In this document: positions 1 through 64,000 of the stretch, in pieces
Layout: the number at the start of each line of letters is the position of its first letter
Position numbering within the stretch: the first letter of the stretch is position 1
DNA from: a virus
IMG/VR virus record: IMGVR_UViG_3300043446_005562
Coordinates: 124,001-188,000 of that record
Length of the DNA stretch: 64,000 bases
Reading direction: 5' to 3' (one strand)
Translations under genes and position numbers: made by a program
Notes under the pieces: generated by a model
What the model saw: only the letters and a program-made list of their open reading frames with translations
The model's database searches: none
What the model was told of the DNA's origin: nothing

Positions 1-632
1 GAGCTGAATTCCTAAGAACTCAGCTTTCTCAAAAGTATCCAGATAATGCAGGCCGAGACACCGCAGACCTCTTTGCTGAAAAATCAGCCTTACAGGCAGA
101 ATTTGGCAGAATTGTGTGCATTTCATTCGGTAAGGTCAAATTTAACGAGGATGGAGAGCCAAGCGCACAAATCGTTTCATATACTGGCTCCGAAGAAGAG
201 ATCCTAACAAATGCTTTCAAACTTATTAGCGGTCTAACCAAACAAGGCAGTAAATTACTAGGTCACAATATTAAAAGATTTGATATTCCATTCCTGTGCA
301 AACGAGCCTTCATTAATCGAATTGAGGTTCCAGCTGCTCTTCAGGTCTGGGATCGTAAGCCTTGGGAAATTCCAGTGGTCGATACCTCAGAATTATGGAG
401 CTTTGGCGCATGGCAGGAGGGTTTCACCTCACTTGATCTGCTCTCAGCCGTTTTGGGAATTCCTTCACCAAAGGACGAGATGCAAGGCTCACAGGTTCAT
501 TCCGAGTTTTACGCTGGCAATATTTTAGAGATTCAAAAATACTGTCAAAAAGACGTTATCTCCTTAATAAAGATAATTCTTTCGCTTGCAAACCTAAACC
601 AAGTGGAAGAATCTAATATAATAATCAAGTAA
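1..632 (+). CDS. PolB-type 3'-5' exonuclease domain protein (5' end outside window)
   Basis: The frame is open from base 3 with no start, so the gene begins upstream of the window. A GTG at 114 falls inside the conserved core and is not the start. Visible motifs fit a stand-alone DEDD exonuclease of the PolB-exonuclease-like family (Pfam DNA_pol_B_exo2): EFGRIVCISFG in the first core strand, LLGHNIKRFDIPFL (Exo II, Asn/Asp), VDTSELW, and YCQKDV (Exo III, Asp). The Exo I acidic pair would lie in the missing part. Members of this family degrade 3' DNA ends and are common in phages; the exact role here is inference. GroEL follows 14 bases downstream on the same strand. Confidence 0.8.
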   Translation, partial: AEFLRTQLSQKYPDNAGRDTADLFAEKSALQAEFGRIVCISFGKVKFNEDGEPSAQIVSYTGSEEEILTNAFKLISGLTKQGSKLLGHNIKRFDIPFLCKRAFINRIEVPAALQVWDRKPWEIPVVDTSELWSFGAWQEGFTSLDLLSAVLGIPSPKDEMQGSQVHSEFYAGNILEIQKYCQKDVISLIKIILSLANLNQVEESNIIIK

Positions 633-646
633 AATAACCAAATTAG

Positions 647-2227
647 ATGAAAGAAATCATTTTTAAGACTGATGCTAGAACTCAGTTAGGTAATGGAATC
701 AATGCTCTAGCTGAAGCCGTTAAAGTGACACTTGGTCCACGTGGCCGCAATGTTGTCATCTCACGCGATAACAGTGTTGCTATAACAAAAGACGGAGTGA
801 CCGTTGCTAGGGAAGTACATTTAGAAAATAACTTAGAGAACGTTGGAGCCCAGATGGTGAAACAGGTCGCAAACAAAGTTGCAATCGAAGCTGGTGACGG
901 TACCACAACTGCGACGGTATTGGCTCATGCTATTTTTAACGAGGGTAATAAACTTGTTGTAGCTGGAACACACCCAATGGAACTTAAAAAGGGAATTGAA
1001 CTTGCCTCAAAGCAAATCATTGAATCTCTAAAATCTCAAGCCATCATGGTTGAAGACTTTGCAACAATCAAACAGGTTGCAACAATCTCAGCCAATAATG
1101 ATGAAGAGATCGGACAAATTATAGCTGACGCAATGGAGGCTGTGGGTTTTGATGGAATCATTACAACCGGTGAGAGTAAAACTGGGGAAACCTATGTTGA
1201 ATTAGTTGAAGGTATGCAATTTACAAGCGGCTATCTTTCGCCGTACTTCATCAATACCGAAAAATCCACAGTTGAATTTGACAAACCTCTTATTCTACTG
1301 TATGACGGCCGTATCACAAATTTACAAGACTGCTTGCAGTACTTGGAACACTCAAACAAATCAATGCGCCCGTTACTAATCATTAGCGAGAGCGTTGATG
1401 GTGAAGCCCTAAATACCCTATTGGTCAATAAGATCAAGGGAACTCTTAGAGTTGCTGCCGTAAAATCACCAGGCTTTGGCGATCAACGTAAATTAAAACT
1501 AGACGATATTGCCGTTTTAACCGGTGCAAAAACCGTATCTGAAATGGAAGGAGATACTCTAAAAGAGTCAATCGCTGCTAATTTTGTTGGTAGTTGTGAT
1601 CGAGTTGTGATTACCAACGATTCAACAATGATTATCGGCGGTCACGGCCAATCTTCTAAAATTGAGGCACACGTTAAAGATCTTGAAGCACAAATTGAGA
1701 ATCAAACGGACGACTCTAAAAAGTTGGTACTAAAGGAGCGCCTTTCTAAATTTAAAGGTGGAGTTGCAATCATCAAGATTGGTGCAACCTCTGAAATTGA
1801 AGCTCGCGAAAAATTCGACAGAATTGATGATGCGCTAGGCGCAACCCGATCAGCTGTGTCAGAGGGAATCATTCCAGGTGGAGGTATCACTCTTGCGCTA
1901 ACCGCCGATTCTTTAACCATTAATTTACCAAATCGCGAACAGCAACTTGGTGTAGAATTATTAAAACGGGCATGCCAGCAACCATTTAGAGTTATTTTAG
2001 AAAATGCAGGTCTTAGCCCAGACGTTGTTTGGAATGAAATTAAAGCCAAGGGCCTAGGTTTCAATGTTAAAAACGAAGAGTACGTTGACATGATCCAGGC
2101 TGGAATTATTGACCCAGTTAAGGTCACAAAAACTGCTCTTGAGAACGCAGTTTCAATTTCAGCTCTGTTATTGACAACTGACTGTTTAATGGTACAAAAA
2201 ACTCAAGTGAACCCACAAGTTCAATAG
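647..2227 (+). CDS. groEL: GroEL-like chaperonin (phage-encoded)
   Basis: A full-length 526-residue group I chaperonin. The N-terminal equatorial segment carries VTLGPRGRNVV and the ATP-binding GDGTTTATVLA near residues 83-93; the second equatorial part carries PGGGI near residue 405. The apical domain is present. The usual C-terminal Gly-Gly-Met tail is absent and the protein ends NPQVQ. It would form the 14-mer folding chamber, probably for phage structural proteins, since T4 needs host GroEL plus its own gp31 to fold gp23. The GroES partner lies about 13.6 kb downstream (15807), not adjacent as in bacterial operons. A strong terminator follows. Confidence 0.95.
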   Translation: MKEIIFKTDARTQLGNGINALAEAVKVTLGPRGRNVVISRDNSVAITKDGVTVAREVHLENNLENVGAQMVKQVANKVAIEAGDGTTTATVLAHAIFNEGNKLVVAGTHPMELKKGIELASKQIIESLKSQAIMVEDFATIKQVATISANNDEEIGQIIADAMEAVGFDGIITTGESKTGETYVELVEGMQFTSGYLSPYFINTEKSTVEFDKPLILLYDGRITNLQDCLQYLEHSNKSMRPLLIISESVDGEALNTLLVNKIKGTLRVAAVKSPGFGDQRKLKLDDIAVLTGAKTVSEMEGDTLKESIAANFVGSCDRVVITNDSTMIIGGHGQSSKIEAHVKDLEAQIENQTDDSKKLVLKERLSKFKGGVAIIKIGATSEIEAREKFDRIDDALGATRSAVSEGIIPGGGITLALTADSLTINLPNREQQLGVELLKRACQQPFRVILENAGLSPDVVWNEIKAKGLGFNVKNEEYVDMIQAGIIDPVKVTKTALENAVSISALLLTTDCLMVQKTQVNPQVQ

Positions 2228-2249
2228 TCAATAGCCATCGACGAGTAAT

Positions 2250-2290
2250 ACGCCTGGGTCAGTAACTTGCCTGGGCGTTTGCTTTTTTAA
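2250..2290 (+). terminator. Rho-independent terminator after groEL
   Basis: A nine-pair stem (2250-2258 with 2270-2278, two G-T wobbles) closes an 11-base loop and is followed by a T-rich run ending at 2290. It sits between groEL and the 1492-residue gene, so it separates two transcription units on the same strand. Confidence 0.75.
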
Positions 2291-2321
2291 AGGCGTCGAT
2301 AGATAAAATAAACACAAGTAG

Positions 2322-5300
2322 ATGGCGCAAAATACGCTATTCAAAGAGCTAATAAAACAGGTTTCATGTGAGGCAATCAAGGCCCCAAGCTTTACCCAAG
2401 ATGACCTTGATAAGGTAAAGGCCTGTATTAGTAATGTGACTCCTCCGCCAAGACCTCCGCTTGAAATTCCAGCAGAGTCCGATGAGATAAATTGTGTGCC
2501 AACCGCAACCGAACAGGTCAAACAGATAATTGCAGCAGAGCAGAAAAAAATGCCAATTGCAATTCGAAAATCTATTGTCAAGGCCAAGGTGCAGGAGGTC
2601 AAAGATAATTTAGTACCCATTAAAGCCTACTTTGATGCTCGATACGATTTTTACACAGCAACAATTGAAGCAGTCGAACCTTTTACTCTACAGTATCGAT
2701 ATTGGACAGATGAGTTTAATCGACTAAAGGCTTTAGCTGATTCCAAGTACTTACTAGCACGCAATCAGTATCCAAGCATAACTCCAAGCCAAGAACTTGC
2801 AATCACCGCAATTAGCTCAGCATTTCAATCCCCATCGGCCTACTCCCAGCTCATCATTGATTTAAAGGCAGATCTTTCTAATTTTGACTATTTTTACCAA
2901 TCAGCAACATTCAGCTCTCAAATATTGAATCCAGAGGCTATCGCCTCATTAGCCAGTAACCAGCCCTTTAAAAACTGGCTGGTCTATGTTAAAGCAGCAG
3001 CAGCAGCCTATCTTAAAATGGAAGTTGCAATCTCAGCTGCGGCCAATGCCCAAAATCAAAATATACAAACCCTTGCGCCACTTACCGGAACCGCAACCTC
3101 AATTAAATTACAACTACAACAGGCTTTTCAAAAAATATCAAATCAATTAATCGTTAGTTACTCAAACAATGGAGAAACTATAAATGGATTAACCGTGCCG
3201 GGTCGAACTTTGGGAGTCACACTGCGGCTTATTGACCAACAGGTTGTCAAAACCAAATTGCCAGTCATTCATGATGACGGTACGACCGAACAGGTTGATG
3301 CATTTTTACCAATTAAAGACAGCCAAGATTTAACCGAGAATATTTTTGACAAGCAATTGAGCTGTTTTAAAATATTCAATGTCAATAAGTACGACCCAGA
3401 ATCACCTCTTCAATTTTTGCCAGGAACAGGCGAGCTAGTCACCCAAGAAGAGTCAGACTATGCTGAGATTCCCGGTCTACTCTATAACGGTAAAATAGAT
3501 GGATCTGAATATGACGGCCTCTACAATAAACTGGCAAAGCCAATTACCAAACTGTTCACGCTGGAAGAGAGAGGTTTGACCACCAATCCTAATCAAATAG
3601 ACCCAGTCTTGGCATTAACAAAAGACGCACCGGTCTCAATCAAGCAAGATGAAATTCAATTCTATATAGCAAATCAAAAAACCTATGAAAAGTTCTTTGA
3701 AAATCTAGATACTGAGTATCCAAAGAGACTCAAAAACGAACTCGAAGAAGTCTATCCCGGAGAAATAGCCGGGCCAATCGCAGATCTCAAGTTACTGGCT
3801 CAACGTGAAGCAGCTCAAGTGTTTAGAGCACAGCCCAACACCTTTCTTGGTTTTGCTAGACCGACAAGCTATACATCAAACCCAGGTTCAAATATCTACA
3901 CAACCGCGACCTTTGAATACTCGGAGGTAAATCAATTTCTATCAGAAAGACTTGAATACTACACACGGGCAAAGCAAGAGGTTGATGAACTCTTTGCAAT
4001 GTGTGAAGCTGAATTGGTGCAACTACAAGCGGGTATTGAAGAAAACTCAATGACCGAAGCCAAGCTTTCCAAACTAATCTTGGAAATTCCATGCTTTGCA
4101 GCTAAGAAACCAAAACAAGATCCAGACTGTGAGGCCAAGACCCTTGCAAAACTTGGAAAGGATCCACTTGCAATTAGAACGCTTGGTGGAAATGACGGCT
4201 CATTACCAGATTACACGTCTATGTGCTATTGGCGAGAATTCACAAAATCATTAAATCAAGTTTCGATATTACCATTTCCGGATTTATCTGGCCCGCCGCC
4301 TGCCAATTTAGCATTCAGGTATTGGCCAATTTCCTGTATTCTACCGGTTGGAGTGGGCCTTGCGCTAATTCCATTACCTCAAAAATTTAAACCTCTATTT
4401 GTTTTACCAACGCCATTAGGTACTCTTGTCTGCCTTTTAACAATGCCGGCTGCTCCAATTGGAATACCTTTACCATCGGTTCACCTATTTTATTTTGCGC
4501 CAGACACAAGCAAGTACCTAATTGCGAGTCCAAACTTTCCATTGCTATTTTCAGATCCATCTGCTAAAACTTTAAAATTTGGATTTGAATTAGATGAATC
4601 ACCTGCCTCAATAAATCCGTTGGGCCTAAATCCAGCAAATGCGTATAAAGGTCAATTTGTTAAAGGCTCTATTCAAGTACCAGTTGCTGTGCAGGCTGCA
4701 ATTGAAAAGAGCAAAAGGCTTGCAGAAATAGCCGCTTTGATTGCAAGAGGAGAAATTCCCGATATTTTACCTGGCGCCTATGAAGAGATTTTATCTCTTC
4801 TATCGATTCCTCAAAGTAAAGAATTTTCCCTATTAGTAAAAGAATTTCAAAAAGATGCAAATCGTCAAATCGATAGACTTGGTGATATGCAGACCACTGC
4901 TATTGAAAATTTAAAAATAAAATTACAGCAAATAAAACAGACGGCCCTAGATAAAACTCTAGGTGAAAAGGACCCAGCAACTAGGGAAAAAACCAGAAAT
5001 GAGATCAATGATTTGCTTTTTTACAGTCAATTAACCGTCAATGACGCGGTTGCTGCCGCTCAGGAATCTTTTGAAAAGTGGTTTGACAATATTAAATTTG
5101 GAACCCTAACCTATCCCAAGGACGCTACTAAACACAATCCGGAATTACCAAAATGGGCAAAGGCAACTCTTGATCTAATTGAAGCCTATGCTCGTGGAGA
5201 ATTTGAAATTGAAAGCACCACTCTCAATAAAAAATTAAAAAAGGTAATTAGTCAAATTGACATAAAAAAATTCGTTAAAAAAACCGAATTTAATTTAGAT

Positions 5301-6800
5301 CTTGAGGAGGATTTGCTTGAATTCAAGGAGGCACTAAAGACTCTTGCAAAAAAGGGAATTGATTATTTAAAAGGAGATGATGTTGATACCCAAATAGATG
5401 AGAGTCTATCTAAAGAAGAACAGGAAAAGCAGAGAGCTGCTGCAAAGGCAATTCAAGAAAATGTTGCAAAATACATTAAATTAACAAAGCTCGCAGTCAG
5501 TATTCCAATTCCAGTTCCGACATTTGATCTAGCAAAGCCATGCTGCTCAACTCCACCTCCACCCGAGCCCCTAATTGATCCAGCAATTACTGCAGCCTTT
5601 TTACTCATAACTTCTCTAATTGAGGCTCTAATTGATAGTATGAATGCTGACGATATCATCAAATCTTTGGGTTTGCCAAACGGTAAGGTGAGCGCGCAAA
5701 TAATATTTGATTATCTAGATTCAATACTTGCATCAATGCCAGAGGTTCCATTTCCGGATCCAGCTAGCATAATTGATATTTACAAACATACAGTTTTACC
5801 AGTATTAACTGCAACAAGTTTACCGAAAGCGCCAAATCCATTACATTCGCCGGTTATTCCAATAATTATTCCATTGGATCCAATTCTTAAACCTCTAATA
5901 AAAGTTGCAATTGCGCTGCTACTTGAAGCCATTATTAAGTTGCTGTTTAGAGCCGGCGAAGCCCTAACCGATTCAGCAAAAAGGGCCGCAAACGCAGTCA
6001 GAACTGATTCAAAACTTTTAACTCAAATATTTACAGAAGCCTGTGGAGATAGTGGAATGACCGCAACCTTAACCATGACAACTTCATCGACTACAACAGC
6101 TTCATCCGCAACGGCATCGATATCAATTACAACACCAGACGGATTCAAGTTCACTTTACCTGAAATTCCTCAATTTGCTATTGATATATTCAAATACTTT
6201 GAATTATTGAGCAGCGCTGATCTAATTGAATTCATTAGACTAATGATAAACAAGCTATTTGATCAATTTTTAAATCCAATTGCTACAATTGCAGATACTA
6301 TTTCCGCAATCGCAAAAGCAATAGACTCTTCTAGTTACCAGACAATTGAGGCCGGTATTCCCCAGCTGACAATACTTAAGCTTATAAAAATGAAGTTGGA
6401 GTCAGAGATTCCAAAATTCTTAAAATTAAAAGTTATTAGTCCAGAAATAAATGCACTAATTAAATTGTCAATAATTCCTGCCTTGACCATTGCGGAGCCA
6501 GTATTGGCACCAACTGCATGGATTGGAGTTTTAGCACTATGTGCTTTTGCGCCACCTCCAACCTATAATACTGTGACATTTGCCCGGGCAATTCATCCAA
6601 TCTTGAATCAAGACGATTTGCCTCCTTGGGAAAGACTAACTCACAAAAATCCACTGTTTGCAATTTTTCTAGATGAAATTGCTTGGAGGACATCGATTTA
6701 TTCAACAGGTTCCTTGATATTTCAAACCAAGACACCAGCGGTTCTGCCTTACACACCAATTTTTCCAATTGTTCATATTTCACCGCATTTGGCCGGATAA
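2322..6800 (+). CDS. Very large protein of unknown function, probably virion-associated
   Basis: A 1492-residue protein not recognised as any family. The first ~40 residues are followed by a proline-rich patch (TPPPRPPLEIP). Long alpha-helical, lysine/glutamate-rich stretches alternate with proline-rich hydrophobic stretches. Around residues 670-770 there are many short Pro-flanked hydrophobic runs (LALIPLPQKFKPLFVLPTP), and around 1085-1110 and 1185-1220 long hydrophobic helices (AAFLLITSLIEALI, IKVAIALLLEAIIKLLF) that could be amphipathic or membrane-seeking. There is no signal peptide. Size and composition fit an injected or tail-associated virion protein better than an enzyme, but that is inference. 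The ATG at 2322 is preceded by an A-rich leader. Confidence 0.85.
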   Translation: MAQNTLFKELIKQVSCEAIKAPSFTQDDLDKVKACISNVTPPPRPPLEIPAESDEINCVPTATEQVKQIIAAEQKKMPIAIRKSIVKAKVQEVKDNLVPIKAYFDARYDFYTATIEAVEPFTLQYRYWTDEFNRLKALADSKYLLARNQYPSITPSQELAITAISSAFQSPSAYSQLIIDLKADLSNFDYFYQSATFSSQILNPEAIASLASNQPFKNWLVYVKAAAAAYLKMEVAISAAANAQNQNIQTLAPLTGTATSIKLQLQQAFQKISNQLIVSYSNNGETINGLTVPGRTLGVTLRLIDQQVVKTKLPVIHDDGTTEQVDAFLPIKDSQDLTENIFDKQLSCFKIFNVNKYDPESPLQFLPGTGELVTQEESDYAEIPGLLYNGKIDGSEYDGLYNKLAKPITKLFTLEERGLTTNPNQIDPVLALTKDAPVSIKQDEIQFYIANQKTYEKFFENLDTEYPKRLKNELEEVYPGEIAGPIADLKLLAQREAAQVFRAQPNTFLGFARPTSYTSNPGSNIYTTATFEYSEVNQFLSERLEYYTRAKQEVDELFAMCEAELVQLQAGIEENSMTEAKLSKLILEIPCFAAKKPKQDPDCEAKTLAKLGKDPLAIRTLGGNDGSLPDYTSMCYWREFTKSLNQVSILPFPDLSGPPPANLAFRYWPISCILPVGVGLALIPLPQKFKPLFVLPTPLGTLVCLLTMPAAPIGIPLPSVHLFYFAPDTSKYLIASPNFPLLFSDPSAKTLKFGFELDESPASINPLGLNPANAYKGQFVKGSIQVPVAVQAAIEKSKRLAEIAALIARGEIPDILPGAYEEILSLLSIPQSKEFSLLVKEFQKDANRQIDRLGDMQTTAIENLKIKLQQIKQTALDKTLGEKDPATREKTRNEINDLLFYSQLTVNDAVAAAQESFEKWFDNIKFGTLTYPKDATKHNPELPKWAKATLDLIEAYARGEFEIESTTLNKKLKKVISQIDIKKFVKKTEFNLDLEEDLLEFKEALKTLAKKGIDYLKGDDVDTQIDESLSKEEQEKQRAAAKAIQENVAKYIKLTKLAVSIPIPVPTFDLAKPCCSTPPPPEPLIDPAITAAFLLITSLIEALIDSMNADDIIKSLGLPNGKVSAQIIFDYLDSILASMPEVPFPDPASIIDIYKHTVLPVLTATSLPKAPNPLHSPVIPIIIPLDPILKPLIKVAIALLLEAIIKLLFRAGEALTDSAKRAANAVRTDSKLLTQIFTEACGDSGMTATLTMTTSSTTTASSATASISITTPDGFKFTLPEIPQFAIDIFKYFELLSSADLIEFIRLMINKLFDQFLNPIATIADTISAIAKAIDSSSYQTIEAGIPQLTILKLIKMKLESEIPKFLKLKVISPEINALIKLSIIPALTIAEPVLAPTAWIGVLALCAFAPPPTYNTVTFARAIHPILNQDDLPPWERLTHKNPLFAIFLDEIAWRTSIYSTGSLIFQTKTPAVLPYTPIFPIVHISPHLAG

Positions 6801-6869
6801 TTAGGCATTTTTTAAAACCAGAGGTGAAATCTCTGTATAATTTATTACTTAACACTCAAAAAATACAGA

Positions 6870-8051
6870 ATGGAAAACACCCAATTCACGCCGGAAGAAC
6901 TAGACGCCCTGTTCAACCAATCTACGTCCAAGTACAACACATCAGTTAAAATAACTGAGGCTGATCGTCGAGACGGGGTTAGAGTTCTATGCAAAGAGCC
7001 CTATGCTCAAGAACTTTATGACCTCTATTCAAAATACGATGGAGGCTCCCAATTTACATCCAAGGACTTTACAGTCGGTCAATTATGTTCAGTTATAGCA
7101 AAGAGCATTGACTTTGAAAATAAAGTAATCATTGCTGACGAAAAATTCTCAAAATCAACAATCTTTATTCCTTTCCGTGAATTTACTGAGGAACCATCTC
7201 TGCTACTCCACGATGGAGATCTTAGAGAATTCAAAGTAGTAATCACCAGAGCAGAGGCAGGCGATTATTTGGGTTCAGAAAGACGTTGCGCAGCCATAAC
7301 CTATAGAGATAATCTAAACAGCTTCATGAAAGAAGATAAGTGGTTCTACGTTAAAGTAACAAGCCTAGTAAAAGGAGGCTATCTTGCGCTTTACAAAGGA
7401 ACAGTTAAATGTTTCTTACCAGGTTCGCATGCAGCGGCTAACGTAATCCGAGACTTTAATGATTACTTGAATACTGAAATTCCAGTAATGATTGAGAATT
7501 TCGATGCAGCAAATGATCTATTCATTGTCTCTTACAAGAAATATATCAAACACACTCTACCTCAAAAGGTTTACGAATTGGAATTTGGTAAAGAGTACAC
7601 AGGTATTCTAACCAATAATCCTTATGATTTTGGAATATTTGTTGAGTTTCAAAATTATTACACAGGTCTTATCCACAAAAGCGAATTTGAAAACTATGCA
7701 GACTTTGCAAATGGCCGTAAATCCGGCGATGAAATCAAATTTTACATCAAGGATATCATCATTAAAAAGGGAGAGCCTAGAATTGTTCTGACTGACTCTC
7801 TAGATAAAGTTGATCACGAAAAGGTTCAATGGCAATCTTTAAAAGACCGAGTAGAGGGTCATACTTTAAACTTCACTCTGGACAAAGAGGACTTTGCTCT
7901 TGAATTAGAGATGCCAGATGAAGATTTGATCTTTAGAACTGACGTAAGTCACCTTAAGGGCAGAATTCGAATACCGGAGTCCGGCCAGGTTAAAATTGTG
8001 CGAGTTGACACTTTTAGAAAAAATTTAAAATTTGATTTCCTACAGGCTTAG
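6870..8051 (+). CDS. S1-domain RNA-binding protein, ribosomal protein S1-like
   Basis: A 393-residue protein with two S1-type OB-fold repeats: one around 152-228 (WFYVKVTSLVKGGYLALYKG, then FLPGSHAA) and one around 236-309 (GKEYTGILTNNPYDFGIFVEF, then GLIHKSEF). The second has the classic S1 pattern of a G-rich strand, an F-G-IFVEF core and an LIHKSE loop. The N-terminal 100 residues look like a Zn-free alpha/beta module without a match I know. S1 repeats bind single-stranded RNA; in Bacteroidota, where Shine-Dalgarno pairing is weak, S1 is important for mRNA recruitment. A phage S1-like protein could steer ribosomes to phage mRNA or act in RNA decay; this is inference. Confidence 0.8.
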   Translation: MENTQFTPEELDALFNQSTSKYNTSVKITEADRRDGVRVLCKEPYAQELYDLYSKYDGGSQFTSKDFTVGQLCSVIAKSIDFENKVIIADEKFSKSTIFIPFREFTEEPSLLLHDGDLREFKVVITRAEAGDYLGSERRCAAITYRDNLNSFMKEDKWFYVKVTSLVKGGYLALYKGTVKCFLPGSHAAANVIRDFNDYLNTEIPVMIENFDAANDLFIVSYKKYIKHTLPQKVYELEFGKEYTGILTNNPYDFGIFVEFQNYYTGLIHKSEFENYADFANGRKSGDEIKFYIKDIIIKKGEPRIVLTDSLDKVDHEKVQWQSLKDRVEGHTLNFTLDKEDFALELEMPDEDLIFRTDVSHLKGRIRIPESGQVKIVRVDTFRKNLKFDFLQA

Positions 8052-8060
8052 TTATAATTT
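8048..8060 (+). promoter_or_regulatory. Candidate promoter box (TTAG-TATAAT type)
   Basis: TTAGTTATAATTT overlaps the stop of the S1 gene and lies 22 bases before the small gene at 8083. It resembles boxes at 13307, 20491 and 30556 that precede other early-type genes. A -35 element is not obvious. Confidence 0.35.
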
Positions 8061-8068
8061 GGTACTTT

Positions 8069-8076
8069 AATAAATA
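8069..8076 (+). promoter_or_regulatory. T4-type late promoter box AATAAATA
   Basis: The box matches the T4 late -10 consensus TATAAATA at seven of eight positions. It ends only six bases before the ATG at 8083, so a transcript from it would be nearly leaderless, or would serve nrdB instead. It could be a chance AT-rich match. Confidence 0.35.
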
Positions 8077-8082
8077 ACTAAG

Positions 8083-8226
8083 ATGGGTAAGTCAATATTT
8101 AAAACAGAGCTTTCGGGTCAACAGGTTGGTAAAAATCATACCTTAAAACTAAACACTAACCGCCCTTTAAGCACCAGAACTTATACCCAAAACACAAGTA
8201 TTAACCGTAAAATTTATTTAAACTAA
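8083..8226 (+). CDS. Small basic protein of unknown function (47 aa)
   Basis: ATG at 8083 opens a 47-residue frame ([18 protein letters not shown]... to RKIYLN) that fills the space between the S1 gene and nrdB and ends one to five bases before the nrdB start. It is rich in Lys, Arg, Asn and Thr with no acidic stretch. No family is recognised. Tight packing between two genes and a plausible start support coding. Confidence 0.6.
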
Positions 8227-8230
8227 AGTG

Positions 8231-9190
8231 ATGGAACCTATTCTAGTAGAGAATCCAAATCGATTCGTTGTCTTCCCAATTCAGCACCATGATCTGTGGG
8301 AATTTTATAAGAAATCTGAGGCGAGTTTTTGGACAGCTGAGGAAATTGATCTAGCTGCTGACCTAGTAGACTGGCGTAACAAATTAAACGATGATGAACG
8401 TCATTTCATTAAACACGTTCTTGCCTTTTTTGCAGCAAGTGACGGTATTGTCAATGAAAACCTAGCGGAAAATTTCGTTAAAGAAGTCCAGTACCCAGAG
8501 GCAAAGTTTTTTTATGGATTTCAGATAATGATGGAGAACATACATTCTGAAACCTATTCATTGCTGATCGACACTTATATTACTGATCCGGAGGAAAAAA
8601 TGAAGCTCTTTAGAGCAATCGACACAATTCCAGCTGTTGCCAAGAAGGCAGACTGGGCTCTACGTTGGATCAAGAATTCAACCTTTCAAGAACGACTTGT
8701 TGCATTTGCAGCAGTTGAAGGAATCTTCTTTTCAGGATCCTTTTGTTCCATATTTTGGCTTAAGAAACGCGGCCTAATGCCAGGATTAAGTTTTTCAAAT
8801 GAACTTATCTCTAGGGATGAGGGCTCGCATACGGATTTTGCAGTTCACCTACACAACAATCACATTGTAAATAAAGTTCCTAAAGACAGAATCAAAGAGA
8901 TCTTGTTGTCTGCTCTAGAAATTGAAAAAGAATTTATTATTGATGCCTTACCAGTTAAATTAATTGGTATGAACTCTGAACTAATGGCTCAATACCTAGA
9001 GTTTGTGACAGATCGATTACTACAAGACCTTGGTTGTGAAAAGGTTTTTAACGTGCAGAATCCATTTGATTTTATGGTAAACATCGCATTGAACGGAAAA
9101 ACCAACTTCTTTGAAAAAAGAGTAGGCGAATATCAAAAAGCTGGTGTAAAAACTGGCGATACAGGTTTTTCAATGGATGCAGATTTTTAA
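8231..9190 (+). CDS. nrdB: Ribonucleotide reductase class Ia, small (radical) subunit
   Basis: A 319-residue R2 protein. The ATG at 8231 is chosen over the GTG at 8228. Di-iron ligands are visible: Asp40 (EEID), Glu in NENLAE, Glu102 and His105 in MENIHSETY, then RDEGSHTDF. Tyr109, four residues after His105, matches the radical tyrosine of eukaryotic-type R2, and the run around [33 protein letters not shown] is closer to eukaryotic R2 than to E. coli NrdB. With NrdA it makes deoxynucleotides for phage DNA. The subunits are encoded small then large, 24 bases apart, the reverse of the common nrdAB order. Confidence 0.95.
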
Positions 9191-9214
9191 CAATAAAAAA
9201 CAAGGATTTAAGAA

Positions 9215-11626
9215 ATGAAAGTAATAAAAAGAGATGGCCATGCAGAGACTCTGCGCCTTGACAAAATCACAAACCGAATTAAAAAACAAACCTACGGACT
9301 GGACACAGATCACGTAGATGCACTTGAAGTTGCAACAAAAGTAGTTTCCGGCCTATATGATGGAATCAGTACTGAAAAATTAGACAATTTAGCGGCTGAA
9401 ACCTCTGCTGCTCTAGCGTACATTCACCCAGACTATTCTATTCTAGCAGCCAGAATCGCAATCACGAGACTTCATAAAACAATTACAAAATCGTTCAGCG
9501 ATACGATTGAACACCTTTACAACTACATTGATCCAAAGACTGGCCAAAACGCTGGCTTAATTTCTGATGAAACCTATGCGGCAGTAAAAAAGAACTCAAG
9601 CACTTTGAATGAGGCAATAATTCACGATAGGGATCTTAATTTTGACTATTTTGGATTTAAGACTCTTGAGAGAAGTTATTTGTTAAAAACAAACGGGCAA
9701 CCTGCCGAGTCTCCGCAACACATGTACATGAGAGTTGCAGTTGGTATTTGGGGCACAGATGTTCAAAATGTTTTAAAAACATACGAGTTATTATCAACTC
9801 ATCAAATGACTCATGCAACGCCAACTCTATTCAATGCTGGCACAAAACGTCCACAACTCTCTTCGTGTTTTCTATTGACAATGCACGAAGACTCAATTGC
9901 AGGTATCTACAAAACCCTAACCGACGTTGCAGCAATCTCTCAAAATGCTGGAGGTATCGGCTTATCAATTTCAAATATTAGAGCAACCGGTTCCTATATT
10001 AAAGGCACCAACGGTACCTCAAATGGAATTGTACCAATGCTTAAAGTATTTAATGAAACTGCTCGCTATGTTGATCAAGGCGGTGGCAAACGTAAGGGAT
10101 CATTTGCAATTTATCTAGAGCCATGGCATGCAGACATTGAAGACTTTTTAGAATTAAGAAAAAATCATGGTAAAGAAGAAAGGCGTGCACGCGATCTATT
10201 CTTGGCACTATGGACTCCAGATCTTTTCATGAAACGTGTTGAAGAGGATGCTGATTGGACCCTGTTTTGTCCAGCCGAAATTGACTGTGAGCTTTGGGAA
10301 ATGTACGGCGAAGAATTTGAAAAGAATTATGTTCGCTTGGAAAAAGAGGGCAAGGGTCGGCATACGGTAAAGGCTAGAGTACTTTGGCAAAAAGTATTAG
10401 AGGCACAGGTTGAGACCGGTACGCCGTATATCCTATTCAAGGATGCAGCGAATCTTAAATCAAATCAGAAAAACCTGGGAACAATCAAGTCTTCAAACCT
10501 GTGTACTGAAATTATTGAATACACCTCAACTGATGAGCAGGCTGTCTGTAATTTAGCCTCAATTCCAGTCAATCAATTCATTGATCTTGGTAAGAGGTCA
10601 GGTAAATTAAGAAAGCACACATGTGAATATAACTTTACTGAACTCTATGAAGTTGCCTATCAGACTGCTTTAAATCTCAATAAGGTAATTGATGTAAACT
10701 ATTATCCAACAGTTGAGACCAAAAATTCAAATCTAAAGCATCGACCGATTGGAATCGGCGTTCAAGGATTGGCTGACACCTTTGCAATCATGGGTTATGA
10801 ATTCACGGGCGAAGAGGCCAAGAAATTAAACAGCGATATTTTTGAAACCATCTACTATGCAGCAATGGAGGCCTCAATTGATTTAGCTAAAAAAGAAGGC
10901 GCCTATTCATCGTATGAAGGTTCACCATTAAGTCAAGGCCAATTTCAATTTAATCTATGGGGAGTAAATGAATCTGAACTCTCAGGCCTCTGGGATTGGG
11001 CAGCACTTCGTAAAAAATTAATGAAGTGGGGCGCTAGAAATTCCCTATTACTTGCTCCAATGCCAACTGCCTCAACTGCTCAAATCATGGGCAATAACGA
11101 AGCGTTTGAGCCGTTTACCTCAAATATTGGTACCCGTCGAACCCTAGCAGGCGAATTCATTGTTGTCAACAAGCATCTAGTAAAAGATCTAGTTGAATTA
11201 GACCTATGGAATGAGTCAATGCGAAATAGAATTATTGCAGAAAAGGGATCAATTCAAAATATCCCAGAAATTCCAGTTGAGCTCAAAATGATTTACAAAA
11301 CAGTTTGGGAAATCAAACAAAAGGATCTAATTGACATGTCGGCTGATAGAGGTAAATTCATTTGCCAGTCTCAATCTCTTAATATTTTTATTAGAGACGT
11401 AAACACCGCTAAATTAACATCAGCTCACTTTCATGCATGGCGAAAAGGTTTAAAAACAGGCATGTACTATTTGAGAACTGAAGCTGCCTCTTCTGCAATT
11501 GCCTCATTGGGCTTGGATTTCAGTTCAAATAAGCCAGAAGTTAAAATTGAACCGATTATTGAAAACTTGGAAAATATAACCTGTTCCCTGGATAACCCGG
11601 AGGACTGTATTGCCTGCGGTTCATAA
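9215..11626 (+). CDS. nrdA: Ribonucleotide reductase class Ia, large subunit
   Basis: An 803-residue alpha subunit. Residues 1-90 form an ATP-cone ([16 protein letters not shown]), which suggests overall dATP/ATP activity control. The catalytic barrel shows LSSCFLL (first redox Cys), NLCTEI (Asn, radical Cys and Glu of the active site), [19 protein letters not shown], and a C-terminal CIACGS tail with the shuttle cysteine pair. Length and layout match RRM1-like enzymes and no intein or intron is seen. AAGGA lies 11 bases before the ATG. A strong terminator follows at 11654. Confidence 0.96.
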
Positions 11627-11653
11627 TCTGATCAATATTTAGTTAACCAATAC

Positions 11654-11681
11654 AAAGGGAGGAAATTATCCTCCCTTTTTT
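11654..11681 (+). terminator. Rho-independent terminator after nrdA
   Basis: A perfect ten-pair stem (11654-11663 with 11669-11678) with an AATTA loop runs into a T tract. It closes the nrdBA unit and is followed at once by a late promoter. Confidence 0.9.
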
Positions 11682-11689
11682 AATAAATA
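11682..11689 (+). promoter_or_regulatory. T4-type late promoter box AATAAATA
   Basis: The box matches TATAAATA at seven of eight positions, sits directly behind the nrdA terminator and ends 24 bases before the ATG at 11714. It puts the next two genes, both with capsid-targeting-like leaders, under late control. Confidence 0.65.
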
Positions 11690-11713
11690 ACCTAGTAAAA
11701 ACACGTACAAGTC

Positions 11714-12265
11714 ATGAGAATATTAGAATTTAAAGAATTCAAGCACTTACTATTGGAAGATGATCCTGCGGCACCACCGGCTGATGCTGCGGCTCCGCCG
11801 CCACCGCCTGCTGATGCAGCTGCCCCACCTCCACCGCCACCGCCGCCAATGGATCCAGGCGCGCCGCCTGCTCTACCAGCTGATCCAAATGCTGCACCTG
11901 CCGGCCCAGCCGCGCCAAGTGGCATGAAATTCATTTTTATCCAGGATGCTGAGAATAAAAAATGGCATGGTGCTCACGGAGAAGACGGAGGAACCAAAAG
12001 ATTTACTCAATACGAAGTAACCGCTGACGAATTAACAAAATGGTTAGAAGTTCATAAATTTGACAAGGAAAAGGATGTAGTTTTAGCGGCGCTTGCGGGT
12101 CGTCGACCAATGCCGCAAACTGTGTACACAACCTTCAAGAAAGAGGTTGTAGCTGGCGAATTGGGCACAGACAAGGGAATTTTGGACATTAAATTTGATT
12201 CCGAAGAAAACTTCAGCAATCCATCAACCTCTGATCTTGAAGTAGTTTTCTTAAAATCTAAATAA
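11714..12265 (+). CDS. Putative internal head protein with Pro/Ala-rich linker
   Basis: A 183-residue protein of unknown function. Residues 1-15 (MRILEFKEFKHLLLE) resemble the T4 capsid-targeting leader and end in L-L-E, a plausible prohead-protease site. Residues 18-70 are almost only Pro, Ala and Asp (several PPPP runs), a flexible linker. Residues 75-183 form a compact domain starting MKFIFIQDAENKKWHGAHGEDGG, not matched to any family I know. The late promoter at 11682 and the next gene, whose ATG overlaps this stop codon, support expression with virion genes. A packaged, processed head protein is inference. Confidence 0.85.
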   Translation: MRILEFKEFKHLLLEDDPAAPPADAAAPPPPPADAAAPPPPPPPPMDPGAPPALPADPNAAPAGPAAPSGMKFIFIQDAENKKWHGAHGEDGGTKRFTQYEVTADELTKWLEVHKFDKEKDVVLAALAGRRPMPQTVYTTFKKEVVAGELGTDKGILDIKFDSEENFSNPSTSDLEVVFLKSK

Positions 12266-12999
12266 TGAGAAAATTTAAACGTTTCATATACGAATCAAAA
12301 TTCGATTCGTTCTCTAATATTATTGCAGATGAAATTCTTAGACTTGTAAAGGAGAGCTCTGCAAACAAGAGAACGATAACTCGTGATCTTAATTACGATG
12401 ATCCAGTTTCATTCTTTTTGACTCTGCATATTTCAAGATCCACAACATTTTCACCAGCAAAATCTAAAGCCTTTAAGCAGTTACCTTGGGAAACAATTAA
12501 TTTTGAGAGACGCGGCTTTGTGATTGATGCAAATTCTTATGTGCCAAGCGGCGATGAGGAACCGGAAGTTGAAATGTCAATAATCATTAGTCCAGAGGCT
12601 GAGCCAAATTGCTATCAAGCTCTCTATTTCAAAGTGCTAGACATTATTCGGCATGAAATGGAGCATCTACTTCAAAAGGGAGCCAATCAACAAGACGGCC
12701 ATATTGTTACAACTCGTCAAAAGACTAGATCAGCGGCCGAAGAGTCGTATCGATATTTTTTACTTGCTGACGAAATTCCATCAATGGTCTCAGGCATGCA
12801 CCTAGCTGCAGTTAAAAAGAGAATTCCAATTGATGTGGAATTTGAAGATTACCTATTTCCATTCATTGAATCTGGTTTTATAACAAGAGAAGAGGCGGAT
12901 AAAGTTATTAAAGTTTGGTTAGATTTTGCAGTGCAACATTTTCCGACCGTCAAAGTTAGTAATAATTTTAAATTTTTAAAACCGGGTGAGACTCGTTGA
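12265..12999 (+). CDS. Putative zinc metalloprotease with capsid-targeting-like leader
   Basis: A 244-residue protein. The leader MRKFKRFIYE ends in I-Y-E followed by Ser, fitting a prohead-protease site. HEMEH at residues 130-134 within a hydrophobic helix (VLDIIRHEMEHLLQKG) is an HExxH zinc-binding motif; a later acidic residue in the SYRYFLLADEIPSM stretch could be the third ligand. That makes a gluzincin-like metallopeptidase likely, though the motif alone does not prove activity. The ATG overlaps the previous stop codon, so the two genes are translationally linked behind the late promoter at 11682. If packaged, it could act in the host on infection. Confidence 0.75.
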   Translation: MRKFKRFIYESKFDSFSNIIADEILRLVKESSANKRTITRDLNYDDPVSFFLTLHISRSTTFSPAKSKAFKQLPWETINFERRGFVIDANSYVPSGDEEPEVEMSIIISPEAEPNCYQALYFKVLDIIRHEMEHLLQKGANQQDGHIVTTRQKTRSAAEESYRYFLLADEIPSMVSGMHLAAVKKRIPIDVEFEDYLFPFIESGFITREEADKVIKVWLDFAVQHFPTVKVSNNFKFLKPGETR

Positions 13000-13025
13000 T
13001 ATAAGATACTAAAAATTGATTGAAA

Positions 13026-13217
13026 ATGAATCCACAATGGTTAGAAGATCTTAAAGCTGCAATGACTCAATTGGAAGCAGAAACCTCTAAGTTCTACGAA
13101 AAGGGTAACAAATCAGCCGGAACACGCGCTCGTAAATCTTTACAAGATATTAAAGCGTTGTGTCAAGCAGGACGTGCTCACATTCAAGAGTCTAAGGTTG
13201 AATCTCCAAAGGCGTAA
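13026..13217 (+). CDS. Histone H1-like (Hc1-type) DNA-binding protein
   Basis: A 63-residue protein starting MNPQWLEDLKAAMTQLEAET. The segment FYEKGNKSAGTRARKSLQDIK matches the signature of small histone H1-like proteins common in Bacteroidota (E-K/N-GNKAAGTRARK), so this family assignment is firm for so short a protein. It is a helical, lysine-rich protein likely to bind DNA without sequence preference. The ATG at 13026 is preferred to an upstream TTG. It could condense phage DNA or alter the host nucleoid. A terminator follows. Confidence 0.85.
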   Translation: MNPQWLEDLKAAMTQLEAETSKFYEKGNKSAGTRARKSLQDIKALCQAGRAHIQESKVESPKA

Positions 13218-13243
13218 GCTCAAGATTAACAGAATTATCACTA

Positions 13244-13275
13244 GGGGCAAGGTTTTAAAAACTTTGCCCTTTTTT
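13244..13275 (+). terminator. Rho-independent terminator after the histone-like gene
   Basis: An imperfect stem pairs GGGCAAGG-type bases at 13244-13252 with 13261-13269, followed by six or more T. It separates the histone-like gene from the SSB gene. Confidence 0.8.
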
Positions 13276-13306
13276 ATTGAAACTCCACCAACTTTCTTAG
13301 TACAAT

Positions 13307-13320
13307 TTATAAGTAAACAA
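13307..13320 (+). promoter_or_regulatory. Candidate early/middle promoter box before SSB
   Basis: TTAGTACAATTTAT lies 18 bases before the SSB ATG, directly behind a terminator. It belongs to the same TTAG-TATAAT-like set as boxes at 8048, 20491 and 30556. No clear -35 hexamer is placed at 16-18 bases. Confidence 0.45.
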
Positions 13321-13338
13321 TAAAAATCATAAAGAACA

Positions 13339-14370
13339 ATGGAAGATCTATTTAATCTCAATCCAGATGATTTCTCAGGTAAATCATCTTCTGCCGCCCG
13401 CAAGATGGACGACAACATTTACAATCCAGGCCCAGACCAAGGCCAAAACGGAATCTACAAATCAGTAGTTCGTTTTATTCCATGGGTAGGAGACCCATCT
13501 AAAAGTAAGTACAAAAAGTACGCAGCTAAATTGGTCAATCCTTTAACAAACGAACGTTTAATCGTGGACTGTCCATCAACCAATGGCGGCCCCTCAATTT
13601 TATGGTCGCTTGATCTTGAATTGAAAAAATTGGCAAACGAGGAGCCAACTGTGGTTGAAGAAATTCGCAAGAATTTTAATCGCTACTACAATTATTACTC
13701 TTGCGTTTACATCAAAAAGGATCCACAATTTCCAGCAAACGAAGGTAAAATCAAAGTTTATTCCTATGGATACACGATTGATAACCTGATTCAGCAAGAA
13801 ATCAATCCGGAAGCAGAGTTAGTCACAACTCAAAAAATCAATCCGTTCTCACTGACTCAAGGAAAAGATTTTGTCCTAGTTATCAAACGTAAGACTAAAG
13901 CCTGGAGAGATTTTAGCTCAAGTAAATTCATGAGTGAAGTAAGTCCGCTTATCATTACTCACAATGGTAAAGAGATTCCAGTTTCAAATGATCCAAAGGT
14001 GATGAGCTTTGTGACTGAGTATTTTAAAAAGAACTCGCCGGATCTAAGCCAATACTTCTACAAAGAGTGGACAGATTACGAATACGAAAAGGTTGCAGAG
14101 TTCATCAAAGCGATTGTGCCTTACAAGCAAATCATTGATAACTTAGTTAGCGGCTTAAAGGATGAAAAGATGAAAAAGTATTTCACCAATTCAAAACCGG
14201 TAAGTCGTACAGCTGCGCCAGCCGGTGAAGACCTAGAATTTACGCCAGCTCCAGCTCAGACAAAGAGCGCAAGCGTATCGGTTGATTTAGACATGGATTT
14301 TGATTCACCTGCTGCAAAAACTTCAGCTAAACCAGCAGACGATCTAGACGATCTTTTTGCAAATCTTTAA
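13339..14370 (+). CDS. 32: gp32-type single-stranded DNA-binding protein
   Basis: A 343-residue protein with the layout of T4 gp32: a short N-terminal arm, an OB-fold core, then a low-complexity linker and a strongly acidic tail (DDLDDLFANL at the C-terminus). The core segment with YYNYYSCVYIKKDPQFPANEGK resembles the gp32 core, where tyrosines contact DNA and the DP-x-NEGK turn is conserved. The acidic tail would recruit polymerase, helicase and recombination proteins. Gene order SSB - small protein - RNase H recalls the T4 32-59-33-rnh region. Confidence 0.88.
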   Translation: MEDLFNLNPDDFSGKSSSAARKMDDNIYNPGPDQGQNGIYKSVVRFIPWVGDPSKSKYKKYAAKLVNPLTNERLIVDCPSTNGGPSILWSLDLELKKLANEEPTVVEEIRKNFNRYYNYYSCVYIKKDPQFPANEGKIKVYSYGYTIDNLIQQEINPEAELVTTQKINPFSLTQGKDFVLVIKRKTKAWRDFSSSKFMSEVSPLIITHNGKEIPVSNDPKVMSFVTEYFKKNSPDLSQYFYKEWTDYEYEKVAEFIKAIVPYKQIIDNLVSGLKDEKMKKYFTNSKPVSRTAAPAGEDLEFTPAPAQTKSASVSVDLDMDFDSPAAKTSAKPADDLDDLFANL

Positions 14371-14385
14371 AAATAATTAAGTCGA

Positions 14386-14691
14386 ATGTCAGATAATAAA
14401 GAACAGATCGAGGAAATCAGCGAAACAACTCAACAGGAAGCAACGGCTGACCAAAAAAAGCCGATTGCTACCCTGCTTGGGGCAATAAGCTATGAAAACC
14501 AAAAAGACTATGATAATTTTCTTAATGGTTTAACTCTAGAGCACGCAGCAATTGTTTTAATTACAGCGGCTAATTACGCTCACTCAAAGGGTATATTTAC
14601 TTTAGATGAGTCTGAACTTATTGCAAAAGCAATTAAGCGAATGACAACTAAAGCTGAAGAATCCACCGAAACCTCTAACCCAGAACAATAA
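14386..14691 (+). CDS. Small protein of unknown function between SSB and RNase H
   Basis: A 101-residue protein. The first 25 residues are acidic and disordered-looking, the middle (LEHAAIVLITAANYAHSKGIFTLDESELIAKAIKRM) is helical, and the tail is Glu/Ser/Thr-rich. No family is recognised. In T4 the same interval holds gp59 (helicase loader) and gp33 (late transcription co-activator); position and size make a gp33-like role conceivable, but there is no sequence evidence for it. It lies 15 bases after SSB and 3 before RNase H. Confidence 0.8.
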   Translation: MSDNKEQIEEISETTQQEATADQKKPIATLLGAISYENQKDYDNFLNGLTLEHAAIVLITAANYAHSKGIFTLDESELIAKAIKRMTTKAEESTETSNPEQ

Positions 14692-14694
14692 AGC

Positions 14695-15807
14695 ATGAAT
14701 ATAGTAATCGACGGTAATGCCTTCTTAAACGTTGCAACAAGCATTGTTAAGAATATCCTCTCAACGGACAAGCGTATCGGCGAGAAATACTATGTTTCAG
14801 ACTTGATGTCGGACGAAGAGTTTATCTTGAAACAGGCCAGCAAAGATGCATTTAGATCGTTTTCTCTAAACTACCTTGGTAGCATCTTTGCGCCTTTCAA
14901 AGATAATATTTCATCGGTATTCTTTGTATTTGACTCAAAAAGCTGGCGTAAAAAATTTATTAAAGAACACTTTGCTGAACACGGTGAAGGTGACTTTAGT
15001 TACAAAGGCCAGCGCAAATACGACGATAAAATATATCTTTTCTTTGACTACTTTCAAAATGAGATTTTACCAACCCTATCTGACGAATACGGCATTCTAG
15101 CAAATCGTGTTCAAGGCGCAGAAGGCGATGATCTAATTACCTACATTTGTGAAAATCTTAAAGAGGATATCTGTATTTGGTCGGTCGATAAAGATTTGAC
15201 CCAATTGTTGGAAAGCCGTGATCGTAAGGTCATTTTGCTTATGCCAAAGATGATGACTAAATTCAAGAAGATTTTTACAACTGAAGATTTTGATGCAACT
15301 GGCCCAGCGCCGGAAGTTGATCTCTTTAATTTTGAAATGGACTCAATTGACAATTCAACCGTGTCAAATGTGCTAAACGATCTACTTAAAAAGGATTATC
15401 AGCATTTCAAGATTGATCCAACCCTTGATGTTTTGACCAAGGTTATTGCAGGTGATCAGTCAGATAACATTCCAAGAGCTCATCCAAAATTAACTGCAAG
15501 TAAAGTAACAAAGGTTGTTGACACAATCAAGGAAAGAATAGAGTGGACAAACATTAAATCTTTAATTGACCAGAATGACCCGGGTTTCATGAATTCTCTT
15601 AATGAGATAATATGTGAGACCTTGAAAATAGATGAACCTGGTGAAAGCCAGACGATCAGAAACAACATTAACCGTAATCGAACTATAATTAGATTAAGTA
15701 CCTCAGTTTTTCCACAAGAGATTACTGAGGCAATCTCAAAATCAATTAAATTAGAGAATCGTAGACGGTTTAACTATTTTAAATTCAAAAAAACCTATAA
15801 GAGCTAA
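14695..15807 (+). CDS. rnh: RNase H / 5'-3' exonuclease of the T4 Rnh (FEN-1) family
   Basis: A 370-residue structure-specific nuclease. Metal-binding motifs of the family are present: IDGNAFLN near the N-terminus, FVFDSKSWRK, AEGDDLITYI around residue 143, SVDKDLTQLL, and GDQSDNIP in the helix-hairpin-helix region. It should remove RNA primers and 5' flaps during lagging-strand synthesis with SSB as partner. Its stop codon overlaps the GroES ATG. Confidence 0.9.
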   Translation: MNIVIDGNAFLNVATSIVKNILSTDKRIGEKYYVSDLMSDEEFILKQASKDAFRSFSLNYLGSIFAPFKDNISSVFFVFDSKSWRKKFIKEHFAEHGEGDFSYKGQRKYDDKIYLFFDYFQNEILPTLSDEYGILANRVQGAEGDDLITYICENLKEDICIWSVDKDLTQLLESRDRKVILLMPKMMTKFKKIFTTEDFDATGPAPEVDLFNFEMDSIDNSTVSNVLNDLLKKDYQHFKIDPTLDVLTKVIAGDQSDNIPRAHPKLTASKVTKVVDTIKERIEWTNIKSLIDQNDPGFMNSLNEIICETLKIDEPGESQTIRNNINRNRTIIRLSTSVFPQEITEAISKSIKLENRRRFNYFKFKKTYKS

Positions 15808-16133
15808 TGAGCGAAAATAAAGAATTTACACCGTTATTCGAACGCGTCCTAATCAAACCAGACAGCGTTGAAACAAAAACAGAGACAGGCATCATTTTAC
15901 CAGTTGAATCACGTAAGCGCCCAAATACCGGCGTCGTTATTTCAATCGGACACCTGGTAGCCGAAAATTCAAAATGTCCAGTAAAAGTAGGGGATAGGGT
16001 TCTCTATCAACGCTATTCCGGACTAGACGTAAAAGTAAATGGTGATTTGCATCACTTAGTTATGGCCAATGATCTTGTTGGCATTATAAATAATACTGCA
16101 AACAGCACAATTGAAATTGCGGACTATGCTTAA
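15807..16133 (+). CDS. groES: GroES / gp31-like co-chaperonin
   Basis: A 108-residue GroES fold: PLFERVLIKPDS, a mobile-loop region (TETGIILPVESRKRPNTGVV) containing the IIL-type GroEL-binding tripeptide, and KVGDRVLYQRYSGLDVKVNG. It is slightly longer than GroES (97) and similar to T4 gp31 (111), and keeps more direct GroES similarity than gp31 does. It should cap the phage or host GroEL ring. Its ATG overlaps the RNase H stop and its 3' end overlaps the next gene by eight bases. Confidence 0.93.
   Translation: MSENKEFTPLFERVLIKPDSVETKTETGIILPVESRKRPNTGVVISIGHLVAENSKCPVKVGDRVLYQRYSGLDVKVNGDLHHLVMANDLVGIINNTANSTIEIADYA
16085..16092 (+). promoter_or_regulatory. T4-type late promoter box TATAAATA
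   Basis: An exact match to the T4 late -10 consensus inside the end of groES, 33 bases before the ATG of the HAD nucleotidase gene. It would uncouple that gene from the replication operon and express it late. Confidence 0.6.
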
Positions 16134-16704
16134 AAACTTCTCACAATTTATTACTGAAAAACGCGGCGGCACCAAACAGATCTTTTGTGATCTAGACGGT
16201 GTGCTAGTTGATTTCAATCGGGGTTTTAAAAACCTTGAAGCAAACGAGGATAAGTTGACCCCGGAAGAATACAACAAGAAGCACGGAAAACACTCAATAT
16301 GGAAAATAATCGATCCTGAGGGAGAAAAATTCTGGATCAAACTTAAATGGACAAAGGACGGTCGCGAACTATGGGATTACTTAAGTCGCTATAATCCAAT
16401 TATTCTGTCTTCACCAAGCCGTAGTAAGCACTCAATTCCAGGTAAAATGGAATGGGTAAAGCGTAACTTGGGCATAAGTCAAGCAAAGCCAACAACTTCT
16501 GCATCAGATTGGGATCCAGCTAGCCGAATTATCCTAAGTTCAGATAAATTCAAGTTTGCCAGGTCAAAGGACGATATCTTGATTGATGACACTCGTGCTA
16601 AATTAGACAAATGGACTGCTGCTGGCGGAACTGGCGTGTTTCATAATGATGCAACCGATACAATTCGGGTTCTTGAAGAAATATTCACAAGTAAAAAAGA
16701 CTAG
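16126..16704 (+). CDS. HAD-family 5'(3')-nucleotidase-like phosphatase with capsid-targeting-like leader
   Basis: A 192-residue protein. Residues 1-11 (MLKNFSQFITE) form a T4-type capsid-targeting leader ending in I-T-E. Residues 18-192 are a HAD phosphatase: CDLDGVLVDFNRGF (nucleophile Asp22, Asp24), ILSSPSRSKHS (motif II Ser) and DILIDDTRAKLDKW (motif IV acids), the pattern of 5'(3')-deoxyribonucleotidases. It would dephosphorylate nucleotides. The ATG at 16126 is preferred to an upstream TTG because the leader begins there; ATGCTTAA overlaps the groES stop. The exact late promoter at 16085 fits packaging, which is inference. Confidence 0.85.
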   Translation: MLKNFSQFITEKRGGTKQIFCDLDGVLVDFNRGFKNLEANEDKLTPEEYNKKHGKHSIWKIIDPEGEKFWIKLKWTKDGRELWDYLSRYNPIILSSPSRSKHSIPGKMEWVKRNLGISQAKPTTSASDWDPASRIILSSDKFKFARSKDDILIDDTRAKLDKWTAAGGTGVFHNDATDTIRVLEEIFTSKKD

Positions 16705-16760
16705 TTCTTGGACTTAAACCAAGTGGTGGAATCTGGCCAAATCCGGTCGGCCCTAACAAA

Positions 16761-16790
16761 AAAGGACTCTTTCGAGTCCTTTTCTTTTTA
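16761..16790. terminator. Bidirectional Rho-independent terminator
   Basis: A perfect nine-pair stem (16761-16769 with 16774-16782) with a TTTC loop, T-rich on the + side and A-rich before it, lies between two converging genes (nucleotidase on +, sheath on -). It can serve both strands. Bases 16705-16760 contain a small extra hairpin (CTTGG/CCAAG) and no gene. Confidence 0.88.
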
Positions 16791-16802
16791 TCTAAATTTT
16801 TA

Positions 16803-19800
16803 TTAGAATGATGGAGTAAATCCAGTAGAGTTAGAAGCAAGTTGGCCACCAGCTCTTGTGATAGTGATGCGGTTGATAAATTTGTGAATTCCACGTGGGA
16901 AGTCAACAATAATATCAATGATACCTGCATTGTTCTCAAGAACTTCAACTCCATTATTTGAATCGTCAAATATTACCTCAGCGCTTGCAATACCTCTAGC
17001 ATCTTGAACTGACGCTAAGTAGTTCTTAACTAGGGTTTTAACTCGCATTCTGGTAGTAACATCATTGAAATCGAATAGGAAGTTTAACAAGATTCTTTCA
17101 ATATCTCTTTCAATTGTAACTAGAGCCTCTCTAACGTGGATGTTATTAAGTGCAGATTTTACTCTTTGATAACCTGTGTTATTTGAGAATACCATTACAC
17201 CAAAACCTCTACGTCTAACGATTAGGTTAAAACCGGCTGGCTCTAAGTAGTCACGATCTTCATTTGTTAAATCGTATTCCAATCCAGTAATTTCACCATC
17301 AGTCAAGATACCGCGTTTACCACCAACAATTGAGAAGGTATTACCGCTTGTGTATTTTTTCATGAAAGCATTTGCAACGTACATTGCTGGAGGAATTGAT
17401 TTATTCTTACCATTTTCGTAAATTACAACGTTTGGCATAAAATACGCAGAATAAGATGAGATAGGAATTCCGTTCTTATCGCCAGATGCAAATCCCATTG
17501 TGAAAGCTGGATTTGAACCAAGATCTCCGCCTGTTGAAATTGCTTCAGTTGAAACTAATCGAGTGGTCAAGTCAATAAAGCTTGGATCTACTGATTTTTC
17601 GTATTGTGCAAAAGAGGGTGCATTACAGATAGCCAAGGCTTTTCCGTGATTTGCCGCCAATTGAACAATTTGCTGTTTTGATTGAGATGAAATTTGACCT
17701 TCAAAAGAGTCAATAATGTATCTAAAATCAACAGTCTCATTGTCAGCTAAAGTCGATCCTAAATTACTACCTGTCATTACGTAATCTAGGATAACGTCCT
17801 GACGATCGGCTGTTCCATTAGGATAAAGGTCAACATCTGAAAGATTCATAGCTGGAACAAGGGCTCCTTTAAGATTCTTAACGAAATTCTTGATTCCTTT
17901 GATTGCTCTAATGCTAGAGTTATCAGTATCAAACCAGATTCCTAAATTGTTTTCATCAACTGAAGAGTCAGTTGTGATTGTGTATTTAAGAGTAGTCACC
18001 GTACTGCTAGATGGACCAAATCCAGTTTTTTGAATTTTTTGAGCATATACAGATTTAATTCTTAAAGCACGATTTCTTTCAATTGGATCACCGTTTCCGT
18101 CAACCTTGATTTTTGCTTTAAGGTATTGACCTGGCTTAAAGAAATCGTCAACTAGAGAACGTTTAGTTGCAGAATACGCATATCCAGCAGCAATGTTTGC
18201 AGTGTTAGATTCGCTCTTACTTGGGTTACCGTAAAGAGTTGGATCAACTTCAAAAACAATTTTGTTTGGTGCAAAATAGCTGTATGTAATGAACATGCCA
18301 GTATCAGCTAGGTCGAAATCATGTTTGAATGTTGAAGAGGTTGCATTGGCAATCCAAAGATAATCGCTACCACCGTCTGCTATTGATTCAACGTCTACCT
18401 GATTTGTTCTAGTGATATCTGAGTAAGCTGAGAATACTAAATATTTTACAGAGTTCTGAGTCTTGAATTCGCCATCCGTTCCAAGATACAGCGACTGCGT
18501 ATTGCTTGAAGCGTCTGTGTATTTCAAAAGATCTCCACTCTTGATAAAGCCATTCGAGTATGCATTGTAGAGCTTACTACCCTGAACCGCAATGATTGTG
18601 TCGGTGCCGGTTGTTTTAATGTAAGTTTCACCGCTTGCATAGGTTGCACTATATGTATCCAATGCAAAATAGAAAGTTGAATCGGCTGGCTTAGTATAAG
18701 AAAGAACATCAACTAGTGCAACTGGATTAACTCCAGTAATTCCATCGTCAACAATGTATTGAGTTTTTGAATTGTCAGTTGTGTTTAGTTCGTCAAAACC
18801 ATAACCAACTAGGTCAATTCTTTGTTCAGACATAGCCTCAATTGAAGAACCGCTATCAAATGTTGCATTTGTTAAGTCAATTAAATCAACTTTTTTAGAG
18901 TCAATTGCGCAATAGATTCCAGTTTGAGCAAAAAGGCGATTGAATACGTTATCTATTGAAACTACTGTGCCAGTTAAGTCTCTGAAATCTGGAATAATTG
19001 CACCTTGAGATTTAGCAATTAATTTGACCTCTTTTAGAGAAACGAAATCTCCAATCTTAGAATCAATGATTCCAGCTGCTGTAAAATACTGCTTGTAAAC
19101 AGGGTCGTTTGCTAATTTCAAATAATCTGTCCAATTTCCCTCAACTACAATTAGTTCAACAAAATAGTCAGCAACAATATCGTCAACATTTAAGTATTCA
19201 GGTATTTCAGCCTTATCGCTAAGTAGTCTATAATAATCCTTAACGCTAATGTCATATCCGTTAGTATCAGCTACTCTAACCCAAGCCGTAATATCCTTGC
19301 GAGATAAGTTAACTAGGGTAAAGATCTTGTTTGCGTCTTTGTCAGCTTCTCCATAGGTTCCTGGGCTAACAATATAGTCATCACCAAGATTAATATTTTT
19401 GTACTTACTAACCTGATTACCGTCTGCAAACCATAATTTTTGAGTGTTATAGAAATGCGACATTGAGTCAGAATTGGTGTTTGCTGACCAAGTTGAATTA
19501 TTTGAAGCAGATTCAGTATTAAAAGTTTTAAAATAAGCAATATCTGTATCGCTCACTGGTAAAACGTTCAACGCATAAACTGGTCCAAGTTTCAAACCAA
19601 CATCGATGGTACGATGAAAGTAACTACCATTTTTTTCTAACTTAGTATCAATGTCTCCATATACTGCGTTTAAGGTTCGAGTATCATTTACGAGTACCAC
19701 TGAGTTAATTGGGCCCTTTTTACTTGAACCAATAACTAGTCTGCCAGTTGAAATTGGAAGACTAAGGTTAGTGCTTTCATCAATTTCGATAGTGTATACA

Positions 19801-19841
19801 CCACTGGACTTGAACCTGTTCAGATTTAATTTTTCTGCCAT
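16803..19841 (-). CDS. 18: Contractile tail sheath protein (gp18-like)
   Basis: A 1012-residue sheath subunit, clearly longer than T4 gp18 (659). The N-terminus (GVYTIEIDESTNLSLPIS, then GRLVIGSSKKGPIN) and the C-terminal domain (REALVTIERDIERILLNFLF, VKNYLASVQDARGI, IDIIVDFPRGIHKFINRITI) match the conserved sheath core that forms the interlinked mesh. The middle, about residues 200-650, is a large insertion rich in Ser, Thr, Tyr and Asp, probably surface-exposed domains. It contracts to drive the tube into the host. It is isolated here between two + blocks, with its own late promoter. Confidence 0.95.
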   Translation of the reverse strand: MAEKLNLNRFKSSGVYTIEIDESTNLSLPISTGRLVIGSSKKGPINSVVLVNDTRTLNAVYGDIDTKLEKNGSYFHRTIDVGLKLGPVYALNVLPVSDTDIAYFKTFNTESASNNSTWSANTNSDSMSHFYNTQKLWFADGNQVSKYKNINLGDDYIVSPGTYGEADKDANKIFTLVNLSRKDITAWVRVADTNGYDISVKDYYRLLSDKAEIPEYLNVDDIVADYFVELIVVEGNWTDYLKLANDPVYKQYFTAAGIIDSKIGDFVSLKEVKLIAKSQGAIIPDFRDLTGTVVSIDNVFNRLFAQTGIYCAIDSKKVDLIDLTNATFDSGSSIEAMSEQRIDLVGYGFDELNTTDNSKTQYIVDDGITGVNPVALVDVLSYTKPADSTFYFALDTYSATYASGETYIKTTGTDTIIAVQGSKLYNAYSNGFIKSGDLLKYTDASSNTQSLYLGTDGEFKTQNSVKYLVFSAYSDITRTNQVDVESIADGGSDYLWIANATSSTFKHDFDLADTGMFITYSYFAPNKIVFEVDPTLYGNPSKSESNTANIAAGYAYSATKRSLVDDFFKPGQYLKAKIKVDGNGDPIERNRALRIKSVYAQKIQKTGFGPSSSTVTTLKYTITTDSSVDENNLGIWFDTDNSSIRAIKGIKNFVKNLKGALVPAMNLSDVDLYPNGTADRQDVILDYVMTGSNLGSTLADNETVDFRYIIDSFEGQISSQSKQQIVQLAANHGKALAICNAPSFAQYEKSVDPSFIDLTTRLVSTEAISTGGDLGSNPAFTMGFASGDKNGIPISSYSAYFMPNVVIYENGKNKSIPPAMYVANAFMKKYTSGNTFSIVGGKRGILTDGEITGLEYDLTNEDRDYLEPAGFNLIVRRRGFGVMVFSNNTGYQRVKSALNNIHVREALVTIERDIERILLNFLFDFNDVTTRMRVKTLVKNYLASVQDARGIASAEVIFDDSNNGVEVLENNAGIIDIIVDFPRGIHKFINRITITRAGGQLASNSTGFTPSF

Positions 19842-19867
19842 CGCGTGCTATTGTTATTTTTTAAAGT

Positions 19868-19879
19868 TATTTATTTATC
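19868..19879 (-). promoter_or_regulatory. T4-type late promoter of the tail sheath gene
   Basis: On the minus strand two overlapping boxes, GATAAATA and AATAAATA, lie 26-38 bases upstream of the sheath ATG at 19841. Confidence 0.7.
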
Positions 19880-20009
19880 AGTCTATTCCCAAATTTGAGT
19901 TTTTAACAGTTTGATTTTGGCATCGCCAAGGTTATTTATCAATTGTCCAGATGCTAAAGTTAAACCTTTTTCATTTTCTGAATAAAAGAGAGTATAAAAC
20001 TGTACAAAT

Positions 20010-20489
20010 ATGGCAAATACTGACAATTCTTGCGCAAACCTCGATATTAAAGACTATTGGAGAGATCGAGTTGACTCAAATCAGGACACTTTAGGTGACA
20101 TTATGACAATTCAGGCTCAAACTCAAAAAAATGCATACGGTTATAATTTCGAAGAGATGACCTTGCGTGATTTAATGAACTTTTGGCACATGAACAATCA
20201 TGCAATGATTGACGAAATTCATGAAGCGACCGACGCGCTAGGCGGAATCAAGGACGGCGACGGCAATGCTATCTGGAAACGTTGGAAAAAAGCCCACGAG
20301 AGCTTTTCTGACAAAAAGTTCTCAGATCTATCTGCTTCTGACCAATTAGAATGTAAATTCGAGATTATTGATATGCTTCATTTCTTTATGAATTATGCAA
20401 TTTCAGTTGGAATGACTGCCCAGGAAATGTATAACATGTACATGGTCAAAAATGAAGAAAATTGGGCTAGGCAACAGAGGGGCTATTAA
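20010..20489 (+). CDS. All-alpha dUTPase (dimeric type)
   Basis: A 159-residue all-helical NTP pyrophosphatase. The dimeric dUTPase pattern is visible: IDEIHEATDALGGIKDG (metal-binding Glu pair), WKKAHESF, ECKFEIIDMLHFFMNYAISVGM (E-x-x-D with HFF), and the C-terminal MVKNEENWARQQRGY, which contacts the nucleotide. It hydrolyses dUTP to dUMP, keeping uracil out of DNA and supplying dUMP to the nucleotide pathway that includes the ThyA-family enzyme and dCMP deaminase at 30572-31908. It opens the replication block, divergent from the sheath gene. Confidence 0.9.
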   Translation: MANTDNSCANLDIKDYWRDRVDSNQDTLGDIMTIQAQTQKNAYGYNFEEMTLRDLMNFWHMNNHAMIDEIHEATDALGGIKDGDGNAIWKRWKKAHESFSDKKFSDLSASDQLECKFEIIDMLHFFMNYAISVGMTAQEMYNMYMVKNEENWARQQRGY

Positions 20490-20490
20490 T

Positions 20491-20500
20491 TTAGTATATT
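20491..20500 (+). promoter_or_regulatory. Promoter box TTAGTATATT six bases before an ATG
   Basis: TTAGTATATT is followed by exactly six bases and the ATG at 20507. The identical ten-base box at the identical distance precedes the ThyA-family gene at 30572. If TATATT is a -10 hexamer, transcription would begin at or next to the start codon, giving leaderless mRNA. Confidence 0.5.
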
Positions 20501-20506
20501 AAACCC

Positions 20507-20863
20507 ATGATACAGGAAATTTTAACCAATAGCTTGGGTTGGCCAGGCCGAATGATATCCGGTAGTAAAAGCGGATATCGTAATACTAATCCAAAAAACT
20601 TTGCAATTTTCAATGCAAATATTTGTACTAGAGCAGGTAAAGTTTGGTTTGGCGACATTGATCTCACTTTACAAAAAGCCAAGCTACAGGAGATTGCCCA
20701 GAGCCTAAATGAAACTCTGTACGTGCTTTATGAAATGGATGCGCGTTTTGAAAATGAGAATTCTCCACTACTTGAAAAGGCTGCCGCTACTTTTCTACCA
20801 GACGGCACAGTTGAAGTAAAACCAGATTTAGTACAATATATTGATAAAAGCTTTTTTGAATGA
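20507..20863 (+). CDS. Conserved-looking protein of unknown function
   Basis: A 118-residue protein with the core FNANICTRAGKVWFGDIDLTL followed by two helices (KAKLQEIAQSLNETLYVLYEMDARFENE) and a mixed C-terminus. No family is recognised. Its stop overlaps the DNA polymerase ATG (ATGA), so the two are co-translated and it may belong to the replisome. The start at 20507 is supported by the promoter box at 20491. Confidence 0.82.
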   Translation: MIQEILTNSLGWPGRMISGSKSGYRNTNPKNFAIFNANICTRAGKVWFGDIDLTLQKAKLQEIAQSLNETLYVLYEMDARFENENSPLLEKAAATFLPDGTVEVKPDLVQYIDKSFFE

Positions 20864-22251
20864 TAGTAAGCACAGAATTTAACGGACAAGACTCCACGCT
20901 AGTTGTTTCATATTATGATGAGACTGGTAATATTGCATTTGTAAAAAAACCAATACAGCAAGCAGATCTTTTTAACTGGGCAACCACGCCAAATCCAACT
21001 GAATTTAGAAATTGGGATAACCGATTTCTTAAAAAGGTTCCAAACAAGTGGTTGAGCCGATTTAGGCTTGAAGAATTGACGCAAAGCCGCCTTAACCAAT
21101 CTGAACTAGATTTGATCTATTCGGATCTTAGTCCAAAGAAATACTATCTAGATATTGAGATTCAATTAACTTCTCAAGAATTTCCGGATCCAGCAAAAGC
21201 CTTAATGCCGGTCAATCTAATTACATTTGTTAATGAAGATAACGTATGCTTCATCATGTCAACCATGAAAGATCTGCAGCCAACAGTAATGAAGCAAATG
21301 GAGTCCGAGGTCAATGACTATTTCAAAGCTCACAATCAAACATTTACACTTAAATATCTTTTCTTTGAGAAAGAAGAAGATTTAATGGCAACGTTTTTTC
21401 ACAAAGTTCTTCCAAAAATTCCATTCTTAACTGGCTGGAATGTAATTGGTTTTGACTGGATCTATTTGATAAATCGTTGCAAGCGTTTAAACATTGATCC
21501 AATGGAAACCATGCCGTGCAGCAAATTAATCGGTCAATCAAAAATGCCAGTGCACTTAGGTTTGCTCGATTACATGGAAGTTTTCATGAATACCAAGCCT
21601 TATAAAGTAGTTGAAAATTACAAGCTCGACTATATTGCAAATCTAGTATTGGGTACAACTAAATTACACAGCGAATACGCAACAATGATGGAAGCTCAGC
21701 AAGACATTGAGAACTTCGTCAAGTACAACGTGATTGATACAATTCTAGTCAAACTACTAGAAGACAAACTTGGTCTACTTGATGTTGCCTTTGCAATTTC
21801 AAAATTTGCGAAAGTCGACGTGTCAAAAGTATTCTCAGCAGTATTCATTACCGAAACTCTGATGTGTCGTGAATTCTTAGAGCGCGGCCGTTTTATGGCA
21901 AATGACAAGCGTGATATTGAAAGCGAAGCGACCTATGATGGCGCGTATGTTGCAAAACCTGAACCCGGATATTATAAGTACGTTTCATGTTTCGACTTTG
22001 CATCAATGTATCCAAACATTCAGATTCAATTTAACATTTCGCCAGATGCCTATATGGGTAAAAAGAAGTCAGATTCGCAACTTACCCCGGAAACTATCTT
22101 GACAAAAAATGATACAATATTTACAAAGAAGTTTGATTCGGCAGCTCGAACCATTTTAACAAGATTATACAATGGTCGTGTTGAAACCAAAGGTCAAATG
22201 AAAAAACTAGAAGAACAACTTCAAAGTGAAAAAAATACTAAAAAAGCTTAA
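20860..22251 (+). CDS. 43: DNA polymerase B (gp43-like), N-terminal half only
   Basis: A 463-residue protein matching roughly the first 500 residues of T4 gp43 (898). Exo I YYLDIEIQLTSQEFPDP, Exo II GWNVIGFDWIYLINR and Exo III KYNVIDTILV are intact, so proofreading should work. Polymerase motif A is present as CFDFASMYPN (T4 FDLTSLYPS). The chain then ends after a charged helix (GQMKKLEEQLQSEKNTKKA), before motif B (NSLYG) and motif C (DTD). The stop is clean and a different gene starts 11 bases later; no motif B/C sequence is found elsewhere in the window. A two-subunit polymerase, as known for phage Aeh1, is the likeliest explanation. Confidence 0.88.
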   Translation: MIVSTEFNGQDSTLVVSYYDETGNIAFVKKPIQQADLFNWATTPNPTEFRNWDNRFLKKVPNKWLSRFRLEELTQSRLNQSELDLIYSDLSPKKYYLDIEIQLTSQEFPDPAKALMPVNLITFVNEDNVCFIMSTMKDLQPTVMKQMESEVNDYFKAHNQTFTLKYLFFEKEEDLMATFFHKVLPKIPFLTGWNVIGFDWIYLINRCKRLNIDPMETMPCSKLIGQSKMPVHLGLLDYMEVFMNTKPYKVVENYKLDYIANLVLGTTKLHSEYATMMEAQQDIENFVKYNVIDTILVKLLEDKLGLLDVAFAISKFAKVDVSKVFSAVFITETLMCREFLERGRFMANDKRDIESEATYDGAYVAKPEPGYYKYVSCFDFASMYPNIQIQFNISPDAYMGKKKSDSQLTPETILTKNDTIFTKKFDSAARTILTRLYNGRVETKGQMKKLEEQLQSEKNTKKA

Positions 22252-22261
22252 GAAAATTATT

Positions 22262-22897
22262 ATGGGTTACGATATAGATGCTCTTATTGCTGTCAAGGAC
22301 AGTTTTCAGGGAAACAACTTTCAATGGATAAAAACAAACGATCGTTCCAAACTTGGAAAGGTGGTTAGAGTGGTTGATGTTGCCCCAGGCAGAAATGGCT
22401 ACATTGCAAAATTATCAGACGGTTCAACCATTCCAACCGATCAATTGACCAGCAATTTAATGATGTTGATGGATGATCAGCCAGCGCTAAGCATGGAAGA
22501 GGTAATGTCAATCAATTATGTGCCTGGTCTTGACGGTGAAGTCAAAGTTGCTGAAACAATCCCAGCTGATTTTAAAGAAGAAATTTTATCGCAGCCTGGA
22601 CCCAAGGCCCAACCTGTTGCAGCTGCTCCTCAGCAAAAATCTCAAGCTGATCCGGGAGATCTATTTGGCATGTTTTCTCTTGAGGATACTGACATGACCC
22701 TAACAGTTTCAGTTAAATTACCTGCAAAGAATCTATTAAAAATGATGTATTCTAACTCGCAGGATCAGGATCAATTCTTAAATCGATTGGCCAGCTATAT
22801 AAATAATAGTGTTACGCCTGATTCAATTAAAGACTCCTTAAAAAAGTCATTGGGTCAAGATAAAAAGAAGAAAACTGATGTACCTTCAGCCCAATAA
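22262..22897 (+). CDS. Protein of unknown function downstream of the polymerase half
   Basis: A 211-residue protein. Residues 20-70 (KLGKVVRVVDVAPGRNGYIAKLSDGSTIP) look like a small beta-barrel of SH3/KOW type. A Pro/Ala/Gln linker near 115-140 leads to GDLFGMFSLEDTDMTL, resembling a short hydrophobic peptide of the kind that binds sliding clamps, then a helical, lysine-rich C-terminus. The ATG at 22262 is preferred over a GTG inside the polymerase gene. No family is recognised; the operon position suggests a replication role. Confidence 0.8.
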   Translation: MGYDIDALIAVKDSFQGNNFQWIKTNDRSKLGKVVRVVDVAPGRNGYIAKLSDGSTIPTDQLTSNLMMLMDDQPALSMEEVMSINYVPGLDGEVKVAETIPADFKEEILSQPGPKAQPVAAAPQQKSQADPGDLFGMFSLEDTDMTLTVSVKLPAKNLLKMMYSNSQDQDQFLNRLASYINNSVTPDSIKDSLKKSLGQDKKKKTDVPSAQ

Positions 22898-23465
22898 GAT
22901 AAACAAGAGCACTTCTCAATTATTAAATGGAGATTTTGATCTGGTCTCATTGACTCGAGACTCACAAAAGCTTGATAAACTTACCTGCAAGCTCAATTAT
23001 ATTGCAATTTTACCGTTTGAAAGAACTGCAGACGACAGAATTAAAGCAGTGTACGGCTTAAAATTTGAAAATCATGCAACTGGGCAGACCGATACAAGTT
23101 TATTAATTGATATAGTTGATCCAACCAAGGATCAGACCCCATTTGATACAGTTTGTAGAGCTCTACTCGAAGAAGCTGGCGTAAATGTTGAAGAGCTTGG
23201 CGTTGATGAAAATGACATTTTTTATCTGGGCACAATTTCAACCACAACCCCCGTTAATTCTAAATTCAAATGTTATGCAGTTGACCTAACTAATGCTGCA
23301 AACCCGGAGTCCCCAATCGAGTTCGCAAGAACTCTTTCCAAGTCCAATTTTGACAAGGACTCCTCAGAAATAGTTAAAATTGGCTTTCATCAAGTCGTAA
23401 ATGGCGACTTCACCGACTCAACCATTCTTGCCGGCTCATTTTTATTGGTTTCATATTTTAATTGA
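22878..23465 (+). CDS. Nudix-like hydrolase with degenerate Nudix box
   Basis: A 195-residue protein. DTVCRALLEEAGV around residues 92-105 reads like the Nudix signature (R-E-x-x-E-E-x-G-hydrophobic), but the first catalytic Glu is Ala (RALLEEAG). The surrounding strands (LNYIAILPFERTADDRIKAVYGL before, FYLGTISTTTPVNSKFKCYAVDL after) fit a Nudix fold. Reduced, altered or absent hydrolase activity is possible; T4 has a functional NudE. The ATG lies within the previous gene, a 20-base overlap. Family assignment is moderate. Confidence 0.65.
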   Translation: MYLQPNKINKSTSQLLNGDFDLVSLTRDSQKLDKLTCKLNYIAILPFERTADDRIKAVYGLKFENHATGQTDTSLLIDIVDPTKDQTPFDTVCRALLEEAGVNVEELGVDENDIFYLGTISTTTPVNSKFKCYAVDLTNAANPESPIEFARTLSKSNFDKDSSEIVKIGFHQVVNGDFTDSTILAGSFLLVSYFN

Positions 23466-23516
23466 AACTAGGGTAAATCTCAGTGTAAAAGAATACTGAA
23501 ATTAAACTCTAATAAA

Positions 23517-24710
23517 ATGGCAAAAACTACAATGGACGCTTTCGCAAAGTTTAACGACTTGCTAGAGAAAAAGGTAAAATCAAAAATTGAAATTCGCGGA
23601 TTTTCGGATATTGAGGAGTACATCCCAACCGGAAACTATTTGTTAAATGCTCAAATGTCGGGCTCTCTATTTGGCGGATACCCAAACACTAGAAGCATTG
23701 GAATCGCTGGTGACTCTGGTGCTGGTAAAACATTCTTGTGCTTAAATGCGGTTCGCGAGCTGCAAAAAAAGGACTACATGGTCATTTACATTGATACCGA
23801 GGGCGCAATTGACTCAACTGACTATGTAAAATTCGGAGTTGATCTAAGCAAATTAAAGTATTTAAGAATGGGTATGATTAGCGAAGTTAAATTCTTTGTT
23901 AATGACCTTATTGAAACAATCAAGGAGAACCCTGGCCTTAAGATTGCTCTTTTTGTTGACTCAGTCGGCATGCTAGACACTGATAAGAGTAAGCGAGATA
24001 TGGAAGCTGGTAAAAATGCAGCTGATATGGGTCTTCGTGCAAAGGAGATGCGCGCACTATTCAAATCTTTGACCCTAGATCTTTCTAACTACAAGGTGCC
24101 TTTTATTTTTACTAATCACACCTATGCGTCAATGGATCAATACACGCCAAAGGGCATGTCAGGCGGAGGCGGTCCAGAATTCTCAGCTTCAATTATTTTG
24201 ATGCTAAGTAAGGGAACTTTACGTGATGAGGCTAAGACAACGACCGGCATCATTGTTAGATCTAAAACCAAAAAGAATCGTCTTGCCAAACCTATCGATA
24301 TTGAATTTCACATTTCATTTCATAAAGGTATGAATCCATTCGTTGGACTAGAGCAATACGTGAATTGGGAAAACTGTGGAGTTGGTCGCGGTAATAAATT
24401 GACCGAAAAAGAATTTTTAAAGCTTAAGTCAGATGAGTCTGAACTGTGCTCAAAATTTGAAGTAAACGGCGAAACTTTTTATTTTCTACCTAAAAAATTA
24501 GGTAAAACCTATATCATTAGACACAATGGAGACGCTGTTCCAGTTAAGGAATTCTTTTCAGCTCGACTTTTCACAAATGAGGTCTTGACTGAACTTGATG
24601 AGAAGATTATTAAACCTACTTTTAAATTCCCAGAAACACAAGACGGAATTGACAGTATGGAAACTGACGAATTAGAAGACTTAACCACAAACGAAGAGCA
24701 TGACCTTTAA
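23517..24710 (+). CDS. uvsX: UvsX / RecA-family recombinase
   Basis: A 397-residue strand-exchange protein. Walker A GDSGAGKT is at residues 65-72, Walker B is in IALFVDSVGML, YIDTEGAIDS follows the first strand, and the L2-region SGGGGPEFSASIILML is typical of UvsX/RecA. The C-terminus is acidic (DELEDLTTNEEHDL). It coats ssDNA and drives recombination-dependent replication with gp32, gp41 and gp46/47, all encoded nearby. The next gene starts within its last 11 bases. Confidence 0.93.
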   Translation: MAKTTMDAFAKFNDLLEKKVKSKIEIRGFSDIEEYIPTGNYLLNAQMSGSLFGGYPNTRSIGIAGDSGAGKTFLCLNAVRELQKKDYMVIYIDTEGAIDSTDYVKFGVDLSKLKYLRMGMISEVKFFVNDLIETIKENPGLKIALFVDSVGMLDTDKSKRDMEAGKNAADMGLRAKEMRALFKSLTLDLSNYKVPFIFTNHTYASMDQYTPKGMSGGGGPEFSASIILMLSKGTLRDEAKTTTGIIVRSKTKKNRLAKPIDIEFHISFHKGMNPFVGLEQYVNWENCGVGRGNKLTEKEFLKLKSDESELCSKFEVNGETFYFLPKKLGKTYIIRHNGDAVPVKEFFSARLFTNEVLTELDEKIIKPTFKFPETQDGIDSMETDELEDLTTNEEHDL

Positions 24711-25038
24711 GATACAAGATGGGTTGCCTATTAAATATTCCCTAGCCCTACACCCAGCTCTACCAGGTTATCCAAGCCAGTCTGATTTCATGTTTGATGT
24801 AGCCTCACATATTGTTAGGGTTACTGAATTAAAGTCAAAGGACTGGGCCTCAAACGATATCAAGTTTTCAACAAAAACTCTTAAGTATGTTTTTGGAGAA
24901 CACATGAAATCTGAAACTTTCAAGGAAAAGATCAAGACCATCCTGAAAGACCTACTTGAATCCGGTAAACTAGTAAAAAAAGGCGAATTTATTTTTATAC
25001 CCGAATCCGAATTTTCTAAGTACTATATAATAGCGTAA
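24700..25038 (+). CDS. Small protein between uvsX and helicase, possibly winged-helix
   Basis: A 112-residue protein. The C-terminal half (FKEKIKTILKDLLESGKLVKKGEFIFIP) reads as a recognition helix followed by a beta wing, suggesting a winged-helix DNA-binding fold. It overlaps the end of uvsX by 11 bases and precedes the helicase. In T4 this position is taken by gene 40. A mediator or loader role would fit but is inference. Confidence 0.78.
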   Translation: MTFKIQDGLPIKYSLALHPALPGYPSQSDFMFDVASHIVRVTELKSKDWASNDIKFSTKTLKYVFGEHMKSETFKEKIKTILKDLLESGKLVKKGEFIFIPESEFSKYYIIA

Positions 25039-25059
25039 ATACACGCTCACCCAAAAACT

Positions 25060-26601
25060 ATGATGATTGATTTTAAAGAAAATATCGAACTCTTAGAGAA
25101 GATAATTTTCAATTTTATTTTGACAGAGGAAGATAATGAAGTCGTAATTAAACCCAAGAATTACGATTCGTTGGACATGAGAGAAATCATCCCAATGGTA
25201 AAGCCTCACTATTTTAATGATGATAATTTACAGAGACTTTATCGTGAAGCTAAAAAATTCTTTCTAGAATACAAGAAAATTCCAACTCGAAATGAATTGA
25301 AACAGCTTGCAAATCTTGCAAATATGGATATCCCGGATGCAAAATTTAATAGCTATTTTGAAGTTGATTTGGGCAGCTATAATTACGATTTCTTATTTAA
25401 GTACACAAAGGCTTTCATCTTTTACAAGAATCTAAATGAGTCCGTAATTGACGTTTTATCGTTTATTAAGACAACCGACGTCAATCCTGAAAACGTTGAG
25501 ATTATAACAAATCAAGTAAGAGAAAAATTTAATGAGAAGCTCAATGTCTCTTTTACAAGCGCAGAGTCTGGTCTAAACTTCTTTAATTCAATAGATCATA
25601 TTCAGTTGAGTAAAATCGGAAATCCAAGTGGCTTTAAATTCTTTGACAAGACTCTAGGCGGAGGTTGGAACCCCAAAACCCTGGTCGTTTTTCAGGGCAG
25701 ACCAAAGGTTGGTAAATCGATGGTGCTCTCGAATATTGCAGGCCGAGCCTTTATTTCGGGCTGTAATGTTGGTATTGCAACTCTTGAGTTATCCGATCGT
25801 AAATACATGAAGCGATTAGGCTCAATGATTCTAGATATTCCATTCAAGGATTACGATTCAATGCTTGAGCCGGGTCATGTTTCTACAGTTGAGGCAAGAA
25901 TGAAGACCTTAAAAGAAACTGTTACAACGCTTGGTGAATTACAAGTAAAGGAATTTCCAACCGGAACAGCAACGGCAATCGATATTGAAAACTATTTCTT
26001 AAAGGTTCAGCAGAACACTGGTAAAAAATTCACAGTAATTGTTGTGGACTACATCAATCTGATGAGACCTATGCGAGAACAGGGCAATACTTATGAAAAG
26101 ATCAAGGTAATTTCTGAGGAGCTTAGGGCCGTTGCAATTCGAAACGAATGGTGCATTATCACAGCAACTCAAATCAAAAGGGACGCGGTTGACGATCAAG
26201 ATCTTAGTATGTCAGACATTGCCGAATCATTTGGTTTAGTTCATACAGTAGATTCTCTATTCGGTCTTATGCGAGGTCCAATGGAGAAGAGAATGAAGAT
26301 TAAACTGATTGCGAATCGAGATGGAGGCTATAATGAAAGTTTCAAAATGTTTCGTATGAGTTATGAATTCGCAAAATTAATTGAGGAAACCGACCCAGCA
26401 TCAGAATTCTATTCAGACGATGATGACACGCAATCATTAGAAAATCAAATGCGTAATCAATATCAAACCGCCGCAACAACTACATTACCTCCAAATTTAA
26501 TTCCGTATGACGTTGCAATTAGCCCAGACTATCCAGTAAAAGAGGCAATTGCGCCAAAACCTTCAACGAATTACGATGACATATTAAACATGATTCAATA
26601 A
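25060..26601 (+). CDS. 41: Replicative DNA helicase, gp41/DnaB family
   Basis: A 513-residue helicase. An N-terminal helical domain (1-170) precedes a RecA-like motor: LGGGWNPKTLVVFQGRPKVGKSM (Walker A near 213-220), IATLELSDRKYMKRLG, VIVVDYINLM (Walker B), IITATQIKRDA with sensor Gln, and SFGLVHTVDSLFGLMR. It should unwind DNA 5'-3' at the fork as a hexamer. No primase gene is seen in the window. The chain starts with two Met codons; the first at 25060 is used. Confidence 0.92.
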   Translation: MMIDFKENIELLEKIIFNFILTEEDNEVVIKPKNYDSLDMREIIPMVKPHYFNDDNLQRLYREAKKFFLEYKKIPTRNELKQLANLANMDIPDAKFNSYFEVDLGSYNYDFLFKYTKAFIFYKNLNESVIDVLSFIKTTDVNPENVEIITNQVREKFNEKLNVSFTSAESGLNFFNSIDHIQLSKIGNPSGFKFFDKTLGGGWNPKTLVVFQGRPKVGKSMVLSNIAGRAFISGCNVGIATLELSDRKYMKRLGSMILDIPFKDYDSMLEPGHVSTVEARMKTLKETVTTLGELQVKEFPTGTATAIDIENYFLKVQQNTGKKFTVIVVDYINLMRPMREQGNTYEKIKVISEELRAVAIRNEWCIITATQIKRDAVDDQDLSMSDIAESFGLVHTVDSLFGLMRGPMEKRMKIKLIANRDGGYNESFKMFRMSYEFAKLIEETDPASEFYSDDDDTQSLENQMRNQYQTAATTTLPPNLIPYDVAISPDYPVKEAIAPKPSTNYDDILNMIQ

Positions 26602-26616
26602 AAAAACCAGCATATT

Positions 26617-27261
26617 TTGAAAAAGAAGAAAAATGAAGAGCTGTTTGAGGATCTAGGATTCGAAGAACAGGATAATTTAGTAGATGATGATTCGGATTTT
26701 GAGCTGTACGACGTTGATGAAGAAGAAGATCCAGCTGAGTTAGAAAGACGTAGAGTTGAATACGCAAAACTTCGTAAGAACGATAAGATATTCAATAACT
26801 CATACAACATGGGTCAAAATCTCTCAGAAGACGAAGAGGATCTCCGGTCAAGTTCTGAAATTAAGTTGGACGTAAGTTCTCCAGACTATCATCTATACGA
26901 TCGAGATCAATACTCAGATCACATGGACAACAAGATAACACAGTACGATATTGATCAATATGTCATGGAATCCAGTGAAATACAGGGAATCTTGGGTGAC
27001 CAGCCGGACAAACGTAAATTCAGCAAAGCTGAGATAAATCAAATATTCATATTGATTTTAAACGGCGTAAGCCGTGGCCAAACCGCTAGCGTGTTCGTAA
27101 GCCCAATTCACGTGTTGGATGCAATTTCTTCCTTAACAACGATGGAATACAAGAAACTTTTTGACATGTTAACGTATGAACATAAAGAGCTACTGCTGCT
27201 GGAACTAAATAAAAAATATGGATTTTTGGACAAGCCTTCTAAAAATCTAAAAATGTTTTAA
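26617..27261 (+). CDS. Acidic protein of unknown function (TTG start)
   Basis: A 214-residue protein. The best start is TTG at 26617, which gives a lysine patch followed by a very acidic stretch (LFEDLGFEEQDN, DVDEEEDPAEL). Residues 130-214 form a compact helical domain (KAEINQIFILILNGVSRGQ, LTTMEYKKLFDMLTYEHKELLLLEL). No family is recognised. It sits between the helicase and gp47 with two bases before gp47. The acidic N-terminus could mimic DNA or bind a basic partner; that is inference. Confidence 0.78.
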   Translation: MKKKKNEELFEDLGFEEQDNLVDDDSDFELYDVDEEEDPAELERRRVEYAKLRKNDKIFNNSYNMGQNLSEDEEDLRSSSEIKLDVSSPDYHLYDRDQYSDHMDNKITQYDIDQYVMESSEIQGILGDQPDKRKFSKAEINQIFILILNGVSRGQTASVFVSPIHVLDAISSLTTMEYKKLFDMLTYEHKELLLLELNKKYGFLDKPSKNLKMF

Positions 27262-27263
27262 TA

Positions 27264-28379
27264 ATGAAATTAGCTAACATTAGAAAAATAAATCTGGTTG
27301 GAGATTTACATCTTGGTATTAGAAATAACTCAGTTGAGTGGTTAGAGATTCAAAAGGACTTTTTAACAGACTTTTTATTTCAAACAATCGATCAGGACTT
27401 TGATGAAGATCGGGACATTTTAATTCTAGAAGGCGATATTTTTCATTCTAGAGAATCAATCAATGTCAGAATTCAGAACGAAGCTTTTGATATTTTTAAA
27501 AAGCTTGCTGCTAAATTTAAACGTGGAGTCTATATCATAATTGGCAACCATGACGTCTACTATAAGGATAAGAATGAAGTTCACTCGCTAAAATCATTAA
27601 GTTACCTATCGGATAATATTCATGTATTTGAAACGCCTGAGGTCTTGACAATAAATGAATCTCATAATTTTTTGATGTTGCCATGGATTGAAGACGTGTC
27701 TAGGCTATCTAATGTAGTAAATGATTACCGTAATATTTGTCAGTATATTGTCTGCCATGCCGATATCAAGGGTTTAAAATTTAACAAGTGGACTCATGTT
27801 GAACATGGTATTGAGATTGATGCGCTTGACTCCTATAAAAGAGTTTGGGGCGGACACATTCACCATCGTCAAGAAAGTCGTAATGTTCTCTATACCGGTA
27901 CTCCATATCAAATGGATCGTGGCGATATGGGCAATGTCAAAGGCTTTTATCAGTTAAGAGTAGACACGCCAGTCTTGACTGAAGAGTTTATAGAAAATAC
28001 TCAGTCTCCAAGCTTTGTTAAATTTGATATTATGAATGTCTTGGAAATGCCATTAGCCGAAATTCAAGAAAAATTCAATAATAATTTTGTTGATCTAATG
28101 ATTAACGTTAATTTTGCAAACAGATTTTCGGTTACCAGATTTCTAGAAGAGATTTCAGATATCCCACACCGCAAAATAGAATTCTTTACCTATGTTGATC
28201 AGACTCAAGCTGAGGCTGAAATGAACTCTGAGTTCAATCCGGAAGAAGGTTTCAATATTACTGATATTTTCAAAATGTACGTCAAGTCTAGAGACTATTC
28301 TCAAGAATTCAAATCGGATTTGGCTCGTAAATTTGTGGAAATCCATCAACTAGTAAAACAAGATAATTCGTATGCCTAA
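27264..28379 (+). CDS. 47: gp47 / SbcD (Mre11-like) nuclease subunit
   Basis: A 371-residue calcineurin-like phosphoesterase with all metal-binding motifs: LVGDLHLG (Asp, His), LEGDIFHS, IIGNHDVYY, CHADIKG and WGGHIHHR. With gp46 it forms the Mre11-Rad50-type complex that resects DNA ends for UvsX-driven recombination and degrades host DNA. The last bases overlap the following gene (ATGCCTAA). Confidence 0.93.
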   Translation: MKLANIRKINLVGDLHLGIRNNSVEWLEIQKDFLTDFLFQTIDQDFDEDRDILILEGDIFHSRESINVRIQNEAFDIFKKLAAKFKRGVYIIIGNHDVYYKDKNEVHSLKSLSYLSDNIHVFETPEVLTINESHNFLMLPWIEDVSRLSNVVNDYRNICQYIVCHADIKGLKFNKWTHVEHGIEIDALDSYKRVWGGHIHHRQESRNVLYTGTPYQMDRGDMGNVKGFYQLRVDTPVLTEEFIENTQSPSFVKFDIMNVLEMPLAEIQEKFNNNFVDLMINVNFANRFSVTRFLEEISDIPHRKIEFFTYVDQTQAEAEMNSEFNPEEGFNITDIFKMYVKSRDYSQEFKSDLARKFVEIHQLVKQDNSYA

Positions 28380-28863
28380 TCAGCCATTTATTAGTAGGAA
28401 CGTTACCATTGTTGAACGTGGTCGATCTCATGTAGCCATTGCGGCTAATGATATTTTAGAAAACACGGTGATTGAAATTTCGCCAGTTGTGATGCTAACT
28501 GCAAAAACCGCAATTTCAATAATCAATAACACTCAAGATTTTGAGAACCGCCTAATTATGGATGAGGCTGCAGTTGATCGAGAATATGAAATCTTTGCAA
28601 GCCTTGGTGAAATGGAACTTGAAAGAAGATTAAACAGCGGTCAAATAAGTCCAGACGAATATCAAAAAATTCTTAGGTCTAAAATAAATCTCAATGCGCT
28701 CATTAATGCAAAAACTCACGCAATGCCTCTTGGTTACGGGCTATTATATGGGATCAGCGATTTCCCAAATTTGGTTAGAGAATATGATTCTGCTCATAAA
28801 CTTTGTTATTATCGAACAGTACAATACATAACAGCAGGCACGGACTTAACCTATTCTAAATAA
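28372..28863 (+). CDS. SET-domain-like protein
   Basis: A 163-residue protein with a SET-like beginning and end: ISRNVTIVERGRSHVAIAANDILENTVIEISPVVML matches the first SET strands (x-GRG-x-x-A-x-x-DI-x-x-x-x-I-E) and GYGLLYGISDFPNL...YYRTVQYITAGTDLTYSK matches the catalytic end (position of N-H-S, then A-G-x-D/E-L). The NHS-like Asn-His is replaced by Gly-Ile, so SAM binding may be altered or lost. Bacterial SET proteins of similar size are lysine methyltransferases or unknown. It lies between gp47 and gp46, an odd interruption of a conserved pair. Assignment is moderate. Confidence 0.6.
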   Translation: MPNQPFISRNVTIVERGRSHVAIAANDILENTVIEISPVVMLTAKTAISIINNTQDFENRLIMDEAAVDREYEIFASLGEMELERRLNSGQISPDEYQKILRSKINLNALINAKTHAMPLGYGLLYGISDFPNLVREYDSAHKLCYYRTVQYITAGTDLTYSK

Positions 28864-28869
28864 TAGCGA

Positions 28870-30540
28870 ATGAAGATAACTCAATTCTCCTTTAAGAACA
28901 TTTGTTCATACGGCAATAAATTACAAACTTTTAAATTCTCAGACGATCCTCAGCTTGTTCTAGTTCAGGGTAAAAACGGCAGTGGAAAATCTTCTATCTC
29001 TGATGCCCTAACTGTCGCGCTATACGGAAAATCTTCAATCCGAAAAACCAAAGAGATTCCAAATCGAATCAATAAAAATGCCTATACTCATGTTGAATTT
29101 TTGACAGGTTCAGGTGAGGTTATTGAAATTGAAAGAGGTCTTGAGCCGAATTTTTCCAAGCTCTTGATTAATGGATCCGAGCACAATCTTCCCGATAAAA
29201 GAAGAGTCGATGATTTTATTGAAGAAGAATTGACAAAGATTCCATTCAATGTATTTTCAAATACAATTAGCCTGTCGGTAAATGATTTTAAGAGTTTTGT
29301 AAAATTAAGCCCCCATGACAAGCGCCAGATTATTGATAAAATATTTGGACTAGATATCGTAAATGACATGTCCAGAATAAGTAAAGAAGAGGTTCGAGAA
29401 TTAAAGATCTCAATTCAGTCCCTTGACTCAACTATTTTAAATAATGAGGCCATTTTGGAAAATTCCAAAGACCAGCTAAATAACCTAAAGCAGGATCTGT
29501 CTTCAGCTAAAGAGACTAGAATTTCCGAACTTACTCAAGAGATTTCTGAGCTAAGTAGGGTCAAAGAGTCTCATAAAGCCGAGTATACTGGATTCTCATC
29601 TCAACTTCAAGACTTAGAAAAAGCGGTTAATGAAGCAAAGGAGACGCGTACCACAATTCAATTCAATATCTCAGAGATTCAAAAGAAATTAGATCTCTAT
29701 TCCAAGAACAAGTGTCCACACTGTCTATCTGATTTGACCGATGCGGCTCACTTGAATATCAAAGAGAAACTTTCAAATAAAAAAGAGGAGCAAGCCAGCT
29801 TATTACCTGAGACTGCCGTAAAGATTCAGGATGCAATCCATATTTTGGATAAGGCAAAGGCCGCACAGAGCGCAGCTAGAGACAAATATTTTCAAATAGA
29901 CGGGCTCTTAGCTCCACTAAAAAAGGAATTATCTGACCTGTCAACAACGGACGTTACCACCCAACAGTCGGGAACAGAATACATAAACGGGGTAATTGAA
30001 TCAATAGAGAATGAAATTTCAGACCTAAATTCAAAGCGTGCAAAATTAATGAGTCAGCTCTCAATTTCACAAGAAATGGAAGATATTTTATCTGACAACG
30101 GTATGAAACGTTTGTTAATGAGCCAAATCATTCCAATGTTGAATAAAAAGATCTTAAAGACTTCAAAGCTATTGGAATTCAAATTCGCATTCGAATTTGA
30201 TCTTGAATTCAATCCAATCATTACTCATTTGGGCATGCAGATTTCACCAGATTCACTTTCAGCCGGAGAGCAGAAAAAAATGAATTTGATTGTTTTGCTC
30301 TGTATTCTAGAGCTTTTAAAATTAAAACATCACAAGGTCAATTTATTGTTTCTGGATGAAGTATTTTCATCACTAGACGTTGAATCCATCTATAGAGTGG
30401 TGGATTTATTGAAAACTTTTGCTAAAAAGTACAATATGACGGTCTTTGTAATTTCACACGATCCTCTACCTGAAGAGTTTTTCGATACAAAATTGATGGT
30501 TGAGAACACTGATCACTTCTCCGACATTAAGATTCTGTAA
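28870..30540 (+). CDS. 46: gp46 / SbcC (Rad50-like) ATPase subunit
   Basis: A 556-residue SMC-like ATPase. Walker A GKNGSGKS lies near residues 34-41, a coiled-coil arm (about 170-400) contains the zinc hook CPHC near 281-284, and the C-terminal lobe has the signature LSAGEQKKMNLI, Walker B LLFLDEVFSSLD and the switch His in VISHDPL. It pairs with gp47. The short arm, as in T4 gp46, gives a compact complex. Confidence 0.93.
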   Translation: MKITQFSFKNICSYGNKLQTFKFSDDPQLVLVQGKNGSGKSSISDALTVALYGKSSIRKTKEIPNRINKNAYTHVEFLTGSGEVIEIERGLEPNFSKLLINGSEHNLPDKRRVDDFIEEELTKIPFNVFSNTISLSVNDFKSFVKLSPHDKRQIIDKIFGLDIVNDMSRISKEEVRELKISIQSLDSTILNNEAILENSKDQLNNLKQDLSSAKETRISELTQEISELSRVKESHKAEYTGFSSQLQDLEKAVNEAKETRTTIQFNISEIQKKLDLYSKNKCPHCLSDLTDAAHLNIKEKLSNKKEEQASLLPETAVKIQDAIHILDKAKAAQSAARDKYFQIDGLLAPLKKELSDLSTTDVTTQQSGTEYINGVIESIENEISDLNSKRAKLMSQLSISQEMEDILSDNGMKRLLMSQIIPMLNKKILKTSKLLEFKFAFEFDLEFNPIITHLGMQISPDSLSAGEQKKMNLIVLLCILELLKLKHHKVNLLFLDEVFSSLDVESIYRVVDLLKTFAKKYNMTVFVISHDPLPEEFFDTKLMVENTDHFSDIKIL

Positions 30541-30555
30541 ACTATTTTCATTTTT

Positions 30556-30565
30556 TTAGTATATT
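30556..30565 (+). promoter_or_regulatory. Promoter box TTAGTATATT six bases before an ATG
   Basis: The same ten-base box as at 20491, again followed by exactly six bases and an ATG (30572). This supports a shared promoter type with leaderless or near-leaderless transcripts. Confidence 0.5.
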
Positions 30566-30571
30566 TTATTT

Positions 30572-31453
30572 ATGATAGTATTTAAAGGCCAGACTTTTGC
30601 AGACTGTTATCGTGATTCATTGATTCACTTATTCAATGAAGGCGCTGAAAACAATGCAAGAGGAACTGTTAGTAAAGAATTATTGGATGTTGCGCTAGTC
30701 GTTGAAGATCCAACTCAGTGCCTGTATCAAAACGACAAGCGAGGCTCTCAAATCAAATACATTGCTGCCGAATTTTTATGGTATTACTCGGGCCGAAATG
30801 ATGTAAAATTCATCTCTAACTGGGCTAAGTTTTGGGAGACTATTCAAAATGAAGACGGTACTGCTAATTCAGCATACGGCAATCTAATTTTTAGGGTTAA
30901 AAATCAGCATAATGTTTCCCAATATCAGTGGGCAATGCAGAGCCTTATTTCAGATGCCAACACTCGACAAGCTGTGATGCATTTCAATATGCCAACTCAT
31001 CAATATTCTGGCAATAAGGATTTTGTTTGTACAATGTATGCAAATTGTCACATTCGAAACAATAAATTCTATATGTCAGTTTACATGAGAAGCAACGATG
31101 CCGTTTGGGGTACACCAACCGACGTTGCCTTTTTCTGTTCTTTACAAATGCAGATGTTTGCTCAATTAAAGAGCTTTTATCCGGACTTGGAATTGGGTAG
31201 CTATACTCACGTTGCAAATTCATATCATGTCTACGATCGTCATTATGAATTGGGTCAAGCCATGTTGCAATCAGAATTCAAAGCTGACTCGCTACCGTCA
31301 ATCGTTGCTGATCTAGTTGATGTTGATGGAACTCCAAGCAGAAATTTACTCATCTTAATGGATGCATTAGAAGCAGATGACGAGCCGTATTTGATTTTCC
31401 AAGACGGTGACGATCTATTGAAATGGATTCATAAAAACATTACAAAGAAATGA
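30572..31453 (+). CDS. Thymidylate synthase / dCMP hydroxymethylase family enzyme
   Basis: A 293-residue ThyA-fold protein. The catalytic Cys is Cys153 in DFVCT, in the same context as DFMCT of T4 gp42. YMRSNDAVWG follows as in gp42 (NMRSNDVVFG), and at the position where thymidylate synthases have the Asn that recognises dUMP this protein has Asp184 (GTPTDVAFF). Asp there is characteristic of dCMP hydroxymethylases. SYHVYDRH matches SLHVYSRH. So dCMP hydroxymethylation is as likely as, or likelier than, dTMP synthesis. It overlaps the dCMP deaminase gene by four bases. Confidence 0.85.
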   Translation: MIVFKGQTFADCYRDSLIHLFNEGAENNARGTVSKELLDVALVVEDPTQCLYQNDKRGSQIKYIAAEFLWYYSGRNDVKFISNWAKFWETIQNEDGTANSAYGNLIFRVKNQHNVSQYQWAMQSLISDANTRQAVMHFNMPTHQYSGNKDFVCTMYANCHIRNNKFYMSVYMRSNDAVWGTPTDVAFFCSLQMQMFAQLKSFYPDLELGSYTHVANSYHVYDRHYELGQAMLQSEFKADSLPSIVADLVDVDGTPSRNLLILMDALEADDEPYLIFQDGDDLLKWIHKNITKK

Positions 31454-31908
31454 TAACGTCTAAACAGCATAAAATTGACGTTGCGTATATCAAAATGGCT
31501 CAAGTTTGGGCAGAACTCTCTCATGCAACTCGTAAAAAAGTTGGCGCTCTAATTGTAAAAAACAACACAATCATTTCAGATGGATTTAATGGAACCCCCT
31601 CGGGTTTTGAAAATGAATGTGAAGAGGCTGTGTGTAATGACGATGGCTCATTTAGGGAATACAAAACAAAATGGTATGTTTTGCATGCCGAGTCAAATGC
31701 CTTAGCTAAGGTTGCTAAATCAACTCAAAGTAGCGAGGGCGCAACTCTCTATATTACCTATTCACCATGTACGGATTGCAGTAAATTAATTTTACAGGCC
31801 GGTATCAAACGCGTTGTCTATCTAGAAGAATACCGCGATACCAATGGATTAGACTTTTTAAGAAGAGCTGGTGTAGAGATCAAAAAAATCAGCCTAGATA
31901 ATGATTGA
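31450..31908 (+). CDS. cd: Deoxycytidylate (dCMP) deaminase
   Basis: A 152-residue zinc deaminase with HAESNAL (zinc His and catalytic Glu) and SPCTDCSKLIL (PCxxC zinc cysteines), plus the dCMP-deaminase loop DGFNGTPSGFENECEE. It converts dCMP to dUMP, feeding dTMP synthesis and balancing the dCMP pool used by the preceding enzyme. Start overlaps upstream stop; end overlaps the next start. Confidence 0.93.
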   Translation: MITSKQHKIDVAYIKMAQVWAELSHATRKKVGALIVKNNTIISDGFNGTPSGFENECEEAVCNDDGSFREYKTKWYVLHAESNALAKVAKSTQSSEGATLYITYSPCTDCSKLILQAGIKRVVYLEEYRDTNGLDFLRRAGVEIKKISLDND

Positions 31909-32299
31909 TAGCAATCGAACTCTTGAGATAGTTTTTGTAAAAGACCAAAAGCAATTTGTCCATGTACTTCAAAAGAAGTGCAAATCTGACTATTTACTCA
32001 ATGTCAACAAAATCATTCGTGAGAAATTTGAGCAGGACATTTTGGTGCCCAATAAGATCCAATCTTTTTTAATAAACTATGAAATTAAGAAATTGATTGA
32101 CAAGGCAGTTAACGTCAGAAACCGAAAATACAATAGAATAATTTACGTTAATTCAAGTCTTTCCGCGAATACTGTTCTAAATACAATAGATTTTCTATCG
32201 AGCGCATACGACGGAGTTAAATTTAGTCCATTAATAATTGATTTAGAAGAGGAATTTTGTAAGGGCCTAAAGATTAAGACAATAAAAAAGGGGCGTTAA
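31901..32299 (+). CDS. Small basic protein of unknown function
   Basis: A 132-residue alpha/beta protein, lysine-rich, with IVFVKDQKQFVHVLQKK and KYNRIIYVNSSLSANTVLNTIDFL as clear core elements. No family is recognised. It ends the replication block, and its stop codon lies in the loop of the terminator hairpin. Confidence 0.78.
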   Translation: MIDSNRTLEIVFVKDQKQFVHVLQKKCKSDYLLNVNKIIREKFEQDILVPNKIQSFLINYEIKKLIDKAVNVRNRKYNRIIYVNSSLSANTVLNTIDFLSSAYDGVKFSPLIIDLEEEFCKGLKIKTIKKGR

Positions 32300-32310
32300 G
32301 CCCCTTTAAA
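32287..32310. terminator. Bidirectional terminator between converging genes
   Basis: An eight-pair stem (32287-32294 with 32300-32307), GC-rich with A/T flanks on both sides. The stop codon of the + gene is in the loop. It ends the replication block and also faces the minus-strand gene ending at 32331. Confidence 0.8.
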
Positions 32311-32330
32311 GTATCAAAAGATCAATAAGA

Positions 32331-32975
32331 TTAAACTTCCTCGTTTTGCTCTTCGTCTTCTAATGGCTTTTTACTTTCGTCAGCCATTTTTTCAGAGTCT
32401 TCTTCCTCTTCTTCGGTCTTGCACATCTTTTCGATTGCTGCGCATAATAGATCGCAAACTTCTTCTTTTTCAAGTTCCATCTTTTCGCAAATATTATCAA
32501 TCATTTCTTGAAGATCATCTCCGAATTCTTCAGTTAATTGTTCAAGTAATTCCTCGTCTACTTCGTATCCGAGTTCAACATTTTCGTCATTTTCTAGAGG
32601 TTCTTCAGCTTCATTAAATTCATAGCCGTAGTTTTCATTTACGAATTCTTCGTATCTAGCAATTTTGCCTTCTTCGACTGCTTCTACTGTTGCAATGGTT
32701 GGTTTAGCGTACATTTGTGTATAAGGTTTTTTCTTTGCTGTTCTGTAAACGATATCGCTTGAAAAACCTTTCCAAGCAGAATCATAATTTGGATTGAAAC
32801 GCCCGCCTTCAGCATTGGGGTCGCGCTCAACAATTCTTTGATATCCATCAAGAGATTTTCTCTTTGATTTATCAAAATCTTCTTTTTCAGAAGGACCACC
32901 AAACGCAGGCTTCTTTAAATTAGTCCATCTGTCTAGTGAAGGATTATCTCTGCGTTTTATGTTAAACATGTCCAT
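32331..32975 (-). CDS. Acidic protein of unknown function, possible prohead core component
   Basis: A 214-residue protein. The first half is basic (SLDRWTNLKKPAFGGPSEKEDFDKSKRK), the second half is extremely acidic. Around residue 108, KIARYEEFVNE looks like an internal copy of the capsid-targeting leader motif ending in F-V-N-E. Residues 140-185 are helical (DEELLEQLTEEFGDDLQEMI). It follows the tail tube gene in a structural operon. Charge profile recalls T4 prohead core proteins such as gp67, but no homology is visible. A second Met at codon 3 is an alternative start. Confidence 0.8.
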   Translation of the reverse strand: MDMFNIKRRDNPSLDRWTNLKKPAFGGPSEKEDFDKSKRKSLDGYQRIVERDPNAEGGRFNPNYDSAWKGFSSDIVYRTAKKKPYTQMYAKPTIATVEAVEEGKIARYEEFVNENYGYEFNEAEEPLENDENVELGYEVDEELLEQLTEEFGDDLQEMIDNICEKMELEKEEVCDLLCAAIEKMCKTEEEEEDSEKMADESKKPLEDEEQNEEV

Positions 32976-32992
32976 GTCTTACTTTAATATTT

Positions 32993-33595
32993 TTATTGAC
33001 CAACTCGAGTTTCAACGTAACGATCTGCTACGAATCCAATAGTAAGATCCGCAATCTTATCGTCAGCGTAACTAAGAGTTTGTTCAGTGAATTTATCCAT
33101 ATCTAAGAAAACTGGTGAAAATACAAATTCCCTAAAGATTACACCTGAACGATTGAATTGAGTTACTTGAACCACTGCTGGATTTGCAACGGTACCTGCA
33201 TAATCTTTCTTTAATCCTTGAGCGCCTGTCATTGGATCATAAATCAAATTAGACCAAGCACGGAATGCATTGTAAATGTAATTATCGTTATCGTCGTTTA
33301 AGTTTAATTCGAATGCAATCTTGAATTTAGCTAAAGTAGTTTGAGGTTTAGCTGCAGCATAAGCTCTTTCAGAGAATTTGAATCTTTGAGTTTGAAGAGC
33401 TCCTCCAGCATTACCGTGAAGTTCTGGAAGTCCCGTAACGGTTTTAACATGCTCTAGAGTTAGATTATTGTTAAATCCAATTTTTCCCGAAACTGCAGGT
33501 GGCGGAGTAATAATTACTTCAAACTGATTTAAGTAAATCGGTTCATATCTTCCAGGACCTGCTGTTGAATTTTTAAAATGTGGTAGACCAGCCAT
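32993..33595 (-). CDS. 19: Tail tube protein (gp19-like)
   Basis: A 200-residue tube subunit. The N-terminus (YEPIYLNQFEVIITPPP), the core (HVKTVTGLPELHGNAGG, then TLAKFKIAFELNLNDDNDNYIYNAFRAWSNLIYDP) and the C-terminal strands (VIFREFVFSPVF) match gp19-type tube proteins that form the hexameric inner tube of contractile tails. The late promoter at 33616 precedes it. The sheath gene is far away at 16803, whereas T4 has 18 and 19 adjacent. Confidence 0.92.
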   Translation of the reverse strand: MAGLPHFKNSTAGPGRYEPIYLNQFEVIITPPPAVSGKIGFNNNLTLEHVKTVTGLPELHGNAGGALQTQRFKFSERAYAAAKPQTTLAKFKIAFELNLNDDNDNYIYNAFRAWSNLIYDPMTGAQGLKKDYAGTVANPAVVQVTQFNRSGVIFREFVFSPVFLDMDKFTEQTLSYADDKIADLTIGFVADRYVETRVGQ

Positions 33596-33615
33596 CTTGT
33601 CTTATTTTTTTAGTT

Positions 33616-33623
33616 TATTTATT
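33616..33623 (-). promoter_or_regulatory. T4-type late promoter of the tail tube gene
   Basis: AATAAATA on the minus strand, 20 bases upstream of the ATG at 33595. Confidence 0.65.
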
Positions 33624-33638
33624 CGAGGTATTCTCAGT

Positions 33639-34535
33639 TTATTTTGGAGAGCTTGCCAGTTTTGCTTCAGATTCTTTACGAATTTCATCTCTAACCTCTA
33701 TAAATTCGCGTTCCTTTGCGCCGCTGCCTTTTAAATCTTTAAGGGCTTTGATCAACCAGTCTTCGTCCTCCTGTTCTTTACCGCTTGGCACGACTGTATT
33801 GTCTCCAGGAATAAAGGTTAATTCAATTGATGGAATTACCTGAACCAGCAGATTCGATCCATCTTCTGTTTCAAATTCTCTAAGTCCCAACTCAATAGTT
33901 TCTCCCAGTAAACCTGGCAGTTTAACTAGCGCTTTGATTTTTGAAGAATTATCAACAGTTTCATCACCAACTGCCTTTGTTATGTTGTTAGACATTCTAT
34001 AAGAAATGGTTACTCCACTGCCTCTTTGTGATTGAACATCAATCAATCTAACTCTATCTGCTATAACGGTAACTGTGTACTCCCGGGGTTCACCAGATTC
34101 TTTGGGCTCATCTTTCTTGGGTTCATCATTAACTACTTCATCCTCCAAGTTAGGGCTCTCTGGTTCATCCTGAGACTTATCAGAGATCGTTGCCGGTAAT
34201 CCGGGTTTTTGTGATACGGCTGGTAAATTTGACGAAGGCTCTGAGCCAGCCGGCAGAGCCAGCGTTTCATTAGTCGGCTTTGCCCCAATTAATTTTGAAT
34301 CAATAATTGAGTTAATATCCTTTAATAGACTAATTAGTTTTTCAGCAGATGAGTACTTGTAATATGTTGCTAATGCACTGGCCTGTTTGTAGTCAAGATC
34401 CGGATAGAGATCGGTCGTGTGAAGTTCAATGTATTGCGCATTTTGGTCCCAAATAGGCTGTTCGCCTGCACCAGGATTATTCCAAGTTATCTTGAAACTT
34501 GCATAAGATTCTGCAATTACACCGTCTCCAACCAT
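33639..34535 (-). CDS. Structural protein of unknown function
   Basis: A 298-residue protein. The N-terminal domain (YASFKITWNNPGAGEQPIWDQNAQYIELHTTDLYPDLDYKQASALATYYK, roughly 1-80) is separated by a Pro/Glu/Asp/Lys linker (~95-150) from a beta-rich C-terminal domain (EYTVTVIADRVRLIDVQS... GLREFETEDGSNLLVQVIPSIELTF). No family is recognised. It lies between the tail tube gene and two small genes in a late minus operon, so a virion role is likely. Confidence 0.8.
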   Translation of the reverse strand: MVGDGVIAESYASFKITWNNPGAGEQPIWDQNAQYIELHTTDLYPDLDYKQASALATYYKYSSAEKLISLLKDINSIIDSKLIGAKPTNETLALPAGSEPSSNLPAVSQKPGLPATISDKSQDEPESPNLEDEVVNDEPKKDEPKESGEPREYTVTVIADRVRLIDVQSQRGSGVTISYRMSNNITKAVGDETVDNSSKIKALVKLPGLLGETIELGLREFETEDGSNLLVQVIPSIELTFIPGDNTVVPSGKEQEDEDWLIKALKDLKGSGAKEREFIEVRDEIRKESEAKLASSPK

Positions 34536-34538
34536 TTA

Positions 34539-35042
34539 TTATCCGATTTCTTTATCACCACGAAATTCTTTTCCGCGGTTTGATTTTTTCTTGTCTGGGT
34601 CAACTGGTTTGTAATTAGCCCAAATTTCATTGTAAATACGGCAAGATGCGCCCATGAAATTAACAATGCCGACGTATTTCTTACGATCGTCACCTTTCAT
34701 TTTTGAAATTCTTTTGCCAATTGTGCGAGCATCATCCAAATCCAATTCTTCATCATCCGACTTTCCAACTAAATCCTTTAGTGAATTTGTTTCAGTCACG
34801 TAAGATTCAAAGGTTGGATGCACATGAGGGCCATGTGGACCCATTGGATCCAAGTCAGTATCTTCTGATTCAAGATCAGCAGATCCGCCCATTCTTTCTA
34901 TTTGAGCAAGGCCTTCTTCCTGAGAGTTTACTGGAATTAAAGTATTTCGACCAACGACATAGTAGCCGTCTTCTCTTTCTTCAATTCTAAGTGGACCCGA
35001 CAGATCGAATTCCATGCCATCACTAAACTTAAGTTTTGACAT
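34539..35042 (-). CDS. Protein of unknown function in the head/tail-tube operon
   Basis: A 167-residue protein. It begins with a compact beta segment (LKFSDGMEFDLSGPLRIEEREDGYYVVG), then an acidic His/Pro-rich stretch (MGPHGPHVHP) and a helical, lysine-rich end. TFESYVTE around residue 80 looks like an internal capsid-targeting-type motif. No family is recognised. It ends three bases before the next gene. Confidence 0.78.
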   Translation of the reverse strand: MSKLKFSDGMEFDLSGPLRIEEREDGYYVVGRNTLIPVNSQEEGLAQIERMGGSADLESEDTDLDPMGPHGPHVHPTFESYVTETNSLKDLVGKSDDEELDLDDARTIGKRISKMKGDDRKKYVGIVNFMGASCRIYNEIWANYKPVDPDKKKSNRGKEFRGDKEIG

Positions 35043-35053
35043 GTTAATTTGAT

Positions 35054-35413
35054 TTATTTAGGCATCTTTGCCATAGAAGGATCAACCTTCTTGTTAAGGG
35101 CTTTTCCTTTGATAACTAATTTAGAAATCTTTGGATCAACTTCTTTTTTAGAAGCAGTTCCGCGACCCTTTGGCAAATCAGCAATACCGGTTTTTACCAT
35201 TTTCTTAGGCTCAGAACCACGACCCTTTGGCAAATCTGCCATTTCAGGTTTAACAGTTTTGCTGATAGACTTGCCCTTTCCAGCAGGAAGGTCAGAAGTT
35301 TCATCATCAACTTGTTTGGTGATCTTTTTACCTTTAGCAGGAGCACCCTTAGAAAGATCTTGATTCATTTTCTTTTCGAAAAGATACTCTTCGTAGCTTA
35401 AAACTGATTTCAT
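35054..35413 (-). CDS. Repetitive basic protein with capsid-targeting-like leader
   Basis: A 119-residue protein. Residues 1-13 (MKSVLSYEEYLFE) are a T4-type capsid-targeting leader ending in L-F-E. The rest consists of about five tandem units of 18-22 residues, each built as (S/A)DLP(K/A)G(R/K)G then a Lys/Val-rich run. The body is strongly basic and probably disordered until bound, the composition expected of a packaged DNA-binding internal protein. It sits next to the major capsid gene with its own late promoter. Function is inferred from leader, charge and position. Confidence 0.8.
   Translation of the reverse strand: MKSVLSYEEYLFEKKMNQDLSKGAPAKGKKITKQVDDETSDLPAGKGKSISKTVKPEMADLPKGRGSEPKKMVKTGIADLPKGRGTASKKEVDPKISKLVIKGKALNKKVDPSMAKMPK
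35072..35362 (-). repeat. Five tandem ~19-codon repeats
   Basis: Codons 18-114 of the basic 119-residue protein. Units start at residues 18, 40, 59, 78 and 97; two central ones share ADLPKGRG exactly. The repeat is at protein level; the DNA copies have diverged. Confidence 0.75.
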
Positions 35414-35459
35414 GTGAACTTTGTTTTTTTAAATATTTTTTTGCTAATCCTAGCTAGGT

Positions 35460-35467
35460 TATTTATT
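35460..35467 (-). promoter_or_regulatory. T4-type late promoter before the repetitive basic protein
   Basis: AATAAATA on the minus strand, 46 bases upstream of the ATG at 35413, between it and the capsid-gene terminator. Confidence 0.6.
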
Positions 35468-35482
35468 AGCGAATCTTTACTA

Positions 35483-35515
35483 AAAAAGAAAAGGCTCCCT
35501 TTTGAGGAGCCTTTT
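35483..35515 (-). terminator. Terminator after the major capsid gene
   Basis: A ten-pair stem (35489-35498 with 35506-35515) with a seven-base loop; on the minus strand it runs into TTTTCTTTTTTA. It follows the capsid gene stop by about 20 bases. Confidence 0.88.
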
Positions 35516-35537
35516 ACTATGATTAACCTAGTTAAGA

Positions 35538-37250
35538 TTAATATGCAGTTGAAGGAGCTACAGAACCTGTCAATACTCCTAGTCCTGTTACAGACATTGT
35601 GATGTATTGAGTTTCTGGGTGCCATCCTGCTTCTGTAATAGCATAACGAGATTTCATACCTAATTTTGGAGAGAAAGTACCCTCTGCGATAGTTTGAAGA
35701 CTCTCAGCCATGATATATGGAAGGAATTTAACACCTGGTTCTTCATCAGCACCTTTACGACCGATGTGGATACGGTTATCAGTGAACTTCAAGTTAGGAT
35801 CAACGTATACAGTTAGACCGTGTACTTTACCAGCTGGGTAAAGTTGGCCAGGACCTGAAGGAAGATCGTTATTGAATGGAGCGAAAGAATAACCAGCAAC
35901 ATCAGCAAGAGCTGAAGCTACACGACCGTTAGTAACGATGTATGTACCAGCACCGAAACGACCTCTGTGATAAATCAAGTTAGCCATTTCAAGGATTTTA
36001 GTAACAACACGACGTTGTAGAGTTGAGATGTTTTCGAAACCAGAACCTACAGTAAGATCTAAAGTAGTGATTCCTGAACCTTCAACTGAGTTAACGCTAG
36101 TTGCGTGAGTAGCACCTAAGTTCAATACTCTGTCAACTAATTTTTTGTTGATACCTTGTGCAAGTTCGTTAACCGCAACGTTTTCCAACATAGAGATTAC
36201 GTCGAAATTCCAAACACGGTTAAGATCTTGGATTTGCTCAACAGTTGCAGAGATTGCTACTTGGTCACCTTTTGCTTCGATGAACTTAGTGAACATACGA
36301 AGACCCATTTGACGGAATTTAGAAACTTCAGCAACTTCACGTTTCATACCGTCGAAGTTAACTTGCGAACCGTTTGAACCTAAGAAAGGACCATCGAATG
36401 CAGTTGAAGCATAGTCAGAATCGCTTACTGAAGTGAAACCTGAAATGTGATTTTCTAGAGCAGATACTAAAGTAGCTGTCATACCGTTAGCACCACCGAA
36501 ACCTTTCCAAGGTTCAGCTGAAGTACCAGCAGCAGAGTTACCTGTATCGGTACGTGAACCTGTGTAAGTAACGTTATCAAGAGCAGCAACTGCGTCAGCT
36601 ACAGTAGTAGTAGATGAATCAGTAGTACCACCTTGGATTACTTTTAGGATAGGTAAACCGTCGATACGAGATTTTCCAACGTATTGGAATTTGAAAGCAG
36701 CGCCAGTGTTACCAGTATCACCTTGGATATAGTCACCAATTGTAATACCTGCATTAAGAGCAGAAGACAATTTAACCATATAAGGTTCGTACTGAGTATC
36801 TAAGTTACCACCTTGGTATACGTAGTCCAAGTAAGGTAAGAAACCTACTGGAGAATCCATAGGAACTACACCAACTAGGTCGAAACCGATAGTTTTAGCA
36901 GCTACTTGGATAGCTACTGGAAGAAGGCTTGGGAATTTATCACCAGAACCAGATACAGAAGCACCGTAACCATTTTTTACACCAGCTGTGAATGGTGTCA
37001 TTGAGCTAGTTGGAGCAGAGATTGCACCAATTGAGCTGATAGAACCAGGTTGTTGTAAGAACAAACCAGGAGCTGAACCTGAAGCCAAAGCTTCGTTCAA
37101 TGAGCCTGCGTTATCGAAGATAGCGTGGTTGTGAGCGTAGTCAACTAACCAAGGGCGAGCTTTGATGTCTGCACCGTAACCTTCTAATACTGGAGCCCAA
37201 GTTTCAGTAACTGAAGCGTCATTCAGTCTTTTGAAAATTTTTGTTGCCAT
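35538..37250 (-). CDS. 23: Major capsid protein (gp23-like)
   Basis: A 570-residue HK97-fold shell protein. The N-terminal part (TETWAPVLEGYGADIKARPWLVDYAHNHAIFDN) and the core (IGFDLVGVVPMDSPVGFLPYLDYVYQGG, LGMKSRYAITEAGWHPETQ near the C-terminus) match gp23. SLNE/ALASG near residues 51-57 fits the prohead-protease consensus (L-x-E before a small residue), so an N-terminal peptide of about 54 residues may be removed during maturation, as T4 gp23 loses 65. It is placed directly after the protease-scaffold gene, as in T4. Confidence 0.95.
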   Translation of the reverse strand: MATKIFKRLNDASVTETWAPVLEGYGADIKARPWLVDYAHNHAIFDNAGSLNEALASGSAPGLFLQQPGSISSIGAISAPTSSMTPFTAGVKNGYGASVSGSGDKFPSLLPVAIQVAAKTIGFDLVGVVPMDSPVGFLPYLDYVYQGGNLDTQYEPYMVKLSSALNAGITIGDYIQGDTGNTGAAFKFQYVGKSRIDGLPILKVIQGGTTDSSTTTVADAVAALDNVTYTGSRTDTGNSAAGTSAEPWKGFGGANGMTATLVSALENHISGFTSVSDSDYASTAFDGPFLGSNGSQVNFDGMKREVAEVSKFRQMGLRMFTKFIEAKGDQVAISATVEQIQDLNRVWNFDVISMLENVAVNELAQGINKKLVDRVLNLGATHATSVNSVEGSGITTLDLTVGSGFENISTLQRRVVTKILEMANLIYHRGRFGAGTYIVTNGRVASALADVAGYSFAPFNNDLPSGPGQLYPAGKVHGLTVYVDPNLKFTDNRIHIGRKGADEEPGVKFLPYIMAESLQTIAEGTFSPKLGMKSRYAITEAGWHPETQYITMSVTGLGVLTGSVAPSTAY

Positions 37251-37267
37251 TTTATTAAAATGTTTTT

Positions 37268-39250
37268 TTAATTTTGTGCTCTTCTTTTGAGAGCGTCTAA
37301 ATAGTTACTTGAGTAACCTCTTAGACTTTCGTGTACTTGTGTTAACGAAACATAGCCCTCTTTACCTTGGCTTTCGTTAATTGTTTGATTATTTATATTG
37401 TTTGCTTGCGCAATTCTTTCGCTGATTGCTCTAAGATCACGTGAATCCCAGAAAGCTTTTGCTTGGTAAGGAGTGTTGATCACTTGAGTAGAGGCCTGTG
37501 CCGCAATCCAGTTACGCTCATTATCTGTCATACCTTCAAACACTGATTTGTATTTTTCTGGCATGAAACGAACGTAGGCTGGGGTGTTTTCTACCTGTTT
37601 GTTCAATACTGCTTCCATGATATTGATAACTTCACCTTCAGTAAAGAAGATAGCGCCTTTCATCGTTTCAACGATTGCAGATTTAGTTTCAGTATCTAAA
37701 GCATAGAATTTTTGTTTATTAGATTCGCTAAGAAGTTTTAGGAATGGATACTTGTTCTCAAGAACAGCATTTGCTGAATTTGATTTAATGTGAGCAAGAA
37801 TTCCGTCAACTGCATTAGTTAATTCATCAACACCAGAGGCATCATTAACTTCGTAGCTTGCATTTTCATTAAGTTTCTTAACGTCAGCTAATAGTCTACG
37901 AGCTTTGATGTTGGTATTTGGAGTGATCTTTTCGTTCATTGTTTCAGCAATGTACTCAGAATAGGCAATACCTTTTTGTAAGTTTTCGCCTAAATACTCA
38001 GAATATTTAATAGCTGCATCAAGATTTTCAGCTAAGTAATTTGCAAATTTGATACCCTTTTCAGCATTTTCTGCAACGTATTCAGCGTATTGAATACCCT
38101 TGTCAACGTTTTGAGCTAGATAGTTTGAATAGGCAATATTCTTTTCAACGTTTTCAGCAATGTATTCGCCGTAATTGATGGATTGATTTACCTTTTCGCC
38201 TAAGTAGTCAGAGTATTGAATATTCTTCTCAATTTTTTCTGCTAAGTAATCGCCGTAATCGATCACGTTGTTTACCTTTTCAGCAACGTGTTCAGTATAA
38301 CCAATACCCTTATTCAACATGGTTGAAAGGTAATTAGAATACTCCACCATTTTTTCCATTTCACCAGCTAGGTAATTTACATACTCAACTAGTTTTCCAG
38401 TTTCTGGTGATTCGTTACTATTTTCGTTAAGAGCACGTAGACCAGCGTTATTTTTCGAAAGGTTTTCTTGAAGAGCGTCGAATTTCTTCTTTACCAATTG
38501 CGAATACTGGTTCATTTCTTCTCTTGATACAAAGTCATTAGCCATTTGCTTATTGTTATTTTGTTGTTTAGGAATTTCAGAATTATTTATTCTATAGATC
38601 TTCACAGAATCTTCAAAAGAGAAGCTTTCTGATATATCTGTTAATTTATTTGTGATTGAAGCAGTCTTTAAAGTATCCAAAGACTCAAACAGAACTGAGA
38701 AATTGTCCTTAAGGCTTTCAGATACCTGAGTTAGGGATGCTTGCGAGAAACCAGGTTCAGCAACAATATCGTAGGTAAAGATTTTTTGAATCTTAACAAC
38801 ACCGCTCTCATTTACATTACCTGCAGCTCTTGATGAGGTTGAGATAGTACAGCCTGACTCAACTAGGGTCTTTGCAATACGACCGCATGGAGTATCAAGT
38901 ACTCTTAATTTGATACGAACAGTATTTGAAGGCTCGTCATAGTTAAGAGATTCAACCACGTGAGATACGTTCTTTAAGGAAACGTCAAAGCTTTGTGGAT
39001 GATCAAGCTCTCCAAATAACTGACCCTTTTTGATTTTTTCGTTTAGATAGGAAAGATGAGGCAAGTACTCTTGCTTCTCATAGATACGATTGTTTTCGTT
39101 CTTTTGTCCAAAGACTGCGCAAATACCTTCAAGGATAATTGAACCGTCATTTGATTTTGAAACATTTAATGCTTCATTAACTCGTTCAATGATGAATAAT
39201 TGACTTTCATCAAAGCCGGTCTTTAGTAAGTTTGTTTTAGCGCTAGTCAA
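37268..39250 (-). CDS. 21: Prohead protease (gp21-like) fused to a repeat scaffold (gp22-like)
   Basis: A 660-residue protein. Residues 30-170 are a gp21-type serine protease: EGICAVFGQKNENNRIY, GELDHP with the catalytic His, and ISTSSRAAG with the catalytic Ser, then DIVAEPGF. A Gln/Asn linker (around 225-235) leads to a second part starting MANDFVSREEM at residue 236. Residues 289-442 are eleven exact 14-residue repeats (consensus xYSxYLAExxxKxI), a long helical array, followed by a helical tail. T4 encodes protease and scaffold separately. An internal late promoter and ATG (38545) could yield free scaffold. Confidence 0.9.
   Translation of the reverse strand: MTSAKTNLLKTGFDESQLFIIERVNEALNVSKSNDGSIILEGICAVFGQKNENNRIYEKQEYLPHLSYLNEKIKKGQLFGELDHPQSFDVSLKNVSHVVESLNYDEPSNTVRIKLRVLDTPCGRIAKTLVESGCTISTSSRAAGNVNESGVVKIQKIFTYDIVAEPGFSQASLTQVSESLKDNFSVLFESLDTLKTASITNKLTDISESFSFEDSVKIYRINNSEIPKQQNNNKQMANDFVSREEMNQYSQLVKKKFDALQENLSKNNAGLRALNENSNESPETGKLVEYVNYLAGEMEKMVEYSNYLSTMLNKGIGYTEHVAEKVNNVIDYGDYLAEKIEKNIQYSDYLGEKVNQSINYGEYIAENVEKNIAYSNYLAQNVDKGIQYAEYVAENAEKGIKFANYLAENLDAAIKYSEYLGENLQKGIAYSEYIAETMNEKITPNTNIKARRLLADVKKLNENASYEVNDASGVDELTNAVDGILAHIKSNSANAVLENKYPFLKLLSESNKQKFYALDTETKSAIVETMKGAIFFTEGEVINIMEAVLNKQVENTPAYVRFMPEKYKSVFEGMTDNERNWIAAQASTQVINTPYQAKAFWDSRDLRAISERIAQANNINNQTINESQGKEGYVSLTQVHESLRGYSSNYLDALKRRAQN
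37390..37397 (-). promoter_or_regulatory. T4-type late promoter for the major capsid gene
   Basis: TATAAATA, an exact consensus match on the minus strand, inside the end of the scaffold coding region and about 140 bases upstream of the capsid ATG at 37250. It would give the capsid gene extra late transcription. Confidence 0.55.
37925..38386 (-). repeat. Eleven tandem 42-base (14-codon) repeats
   Basis: Codons 289-442 of the protease-scaffold fusion; 154 codons divide into eleven units without any gap. Tyr at unit positions 2 and 5, Leu/Ile/Val at 6 and Ile at 14 recur. Fourteen residues equal two heptads, consistent with a coiled-coil scaffold rod. Confidence 0.92.
38543..38545 (-). other. 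22: Candidate internal start codon for a free scaffold protein
   Basis: ATG of codon 236 in the fusion gene, followed by GCTAATGAC (Met-Ala-Asn-Asp). The leader on the minus strand, AATAACAATAAGCAA before this ATG, closely resembles the leader of the tail sheath gene (AATAACAATAGCACGCG). A late promoter box lies 38 bases further upstream. The product would be 425 residues carrying only linker, repeats and tail. Confidence 0.55.
38584..38591 (-). promoter_or_regulatory. Internal late promoter box within the fusion gene
   Basis: AATAAATA on the minus strand, 38 bases before the internal ATG at 38545 and immediately after the protease-coding part. Its place favours separate late expression of the scaffold. 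Confidence 0.55.
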
Positions 39251-39269
39251 CTTTGTAAGACTTTTTTAT

Positions 39270-39277
39270 TATTTATA
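39270..39277 (-). promoter_or_regulatory. T4-type late promoter of the protease-scaffold gene
   Basis: TATAAATA, an exact consensus match on the minus strand, 19 bases before the ATG at 39250. It abuts an 11-pair imperfect hairpin (39278-39307) on its upstream side. Confidence 0.75.
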
Positions 39278-39307
39278 TAGCGATCTATCTGCTAAAATAG
39301 ATGGCTA
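39278..39307 (-). other. Imperfect hairpin between dnaJ and a late promoter
   Basis: An 11-base stem with one mismatch (39278-39288 with 39297-39307). It follows the dnaJ stop on the minus strand but has no U tract, and it ends where the late promoter begins. It could be a weak terminator or a processing site. Confidence 0.45.
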
Positions 39308-39315
39308 TACTAACA

Positions 39316-40194
39316 TTATTTATCAAAGTCTTTTAGCAATTCTCTAAGAGTTGAGAGGTTTTGTTCTGATTGATTGGTGAGATCAGGTTTATTTACCTTG
39401 ACTTCAAAAATAAAAGCTCCACGATGGCCAAGCGGTGAGACTAGACCCTGGTCGGGAATGCGCACTCTAATATCTGATAGATTAGTAACATTAAGCGATT
39501 TTATGCGATATTTTTTACCCAGAGGATTCTCCAGGATGATTTCTTCAGCAAAAAGAACATCATGTAGGCTTAAATTAACAGTCTGTATAAGATCAATTTC
39601 CCTGATTTCAAGACCGACTTTGTCAATTATTACCCTAATTATTAGGTCTCCAACCGCACTTGCCTGTCGAGCCCGGCCAAAAAAGTCAGATCTTTCAAAT
39701 ATTTGACTTGAGCCAGCTCCCCTAATCCTGAGCGTAATTACTTCGTTTGAGCCAACTTGGGTAATCGGATAGGCTGTCTTACTTAGGTCAAGCCGAATAC
39801 GATAAGTTTTATTCTCAAAGCTCGACCGGTCCAATCCAATCTTGGATATTTGATAGTCCACAACAAATTCAACGCCAGCCATTAGTTCAGTAAGAGAGAA
39901 CTTTCTATCCCTAATCACATGCAAATGGGTAGGAGTCTCAAAACTACCAAATGAAAAGTCATGAAAAGAGGTAAAATGGTCCTGAAACTGAGGGCCCATT
40001 TGTGCACGATCGTATTCAGCGCGCTTGGCCGGATCACTAAGCGTGTTATAGGCATCCGCTATCTGTTTGAAGAGTTCCTCGCCATCCGGATTTTTATCAG
40101 GGTGGTATATCTTAGTTAATTTTCGATATGCCTTTTTTATCTCGTCAGGAGTTGCCTCTTGCGAAATCTCAAGAATTTCATAATAATTTTTCAA
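39316..40194 (-). CDS. dnaJ: DnaJ/CbpA-type Hsp40 co-chaperone
   Basis: A 292-residue J-protein. The J domain (1-65) has [23 protein letters not shown] and the HPD motif in [13 protein letters not shown] short Phe/Gly/Ser-containing region ([11 protein letters not shown]) follows, then two substrate-binding beta domains without a cysteine zinc region, so it is a type II (CbpA-like) protein. It would stimulate host DnaK; no DnaK is seen here. Together with GroEL and GroES it gives the phage three chaperone components. It faces away from the glycan module. Confidence 0.93.
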
Positions 40195-40228
40195 AATAGA
40201 TAGATCTAAACCGGTCTTTCTAGTATAA

Positions 40229-40241
40229 TACTACGATATCG
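40229..40241. promoter_or_regulatory. Candidate divergent promoter region between dnaJ and the glycan module
   Basis: CTAGTATAATACT is nearly palindromic and carries a TATAAT-like box on the + strand. It lies in the 87-base gap between the divergent dnaJ and glycosyltransferase genes and could serve one or both. Confidence 0.4.
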
Positions 40242-40281
40242 GCTCGAGTTTATAAAGAACCGTTATAAAAAATCCAATTAG

Positions 40282-42648
40282 GTGGCAGCAATCATTTTTA
40301 CCTACTATTCAGAAACAGTATCTCATTCATTTTTAACTAACATTGAGTCCTTTCTAGCAAATGGCGAAAAATACGACTCTTTGGTAATTTGTTCGGATTT
40401 AGAAATTCCCAGAAAAATCGTAAATAAGTTAACTGAGGTAATTAAGGTTCAGCGAATATTGCCAGCTCAAATGACAAAGGACGTTAGAAAACGGTCAAAT
40501 CGAGCAGTCTCTTGGCACGTAAATCCATCAATCCTGACAGCTTTTTCATATTCATTAGCTGATTCAATAACGGTCTTTGACCCAAATCTATTCATCATAA
40601 AGCCAATTGACTTTGCAAAAACCGATAGCGTTTTCTTTAAATCTCATGCTGGATTTGTTTCTCCAAATCTTTTCAAGTTTAAATACAGCCCTGCTCTAGA
40701 AAAGGCAGTTAGTCAGCTTTTGGCAAAAATAGATTTTCAATCAGCTTCGAGCGATTTGATGTTTAGTCAATTTGTCACTCAATGCACATTCTTCGGCACA
40801 AAAACCTTTTCATCAAGCTCTTTTATTTTTTCAAAACCAGAAAGGGGCCACAAGCTACTGGAGTCAAAATTATTTGCAATAGATTTTTCAAATATCGCAG
40901 AAGTCTCAAGATTCAAAGAGCTATTGGCAATAAAGGAACTTCATACATCAAAGCGAAAAACCAATTTTTTGACAAGAATTCGAAAGTCCCTTCATGAATT
41001 CATTGATTCAGTCAATCTAACTCCAAATCAATTATTGACGACCGTGCCGGTCCTTGCCTCAAATTATGAGAAATACAAGGACGCAAAGATTAAAAATTTT
41101 CCAATAACAATAATCCATACCAAGCAGGTCGCAAATCACGCAAAGAGACTTGAAGAAATACTAAAGTCTTATGGTTTTGACATAACTAATCGATTAATGA
41201 ATCCAAATTCGCCAATTGGAAAAGAGTCAAAGGATTTACACATAATCATGTGCCCAAACGTATTCTATGACTTTCCTCAAAATTATATAGCGTATCAATT
41301 TGAACAGGCTCATTCTAAATGGTTTACTCCCGATTACATCAACAAATTAAACAATTCAATTGAGATTTGGGAATACTCAGAATACAATATTCAATATTTT
41401 AACGGGTCATTCAAAAAGCCGCATGTGTATGTGCCGATTGGGGATTTAGGAGTCGGCGAACAGGACCTCTCTCAAACTCGTGATATTGATATTCTGTTCT
41501 ATGGAGAATTCATGAACAGCCCACGTAGAAAGCAGTTCTTAGAAGAGATCAAAAAATATAAAGACATAAAGATTGTTGACGGTTTTTCAAGTAATAATAC
41601 GTTCGGTAGTTCAATAACAGATCTTCTTAAAAGAACCAAAGTAGTATTGAATCATCACTTCTATGAGAACGGTCAGCTTGAAGTAGTTAGGCTGTATGAA
41701 GCTCTAAGTTATGGCTGTAAAGTTGTATCTGAAGTATCGATAGATGACAATTTCCATAATTTACCGATTTTAAAATATTCAAATATAGATCAGGCAATAA
41801 TTTCATTAGATCAAGCACTTGACGGTGAAGCTCCCGAAAAATTTGTTAGAGACTCAGCGGTTCACATAAAAAATGCTCTTGGTAGATTGGGTTTTAATTT
41901 TACAAAATCAACAATAACCGTCGATAATCTTAGCACAGTACTAACCTCTCCCAGAAAAAAAAGAGTTGCCGTTTATTTACACCTTTATTACACGGATTTA
42001 TGGCAAGAGCTTGATTCGTATTTACAAAATATTCCGGAAGAGTTTGATCTATATGTAAATTTTGTTGAGGATACTTATGACCAAAAAATAGCGTATCAAA
42101 TAATTGATCAGTACCCTCACGCTAAAATTTTCAAATCTAAAAATGCAGGTAGGGATTTTGGCGGATTCTATACGATGCTACGCTATTCAACTTCAGGTCA
42201 GAGCGATGTTTCTATTTTAATTCACAGCAAAAAAAGTAAAACCAGCAACGTTAAGAATGGAGATCAGTGGCGAAGGGATCTGCTTGAACCAATACTTGGT
42301 TCTAGAGAAATTGCTGCAAACACGCTTGCTAAAATCCGTCTTGAAAACGCTGGAGTAGTTTCAGCAAAGCGGTGGAGAAAAACAGATCCATCGCAAATAG
42401 GTTCAAATGCCAATAATCTATCAGTACTAAGCGCTAGACTCGGTTATGACTATTCAAAATATGCACTGGACTTTACAGCAGGTTCAATTATTGCCGTGAA
42501 TACAATACTGCTAGAAGACATTTTCAAATCATTGAATTATTCCGATTTTATTGAAGGGGATTACATTGATGGTACAATGGCTCATGCACTAGAGAGATTC
42601 ATTCCAAATTACGCAGTTCACAAAAAATATAAATTAGAGTATGTCTAA
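40282..42648 (+). CDS. Multidomain glycosyltransferase with RgpF-like C-terminal domain
   Basis: A 788-residue protein with a GTG start. Residues 1-240 form an N-terminal glycosyltransferase-like unit (TYYSETVSHSFLTNI, VFDPNLFIIKPIDF). Residues 270-560 look like a GT-B C-terminal half: DIDILFYGEFMNSPRRKQF, then NGQLEVVRLYEALSYGCKVVSE, with the E-x7-E-like donor-binding helix. Residues 565-788 match rhamnan-synthesis F (RgpF)-like proteins: RVAVYLHLYYTDLWQEL, NAGRDFGGFYTML, ILIHSKKS. It would transfer several sugars in one chain. First gene of the glycan module. Confidence 0.82.
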   Translation: MAAIIFTYYSETVSHSFLTNIESFLANGEKYDSLVICSDLEIPRKIVNKLTEVIKVQRILPAQMTKDVRKRSNRAVSWHVNPSILTAFSYSLADSITVFDPNLFIIKPIDFAKTDSVFFKSHAGFVSPNLFKFKYSPALEKAVSQLLAKIDFQSASSDLMFSQFVTQCTFFGTKTFSSSSFIFSKPERGHKLLESKLFAIDFSNIAEVSRFKELLAIKELHTSKRKTNFLTRIRKSLHEFIDSVNLTPNQLLTTVPVLASNYEKYKDAKIKNFPITIIHTKQVANHAKRLEEILKSYGFDITNRLMNPNSPIGKESKDLHIIMCPNVFYDFPQNYIAYQFEQAHSKWFTPDYINKLNNSIEIWEYSEYNIQYFNGSFKKPHVYVPIGDLGVGEQDLSQTRDIDILFYGEFMNSPRRKQFLEEIKKYKDIKIVDGFSSNNTFGSSITDLLKRTKVVLNHHFYENGQLEVVRLYEALSYGCKVVSEVSIDDNFHNLPILKYSNIDQAIISLDQALDGEAPEKFVRDSAVHIKNALGRLGFNFTKSTITVDNLSTVLTSPRKKRVAVYLHLYYTDLWQELDSYLQNIPEEFDLYVNFVEDTYDQKIAYQIIDQYPHAKIFKSKNAGRDFGGFYTMLRYSTSGQSDVSILIHSKKSKTSNVKNGDQWRRDLLEPILGSREIAANTLAKIRLENAGVVSAKRWRKTDPSQIGSNANNLSVLSARLGYDYSKYALDFTAGSIIAVNTILLEDIFKSLNYSDFIEGDYIDGTMAHALERFIPNYAVHKKYKLEYV

Positions 42649-43726
42649 ACCCAAAGTACTGGCTTTTTATTTACCGCAGTTTTATCCAATTCCAGAGAAT
42701 GATGCCAATTGGGGCGTCGGTTTTACAGAATGGACAAATTTGACCAGAGCAAAGCCTAGATTTGAAAATCACGTGATTCGAAAAGAGTCTCTTGAATTTG
42801 GTCAATACGATCTTCGCAGTTATCAAGTCAGAAAAAGACATGCAGACTTAGCAAAGGATCATGGAGTTTACGGTTTCGTCTATTATCACTATTGGTTTTA
42901 TGGAAATTCTCCAGAAAAAGTGATGTACGAACCGCTAGAGAGAATGCTGATTGACGGCGAACCTGATTTACCATTTTGTTTTGAATGGGCCAATGAGCCA
43001 TGGACAAAAACCTGGGATGGATCCGAAAAAAATGTACTACTTCCGCAAACGTACGGCACACCAGCCGAATGGAAAAAGCATTTTGAGTATTTGCTTCCAT
43101 TCTTCAAGCACAAAAATTACATATTGGTCGACAATAAACCAGTATTTATGATATACAGAATAGGTCATTTCAAACAGTTTAATCAATTTAAAAATTTTGT
43201 AAATGAGCTTGCCATCAAAGAGGGTTTTTCAGGAATCCACTTTGTTCAACTGTTAAATCATTTTAGCGATTCTGAGGATTTGTTTGACCTAAGCGTCGAT
43301 GCCTATGCAGAATATCATCCAATGTACGTGAACCGGTTCATTAATCCTATTGTTATGGATAGCGAACAATTTACCCTACATGATGCTGTGCAAAAATGGC
43401 AAAAAATACCGGAAATACCGTTGCCAACTCATTTGCTCAGGGATAAACACTACTATCGAGGTTATTACAGCGGCTGGGACGCATCCCCTCGAGGTTTAAA
43501 TCGAAAATTTTCAATTGATGTAAATAATACACCGGATAATTTTAAAAAGAATTTGGGCAAACAGCTAGACCTAGTCGTGAATGACAAATTTAATCCGGAA
43601 AATTTTCTTTTTATTTTTGCCTGGAATGAATGGGGCGAGGGCGCAATACTTGAACCAGACACAGTGTTTAAATACGAATATTTGAATGCAATAAGAGATA
43701 GCGTTAAAAAATATACCAGTACATGA
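42641..43726 (+). CDS. WbsX / GH99-like glycan enzyme
   Basis: A 361-residue protein of the WbsX type (Pfam Glyco_tran_WbsX, related to GH99 endo-mannosidases). Typical sequences are LAFYLPQFYPIPENDANWG at the N-terminus, GFTEWTNL, GFVYYHYWFYG, FCFEWANEPW and AWNEWGEGAILEPD near the C-terminus. Such proteins occur in O-antigen and exopolysaccharide loci. It overlaps the previous gene by eight bases and the next by four. Confidence 0.9.
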   Translation: MSKPKVLAFYLPQFYPIPENDANWGVGFTEWTNLTRAKPRFENHVIRKESLEFGQYDLRSYQVRKRHADLAKDHGVYGFVYYHYWFYGNSPEKVMYEPLERMLIDGEPDLPFCFEWANEPWTKTWDGSEKNVLLPQTYGTPAEWKKHFEYLLPFFKHKNYILVDNKPVFMIYRIGHFKQFNQFKNFVNELAIKEGFSGIHFVQLLNHFSDSEDLFDLSVDAYAEYHPMYVNRFINPIVMDSEQFTLHDAVQKWQKIPEIPLPTHLLRDKHYYRGYYSGWDASPRGLNRKFSIDVNNTPDNFKKNLGKQLDLVVNDKFNPENFLFIFAWNEWGEGAILEPDTVFKYEYLNAIRDSVKKYTST

Positions 43727-44514
43727 AAGTTGGAATAGTTGCTATCGCTAAAGACGAGGAAAGATATTTAGCTGAATGGTTGCAGTATCATTCGCTGCTT
43801 GGCTTTGATAATTTTTACATATACGATAATTCCTCAAATAATCGATTAATGAATTTTGCAACAGATAAAATCAAAATAATTTATTATCCTGGGCGAGTTA
43901 AGCAGATTGAGGCGTACAACGATTTTATTCAAAACTTTTCAAATGAAATAGACTATGTTATTGCGCTAGATATCGATGAATTTCTAGTAATTCACAATGG
44001 TTTAACTTTGCAAAATTTCATAAAAAAGTATGTACTTTCTTCTGGTGTATGTATTAATTGGAGATTTTTTGGCGCAAATGGCCATAAATACTTTAAGGAC
44101 CAGTCGGTGTTAGAAAGATTCACAATGAGGCAACCTGATTTTGATCACAATGTAAAAACTCTGGTCAAAACTGAGACCCTATTGAGATATTCAAATCCAC
44201 ACTGCCCGGATCTGATAACAGTCGGTCAAATTACAGATCTGTTGGGTAATCCAATAAATCTTAATGATCCAGTCTCCGAGGTAGATACCATTGGAATTGC
44301 TCAAATAAATCACTATTTCTGTAAATCTTGGCAGGAATTCAACTGGAAAATAAATAGAGGTAGAGCAACAACTATGAAAGAAAAGAGATCAACCGACGAT
44401 TTTGTTTGGTCAAATAGAAACGATGTACTTGACCTCAGTGCAATTAAATTTAGAGATAAAAAAAATAATCATATAAACAATGTACTTACCGATTCCTTAC
44501 AAAATTCAGTATGA
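43723..44514 (+). CDS. Family 92/2-type glycosyltransferase
   Basis: A 263-residue GT-A enzyme. VGIVAIAKDEERYLAEWLQYHSLLGFDNFYIYDNSS is the standard start of GT92-like (Glyco_tranf_2_4) proteins, and ALDIDEFL supplies the metal-binding DxD. NHYFCKSWQEFNWKINRG near the end carries a typical His. The acceptor is unknown. Confidence 0.88.
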   Translation: MKVGIVAIAKDEERYLAEWLQYHSLLGFDNFYIYDNSSNNRLMNFATDKIKIIYYPGRVKQIEAYNDFIQNFSNEIDYVIALDIDEFLVIHNGLTLQNFIKKYVLSSGVCINWRFFGANGHKYFKDQSVLERFTMRQPDFDHNVKTLVKTETLLRYSNPHCPDLITVGQITDLLGNPINLNDPVSEVDTIGIAQINHYFCKSWQEFNWKINRGRATTMKEKRSTDDFVWSNRNDVLDLSAIKFRDKKNNHINNVLTDSLQNSV

Positions 44515-45118
44515 CACCAAAAAATTCAATTTCAAGGAGATTGTTGAAAATATGTTGGGTGTGACCGATCTTTATCAGTTACATCAACTTAAAGATTATG
44601 AATTCTTTTCAAGAGAAAAGGATCAGTCAACCGAATGGCATAAATCGTATTATTCAAAATTTGAAACCGAGTTTTATCCAACCTATCTTGAGTTGATTAA
44701 ATTTCTGGCAAAACAATTTGATTATAACGAACTCATATATCAAAAAATTCCAACCTTTAGAACTCAACTGGTCAATAATCTAGGAGTTGGTGAATGGCAC
44801 CGGGACAGAACCTACAACCACGGAATAACTGAGGTCAATTTTTGGATGCCGTTTACTGATACTAACGAAACCAATACCATTTGGATGGAGAGCCGAGAAG
44901 GCAATGAGGACTTTATGCCCTATACTGTAAAATACGGAGAAATCCTAGTCTTTGATGGCGCTAACCTACTACACGGTAATAAAACAAACATGTCAGACAC
45001 AACCAGGGTCTCGGTTGACTTTAGGCTAGTTGATCCAGAGCTCTTTATTCCAAATCAGGCTGGCTCAATTAACATGAATGCACCATTCGATCTAGGTGGT
45101 TACTTTGAAAAAATTTAG
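44480..45118 (+). CDS. 2-oxoglutarate/Fe(II)-dependent oxygenase-like protein
   Basis: A 212-residue double-stranded beta-helix protein. The facial triad is visible: WHRDRTYNHG (H-x-D), then LLHGNKTNMSDTTRVSVDFRL with the distal His and the Arg that binds 2-oxoglutarate. Similar proteins (StrG-like) occur in sugar and antibiotic gene clusters. It may hydroxylate or oxidise a sugar or nucleotide-sugar of this module. It overlaps the previous gene by 35 bases. Confidence 0.82.
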   Translation: MYLPIPYKIQYDTKKFNFKEIVENMLGVTDLYQLHQLKDYEFFSREKDQSTEWHKSYYSKFETEFYPTYLELIKFLAKQFDYNELIYQKIPTFRTQLVNNLGVGEWHRDRTYNHGITEVNFWMPFTDTNETNTIWMESREGNEDFMPYTVKYGEILVFDGANLLHGNKTNMSDTTRVSVDFRLVDPELFIPNQAGSINMNAPFDLGGYFEKI

Positions 45119-45121
45119 TAA

Positions 45122-45949
45122 ATGAAATTAGCCGCAGGTTATGTTGTATTCGATGGCCTTGAGACTCTTGGCGCGTCCCTGAAGTCAATCAGAAATCAGG
45201 TTAATATAATCATTGTCTCATATCAAACTGTTTCCTGGGGAGGAACCAGTGCGAAACCTGGGCTTGTGCAAGAGCTCAATGAGTTAAAGGCACAAGGCCT
45301 AATTGATCACATAATTGAGTTTAAAAATTTTAGACCCAGCACATTAAAAACGCCAGAATCGGTCATTCAGGCCAAGGCGTTTGAGCTCAATAAAAGACAG
45401 GGCTGTCTAAACCTGGCTAGGGAATTGGGGGCAACTCATTATCTATCAATTGATGCTGATGAGTGCTATCGAGAAAAAGAATTTGCTTGGGCCAAATCCG
45501 AAATTGAAAAAAATTCGCTGGACGCAACCGCTCTGCACTACATTAATTACGTTACTCCAACTCTACATCGGGGTTATTCGCGTTGGAAAATTCCTTTTAT
45601 TTACAGAATCACGCCGAGCTGTCGACACCATAATCTGCAGCAGATATTTTCAGGAGTAGATCCAACTCGTGGCCTGCTTGACGAAGATTATCGAAAGAGC
45701 CGAGTTTTTGAAAGAGAGCTAATCTCAATGCATCACATGGAAATGGTTCGCCATGACATTGGTGAAAAGTATCGGGCATCAAGCCGCTACTTTCCGAATC
45801 GCGAAAAAATTCCAATGCTGGAACAGGACATTGTGACCGCTCAACAGACCGGCGCTCTTAAATTTACAGGACCCCATTTGGGAGATGATGACCCAAAGAA
45901 GAGCACCCAATTGATCAAGTGTGATAACGAATTTGGAATAGATTTTTAA
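45122..45949 (+). CDS. GT-A-type glycosyltransferase-like protein
   Basis: A 275-residue protein. The N-terminal YVVFDGLETLGASLKSIRNQVNIIIVSYQ and a later LSIDADECYRE (DxD-type metal site) indicate a GT-A fold. The C-terminal half is rich in Arg, His and aromatic residues (LHRGYSRWKIPFIYRITPSCRHH). Its stop overlaps the minus-strand gp5-like gene by four bases. Last gene of the glycan module. Confidence 0.78.
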   Translation: MKLAAGYVVFDGLETLGASLKSIRNQVNIIIVSYQTVSWGGTSAKPGLVQELNELKAQGLIDHIIEFKNFRPSTLKTPESVIQAKAFELNKRQGCLNLARELGATHYLSIDADECYREKEFAWAKSEIEKNSLDATALHYINYVTPTLHRGYSRWKIPFIYRITPSCRHHNLQQIFSGVDPTRGLLDEDYRKSRVFERELISMHHMEMVRHDIGEKYRASSRYFPNREKIPMLEQDIVTAQQTGALKFTGPHLGDDDPKKSTQLIKCDNEFGIDF

Positions 45950-46746
45950 TTGCCCTTGGCAATTATGACATCGGTACTAAGTGCATTACCCATACCTATT
46001 TGTACAGCGTTTGTTGCTGCACCCGCTCCGCCTGGAGCCTTTGAATCAATTATTGCTGCAAGCTGAGTTAATAGAGCCTTTAACGGCTCGCCAAGTACAG
46101 CTGAGTGCTTTGTACCGTCCTTGCCTACCTGTACTCGGCCGCCCAAGAGCTTAATCATTGGGCTGTCAACCGTCACAGCCGACCCGGTTGTAACATTGAC
46201 TTGGGAATTTGCATTGATTCGAATAATATTGTTCTCGAAAGAGATTTGAGACTGGTGATCCTTATGCTCAATTAAGATATTTGAGGTTTTATTGTCAATT
46301 CGAATGAACGATTTCTTTAGCTCCATTTGTAGACCAATCTCACGATCAAACCAAAATCTAATCTGCTCATCGCCGTCAAACAGGATAAAATGAGCCCCTT
46401 CGTATTTTGCACCGCCCTTTTTAAGTTCTTCCTTGATATCCTCGCCGACCTCCTGGGGTTGCATGTACTCGGGTGAATAGATATCGCCATGATTGAACTT
46501 TACTTGCACAACCGCACCGACCTTGGGTATTGATAATGAACCGCCTCTAGCGTGCTTACCAAAGAACATTGGCTTGTTGGCAGGTACCGCCCATGGTAAA
46601 TCTTCTACTGCAATATCATCAAACAGCGAAAAAACTCGAATTCGACAGCGACCCTCAAATTTCGGGTCCATAATGTCTTCCACCTTTCCAAGGTATACAT
46701 CTGAAAATTCTTCAGACTCAGCGTTTGTTTTAATTGAAGTTGCCAT
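45946..46746 (-). CDS. 5: Baseplate spike protein (gp5-like, without lysozyme domain)
   Basis: A 266-residue protein. Residues 15-120 match the gp5/VgrG OB-fold: YLGKVEDIMDPKFEGRCRIRVFSLFD, DLPWAVP, GSLSIPKVGAVVQVKFNHGD. The C-terminal part (IRIDNKTSNILIEHKDHQSQISFENNIIRINANSQVNVTTGS) has the short strands expected of a beta-helical needle. The lysozyme domain found in T4 gp5 is absent, so peptidoglycan cutting must come from another protein. It forms the central tail spike on the gp27-like hub. Confidence 0.85.
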   Translation of the reverse strand: MATSIKTNAESEEFSDVYLGKVEDIMDPKFEGRCRIRVFSLFDDIAVEDLPWAVPANKPMFFGKHARGGSLSIPKVGAVVQVKFNHGDIYSPEYMQPQEVGEDIKEELKKGGAKYEGAHFILFDGDEQIRFWFDREIGLQMELKKSFIRIDNKTSNILIEHKDHQSQISFENNIIRINANSQVNVTTGSAVTVDSPMIKLLGGRVQVGKDGTKHSAVLGEPLKALLTQLAAIIDSKAPGGAGAATNAVQIGMGNALSTDVIIAKGN

Positions 46747-46778
46747 ACTCTATTTTATACTCTAGATTTATTGATTGG

Positions 46779-47993
46779 TTATGGATAAACATCACCAAGG
46801 TTACCCAACACAATTGGAGTTTCTTCAGGATTGGGCAGCGCTCGCGTGCCGGTTAGATCAGCGATCGGCGGGCCGACTGGCGCCTGTCTACCTGTGATTG
46901 ATGCTCCAAACTTATTGATTGCTCCGCTTATTCCATTCAGGCCGCCTTCCTCATACACATTACCTAACGCGGTGCCCTCTATGCCAGTCTGTATGTCATT
47001 CAGCACAGAACCTGCGATTGCGCCAGGCAGTCTAGTGATAGAACTTAGCACATTACTCAATCGATTGCTCAGTGCATTAAAAGCGCCCGTTAATAAACCC
47101 GACTTGTGTACATCATTTGCCTCTGACGCGGGTACCGCAACCTGTTCAACCCAACCAACATTTACCTTGAAGCTAGGCGAAAATGGCTTGTCCTCAGTAG
47201 AGGCTTTAAATTCAGTCTGGCCGGTTCCACCCAAGAATTCAGCAAAATCAAATTCGCACTGTTTGAGTCTAAATCTAATTGTTTTTAGACCCCTTACTAG
47301 ATTTTTACTGGAATCGTATTGATAAAAATCATTTTCGGTATCGCTGAACAGCCCCTTTGTGCCGTGATCAACGATATCCCGAATCTCAATCAACCAAATT
47401 TCCATGTCAAACCAGCGCAAGTTATCCGGCAGACGATACGCTAATCTGTCGTTATCGTATACCGCATACCTGTAATTTTCAGCAATATCGGTTAGAGGTT
47501 GTCTAATTGATTCCAGACAGTTAAAGGTCAGAGTTGCCTTTTTGTTTCCTTCTTTTACACGATGAGTGGTTTTCCATAAATCGGAGATTCCTTGCACTGA
47601 CTGAAAATACCATGGCGAAGACTGCAGATCAAGCAGGCCGGTAATGCAGTTTGCAAGGCACAGGCTTGGCGTAAGATTTGAACCAATCGTGGCTGGGACC
47701 GTGTAGCCCCCGTAATAGTCTGTGAGCCATTGGTATGCAGAGTACTCAACCAGTCTGTTGGTTGGGCCGTTATCGGGCTCCTCTATGAATCTATCGGCTG
47801 AGATATTTGACTCTGTGCCAAACAGCGCAGCTGGCCCCATTAATAAATTATCATTGTAAATACCGTCGTTTTGAAAGGTTGTTCTGACTGGAAAAAAGTC
47901 AAGATGAAAAGTCAAAAAGACCGGATCGTTAAAATCCGCAACTGACGATTTTATAAAACTATCTACTTTGGTTGGTTGGCCGAATCTTCTCAT
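46779..47993 (-). CDS. Baseplate / tail-tube-initiator-like protein
   Basis: A 404-residue protein. Residues 100-260 show beta-strand patterns like tail tube proteins (KKATLTFNCLESIRQPLTDIAENYRYAVYD, RWFDMEIWLIEIRDI, LKTIRFRLKQCEFDF), which suggests a gp48/gp54-type protein that starts the tube on the baseplate. The C-terminal 120 residues are Gly/Ala/Pro-rich and probably flexible. It lies between the spike and hub genes. The role is inferred from pattern and position. Confidence 0.75.
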   Translation of the reverse strand: MRRFGQPTKVDSFIKSSVADFNDPVFLTFHLDFFPVRTTFQNDGIYNDNLLMGPAALFGTESNISADRFIEEPDNGPTNRLVEYSAYQWLTDYYGGYTVPATIGSNLTPSLCLANCITGLLDLQSSPWYFQSVQGISDLWKTTHRVKEGNKKATLTFNCLESIRQPLTDIAENYRYAVYDNDRLAYRLPDNLRWFDMEIWLIEIRDIVDHGTKGLFSDTENDFYQYDSSKNLVRGLKTIRFRLKQCEFDFAEFLGGTGQTEFKASTEDKPFSPSFKVNVGWVEQVAVPASEANDVHKSGLLTGAFNALSNRLSNVLSSITRLPGAIAGSVLNDIQTGIEGTALGNVYEEGGLNGISGAINKFGASITGRQAPVGPPIADLTGTRALPNPEETPIVLGNLGDVYP

Positions 47994-47995
47994 TT

Positions 47996-49528
47996 TTATG
48001 TACCTTTAATTTCATTTTTTGGACTTGGTAATAACCAGTGGCGTCTGGCCAAGTACATGGTTGTTTCAAACTCGCCATCATTGTATGCATAGTTAACAGA
48101 AGACACATAGTAAAAACCCGTCAAGGCCTTGTCTAAAAAATGAGAATCTGCGTAACTATCATAAGCGTCATTACCGCTACTAATTTCATTTTTCTGGTCG
48201 ATTACATCGCCTAATTCGCGTCTTGCCTTGGCCGCGGCCATTGCGGCTTCTCTCTCCAGAAAGATTGCAACAGCCACCCTTGAACCCCGCAGTACTGTCG
48301 TGTTAAATCCGCTCAATTTTATCTTGAGCTGGTTTTTGTAGGTCTCCTTTAGGTTATGATCATTTAATAAATTAGCGTATTTGTACTCAGCGTGAGCATT
48401 GCCGTAATCAACACCCTTCCACACGCCGACGACCGTATCCGAATTGGAATATTCGTCAATCGTAACGGTTTGCGGCGCGGTGCCGTCATTGCCGGGTAAA
48501 GTTATTAGGGGCTCGACCGGATGATTTATGAAATTCACATCGTCCGATTTGGAATTGGGTGAATCGTTACCGCCGTGATCGTACCAATAGATCTCCTTCT
48601 TTAAACTGTTTTCTAAAAGTATTTCACCGTGATTGCTGATCATTGAAAAGTCTTTGATGAATGTCTCGGAACCCTTTAATTGTCGATAGTTGCTAAGCAC
48701 CAAATCAACCTCAGCATCGTTCGCCTCCTCCTTATCCAATTCAACCCTGGTCTTGTTGATTGCGTTTTGCACAAGCGCAATGACTGTTGTGTCGGTCTCC
48801 GGATCCTGCGAAAACATTTTTTCTACGTTTATGAAGTTTAGAGTGTAGTATCGATCTATGAAACAGTCAAAGAAAGATTCTTCGCCCGAATACGCCATTT
48901 TTTTGACGTGATTTATGAAAGATTTGTAAGAGTAGTTTGGCATCAGCCAGGTCATTTCGTCCTTAGTATCTTCCGGTTGATTGTCTGCAAAGCCCAACTG
49001 CAATTCATCAGCCACTTTTTTTAGAGTTGCAAGTGAAGTTGATTTTGAGAATGATTTTGAGAATTGACCGTTTAGTTTTGGCACATGGAGCTCACCGCTA
49101 ATCGTGTAGACTGAGGTGTTGCTGCCAGGTAGAGAGATTGAATTTATTGAGGTAATTATGTAGTCGCCGGAAAAACTTTTTAGCTTTGAGTGTTGAGATT
49201 GAATGTAAACGCTCGCAATAATGTTGGTTAGAGGATAACCGCCCGCACCAAACACAGAATTTTCATCAATTAGGGTAATTGAAACCCTAGGCACAAGCTC
49301 ATCATACCAAACGCTAAGGCTCTTTATCATGTCTTCGGACAGGAGTAGTGTTCCCAATTTAACGATGGGTCTCATCAAACCCTTTCGCTGAGCAAATCCG
49401 GTCGGGCTAAGATTCTTGCTGAAAAGAAGACGACCGTCTTCGTTCTTTAGAGTATCGGTATCCAGCACAGTGATGAGGCTGGGCGTGATCTTTGGAGTTG
49501 ATCTAATTAAAATTTTATCAACAGCCAT
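47996..49528 (-). CDS. Baseplate hub protein (gp27-like)
   Basis: A 510-residue protein. The layout agrees with tail hub proteins: beta-domain (PRVSITLIDENSVFGAGG, SGDYIITSINSISLPGSNTSVYTISGEL), then TLKKVADELQLGFADN and WLMPNYSYKSFINHVKKMAYSGEESFFDCFIDRYYTLNFIN, the hub segment in which a second domain follows the first tube-like domain, and a C-terminal domain ending FETTMYLARRHWLLPSP. It should sit between tail tube and gp5-like spike, whose gene is close by. Exact T4 equivalence is inferred. Confidence 0.75.
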   Translation of the reverse strand: MAVDKILIRSTPKITPSLITVLDTDTLKNEDGRLLFSKNLSPTGFAQRKGLMRPIVKLGTLLLSEDMIKSLSVWYDELVPRVSITLIDENSVFGAGGYPLTNIIASVYIQSQHSKLKSFSGDYIITSINSISLPGSNTSVYTISGELHVPKLNGQFSKSFSKSTSLATLKKVADELQLGFADNQPEDTKDEMTWLMPNYSYKSFINHVKKMAYSGEESFFDCFIDRYYTLNFINVEKMFSQDPETDTTVIALVQNAINKTRVELDKEEANDAEVDLVLSNYRQLKGSETFIKDFSMISNHGEILLENSLKKEIYWYDHGGNDSPNSKSDDVNFINHPVEPLITLPGNDGTAPQTVTIDEYSNSDTVVGVWKGVDYGNAHAEYKYANLLNDHNLKETYKNQLKIKLSGFNTTVLRGSRVAVAIFLEREAAMAAAKARRELGDVIDQKNEISSGNDAYDSYADSHFLDKALTGFYYVSSVNYAYNDGEFETTMYLARRHWLLPSPKNEIKGT

Positions 49529-49530
49529 GG

Positions 49531-50112
49531 TTATTTAGCGTTTTTATTTTTAATCAAGGTCTCCATTAACTTTGCTCTCGAAATTGGAATTGCACAATCC
49601 TCCTTTTTAACCGAAGTCACATCCGCGCCAAACACAATTTTTCCATTTGCAATTTTAACGCTGGCATCAAGCGCAACGTTTGGAGCAACTGGCGGAACCG
49701 AGCCGGCCTTATTGAGCAGAAACTCGACTCTGCGCTTGTCCTTTTTCTTGGTTGGATTGAGCTTAACGTTTGATGCCTTTTTTCGAGCGGGATACTCTGC
49801 GAGTTTAGGCTTTGCCCCAAATTTAAGAATGGTCTCGCCGTCGGGTATTCTGATGACATCTCCGATATTTAGAGAAAATGGATTGGAATAGCCATTGTAT
49901 TTTAAAATCAGGTCCGCAAAATCCGTTCTCTGATAAAAAATATTTGAAATAAGATCAGGTCTCATGCAAGTATCCTCAGTAACAATATAGGCCTTACCGC
50001 CATTTATTCGGATATTGAGATAGGCCACCGCTCTGCGAATGAGATCAATGACAGTATCGCCATTTGATTTTGTATAAGTATCCTTGTTTAGTAGAGAAGT
50101 TAAATTAAGCAT
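49531..50112 (-). CDS. 53: Baseplate wedge protein (gp53-like) with LysM-type domain
   Basis: A 193-residue protein. Residues 45-95 (CMRPDLISNIFYQRTDFADLILKYNGYSNPFSLNIGDVIRIPD) have the spacing of a LysM domain, as found in T4 gp53 and related wedge proteins. The rest is lysine-rich. It lies next to the hub gene. Probably links wedge to hub; peptidoglycan binding is not implied. Confidence 0.7.
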   Translation of the reverse strand: MLNLTSLLNKDTYTKSNGDTVIDLIRRAVAYLNIRINGGKAYIVTEDTCMRPDLISNIFYQRTDFADLILKYNGYSNPFSLNIGDVIRIPDGETILKFGAKPKLAEYPARKKASNVKLNPTKKKDKRRVEFLLNKAGSVPPVAPNVALDASVKIANGKIVFGADVTSVKKEDCAIPISRAKLMETLIKNKNAK

Positions 50113-50121
50113 GCCAATTAA

Positions 50122-52137
50122 TTATTGTTTATGTTGACGTCTATCGTAGTACATGTACAGGATAGAATCATTTATTTTAGCAGGGTTTAATGGATCCTGC
50201 TTAGCCTGATCGGTTGCATTGCCCGCGTATCCGTACGCGCGTCTAACCCTATCCCTGTATTTTTCAAAGGTGCCTCCGCCCAAACCTTTCTTGATTGATT
50301 CAATCTCGTCCGATGTAAATTGTTTTGTCAATTGAGCGTACATTGTATTGTTGCTCTCTCCAAAACTATCGTCAGCTGAAGAAAATCCTCTGAGTTTTGA
50401 GTCCATCATTTTGGTTTCGCCCAAGTTGAACATTCTTTCAATTGCAACCTTGTCCCTGGGCTTGCCCTGTTTTAGCTTCACATCGAAAGTTACGCCGGTC
50501 GGAAAATCGTCTGGGCCCATCTCTTCATCGAACGCCATATCACAGCCTGTACACACCAGGTCGCCCATTACCATTATTGGATTTAGTGGATTGCCCACGA
50601 CCAGGTGCCATTCACCGACCGGTCTGTCTGATTGGGCCGCCTTAATTGACAAGAGATTGGGTACAGCATTAGCTAATTCTGCAATCGCGGCAGTCTGTGC
50701 GACTCGAAGAGCCTTCTCCTTTAGTTTTGTAGGGTCGCCCTTTGCAGCATCCTTTGCAATTGCCAAACCCTCTGAGGCTGTTGCCTTGAGCGCGTCCATT
50801 ACTTTGGATGAAAGCGCCATGATATCAGCAGTATTGTCCCCAGTAAAGCTTGTTGCCCAGCTTGTTAAGATATCTCCAATCTGTTGAGTTGTCGTCTGAT
50901 CAAATTTAACACCAAGTCTTGGGAAATAACGCCCCAGTTGGCCTAAAAATTCGGCGTCATTATAGGTTAAGTTTAAAAATGAAGCAATTAGGTCAAGCGC
51001 AACTATTTTTGGGCTTAATCCGCTGAACGATCTAAACGAATAGTGAAATTTAATAGTGAACGGCGTGCTCCAACCGTCTTGCATGCCGCGTTCTCGTCTG
51101 GTGGTCTGGTGTATCCGATTGACTGGTCCGTATATTCTGTTCCAATAAGGGCCGCTTGTTGTGTATAGATTTTTAAGGTATTCCTGCATTTTGCCCTCCA
51201 TTCCACTAAGCTCCTGTAATTGTTTGTCATTGCCAGCCAAGCCAACTCCAATTTTCTTTAATTGTTCGCCCAGTTTTTCCAAACCCTTTATTTTTGAAAA
51301 TGCTCCAGCCAAATCGTCAACCGTTACCTCATTACCCGTAATGGTTTGTTCGCTTACAGTAAGGTCTCCCCATTTAAGATTCCACTTCATTACGCCGATT
51401 GAAGACAGCTTATTATCGGTGCCGTCTCCCCACCAGGTCACAGCCTGTGCAACCGGAATGAGAGCCCTTTGCCCACCGGCTATCCTGAGCTGATCCTCAA
51501 CTGGAAATGGGTATCTACGTAGGGTTATTAAACGATTATTTGGAATTTTTCCGTAGTTTTTACAGAACATAAAATCCGTCATTGAATAGGGCTGAAAACC
51601 CATCACCGATTGGCTGGACTGCTCTGCACCCCATTTGATGATATTAGCCGCGGTCGGATTTGCAAGAGTCGAGGCATTCCTAACCAAAAAATTAGCAGCG
51701 TCCTGTTTTTTCTGTTCAATTGCGGTTAGGGCATCCTGGATTGTTTGTTTTGATTTGGCTATATCAGCGTCAACCGATTGGCCGGCCGTGCTTTTTTTAC
51801 CCAAGGTTCTTAAATTCTGTTTTTCCCTAATGATCCTATCCTGAATCTTTTGATTCTGCTGCTGGTTGAATTCATCAGCTGTTTTGGTGTTTTTGGCATG
51901 GTAGCCGATAAAATGAGCAGCCGGCTCGTATGAGGAACCGTTAATGAATTTGGAATACTTAAAAATTGAGAATTTATTGAAAATGGACTCAGCTGCATTC
52001 TCAGTAATTGAGGCTTCCGGATTACCTTCCGCAATTTTTGCAGCAATTTCATCAAGGCTACTTACGTCCTTGAGGAATTCCAAGTACTGTGTACCTGCGA
52101 ATGCGCGTTCAACTGTTAAACCAGCCTGTGATGCCAT
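50122..52137 (-). CDS. Large tail/baseplate structural protein of unknown type
   Basis: A 671-residue protein. Regions include an N-terminal helical segment with a coiled-coil-like part near 95-150, a middle domain (FMFCKNYGKIPNNRLITLRRYPFPVEDQL), FKIHY-type strands after residue 350 (TPFTIKFHYSFRSFSGLSP), and a C-terminal domain with PVGEWHLVVGNPLNPIMVMGDLVCTG, which looks like a tail-associated beta domain. No specific T4 counterpart is recognised. The late promoter at 52160 starts the baseplate operon here. Confidence 0.8.
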   Translation of the reverse strand: MASQAGLTVERAFAGTQYLEFLKDVSSLDEIAAKIAEGNPEASITENAAESIFNKFSIFKYSKFINGSSYEPAAHFIGYHAKNTKTADEFNQQQNQKIQDRIIREKQNLRTLGKKSTAGQSVDADIAKSKQTIQDALTAIEQKKQDAANFLVRNASTLANPTAANIIKWGAEQSSQSVMGFQPYSMTDFMFCKNYGKIPNNRLITLRRYPFPVEDQLRIAGGQRALIPVAQAVTWWGDGTDNKLSSIGVMKWNLKWGDLTVSEQTITGNEVTVDDLAGAFSKIKGLEKLGEQLKKIGVGLAGNDKQLQELSGMEGKMQEYLKNLYTTSGPYWNRIYGPVNRIHQTTRRERGMQDGWSTPFTIKFHYSFRSFSGLSPKIVALDLIASFLNLTYNDAEFLGQLGRYFPRLGVKFDQTTTQQIGDILTSWATSFTGDNTADIMALSSKVMDALKATASEGLAIAKDAAKGDPTKLKEKALRVAQTAAIAELANAVPNLLSIKAAQSDRPVGEWHLVVGNPLNPIMVMGDLVCTGCDMAFDEEMGPDDFPTGVTFDVKLKQGKPRDKVAIERMFNLGETKMMDSKLRGFSSADDSFGESNNTMYAQLTKQFTSDEIESIKKGLGGGTFEKYRDRVRRAYGYAGNATDQAKQDPLNPAKINDSILYMYYDRRQHKQ

Positions 52138-52159
52138 TAATTATCCGGTTATTTCTTAT

Positions 52160-52167
52160 TATTTATC
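52160..52167 (-). promoter_or_regulatory. T4-type late promoter of the baseplate operon
   Basis: GATAAATA on the minus strand, 22 bases upstream of the ATG at 52137. Confidence 0.65.
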
Positions 52168-52203
52168 AACGCGGATGAGAGTTACGAAAATAGGAATCTG
52201 AGC

Positions 52204-52659
52204 CTAGGAATAGGGATCAAGGTCCCGATTGGGAATATTCTTCCAGCGTTTTTCAGCATTACCGGTACCTCCTCTTGCAAGCTGAACCTCCTCAGCCGTG
52301 TCCTTTATGAATCTAAGAGCGCCCTCGTAATCGCCATCCGTTAACATATCATCAACCATGCCAGCGGCTGCCTCTGAAAGCTTGACCCTATAGACAACTG
52401 GATGGCGCTGATCATTAAATCTGCACCGCATTATCATCATGTTCAGGTTTCCACCAAACGCCTTTTTATCTGGGTCGTCCTTGCCGCTAACGTCGCTTAG
52501 ACCAAGACCGTGAAGTCTGTCCAGGTTCTGTGATCTAGCTAGGGAAGGTTCCTTGATAAAGGACTCTATGCCGTTACAGTCGGCGATACCGTAATACCAA
52601 TGAGATTCGCCAGTACCACGTGACTCGTTGAATGATTTGAATGAATTTGCGTACTTCAT
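52204..52659 (-). CDS. Putative internal head protein with capsid-targeting-like leader
   Basis: A 151-residue protein. The leader MKYANSFKSFNE fits the T4 type; its end is F-N-E, slightly off the I/L-x-E rule. The rest begins GESHWYYGIADCNGIESFIKE and contains conserved-looking turns (FGGNLNMMIMRCRFNDQRHPVVYRV) but no family I recognise. It has its own late promoter at 52682. Packaging into the head is inferred from the leader. Confidence 0.78.
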   Translation of the reverse strand: MKYANSFKSFNESRGTGESHWYYGIADCNGIESFIKEPSLARSQNLDRLHGLGLSDVSGKDDPDKKAFGGNLNMMIMRCRFNDQRHPVVYRVKLSEAAAGMVDDMLTDGDYEGALRFIKDTAEEVQLARGGTGNAEKRWKNIPNRDLDPYS

Positions 52660-52681
52660 AAGGTTAAAATTATTATACCTT

Positions 52682-52689
52682 TATTTATT
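52682..52689 (-). promoter_or_regulatory. T4-type late promoter of the 151-residue leader protein
   Basis: AATAAATA on the minus strand, 22 bases before the ATG at 52659. It is divergent from the CAP-protein promoter about 20 bases away. Confidence 0.65.
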
Positions 52690-52705
52690 CTGGTCAGGAT
52701 TACCC

Positions 52706-52728
52706 GTTTATGGTATAATATAATTAAG
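52706..52728 (+). promoter_or_regulatory. Promoter-like block shared by the two exported-protein genes
   Basis: The stretch GTTTATGGTATAATATAATTAAG-like lies directly before the CAP-protein gene and is nearly repeated at about 54479-54502 before the second exported protein (GTTTATAGGTATATTATAATT...). It contains TATAAT. The repeat in two separate places argues for a shared regulatory site. Confidence 0.55.
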
Positions 52729-52745
52729 ATTAAATGTTCAATTCT

Positions 52746-53297
52746 ATGAAAAAAATATTCATTCTACTAGTTTCATTATCATCTATCTTCACTACTAGCT
52801 TTGCTCAAAGTATTGAAAATGCAATTATCAAACAAATCAATCAACTAAGACTTCAAAAAGGCGGCCCAGATAGCGGATTATCGCCATTTGTTAGAAATTC
52901 TGCGCTGGATTCCGCGGCAATGTACCACGCACGATGGGTCGTTGCAAGTGGTCTTAGGAGTCATACTGAAACTCGAGAGGCTGGGTCAATAAAGCCTCTG
53001 CCTGGCTTTTGGGATAGATCTGCAAAATATGGTGCAACTTCAATTGCGGAAAATTTAATTCAATACTGTCAGTACGTCAAATCGGGCGAGACAGTTGATA
53101 CATTCAAGACTGCAACCGTTGCGTTTACTTCTTGGAAAAACTCGCCGGGTCACTTGGCTAATATGTTAATAACAATGCCCAAGCAGGTTCAGGCTAGAAT
53201 AGGTCTTGCGATTGTACCTTATTCTGATGGAAATTACTTTTGTATCGTAATGGTGGTTGGCGCAAATATTGATACAAATGGCCAATTAATTAAGTAG
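52746..53297 (+). CDS. Exported CAP (SCP/PR-1) domain protein
   Basis: A 183-residue protein starting at the Met of MKKIFILLVSLSS; an ATG four codons upstream (52734) is an alternative. A signal peptide (KK, hydrophobic core, then TTSFAQ) is followed by a CAP domain: IENAIIKQINQLRLQKG, ALDSAAMYHARWVV, GLRSHTET, TSIAENLIQY, SWKNSPGHLANMLI, RIGLAIVPY, FCIVMVVGAN. The usual CAP signature histidine, glutamate and SPGH are all visible. It should be secreted or periplasmic; phage function is unknown. It is a lone + gene among minus genes and overlaps the next gene tail to tail by eight bases. Confidence 0.9.
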   Translation: MKKIFILLVSLSSIFTTSFAQSIENAIIKQINQLRLQKGGPDSGLSPFVRNSALDSAAMYHARWVVASGLRSHTETREAGSIKPLPGFWDRSAKYGATSIAENLIQYCQYVKSGETVDTFKTATVAFTSWKNSPGHLANMLITMPKQVQARIGLAIVPYSDGNYFCIVMVVGANIDTNGQLIK

Positions 53298-54435
53298 TCT
53301 TTCCAGGAGAACACACCGACGAGATTGAGAAACTTGTTCCAGCAAGAGGTGAGAATACTCGAATTGTTAAATTGTCAAGATCAAAGCCTTTAGTTATCGC
53401 GAATGTAAAATTTACATTTTTTGCGCCCTGTTGATTTGGACCCGGCTGAACCTCAAATCTATTATTTACATATCCTCCATTTTTAGCCAGAGCAGTTTCG
53501 ACAGTCAATTTACCCCCGACTGCTGCAATCTCCTTGTTTATTGCATCCTTTAGGCCTGGACATTTTGCCGGATCATTCAATTCCTTTTCAAAATCTCTAT
53601 ATCGCGGGTCCGACGCATCGATTGTTGAATTTTTTCCAGTGGTCGCATCGTATACTGTTGTTCGAGTGGTTGATCCCAACCATGGGCTTAGGAATTCGGT
53701 TTCCTTATATTTAAAATACACCATATCCGGAACAGTCATTGGATCAAATGTTAAAGTTACAAGGTTTCCAACTGGGACGACCACAATCTGATCTTGATTG
53801 TATCCAACGTAATTGTTTGACTGATTCGCCTGGCCACCCTGTCGAGAGGCTGGCTTCATGTTGCACGTAATTTTTTGATTGTCCGGAATCGCATCGCCTG
53901 TTTGAGTTAGTGACATCGACACATATTGATATTTCTTGCGTTCTTCATCTGACGCATTTGCCTCACCTCCTGAATTTGGCCGAGAGACCTGTTTAATTTC
54001 AATCTTCTTTTTTAATTCTTCAGGTGAACAGCCTAGCCTTTCACAAAAATAAGAAACAGTAATTGACTCAAGCGTTTTTAATCTGGCTTGGCAAAGAGCC
54101 GCATTTCCATTGCCTGTGATTTGATAGCCGGCTGCCTGCAATTTAGCCTTAAGGTCTTGACCGAGTCCAAGTTTAGAAGTTGACGCAACCAGTGTAAGAG
54201 TGGTCTTTTGATTCAAGTATTTAGGGACGCGAATTAAACCAATAGGTTTATTCAAATCTGTTTTTAGTTGAGTCAGAGATGCTGCTGGAATGTCAGCTTG
54301 TTCATATTTACCTGATTCAAAATTAAAATTAAATTTTACTTCAGCACTCAAATCTCCAGGATTTGCTGCAGAAGAGTCTTCATTCAAAACATCCTTTAAA
54401 AATCCTAAAAAGTTTTTTATTATCGGGTCATTCAT
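53290..54435 (-). CDS. Protein of unknown function, possibly with capsid-targeting-like leader
   Basis: A 381-residue protein. The first 19 residues (MNDPIIKNFLGFLKDVLNE) resemble the leader family with a longer spacer and end in L-N-E before Asp. The body has one domain with an OmpA-like flavour (LKAKLQAAGYQITGNGNAALCQARLKTLESITVSYFCERLG), a Ser/Asn-rich linker and a beta-rich C-terminal domain. It has several cysteines. No family is recognised. Confidence 0.75.
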   Translation of the reverse strand: MNDPIIKNFLGFLKDVLNEDSSAANPGDLSAEVKFNFNFESGKYEQADIPAASLTQLKTDLNKPIGLIRVPKYLNQKTTLTLVASTSKLGLGQDLKAKLQAAGYQITGNGNAALCQARLKTLESITVSYFCERLGCSPEELKKKIEIKQVSRPNSGGEANASDEERKKYQYVSMSLTQTGDAIPDNQKITCNMKPASRQGGQANQSNNYVGYNQDQIVVVPVGNLVTLTFDPMTVPDMVYFKYKETEFLSPWLGSTTRTTVYDATTGKNSTIDASDPRYRDFEKELNDPAKCPGLKDAINKEIAAVGGKLTVETALAKNGGYVNNRFEVQPGPNQQGAKNVNFTFAITKGFDLDNLTIRVFSPLAGTSFSISSVCSPGKTT

Positions 54436-54457
54436 GATTGGCTTAGTATATTTGAAT

Positions 54458-54465
54458 TATTTATC
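54458..54465 (-). promoter_or_regulatory. T4-type late promoter of the 381-residue protein
   Basis: GATAAATA on the minus strand, 22 bases before the ATG at 54435. Confidence 0.65.
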
Positions 54466-54478
54466 TTGCCAGCTGACA

Positions 54479-54502
54479 AGTTTATAGGTATATTATAATT
54501 AA
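54479..54502 (+). promoter_or_regulatory. Promoter-like block, copy two
   Basis: Near-copy of the block at 52706-52728, here 20 bases before the ATG of the second exported protein. TATATTATAAT contains the likely -10 element. Confidence 0.55.
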
Positions 54503-54522
54503 GCAACTAAAAGCTATACGAT

Positions 54523-54966
54523 ATGAAAAAGTTAATGTTAATTGCACTAAGTCTCATAAGCCTAAACGCCGGAGCACAAAACCTTAAAAAGTTCTACAGA
54601 GTCGAATTAGACACAATCCAGCACATCAACTGGAGTCCAACCTTGACTCTTGATCAGGCACTGTCCCTGAATATGGTTAAGTACCCCTACTACTGGACCG
54701 ATCATGTGGTTTGGGAATTCGACCTTGTTAAAATGACCGCTACTTGGATCGGTGGTCCATCACAAAAAGTATTCACCATCCGCAAAGCCTCAAATCAGAA
54801 TGGAGTTTTAAGATTTGAAGTAGGTAATGAGAGCGCAACCGGCTGGGTGGATAGTTTCAAAACTCTCGCAAACGGTCAAATTCTATTAACTAGCGAAAAT
54901 GTTGATCTTGTGAATGGCATGAAGGACGGAAGCTTTACACGTAATGTCAAACTTACCAGCAAATAA
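54523..54966 (+). CDS. Exported protein of unknown function
   Basis: A 147-residue protein. MKKLMLIALSLISLNAGAQN is a signal peptide of Bacteroidota style with cleavage likely after GAQ. The mature part is beta-rich (VWEFDLVKMTATWIGGP, FTIRKASNQNGVLRFEVGNE) and has no cysteine. No family is recognised. Own promoter and a strong terminator make it an independent, moron-like unit. Confidence 0.85.
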   Translation: MKKLMLIALSLISLNAGAQNLKKFYRVELDTIQHINWSPTLTLDQALSLNMVKYPYYWTDHVVWEFDLVKMTATWIGGPSQKVFTIRKASNQNGVLRFEVGNESATGWVDSFKTLANGQILLTSENVDLVNGMKDGSFTRNVKLTSK

Positions 54967-54983
54967 TCAAAACAGGCTAAACG

Positions 54984-55015
54984 AAAAAAGGAGGACTTGA
55001 TCCTCCTTTTTTTTT
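54984..55015 (+). terminator. Rho-independent terminator after the exported protein
   Basis: A 12-pair stem (54984-54995 with 55001-55012) with a CTTGA loop runs into a long T tract. A-richness on the other side may also end the minus-strand gene to its right. Confidence 0.92.
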
Positions 55016-55031
55016 GTATAATTGAATACGG

Positions 55032-55637
55032 TTAAGCCGTTGCAAGATTCGATAAACCGGCCTTAGTCAATTGCTCCTTCCAAATTATTGGAAAATTCTT
55101 GTTCCACTCAGCAACTCGACCTTTTCTATCCAGCTTGTCGCTGTCATTTAAAACGGAATACATGTTCTTAAGAGCCGTAACTTCAAGATTGGTATCGCCG
55201 GCTGCTTGCATAGCGTTCATTTGTTCAAGCGAGTAGGCTTTTTTCCAACCCAGTTTTGCGTGAAGTTCTAATGCATCTTCCACCGAATCTAAAATCATTC
55301 TGCCGAACATTTTTTTACCTGGATTATTTGGATCATTGCTCACAACCGGCTGAGCCGCTTGACTAGGCATAATCTTTTTAAGAGCCGCTTGCATTGAGGC
55401 CTGATCTTTACTAGCGCCGGTGTCGGTAACGGATCCCTCAGTTGCGTCCCAATAGGCATACATGCTGTGTGCTTTATCATCAGCGAATGGATACTTATAG
55501 GCAACTCCATTTGATTTTAGAGTGTAACCCTCAGGTTTTGCGCCCGGACCAGAAGTGCCGGCTGTTGCTGCTGGATTTGTTGGTGCGGCCGCTGCTTCCT
55601 CGTTCAACCACTGTGTATAACCTTTAATAATTTTCAT
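55032..55637 (-). CDS. Putative internal head protein with Ala/Pro linker
   Basis: A 201-residue protein. The leader MKIIKGYTQWLNE ends in L-N-E. An Ala/Pro/Thr/Gly-rich linker (residues 14-36) follows, a design shared with the protein at 11714. The body begins KPEGYTLKSNGVAYKYPFADDKAHSMYAYWD and ends in helices (AEWNKNFPIIWKEQLTKAG). No family is recognised. It has its own late promoter. Confidence 0.8.
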   Translation of the reverse strand: MKIIKGYTQWLNEEAAAAPTNPAATAGTSGPGAKPEGYTLKSNGVAYKYPFADDKAHSMYAYWDATEGSVTDTGASKDQASMQAALKKIMPSQAAQPVVSNDPNNPGKKMFGRMILDSVEDALELHAKLGWKKAYSLEQMNAMQAAGDTNLEVTALKNMYSVLNDSDKLDRKGRVAEWNKNFPIIWKEQLTKAGLSNLATA

Positions 55638-55661
55638 AGAGTCTGTTTCTTTTTGTAATAT

Positions 55662-55669
55662 TATTTATC
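55662..55669 (-). promoter_or_regulatory. T4-type late promoter of the 201-residue leader protein
   Basis: GATAAATA on the minus strand, 24 bases before the ATG at 55637. Confidence 0.65.
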
Positions 55670-55674
55670 TCTGC

Positions 55675-56007
55675 CTAGTTGACAAGTCGTCTTTCCTGAA
55701 TACGGTTCCAGCGATTAAATCGATTCACAGCAAGGCCGGAAAACCATTTACTCCGCCTGTTCTCGTTAACCTGATCAATTTTTTCCAAATTATCAACGTA
55801 GAGACCAGGCACAGTCTGGATTCTTTCACCATGTAACTCGATAGGCGTGTCCAGCTCAATCTCAATTCGAAAAACACCGGGTTCATAGGCATGTTGGTAT
55901 ACCTCGCTAACGGTTGCAGTTGCACCGTCTATTTCTTGAAATAGTGCGTTTTGCATCTCTTCAGCTTCCGCTCTAACGATTACTCTGTCCCCGATTCTAA
56001 ATTTCAT
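55675..56007 (-). CDS. Small SH3/KOW-like protein of unknown function
   Basis: A 110-residue protein. KFRIGDRVIVRAEAEEMQNALFQEIDGATATVSEVY matches the beta-barrel pattern of SH3/KOW-type modules; the end is basic (NRRSKWFSGLAVNRFNRWNRIQERRL). Its start overlaps the stop of the next gene upstream by four bases. Function unknown. Confidence 0.72.
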   Translation of the reverse strand: MKFRIGDRVIVRAEAEEMQNALFQEIDGATATVSEVYQHAYEPGVFRIEIELDTPIELHGERIQTVPGLYVDNLEKIDQVNENRRSKWFSGLAVNRFNRWNRIQERRLVN

Positions 56008-56282
56008 ACTGGCAATTTTGTGATTTTTAAGGTTAACTCGCCTGACCCCTTAATTAGTCGGTGCCACTCGTGTCTATTAATATTTATTGCGTGATCTATT
56101 GCAAAAGGCAAGCGATCTTCAAGCTGAATTTGCCAGTCAGTTTCGCCGACCGGCTCAATGACTCTAGACTCATCGTCTCGGTGCCACATAAGCTCAATCG
56201 GATCCAGGGTCTCATCGAATGTTCGAATGACCTGATTTTGGGAAATTAGAGTTTCGGAGTAGGGTAGTTTTACGGAGACCAT
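56004..56282 (-). CDS. Small protein of unknown function
   Basis: A 92-residue protein from the ATG at 56282; an upstream TTG would add two codons. Contains ELMWHRDDESRVIEPVGETDWQIQ and NINRHEWHRLIKGSGELTLKI, a beta-strand-rich pattern with several His. No family is recognised. Start and stop overlap both neighbours, indicating a compact operon. Confidence 0.75.
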   Translation of the reverse strand: MVSVKLPYSETLISQNQVIRTFDETLDPIELMWHRDDESRVIEPVGETDWQIQLEDRLPFAIDHAININRHEWHRLIKGSGELTLKITKLPV

Positions 56283-56836
56283 TACCAAAATCCTGGGTAA
56301 GTTTTACCTCCCCATAGATGCGCGTAGCGGTTAATGCGACAGGCCCAATAACCCGCTTTGGTCTTGTCCTTTTTTTGACTGCACTGGTGTCTTGCAGCAA
56401 AAGAGGCTCTGGCCTTGGGATTGCTCACCTTTGCGGTCAACCCGCCGTGAACATCGCCAAATGAAATCTTTTTTACATTACCTGTTTTGGGATTCTTAAC
56501 GTAGACATGATACTTCTTTTCTCCACCGCGCTGTGGATATCCAAGCCTAACCTCCTTACCATGATACTTGGCCTCATTGAGCTCAAGCTCTTCGATTGGA
56601 AAGTCTAGCGGCACGATTTGACCCTCATAAAGATCAGTTTTACCCAAATCGGTCTCAATAAAAAGAATCTTATCGACACCGGTGAAATTCATTTCGCCAG
56701 CATCGAATCGGGTACGTGCCTCAACCAGCAGTTGAATATGAGCTTTGCTGCCGGGTCTAAAAATTGACTCGGTCACAGACATTCCTCGGTCGAGGTGATA
56801 CTGTAGATTCTCAGATATTAGGGTTGGATTTACCAT
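56282..56836 (-). CDS. Phage protein with DUF5872-type C-terminal domain
   Basis: A 184-residue protein. The C-terminal half (KKYHVYVKNPKTGNVKKISFGDVHGGLT, then ARASFAARHQCSQKKDKTKAGYWACRINRY) is the pattern of a conserved domain found in many T4-like and marine phages, with two Cys and several basic residues; I recall it as DUF5872. Function unknown. The N-terminal half (GMSVTESIFRPGSKAHIQLLVEAR) is less typical. It overlaps the next upstream gene by seven bases. Confidence 0.75.
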   Translation of the reverse strand: MVNPTLISENLQYHLDRGMSVTESIFRPGSKAHIQLLVEARTRFDAGEMNFTGVDKILFIETDLGKTDLYEGQIVPLDFPIEELELNEAKYHGKEVRLGYPQRGGEKKYHVYVKNPKTGNVKKISFGDVHGGLTAKVSNPKARASFAARHQCSQKKDKTKAGYWACRINRYAHLWGGKTYPGFW

Positions 56837-57279
56837 GCTTCATTCATTGGAACAATTTGACCGCCACACTCGCAAGTCATGTCTTCGTTGCACTCATAGG
56901 CTTCATAGGTCATATTACACTCATTACAAGTGTACGCGCCAGCCGATTCGTCAAGCTCATCACCAAATTTTTTGATTGGACCCTCGGCTCCAGCCTCAGG
57001 TGCTTCGGTCATTTCATTTATCAAGAAGTTTGCAACCTCCTCAATATCGTCCTTTGATGTTGCAATATGATCAGCTGCCCAGTCGTGACCATTGTGCAAT
57101 AGTTCATCAACTTTAGCTGGATCCATTTTTAACATGGCATCAACGTGACGTTTAATCGTTTCAAGATTACCAAAGAACATGTAGTGATCAGCTTCATGAT
57201 TGCCAGCTTGATCAACTTCAGGATTTGACATTTCTGGATCCTGTTCAAAGGCTTCAAATGTTTTTACTAGGTTTTTCAT
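56830..57279 (-). CDS. Zinc-ribbon protein with capsid-targeting-like leader
   Basis: A 149-residue protein. The start MKNLVKTFEAFEQD fits the leader family but lacks a clear I/L-x-E. The C-terminus holds a zinc-ribbon: YTCNECNMTYEAY then DMTCECGG (C-x2-C and C-x-C). The middle (HDWAADHIATSKDDIEEVANFLINEM) is helical and acidic. Function unknown; the zinc ribbon may bind nucleic acid or protein. Confidence 0.75.
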   Translation of the reverse strand: MKNLVKTFEAFEQDPEMSNPEVDQAGNHEADHYMFFGNLETIKRHVDAMLKMDPAKVDELLHNGHDWAADHIATSKDDIEEVANFLINEMTEAPEAGAEGPIKKFGDELDESAGAYTCNECNMTYEAYECNEDMTCECGGQIVPMNEAW

Positions 57280-57287
57280 CTATTCTA

Positions 57288-58799
57288 TTAGTTATTTTGG
57301 TTTATAAAATCTGAGAATTCCAAGATGTGACTTGTCTTCTTCTTTTTTTTCTTTTTGGTTGGATTAAAATTATCACCGGAACCCAGCGTAGTTGCGGTTG
57401 GCGGCGTGATTGGGCCCATAGCACCAATTGAGCCGGGCACTTGAATCGCCATGCCGGGTGCTGAGCCAGCCTCTTCAAAAGCCGCTTCCTTTTTAGTGTC
57501 CAACGCCGCTGTGCCGGGAATGAACATGCGACTTAGCGCATCCGCTTTCATCTCGCCCTCACGACCCTTTATCGCTTTACCGACAAGCTTGGCCGTGTTA
57601 TTTAGAGTTTTTGCGTATATGTTATGAATGTGTGAGCCAAAGTTAGCAAAGGCTTCGCCGGCTGGTGTCAGAGGCTTGCTTCCAGTTCCCAATAGAAAAT
57701 CCATTAATGATTGTAGACCTCTACGAAACTTCATTACTGCGCTCTCATCCGCGATCTGTTTGCCAGTCACAGGCAAAGAAACCTTTTCATAGAGTTTAAG
57801 TCGCTTGTTGAAATCAAAATGAATTCCCTTGGCCCTGTCCAGTTGCAGATCTTTGTTTTTCAACTTTGCAATCAGCGCAATCTCAGCCTTGTCCAGCATC
57901 TTTGATAATTCAGAAATGGTGTCCTCCTTGGATTGGCCCTGTAGAGCATTTATTTTTGCTCTGATTTGAGAAATTTCGGTTGTTAATTCCTTTTCGCTCT
58001 TGAAATCTGTGTACTTTAATTTGATAATTCTTTCCAGGACCTTGAGCTCTTCTCTGGAATAGGGTCTTTCGCCCATAAATCTTTCAAAGCGGTCTTCGCC
58101 GATCTGCTCCTTAACCTTGTCCTCGGTGTAGTCTTTTGCTCTGGCCAATTGATCCTTATCTTCATCGTTAAAGTCCTCAGTAATCTCATCTATTACGATC
58201 CATGAATCAATAATGTCTTCCGCAATCTGTTCCTTTTCTTGAGGGTCTTGACTCTTTTCGATTGAACTAAGATTTCTTTGATTTTGTTGAGCAGCCACCG
58301 TGATGAGAGTCACATAAGACTCCTGTAAGGTTCGCTGAACATCCTCAATCTTTTTTGAAATGTCTTCCGCCACTTTTTTAATCTGGGCGCTCTCCTTGGA
58401 TTTTAATTGACCGTATAGCTGATCCAATACGCTAATTCTCTTTGCGATTTGGCTCTGTTGAGCTGTCAAGCTCTTAAGTCTCTTCTTGTTTGCTTTACTG
58501 CCGCTGGCCAAAGCCTCTTTTATCTGATCGGTTATCTTTTGCAGGCGCTTCTTTGAATAGTCAAGATAGAACTCAACCGCCTGTTTGGTCTTGACAATAT
58601 CCGACTCTCTCCAAGAATCAACCTTGATTGATTTATCAATCATGCTGTCCAGGAATTTTTCCATTTCAGAGATTGCATTGAGCTGGTCTTGGGTCAATTG
58701 ATTAGAGTCCACATTGGGTTCTCCCGAGCTCGTCTGGATAAGATTTGCCTCGGTCAATAAATCTTCAATGTGCTTAAATCGTTTTACCTTTAGGAACAT
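57288..58799 (-). CDS. Coiled-coil virion protein with leader-like N-terminus and C-terminus
   Basis: A 503-residue protein. It opens KVKRFKHIEDLLTE (ending L-T-E before Ala) and closes, after a run of seven or more Lys, with ILEFSDFINQNN, which is leader-like at the C-terminal end. The body is long coiled coil with many Lys, Glu and Gln (about 30-330), then a Gly/Pro/Ala-rich tail. Size and helical content fit a prohead core or internal head protein. Not matched to a known family. Confidence 0.78.
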   Translation of the reverse strand: MFLKVKRFKHIEDLLTEANLIQTSSGEPNVDSNQLTQDQLNAISEMEKFLDSMIDKSIKVDSWRESDIVKTKQAVEFYLDYSKKRLQKITDQIKEALASGSKANKKRLKSLTAQQSQIAKRISVLDQLYGQLKSKESAQIKKVAEDISKKIEDVQRTLQESYVTLITVAAQQNQRNLSSIEKSQDPQEKEQIAEDIIDSWIVIDEITEDFNDEDKDQLARAKDYTEDKVKEQIGEDRFERFMGERPYSREELKVLERIIKLKYTDFKSEKELTTEISQIRAKINALQGQSKEDTISELSKMLDKAEIALIAKLKNKDLQLDRAKGIHFDFNKRLKLYEKVSLPVTGKQIADESAVMKFRRGLQSLMDFLLGTGSKPLTPAGEAFANFGSHIHNIYAKTLNNTAKLVGKAIKGREGEMKADALSRMFIPGTAALDTKKEAAFEEAGSAPGMAIQVPGSIGAMGPITPPTATTLGSGDNFNPTKKKKKKKTSHILEFSDFINQNN

Positions 58800-58804
58800 G
58801 TGAT

Positions 58805-59227
58805 TTACTTTTGTTGTAATAGATATTGAGTTTTATTGCTTAGGTCTAGAATCTCATCTACTAGATTATAGAGTTCAGAATCATCGTCCTTATCAAAGAT
58901 TTGTCTGAATGTTCCGCGTAGAGCGTCATTCACCAAGTCAAAGAAAACTGGCATTGCCATTTCATAATCATAGATCATGACAGCGGCTTCACCAAATTTA
59001 AGGTGTTGTGAACCGTATTTACCCGCGATTGCCTCAACCAGGGTGTCCATTTGATCAATGAAACCCTCATAGAACATGCCGAAATGACGATGTTCAGTAT
59101 CTAGGCCTGTTTGCCAGTGAATTATTTTTGCCTGATCGGCAATCTGCATTAACGAAAGCATGAAATAGCTGATTGTTGCTTTTTCTTGCATTTCTTGAGG
59201 TTCGGTTAAATCTTCCATTCCAAACAT
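58805..59227 (-). CDS. Dps/ferritin-like protein (DUF5856 type)
   Basis: A 140-residue four-helix protein. AKIIHWQTGLDTEHRHFGMFYEGFIDQMDTLVEAI corresponds to the Dps ferroxidase region (E. coli HW, then H-x3-D, then D-x3-E): IHW, HF..EG and DQMDTLVE align. The spacing between the first His pair differs by two residues. It may store iron or protect DNA; related small proteins are known in T4-like phages. Its stop lies five bases before the next gene. Confidence 0.68.
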   Translation of the reverse strand: MFGMEDLTEPQEMQEKATISYFMLSLMQIADQAKIIHWQTGLDTEHRHFGMFYEGFIDQMDTLVEAIAGKYGSQHLKFGEAAVMIYDYEMAMPVFFDLVNDALRGTFRQIFDKDDDSELYNLVDEILDLSNKTQYLLQQK

Positions 59228-59409
59228 TATGATTTACGTAATTTTTGTCTCTTTTCCCAAGAACTAAACGGGGTCACCCAGAAGTTTCTTTCTACCTTTT
59301 TTTGTAGATAATCATATACATCATTGCCTTCCGGATGCTGCATTATGGCATTTTTTAGGGGTTCTTTACCCTTACGCCAATTGTCAACGTTCTTGTGAGT
59401 CTTTTCCAT
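59227..59409 (-). CDS. Small basic protein of unknown function
   Basis: A 60-residue protein: MEKTHKNVDNWRKGKEPLKNAIMQHPEGNDVYDYLQ, then a basic C-terminus (SSWEKRQKLRKS). Its ATG follows a late promoter and its stop touches the Dps-like start, so it heads that operon. No family is recognised. Confidence 0.7.
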   Translation of the reverse strand: MEKTHKNVDNWRKGKEPLKNAIMQHPEGNDVYDYLQKKVERNFWVTPFSSWEKRQKLRKS

Positions 59410-59416
59410 ACTAGGT

Positions 59417-59424
59417 TATTTATT
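59417..59424 (-). promoter_or_regulatory. T4-type late promoter of the Dps-like operon
   Basis: AATAAATA on the minus strand, seven bases before the ATG at 59409. That spacing would make the message leaderless. Confidence 0.5.
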
Positions 59425-59430
59425 AAAGCA

Positions 59431-59457
59431 AGAAGGGCCGCTTTTGGCGACCCTTTC
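59431..59457 (-). terminator. Terminator after the fusion gene
   Basis: Stem with G-T wobble on the minus strand (59432-59441 with 59447-59456 approximately), GC-rich, with a short U-containing tail. It closes the 984-residue gene, whose last base is 59476, just before the late promoter of the next operon. Confidence 0.65.
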
Positions 59458-59475
59458 TAATAATGAGATTGGCTC

Positions 59476-62430
59476 TTACTTTATAACTATGCTAAAACGA
59501 TTGTGATTTTGCGGATCTGGCCAGTCCGGCCCGCCTGTACAGCGTAAATGCTTCTGGAATTCCTCAAAGCCCGAATCAACTTTAAAATAGGCAATTTTTG
59601 AGGTTTCTTTATCAACCACCATAAGTATCTTGAAGTCATCAACCTTTGCATAATACAGAAGAGAATGCCAGGCTAAAAAATCAATAAAATTTTGATACTC
59701 AATTTTTGTAGGAGTGTCGTTTTGAAAAAAATCCGAGATTCCTTTGCGCAAATTAGCTTTATGGCCGCAACCTTTTTCCCAAATTCCACCTGAAAAAATT
59801 TCTGAAAACCATTCAAAAAAGTCGTCCGGTTTTAGAGCAGACTCCTCAGAAATAATCTTGAAAAGAGGTTTCCATGTGTTAAGAAATCCTTTCTGTCTAA
59901 TATTGAACGCATTTAAACCATCTTTTGCAAAGCATTGATCCAAGAAGTTACTGACTTTCTGATTATTATTGACAAGACCGGCGAGTTCCGCTAATTTTGT
60001 TTCTATTATAAACTTACCGTTTGTAAAACCACCCTGCTTCGACGATACCAATCTTCCGCCGTTTCCTTTAACCTCAATGTTAATTTCACCAGCCGCAATA
60101 TCTCCTTCTCCAGATTTCTTCACACCATCTTGAAATAATATTGAAATCAATTCGCCAATACCTTTACCCTGAGTAGTTCCGGATTTAGTTGTTATCGAAA
60201 AATTTAGGATCTCACTAAATATCGTTGGATCAATTTCAGGAAAATCGGATTCATCTAATTTTCCTGAATTCTTCAGTCCTGAAATGTCATAACCACTAGA
60301 TTTTTCAATGTAGTCATACAGCTTATCTAGAGTCGGTTCGTGTCCGTGTGAAACCTCTGCGCATATTTGACTAAAACGATCAGCGTCAGTTTTTAGATAT
60401 CCACGATTTACAATTTCAGTGGATATGTTGTTCAACACCCCTGATGATTTATGAGTTGCAATAGATCTTTTGATTTGAGCTATTATTTTTTTGTAATCTT
60501 CTGGCGAGGATTGCCTTAGCGCAGCTAATTCTTGTTCAAACTCATCATCCATATTTAGAGGTGGAACCTCATTTGCGAATGTTGCCTCAACTGATTCATT
60601 TAATTTTGGCGAGGCCAACTCATTGATGTCTCGATTCATGTTAAAAAATTCGGAATGAATCGCGCCGGGAGCAGCCGCTTTGAAATTCTGATAGTCTTCG
60701 GATCTTAGAGAATTCATAATGGAATCCTTGACCCCAGCGATCGGTAATTCAATTAGAGCAACGTCATTTCTAAAATTAAGATTTCTTGAGCGTCTTTTTG
60801 CCAATTCCATCTGTAGTGCCAGATCCTTTATTCTACTCTTTGTACCTGAGATGATTACTGGTTCAAAATCCGGCTTTATTGCTCTTAATAGATTTTCAAC
60901 CTCGCCGTCCGGTACCATTCGATGACCGGTAACAAAACTTGGATGGTGGGTTGCTACTTTGTCCAAATAGCCCTTAACCGTTTCTTTTTTAAAGGGTTTC
61001 GTCTTGTTTACGGAGCCGTCGTGAATGCACACAAATAGGCATGGGAAACCATTCATATCAAACAGTTTCTGTGCGGATTTAAGATGACCTGGGTGAAATG
61101 GTTGAAAATCTGAAATGATTAGATTAACTCTTTTAGACTTTCTTTCCTCTTCTGGCACCTCCGCGAAAGTTTCAAAATAGCCGGGTTCAAGATCCTCTCC
61201 AACAAATTCACCAAATGTTGGAAAGTAATTTTCGTAAACCGCATCGCCTAATAACACATTACTAATCTTTTCAATTTGAGAAACAAGATTCGCGCGCATT
61301 GGCTTGGTAAAAAATGTTGAGCTCACCCTAATTGTCTTTTTTCTAAACATGTTCAAAAAGACACGATAGATCTCCTTGTAATTTGGGTTTGACTCAATTA
61401 GGTTTGTGACCTTTTTATTATGAATTAGGTTGTAATTAACGTTAAAGTCTTCTCTTTGTAAAAATTCTGGAATTTGAATGTCCAAATCAATGTACTTCTC
61501 TCCAAACTCAGCAATGAAATCAAGATAGATATGATTCACCAATGAGATATAGCGTTGCTCATAAGAATCGCCGCTTAGTTTAATATCACGTAATTCGCTT
61601 AATGAATATCTCTCAATGAAATTCATCAAGTCAATCACAATGATCCAAATGTAATCGTCCGATTTCTTTTGAACACGGTCCTGTGCCTTTTGTTTTGCGT
61701 TTGCCTGAAATACTGGATCAACCAACTTTGCCAAAAAGACAGAGTCTTCGGATTTATTTGCAGGATCGTAGAATCTAAATACTAGACCCTCAATGTCTTT
61801 GTCCAGCGTATCGCGTAAAAAAGTTGTTCCAAGCTCAGGATTTAGAACTGATACAATATATTTTGTGAATGATGTTGTCTTAAATTTATCAACCAATTCC
61901 TCAAACGGAGTATAGATGAACTCTTGAATTTTCTCCTTTTGATCTGGCGACAATTTGCCCTCAAATACAATCGGAGGTCTCTCAATCATGAGCAGGTCGG
62001 CCCATTTGTCAAGGGTCGCCTTGTCCTGAATGGTCTCTTTCATTTCGCCCTTATCATCAAGCACATGAATGTAGCTTAGGATAAGTCCATTTTTGGGCAA
62101 TCGGTCGTAGGCAATGGTCTGGGCTTTTGGGCTGGTAAACCATTCCATGCCAAAATGATAGTTTTCTGGAATCTGGGCTATGGTATCAGCCCCAAGGTTC
62201 TCAAAATGTCTAATAGCCGGTTCAAAGTAACGACTGAGTACTCGATCGATGTACGTAATTTCAGCGTTCCTTTTAAAGAAGCGGAACTTACTCGTATTAG
62301 GATCTTTTTGGGCGCCAAAGAAGGCCCCATCCATTTTTTCATTTACAATTACAGTTTTGTTTAAAAGGCCATCTAAGAAGTCCTTTCCGCGTTTGTCATA
62401 AACGTCTCTTAAGTGTGATAGTCCTGGCAT
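59476..62430 (-). CDS. Ligase + nucleotidylyltransferase + PD-(D/E)xK nuclease fusion
   Basis: A 984-residue protein in three parts. Residues 20-270: an ATP-dependent ligase-type nucleotidyltransferase with KMDG (Lys32, Asp34, Gly35), HFGMEWF near 95, EGLVFRF near 213 and FLAKLVDP near 231 (motif V Lys). Residues 430-620: an HxGH nucleotidylyltransferase, RVNLIISDFQPFHPGHLKSA (His446, His449), with later SGTKSR, resembling NMN adenylyltransferases. Residues 700-984: ITTKSGTTQGKGIGELISIL, and INIEVKGNGGRLV near 785, a PD-(D/E)xK-like nuclease site, with the second acid from EGDI. Order and combination are unusual. A role in nucleic-acid repair or a toxin-like system is possible; neither is shown. 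Confidence 0.75.
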   Translation of the reverse strand: MPGLSHLRDVYDKRGKDFLDGLLNKTVIVNEKMDGAFFGAQKDPNTSKFRFFKRNAEITYIDRVLSRYFEPAIRHFENLGADTIAQIPENYHFGMEWFTSPKAQTIAYDRLPKNGLILSYIHVLDDKGEMKETIQDKATLDKWADLLMIERPPIVFEGKLSPDQKEKIQEFIYTPFEELVDKFKTTSFTKYIVSVLNPELGTTFLRDTLDKDIEGLVFRFYDPANKSEDSVFLAKLVDPVFQANAKQKAQDRVQKKSDDYIWIIVIDLMNFIERYSLSELRDIKLSGDSYEQRYISLVNHIYLDFIAEFGEKYIDLDIQIPEFLQREDFNVNYNLIHNKKVTNLIESNPNYKEIYRVFLNMFRKKTIRVSSTFFTKPMRANLVSQIEKISNVLLGDAVYENYFPTFGEFVGEDLEPGYFETFAEVPEEERKSKRVNLIISDFQPFHPGHLKSAQKLFDMNGFPCLFVCIHDGSVNKTKPFKKETVKGYLDKVATHHPSFVTGHRMVPDGEVENLLRAIKPDFEPVIISGTKSRIKDLALQMELAKRRSRNLNFRNDVALIELPIAGVKDSIMNSLRSEDYQNFKAAAPGAIHSEFFNMNRDINELASPKLNESVEATFANEVPPLNMDDEFEQELAALRQSSPEDYKKIIAQIKRSIATHKSSGVLNNISTEIVNRGYLKTDADRFSQICAEVSHGHEPTLDKLYDYIEKSSGYDISGLKNSGKLDESDFPEIDPTIFSEILNFSITTKSGTTQGKGIGELISILFQDGVKKSGEGDIAAGEINIEVKGNGGRLVSSKQGGFTNGKFIIETKLAELAGLVNNNQKVSNFLDQCFAKDGLNAFNIRQKGFLNTWKPLFKIISEESALKPDDFFEWFSEIFSGGIWEKGCGHKANLRKGISDFFQNDTPTKIEYQNFIDFLAWHSLLYYAKVDDFKILMVVDKETSKIAYFKVDSGFEEFQKHLRCTGGPDWPDPQNHNRFSIVIK

Positions 62431-62435
62431 AGTAT

Positions 62436-63023
62436 TTAGTCTAGTGAACCGAAATCGCCTCTGCTCATAGCTGCGGCAAATTCTCTATCGGCTTTTGAAT
62501 CTTTAGCGATATTAAGCCCGATAACGCGCTCGGCAATTTCCGGATTTTGTTTTAAAAATTTAATTAGGGCTCCTGTATCAATGTCCTGGTATTCTCCAGA
62601 TCCACCAAATTCAACAAGCTCTTTTTCTAACCTAAACATTGGCGATCTATTAGTCAGCTCAAGGTGCCAAATGCTAAACGTTATGATTTGACCGTTGCGC
62701 TCCATGTGATCGGCCATATCTGTCAAATCTTTGACTACGTCAGCTAACGCGTATTCCTTGTCCATTGCCCTGTCCCATTCGTTCCATTGCTTTCCATCAA
62801 CCTTTATGTTGATTGGAGTAGATGCGTTGGAGAATCCGGGCACCAATACAGTTTCCAGATTTGGGCACAGTTCAAATATTTCAGCCAGATCCACTGCAAA
62901 ATCCTCAATAGTTTCGCCCCTTAGACCGTGATCAGGTAGAAGACCCTTTGCTTTTAACCAGGCTCTGCGCTGTCTGTGAGCTGATTCGGCTATAAATTCG
63001 GTGAATCCTTTAAGATTTTTCAT
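62436..63023 (-). CDS. Putative internal head protein with capsid-targeting-like leader
   Basis: A 195-residue protein from the ATG at 63023. The leader MKNLKGFTEFIAE, then Ser, is the closest of all to T4 internal proteins (T4 MKTYQEFIAE then Ala, as I recall it). The rest is helical and acidic with a basic start (AHRQRRAWLKAKGLL). A conserved-looking run is HMERNGQIITFSIWHLELTNRSPMFRLEKELVEF. No family is recognised. Confidence 0.8.
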   Translation of the reverse strand: MKNLKGFTEFIAESAHRQRRAWLKAKGLLPDHGLRGETIEDFAVDLAEIFELCPNLETVLVPGFSNASTPINIKVDGKQWNEWDRAMDKEYALADVVKDLTDMADHMERNGQIITFSIWHLELTNRSPMFRLEKELVEFGGSGEYQDIDTGALIKFLKQNPEIAERVIGLNIAKDSKADREFAAAMSRGDFGSLD

Positions 63024-63039
63024 GCAAGACACTTTCTTG

Positions 63040-63648
63040 TTATTTATTAGGCTCGATGCCTAAAAGTCTGTAACACTCAGCATTAAAGCTCTGGGCTGAT
63101 GCTGAATCAAAATGATTGAATGAAATGCTTAGGCCGTTATTTGAGCTTGAATTTGCAAGCCAGGTATTGCCAATATCCAATAGATGTGCCATGGTCGACT
63201 GTTCTTCTTGGGTTGAATGAGCTCCATCCCAAGTGTCCTTGGCTCTAGCTGAATCGCCGGTTTGGCCTGCAACCGATACGACCAGAGTTTTGCAATTTTT
63301 AAATAGATCAGAACTTAAGAGCGAAAAGTACTCTAACTCGGCTTTAGTTTTAGACAATCTGCCTCTAAGAATTGCCCATGTGTATGCTGAAACAATCGCT
63401 CGATCAAATATCCAAATCTTATCTTTGTATTCGGGCCGCTGATTCATTTCCATAATGGTCATGATGTTGCCAAGGCTAAAGTAGTGTAGGCTCGGACTCT
63501 TTTCATCGGAGACCATATCAAGAGTCTTGATGTGATTTGCGAAATAGAACTTGTAATACTCTAACCTTGGATCAGAGCACTCTTTTAAAAAGTTATTGAT
63601 TAAAAATGTTTTGCCCGAGTGTCTTGGGCCCTCAATGAATAATATCAT
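63040..63648 (-). CDS. P-loop kinase (thymidylate/dNMP kinase-like)
   Basis: A 202-residue P-loop NTPase. FIEGPRHSGKTFLINNFL is Walker A (7-14), and IWIFDRAIVSAYTWAILRGR has the DR-x3-S-x2-Y motif of TMPK/dNMP kinases. FYFANHIKTLD and later KNCKTLVVSVAGQTGDSARAKDTWDGAHS form the lid part. It would phosphorylate a nucleoside monophosphate or a nucleic-acid end. Start and end overlap both neighbours. Confidence 0.75.
   Translation of the reverse strand: MILFIEGPRHSGKTFLINNFLKECSDPRLEYYKFYFANHIKTLDMVSDEKSPSLHYFSLGNIMTIMEMNQRPEYKDKIWIFDRAIVSAYTWAILRGRLSKTKAELEYFSLLSSDLFKNCKTLVVSVAGQTGDSARAKDTWDGAHSTQEEQSTMAHLLDIGNTWLANSSSNNGLSISFNHFDSASAQSFNAECYRLLGIEPNK
63041..63048 (-). promoter_or_regulatory. 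T4-type late promoter of the leader protein at 63023
   Basis: AATAAATA on the minus strand, 17 bases before the ATG at 63023. Confidence 0.6.
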
Positions 63649-64000
63649 ACAATTCTAAGACGATCGGTCTCAGCAAATTCTTCAAGTGAACGCGCTGTAT
63701 CCCAATCAATTTTAATTATTTTACTCTTATCTACGAAAATAAAGTCGATATCGATGTTCAAGCCGGCGTCTAGGAACCAGGCTGTGTACTTTATGATCTC
63801 ATACAGGGAATCCTCAAAGATTGTAATTGAGGTGGCTTCATTTTGCCGAATCAAATCAATCGCTAATTCAGCCTTTTCGCCTTCCCGGCCCAAAAAGAAG
63901 GTTTTTTCAAATCTAATCTTGTGCTCGGCCAACAGCTCAATCACCCTTGGCTGACAAGCTTTCACTCGATGGGTTATCAAGTAGTTTAGGGCGTCATCTT
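63645..64000 (-). CDS. HAD-type phosphatase-like protein (5' end outside window)
   Basis: The frame is open to the window edge; the only in-window candidate start is a TTG at 63980 inside the domain, so the gene begins beyond 64000. ALNYLITHRVKACQPRVIELLAEHKIRFEKTFFLGREGEKAELAIDLI and ITIFEDSLYEIIKYTAWF resemble the later motifs of HAD phosphatases of the SAK type (threonine-containing motif II, FEDS-type acids in motif IV). Substrate unknown. Ends four bases into the kinase gene. Confidence 0.65.
   Translation of the reverse strand, partial: DDALNYLITHRVKACQPRVIELLAEHKIRFEKTFFLGREGEKAELAIDLIRQNEATSITIFEDSLYEIIKYTAWFLDAGLNIDIDFIFVDKSKIIKIDWDTARSLEEFAETDRLRIV

Follow-up and report, generated by a model that had tools for sequence, protein, structure and literature searches.

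What might bring otherwise unrelated proteins into the head of a T4-like phage? The capsid-targeting sequence (CTS) of the T4 internal proteins IPII and IPIII and, by inference, of IPI and Alt is a short N-terminal peptide with two aromatic residues at the targeting positions and an [IL]xE cut. In the IPIII CTS, targeting depends mainly on residues 4 and 7 and processing on residues 8 and 10, and Asp at position 10 blocks cutting while leaving targeting intact (PMC9026906). The N-terminus of IPII and IPIII reads MKTYQEFIAE, in which the published mutants assign Y4 and F7 to targeting and I8 and E10 to cutting. The T4 internal proteins are basic and co-purify with gp22, and leaders of this type have already been proposed to allow the packing of varied proteins by T4-like phages (PMC9026906). 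A 2023 review describes as mysterious what puts particular proteins into the T4 scaffold core, whose structure it calls unresolved (PMC9958956). In the inner-body system of phiKZ and SPN3US, N-terminal propeptides of packaged head proteins are likewise removed by the prohead protease, and several of these exceed 100 residues (PMC5694885), unlike the leaders described below, most of which are predicted to be 10-19 residues long.

The window analysed here (64,000 nucleotides, positions 124001-188000 of a 252,618-bp record) comes from a T4-like jumbo phage whose gp23 has its nearest kin among T4-like jumbo phages (LR756500, Lak, Tenacibaculum pT24 and the PAU kind), and IMG/VR holds 80 loci related to it. 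We compared the entire record with eight relatives (seven IMG/VR contigs and LR756500, as full contigs or big parts) and with T4, PAU, pT24, P-SSM2 and a portion of Lak-A2. As ORF calling followed a simple longest-ORF rule, ORF-based counts are approximate. A first-pass annotation of the window had proposed that nine or ten genes share a T4-type capsid-targeting leader, mostly ending according to the [IL]xE rule of the gp21 protease. All ten genes exist with the starts by which they are named here; five have a strict leader, two a spaced and one a shortened form, whereas 57279 carries the FxxF half only and the N-terminus of 58799 is weak. These leaders and the other leader-like segments of the window are as follows.

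11714-11758, plus strand: leader MRILEFKEFKHLLLE, spaced form (FKEFKHLLLE), of a 183-aa Pro/Ala-rich protein (11714-12265)
12265-12294, plus strand: leader MRKFKRFIYE, strict core FKRFIYE, of an HExxH protein (12265-12999)
16126-16158, plus strand: leader MLKNFSQFITE, strict core FSQFITE, of a HAD-like protein (16126-16704)
32634-32666, minus strand: internal leader-like KIARYEEFVNE, residues 104-114 of a head-cluster protein (32331-32975)
34791-34811, minus strand: FESYVTE, residues 78-84, internal in the protein of 34539-35042 and N-terminal in relatives
35375-35413, minus strand: leader MKSVLSYEEYLFE, strict core YEEYLFE, of a basic repeat protein (35054-35413) adjoining gp23
52624-52659, minus strand: leader MKYANSFKSFNE, shortened form (FKSFNES), of the protein of 52204-52659
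54379-54435, minus strand: leader MNDPIIKNFLGFLKDVLNE, spaced form (FLGFLKDVLNE), of the protein of 53290-54435
55599-55637, minus strand: leader MKIIKGYTQWLNE, strict core YTQWLNE, of the protein of 55032-55637
57244-57279, minus strand: FxxF half only, MKNLVKTFEAFE (FEAFEQ), without canonical LxE, of the protein of 56830-57279
57291-57329, minus strand: leader-like C-terminus HILEFSDFINQNN of the protein of 57288-58799
58749-58799, minus strand: N-terminus MFLKVKRFKHIEDLLTE of the same protein, with a conserved LxE and without a convincing FxxF (FKHI)
62985-63023, minus strand: leader MKNLKGFTEFIAE, strict core FTEFIAE, of the protein of 62436-63023

The leader of the 55637 gene has the highest profile score of the genome, and that of 63023 is, of all leaders, the nearest to the T4 peptide. 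The leaders of 11714 and 52659 are both retained in G005, G002 and G009, and the 54435 protein has no orthologue in the relatives compared. The G007 orthologue of 57279 has a similar segment, FVKTFESYVNE, at residue 101. Leader-like copies also lie inside the head-cluster protein of 32331-32975, where KIARYEEFVNE is the genome's top internal profile match (20.6; 30.2 for the G002 counterpart) and is conserved in 8 phages, and at the C-terminus of 57288-58799, which in three relatives ends in LEFSDFLKQ, LGFADFIKE and LGFADFIKE. In a 354-aa protein at genome 201920-202984, leader-like cores lie at two places close to the C-terminus, NTFDQFVNE and QNYESYLNE.

The likeness of these N-termini was assessed genome-wide against within-protein shuffles, with [FYW]xx[FYW][ILV]xE near the protein start as the strict core. 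Fifteen ORFs of this phage carry the core against 0.45 expected (maximum 2 in 200 shuffles), and 10 of the 15 sit outside the window. Observed and expected counts are 23 and 0.57 in G005, 21 and 0.70 in G002, 11 and 0.62 in the 160 kb of LR756500, and 3 and 0.76 in T4; the strict N-terminal core occurs in no protein of PAU or pT24, nor in the equivalent internal window (residues 60-80) of any of 222 proteins of this phage. The three T4 matches include IPII and IPIII as named in the T4 record, in agreement with the first-pass statement that T4 internal proteins carry a similar leader. A profile built from six other phages and applied to 282 ORFs of this phage recovered full leaders in 18 (0.9 expected) and the FxxF half in 29 (3.9 expected). 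To avoid bias from knowing the listed genes, N-terminal four-position class patterns were enumerated without any motif; the top patterns in this phage were k.@..@..e (z 15.9) and @..@h.e (z 13.9) against a null maximum of 7.1, with similar patterns in G002 and LR756500 and none outstanding in T4, pT24 or P-SSM2. The leaders align approximately as M..[ILV]K[ST]F[ST]Q[FW][IL]NE/[SN] (the slash marks the predicted cut), and positions outside the selection criterion are conserved too. Shuffles, profile and enumeration all bear out the family, of which nine or ten members was too low an estimate: there are about 25 per genome. Spaced-form matches at window 8228, window 23517 and genome 213290 were taken as chance because they resemble conserved replication/repair enzymes (by eye, the genes look like those for ribonucleotide reductase small subunit, RecA/UvsX and a helicase).

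Most leader genes had been said to have late promoters, and this holds: ATAAATAA lies 24-53 nt upstream of 7 of the 10 listed genes, at -31 of 11714 and -40 of 16126 among them. Across four phages it precedes 32 of 66 leader genes (48%) but 153 of 968 others (16%), an approximately three-fold enrichment (odds ratio 5.0, p 3e-9). A single mobile cassette of leader and promoter was considered and rejected, since the DNA upstream of duplicated leaders is unrelated. The leaders themselves are copied between unrelated genes without their surroundings: over 42 nt the identity is 1.00 for 88900/89348 of G013, 0.98 and 0.93 for pairs in LR756500, and 0.83 for 11796/12606 of this phage, while the flanks are 0.27-0.47 identical and the cargoes have no or barely detectable similarity. 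When orthologues were searched by cargo alone, the query being stripped of its leader, FxxF was retained in 51 of the 53 found, and FxxF with a slightly relaxed cleavage site in 46. Before residue 70, seven orthologues of the HExxH protein, at 25-82% identity to it, have no invariant residues other than F7 and E10.

The cargoes are diverse. Pfam finds VanY and CHAP domains on leader proteins of this phage and a peptidoglycan-binding domain on another, and phage lysozyme and nucleotidyltransferase on those of relatives, whereas the proteins with NUDIX and ATP-grasp have no more than an FxxF-type start; most leader proteins match no Pfam family, and homologue searches with two cargoes gave few relatives, mostly close. 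Three cargoes had been named earlier as putative effectors. The HAD phosphatase (16126) has a DLDGV motif and a Pfam match below threshold. The HExxH of the putative metalloprotease (12265) is invariant in seven orthologues, but the protein has no significant family match, and its good model (pLDDT 86.5) has no match in the PDB at E<=0.001 and in BFVD matches nothing but uncharacterised phage proteins. The basic repeat protein (35054-35413) is borne out: it has a net charge of +16 and is the clear exception among mature cargoes that are mostly neutral or acidic. Strongly acidic mature leader proteins (net charges -46, -32, -24 and -28) include those at genome 18329-19387, 190802-191587 and 226110-227396, and are candidates for core proteins or DNA mimics. 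In addition, GroEL-type (Cpn60, E 1.7e-65) and GroES-type (Cpn10, E 1e-21) chaperonins are encoded at window 647-2227 and 15807-16133, the latter overlapping the HAD-like leader gene, and a 984-aa protein (window 59476-62430) has an N-terminal RNA ligase domain (Pfam E 2.5e-7) and, downstream of it, a nucleotidyltransferase-like HPGH motif seen by eye.

We judge, at a probability of about 0.85, that this common N-terminus serves as a T4-type capsid-targeting signal for many cargoes. The FxxF pair, usually following [ILV]K, would recruit the tagged protein into the prohead core; late in infection tagged proteins would join the scaffold core, after which the shell would form; a gp21-type protease would cut after the Glu of [ILV]xE; and the mature proteins would remain in the head, presumably to be ejected with the DNA and perhaps to act in the host. 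As in T4, a gp21-type protease is encoded and the tagged proteins are otherwise unrelated. Unlike T4, which has 3-4 cargoes, this phage has about 25; its leaders read F[ST]Q[FW][IL]NE/S after [ILV]K and also have spaced, internal and C-terminal forms; many of its cargoes are acidic or enzyme-like, whereas IPI, IPII and IPIII are small basic mature proteins; and its protease is fused to a scaffold that repeats the leader core. Acidic cargoes count against a capsid destination, as do lysis-type domains (VanY, CHAP), which are not obviously expected in a head, and tagged proteins without a canonical [ILV]xE.

Leader-like N-termini occur in other phages too. Cyanophage P-SSM2 has the same core near the start of a few proteins (MKSFKQFLEEA, MKSFSQFLTET, MKTYQQFNES), but with about five such proteins it does not rise above the null in the motif-free enumeration, and its gp22 is separate and without the scaffold repeats described below. 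In PAU (NC_019521), 20 ORFs match a leader pattern of its own (0.93 expected), nearly all MK[TS][IL]xxL[YF]E; this family, MKT[IL]xxLYE[AS], likewise places one leader, ending in LYE, on 20 otherwise different proteins, but it has no FxxF pair, and the PAU head-cluster proteins have no tandem repeats of it. Many PAU leader genes lie around head genes, and gp142 and gp154 are annotated as internal capsid proteins and gp152 as scaffolding; taken as written, these annotations lend outside support to leaders of this kind marking what the head contains. N-terminal sequencing showed PAU gp23 to be shortened from 585 to 520 residues (PMC5646251). That shortening agrees with cleavage at ALME64/N or no more than one residue from it. 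In the parts of Prevotella phage Lak-A2 compared (code 15), MNKxIKxLLESLFDD occurs in about five proteins (pattern h.esh, 15 against 1.8 expected), possibly a third leader family.

The protease and the major capsid protein gp23 are encoded in the window as follows.

35538-37250, minus strand: major capsid protein gp23, with candidate protease site SLNE53/A
37268-39250, minus strand: gp21-type prohead protease in the N-terminal ~230 residues, with a presumed scaffold as fusion partner
37931-38386, minus strand: tandem 14-residue repeats of the scaffold part (residues ~289-440), consensus over eight phages SINYSEYLAENLNK

The gp21 homologue reported earlier is present: its protease part matches Pfam PF03420 Peptidase_S77 (E 1.1e-8, above cut-off), the head maturation protease family phrog_207 (E 3.9e-38) and T4 gp21 itself. 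Overlooked in that account, whose leader and cleavage rule are well supported, were the scaffold repeats with a matching core. Each has the core YxxY[LIV]xE (for example YSEYLAEN), its elements in the same order as in the leaders. The repeats are found in all 66 scaffolds examined, with 4-9 strict copies per scaffold, and many of their aromatics are invariant across 31 aligned scaffolds. Against the 12-position leader profile, single repeats score at most 6.4 here and <=9.7 in relatives and do not exceed the best chance windows of the proteome, so the likeness is carried by the core together with the 14-residue phase, and the leader positions on either side of the core differ from the repeats. 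For the repeat consensus the score is 5.6, which 3.2e-4 of background windows reach, and by our own arithmetic, with 14 phases allowed for, the chance that one repeat unit would resemble a leader so well is about 0.0045. The mean phase score of the repeats is +2 against a best of -13 among 447 control proteins, a contrast that is overstated because the repeats are not independent. The scaffold model (mean pLDDT 55.5) draws the repeats as long helices, mostly at a pLDDT below 50, and we base no structural claim on it. Comparison gave no support for homology between the scaffold part and gp22 (hhalign probability 0.5%; no match to Pfam T4_CASP), tandem repeats of this kind were not seen in T4 gp22, and the repeat profile run on the gp22 family did not single out its conserved block in most sequences. 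In the T4-family gp22 alignment that block reads approximately [YF]xx[YH][LVA]AxxW[LM]xEN in most members and resembles the leader core, but none of the comparisons made linked the two.

Are the aromatics simply part of an extended prohead-protease site, there to aid cutting, with leaders and scaffold repeats alike because both are substrates? The common core of leaders and repeats does include [LIV]xE, and the known T4 gp23 cut (FGSFLTE) also has aromatics. The leader, however, has two separable parts. The [LIV]xE near residue 53 of gp23 is conserved in 20 relatives without FxxF, so the prohead protease appears not to need the aromatics. In spaced leaders a spacer sets FxxF and LxE apart, orthologues interconvert between spaced and unspaced forms, and the profile scan finds several proteins that keep FxxF and lack LxE. 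Strict and spaced leaders have aromatics at the positions equivalent to Y4 and F7 and, by definition, an [IL]xE end, which 57279 lacks; the cleavage rule proposed at first pass is well supported, and the T4 mutants link residues 4 and 7 to targeting. A protease site and nothing more is therefore an unlikely account of the leader.

Still less probable is a sorting tag for a place other than the head, such as the tail, a membrane or a compartment of the infected cell. Cargoes with peptidoglycan-acting domains could suit it, but the peptide matches the T4 CTS and follows the prohead protease rule, the head cluster includes genes with leaders or leader-like segments (35054, 34539, 32331), and the matching repeats belong to the protease-scaffold protein itself. 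Chance similarity, or descent of all these proteins from one old, diverged family, is scarcely credible: the neighbours 11796 and 12606 do have a common leader, as tandem duplicates would, but the shuffles, profile and enumeration oppose it, the 115 strict-leader proteins of nine phages fall into 64 cargo clusters, the recognised domains differ, and leader-sharing neighbours have little or no similarity beyond the leader.

Returning to capsid targeting, the scaffold repeats suggest, without proving, how the leaders might work. Given a scaffold with tandem copies of the leader core, leaders may act as single scaffold repeats; the repeat match, the co-purification of T4 internal proteins with gp22 and the unexplained core placement led us to propose that a leader could bind the core by imitating one repeat unit. 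Cargo would then stand in for one scaffold unit, using the very aromatic contacts by which the scaffold is held together, a single protease rule would free the cargo and dismantle the scaffold, and each T4-like jumbo lineage would have its own code and 20-30 packaged proteins. We put this forward tentatively, as a proposal with the odds somewhat against it: the flanks mismatch, T4 gp22 and PAU are without such repeats, and gp22 homology is unsupported. The protease-scaffold repeats with the leader core are new here; the scale of the leader family, the scaffold match and the second code of PAU were not found in the literature searched, most subscription journals lying outside its coverage.

In a lineage whose scaffold repeats its targeting motif, the question of core placement could be put to the test with one scaffold fragment and a peptide. 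The leader also offers a route, from sequence only, to listing what uncultured jumbo phages package, mostly proteins for which no function is known. Lists compiled from leaders could be mined for anti-defence and take-over factors, for which T4 IPI, a protein that is injected and inhibits a restriction enzyme, sets a precedent (PMC9026906).
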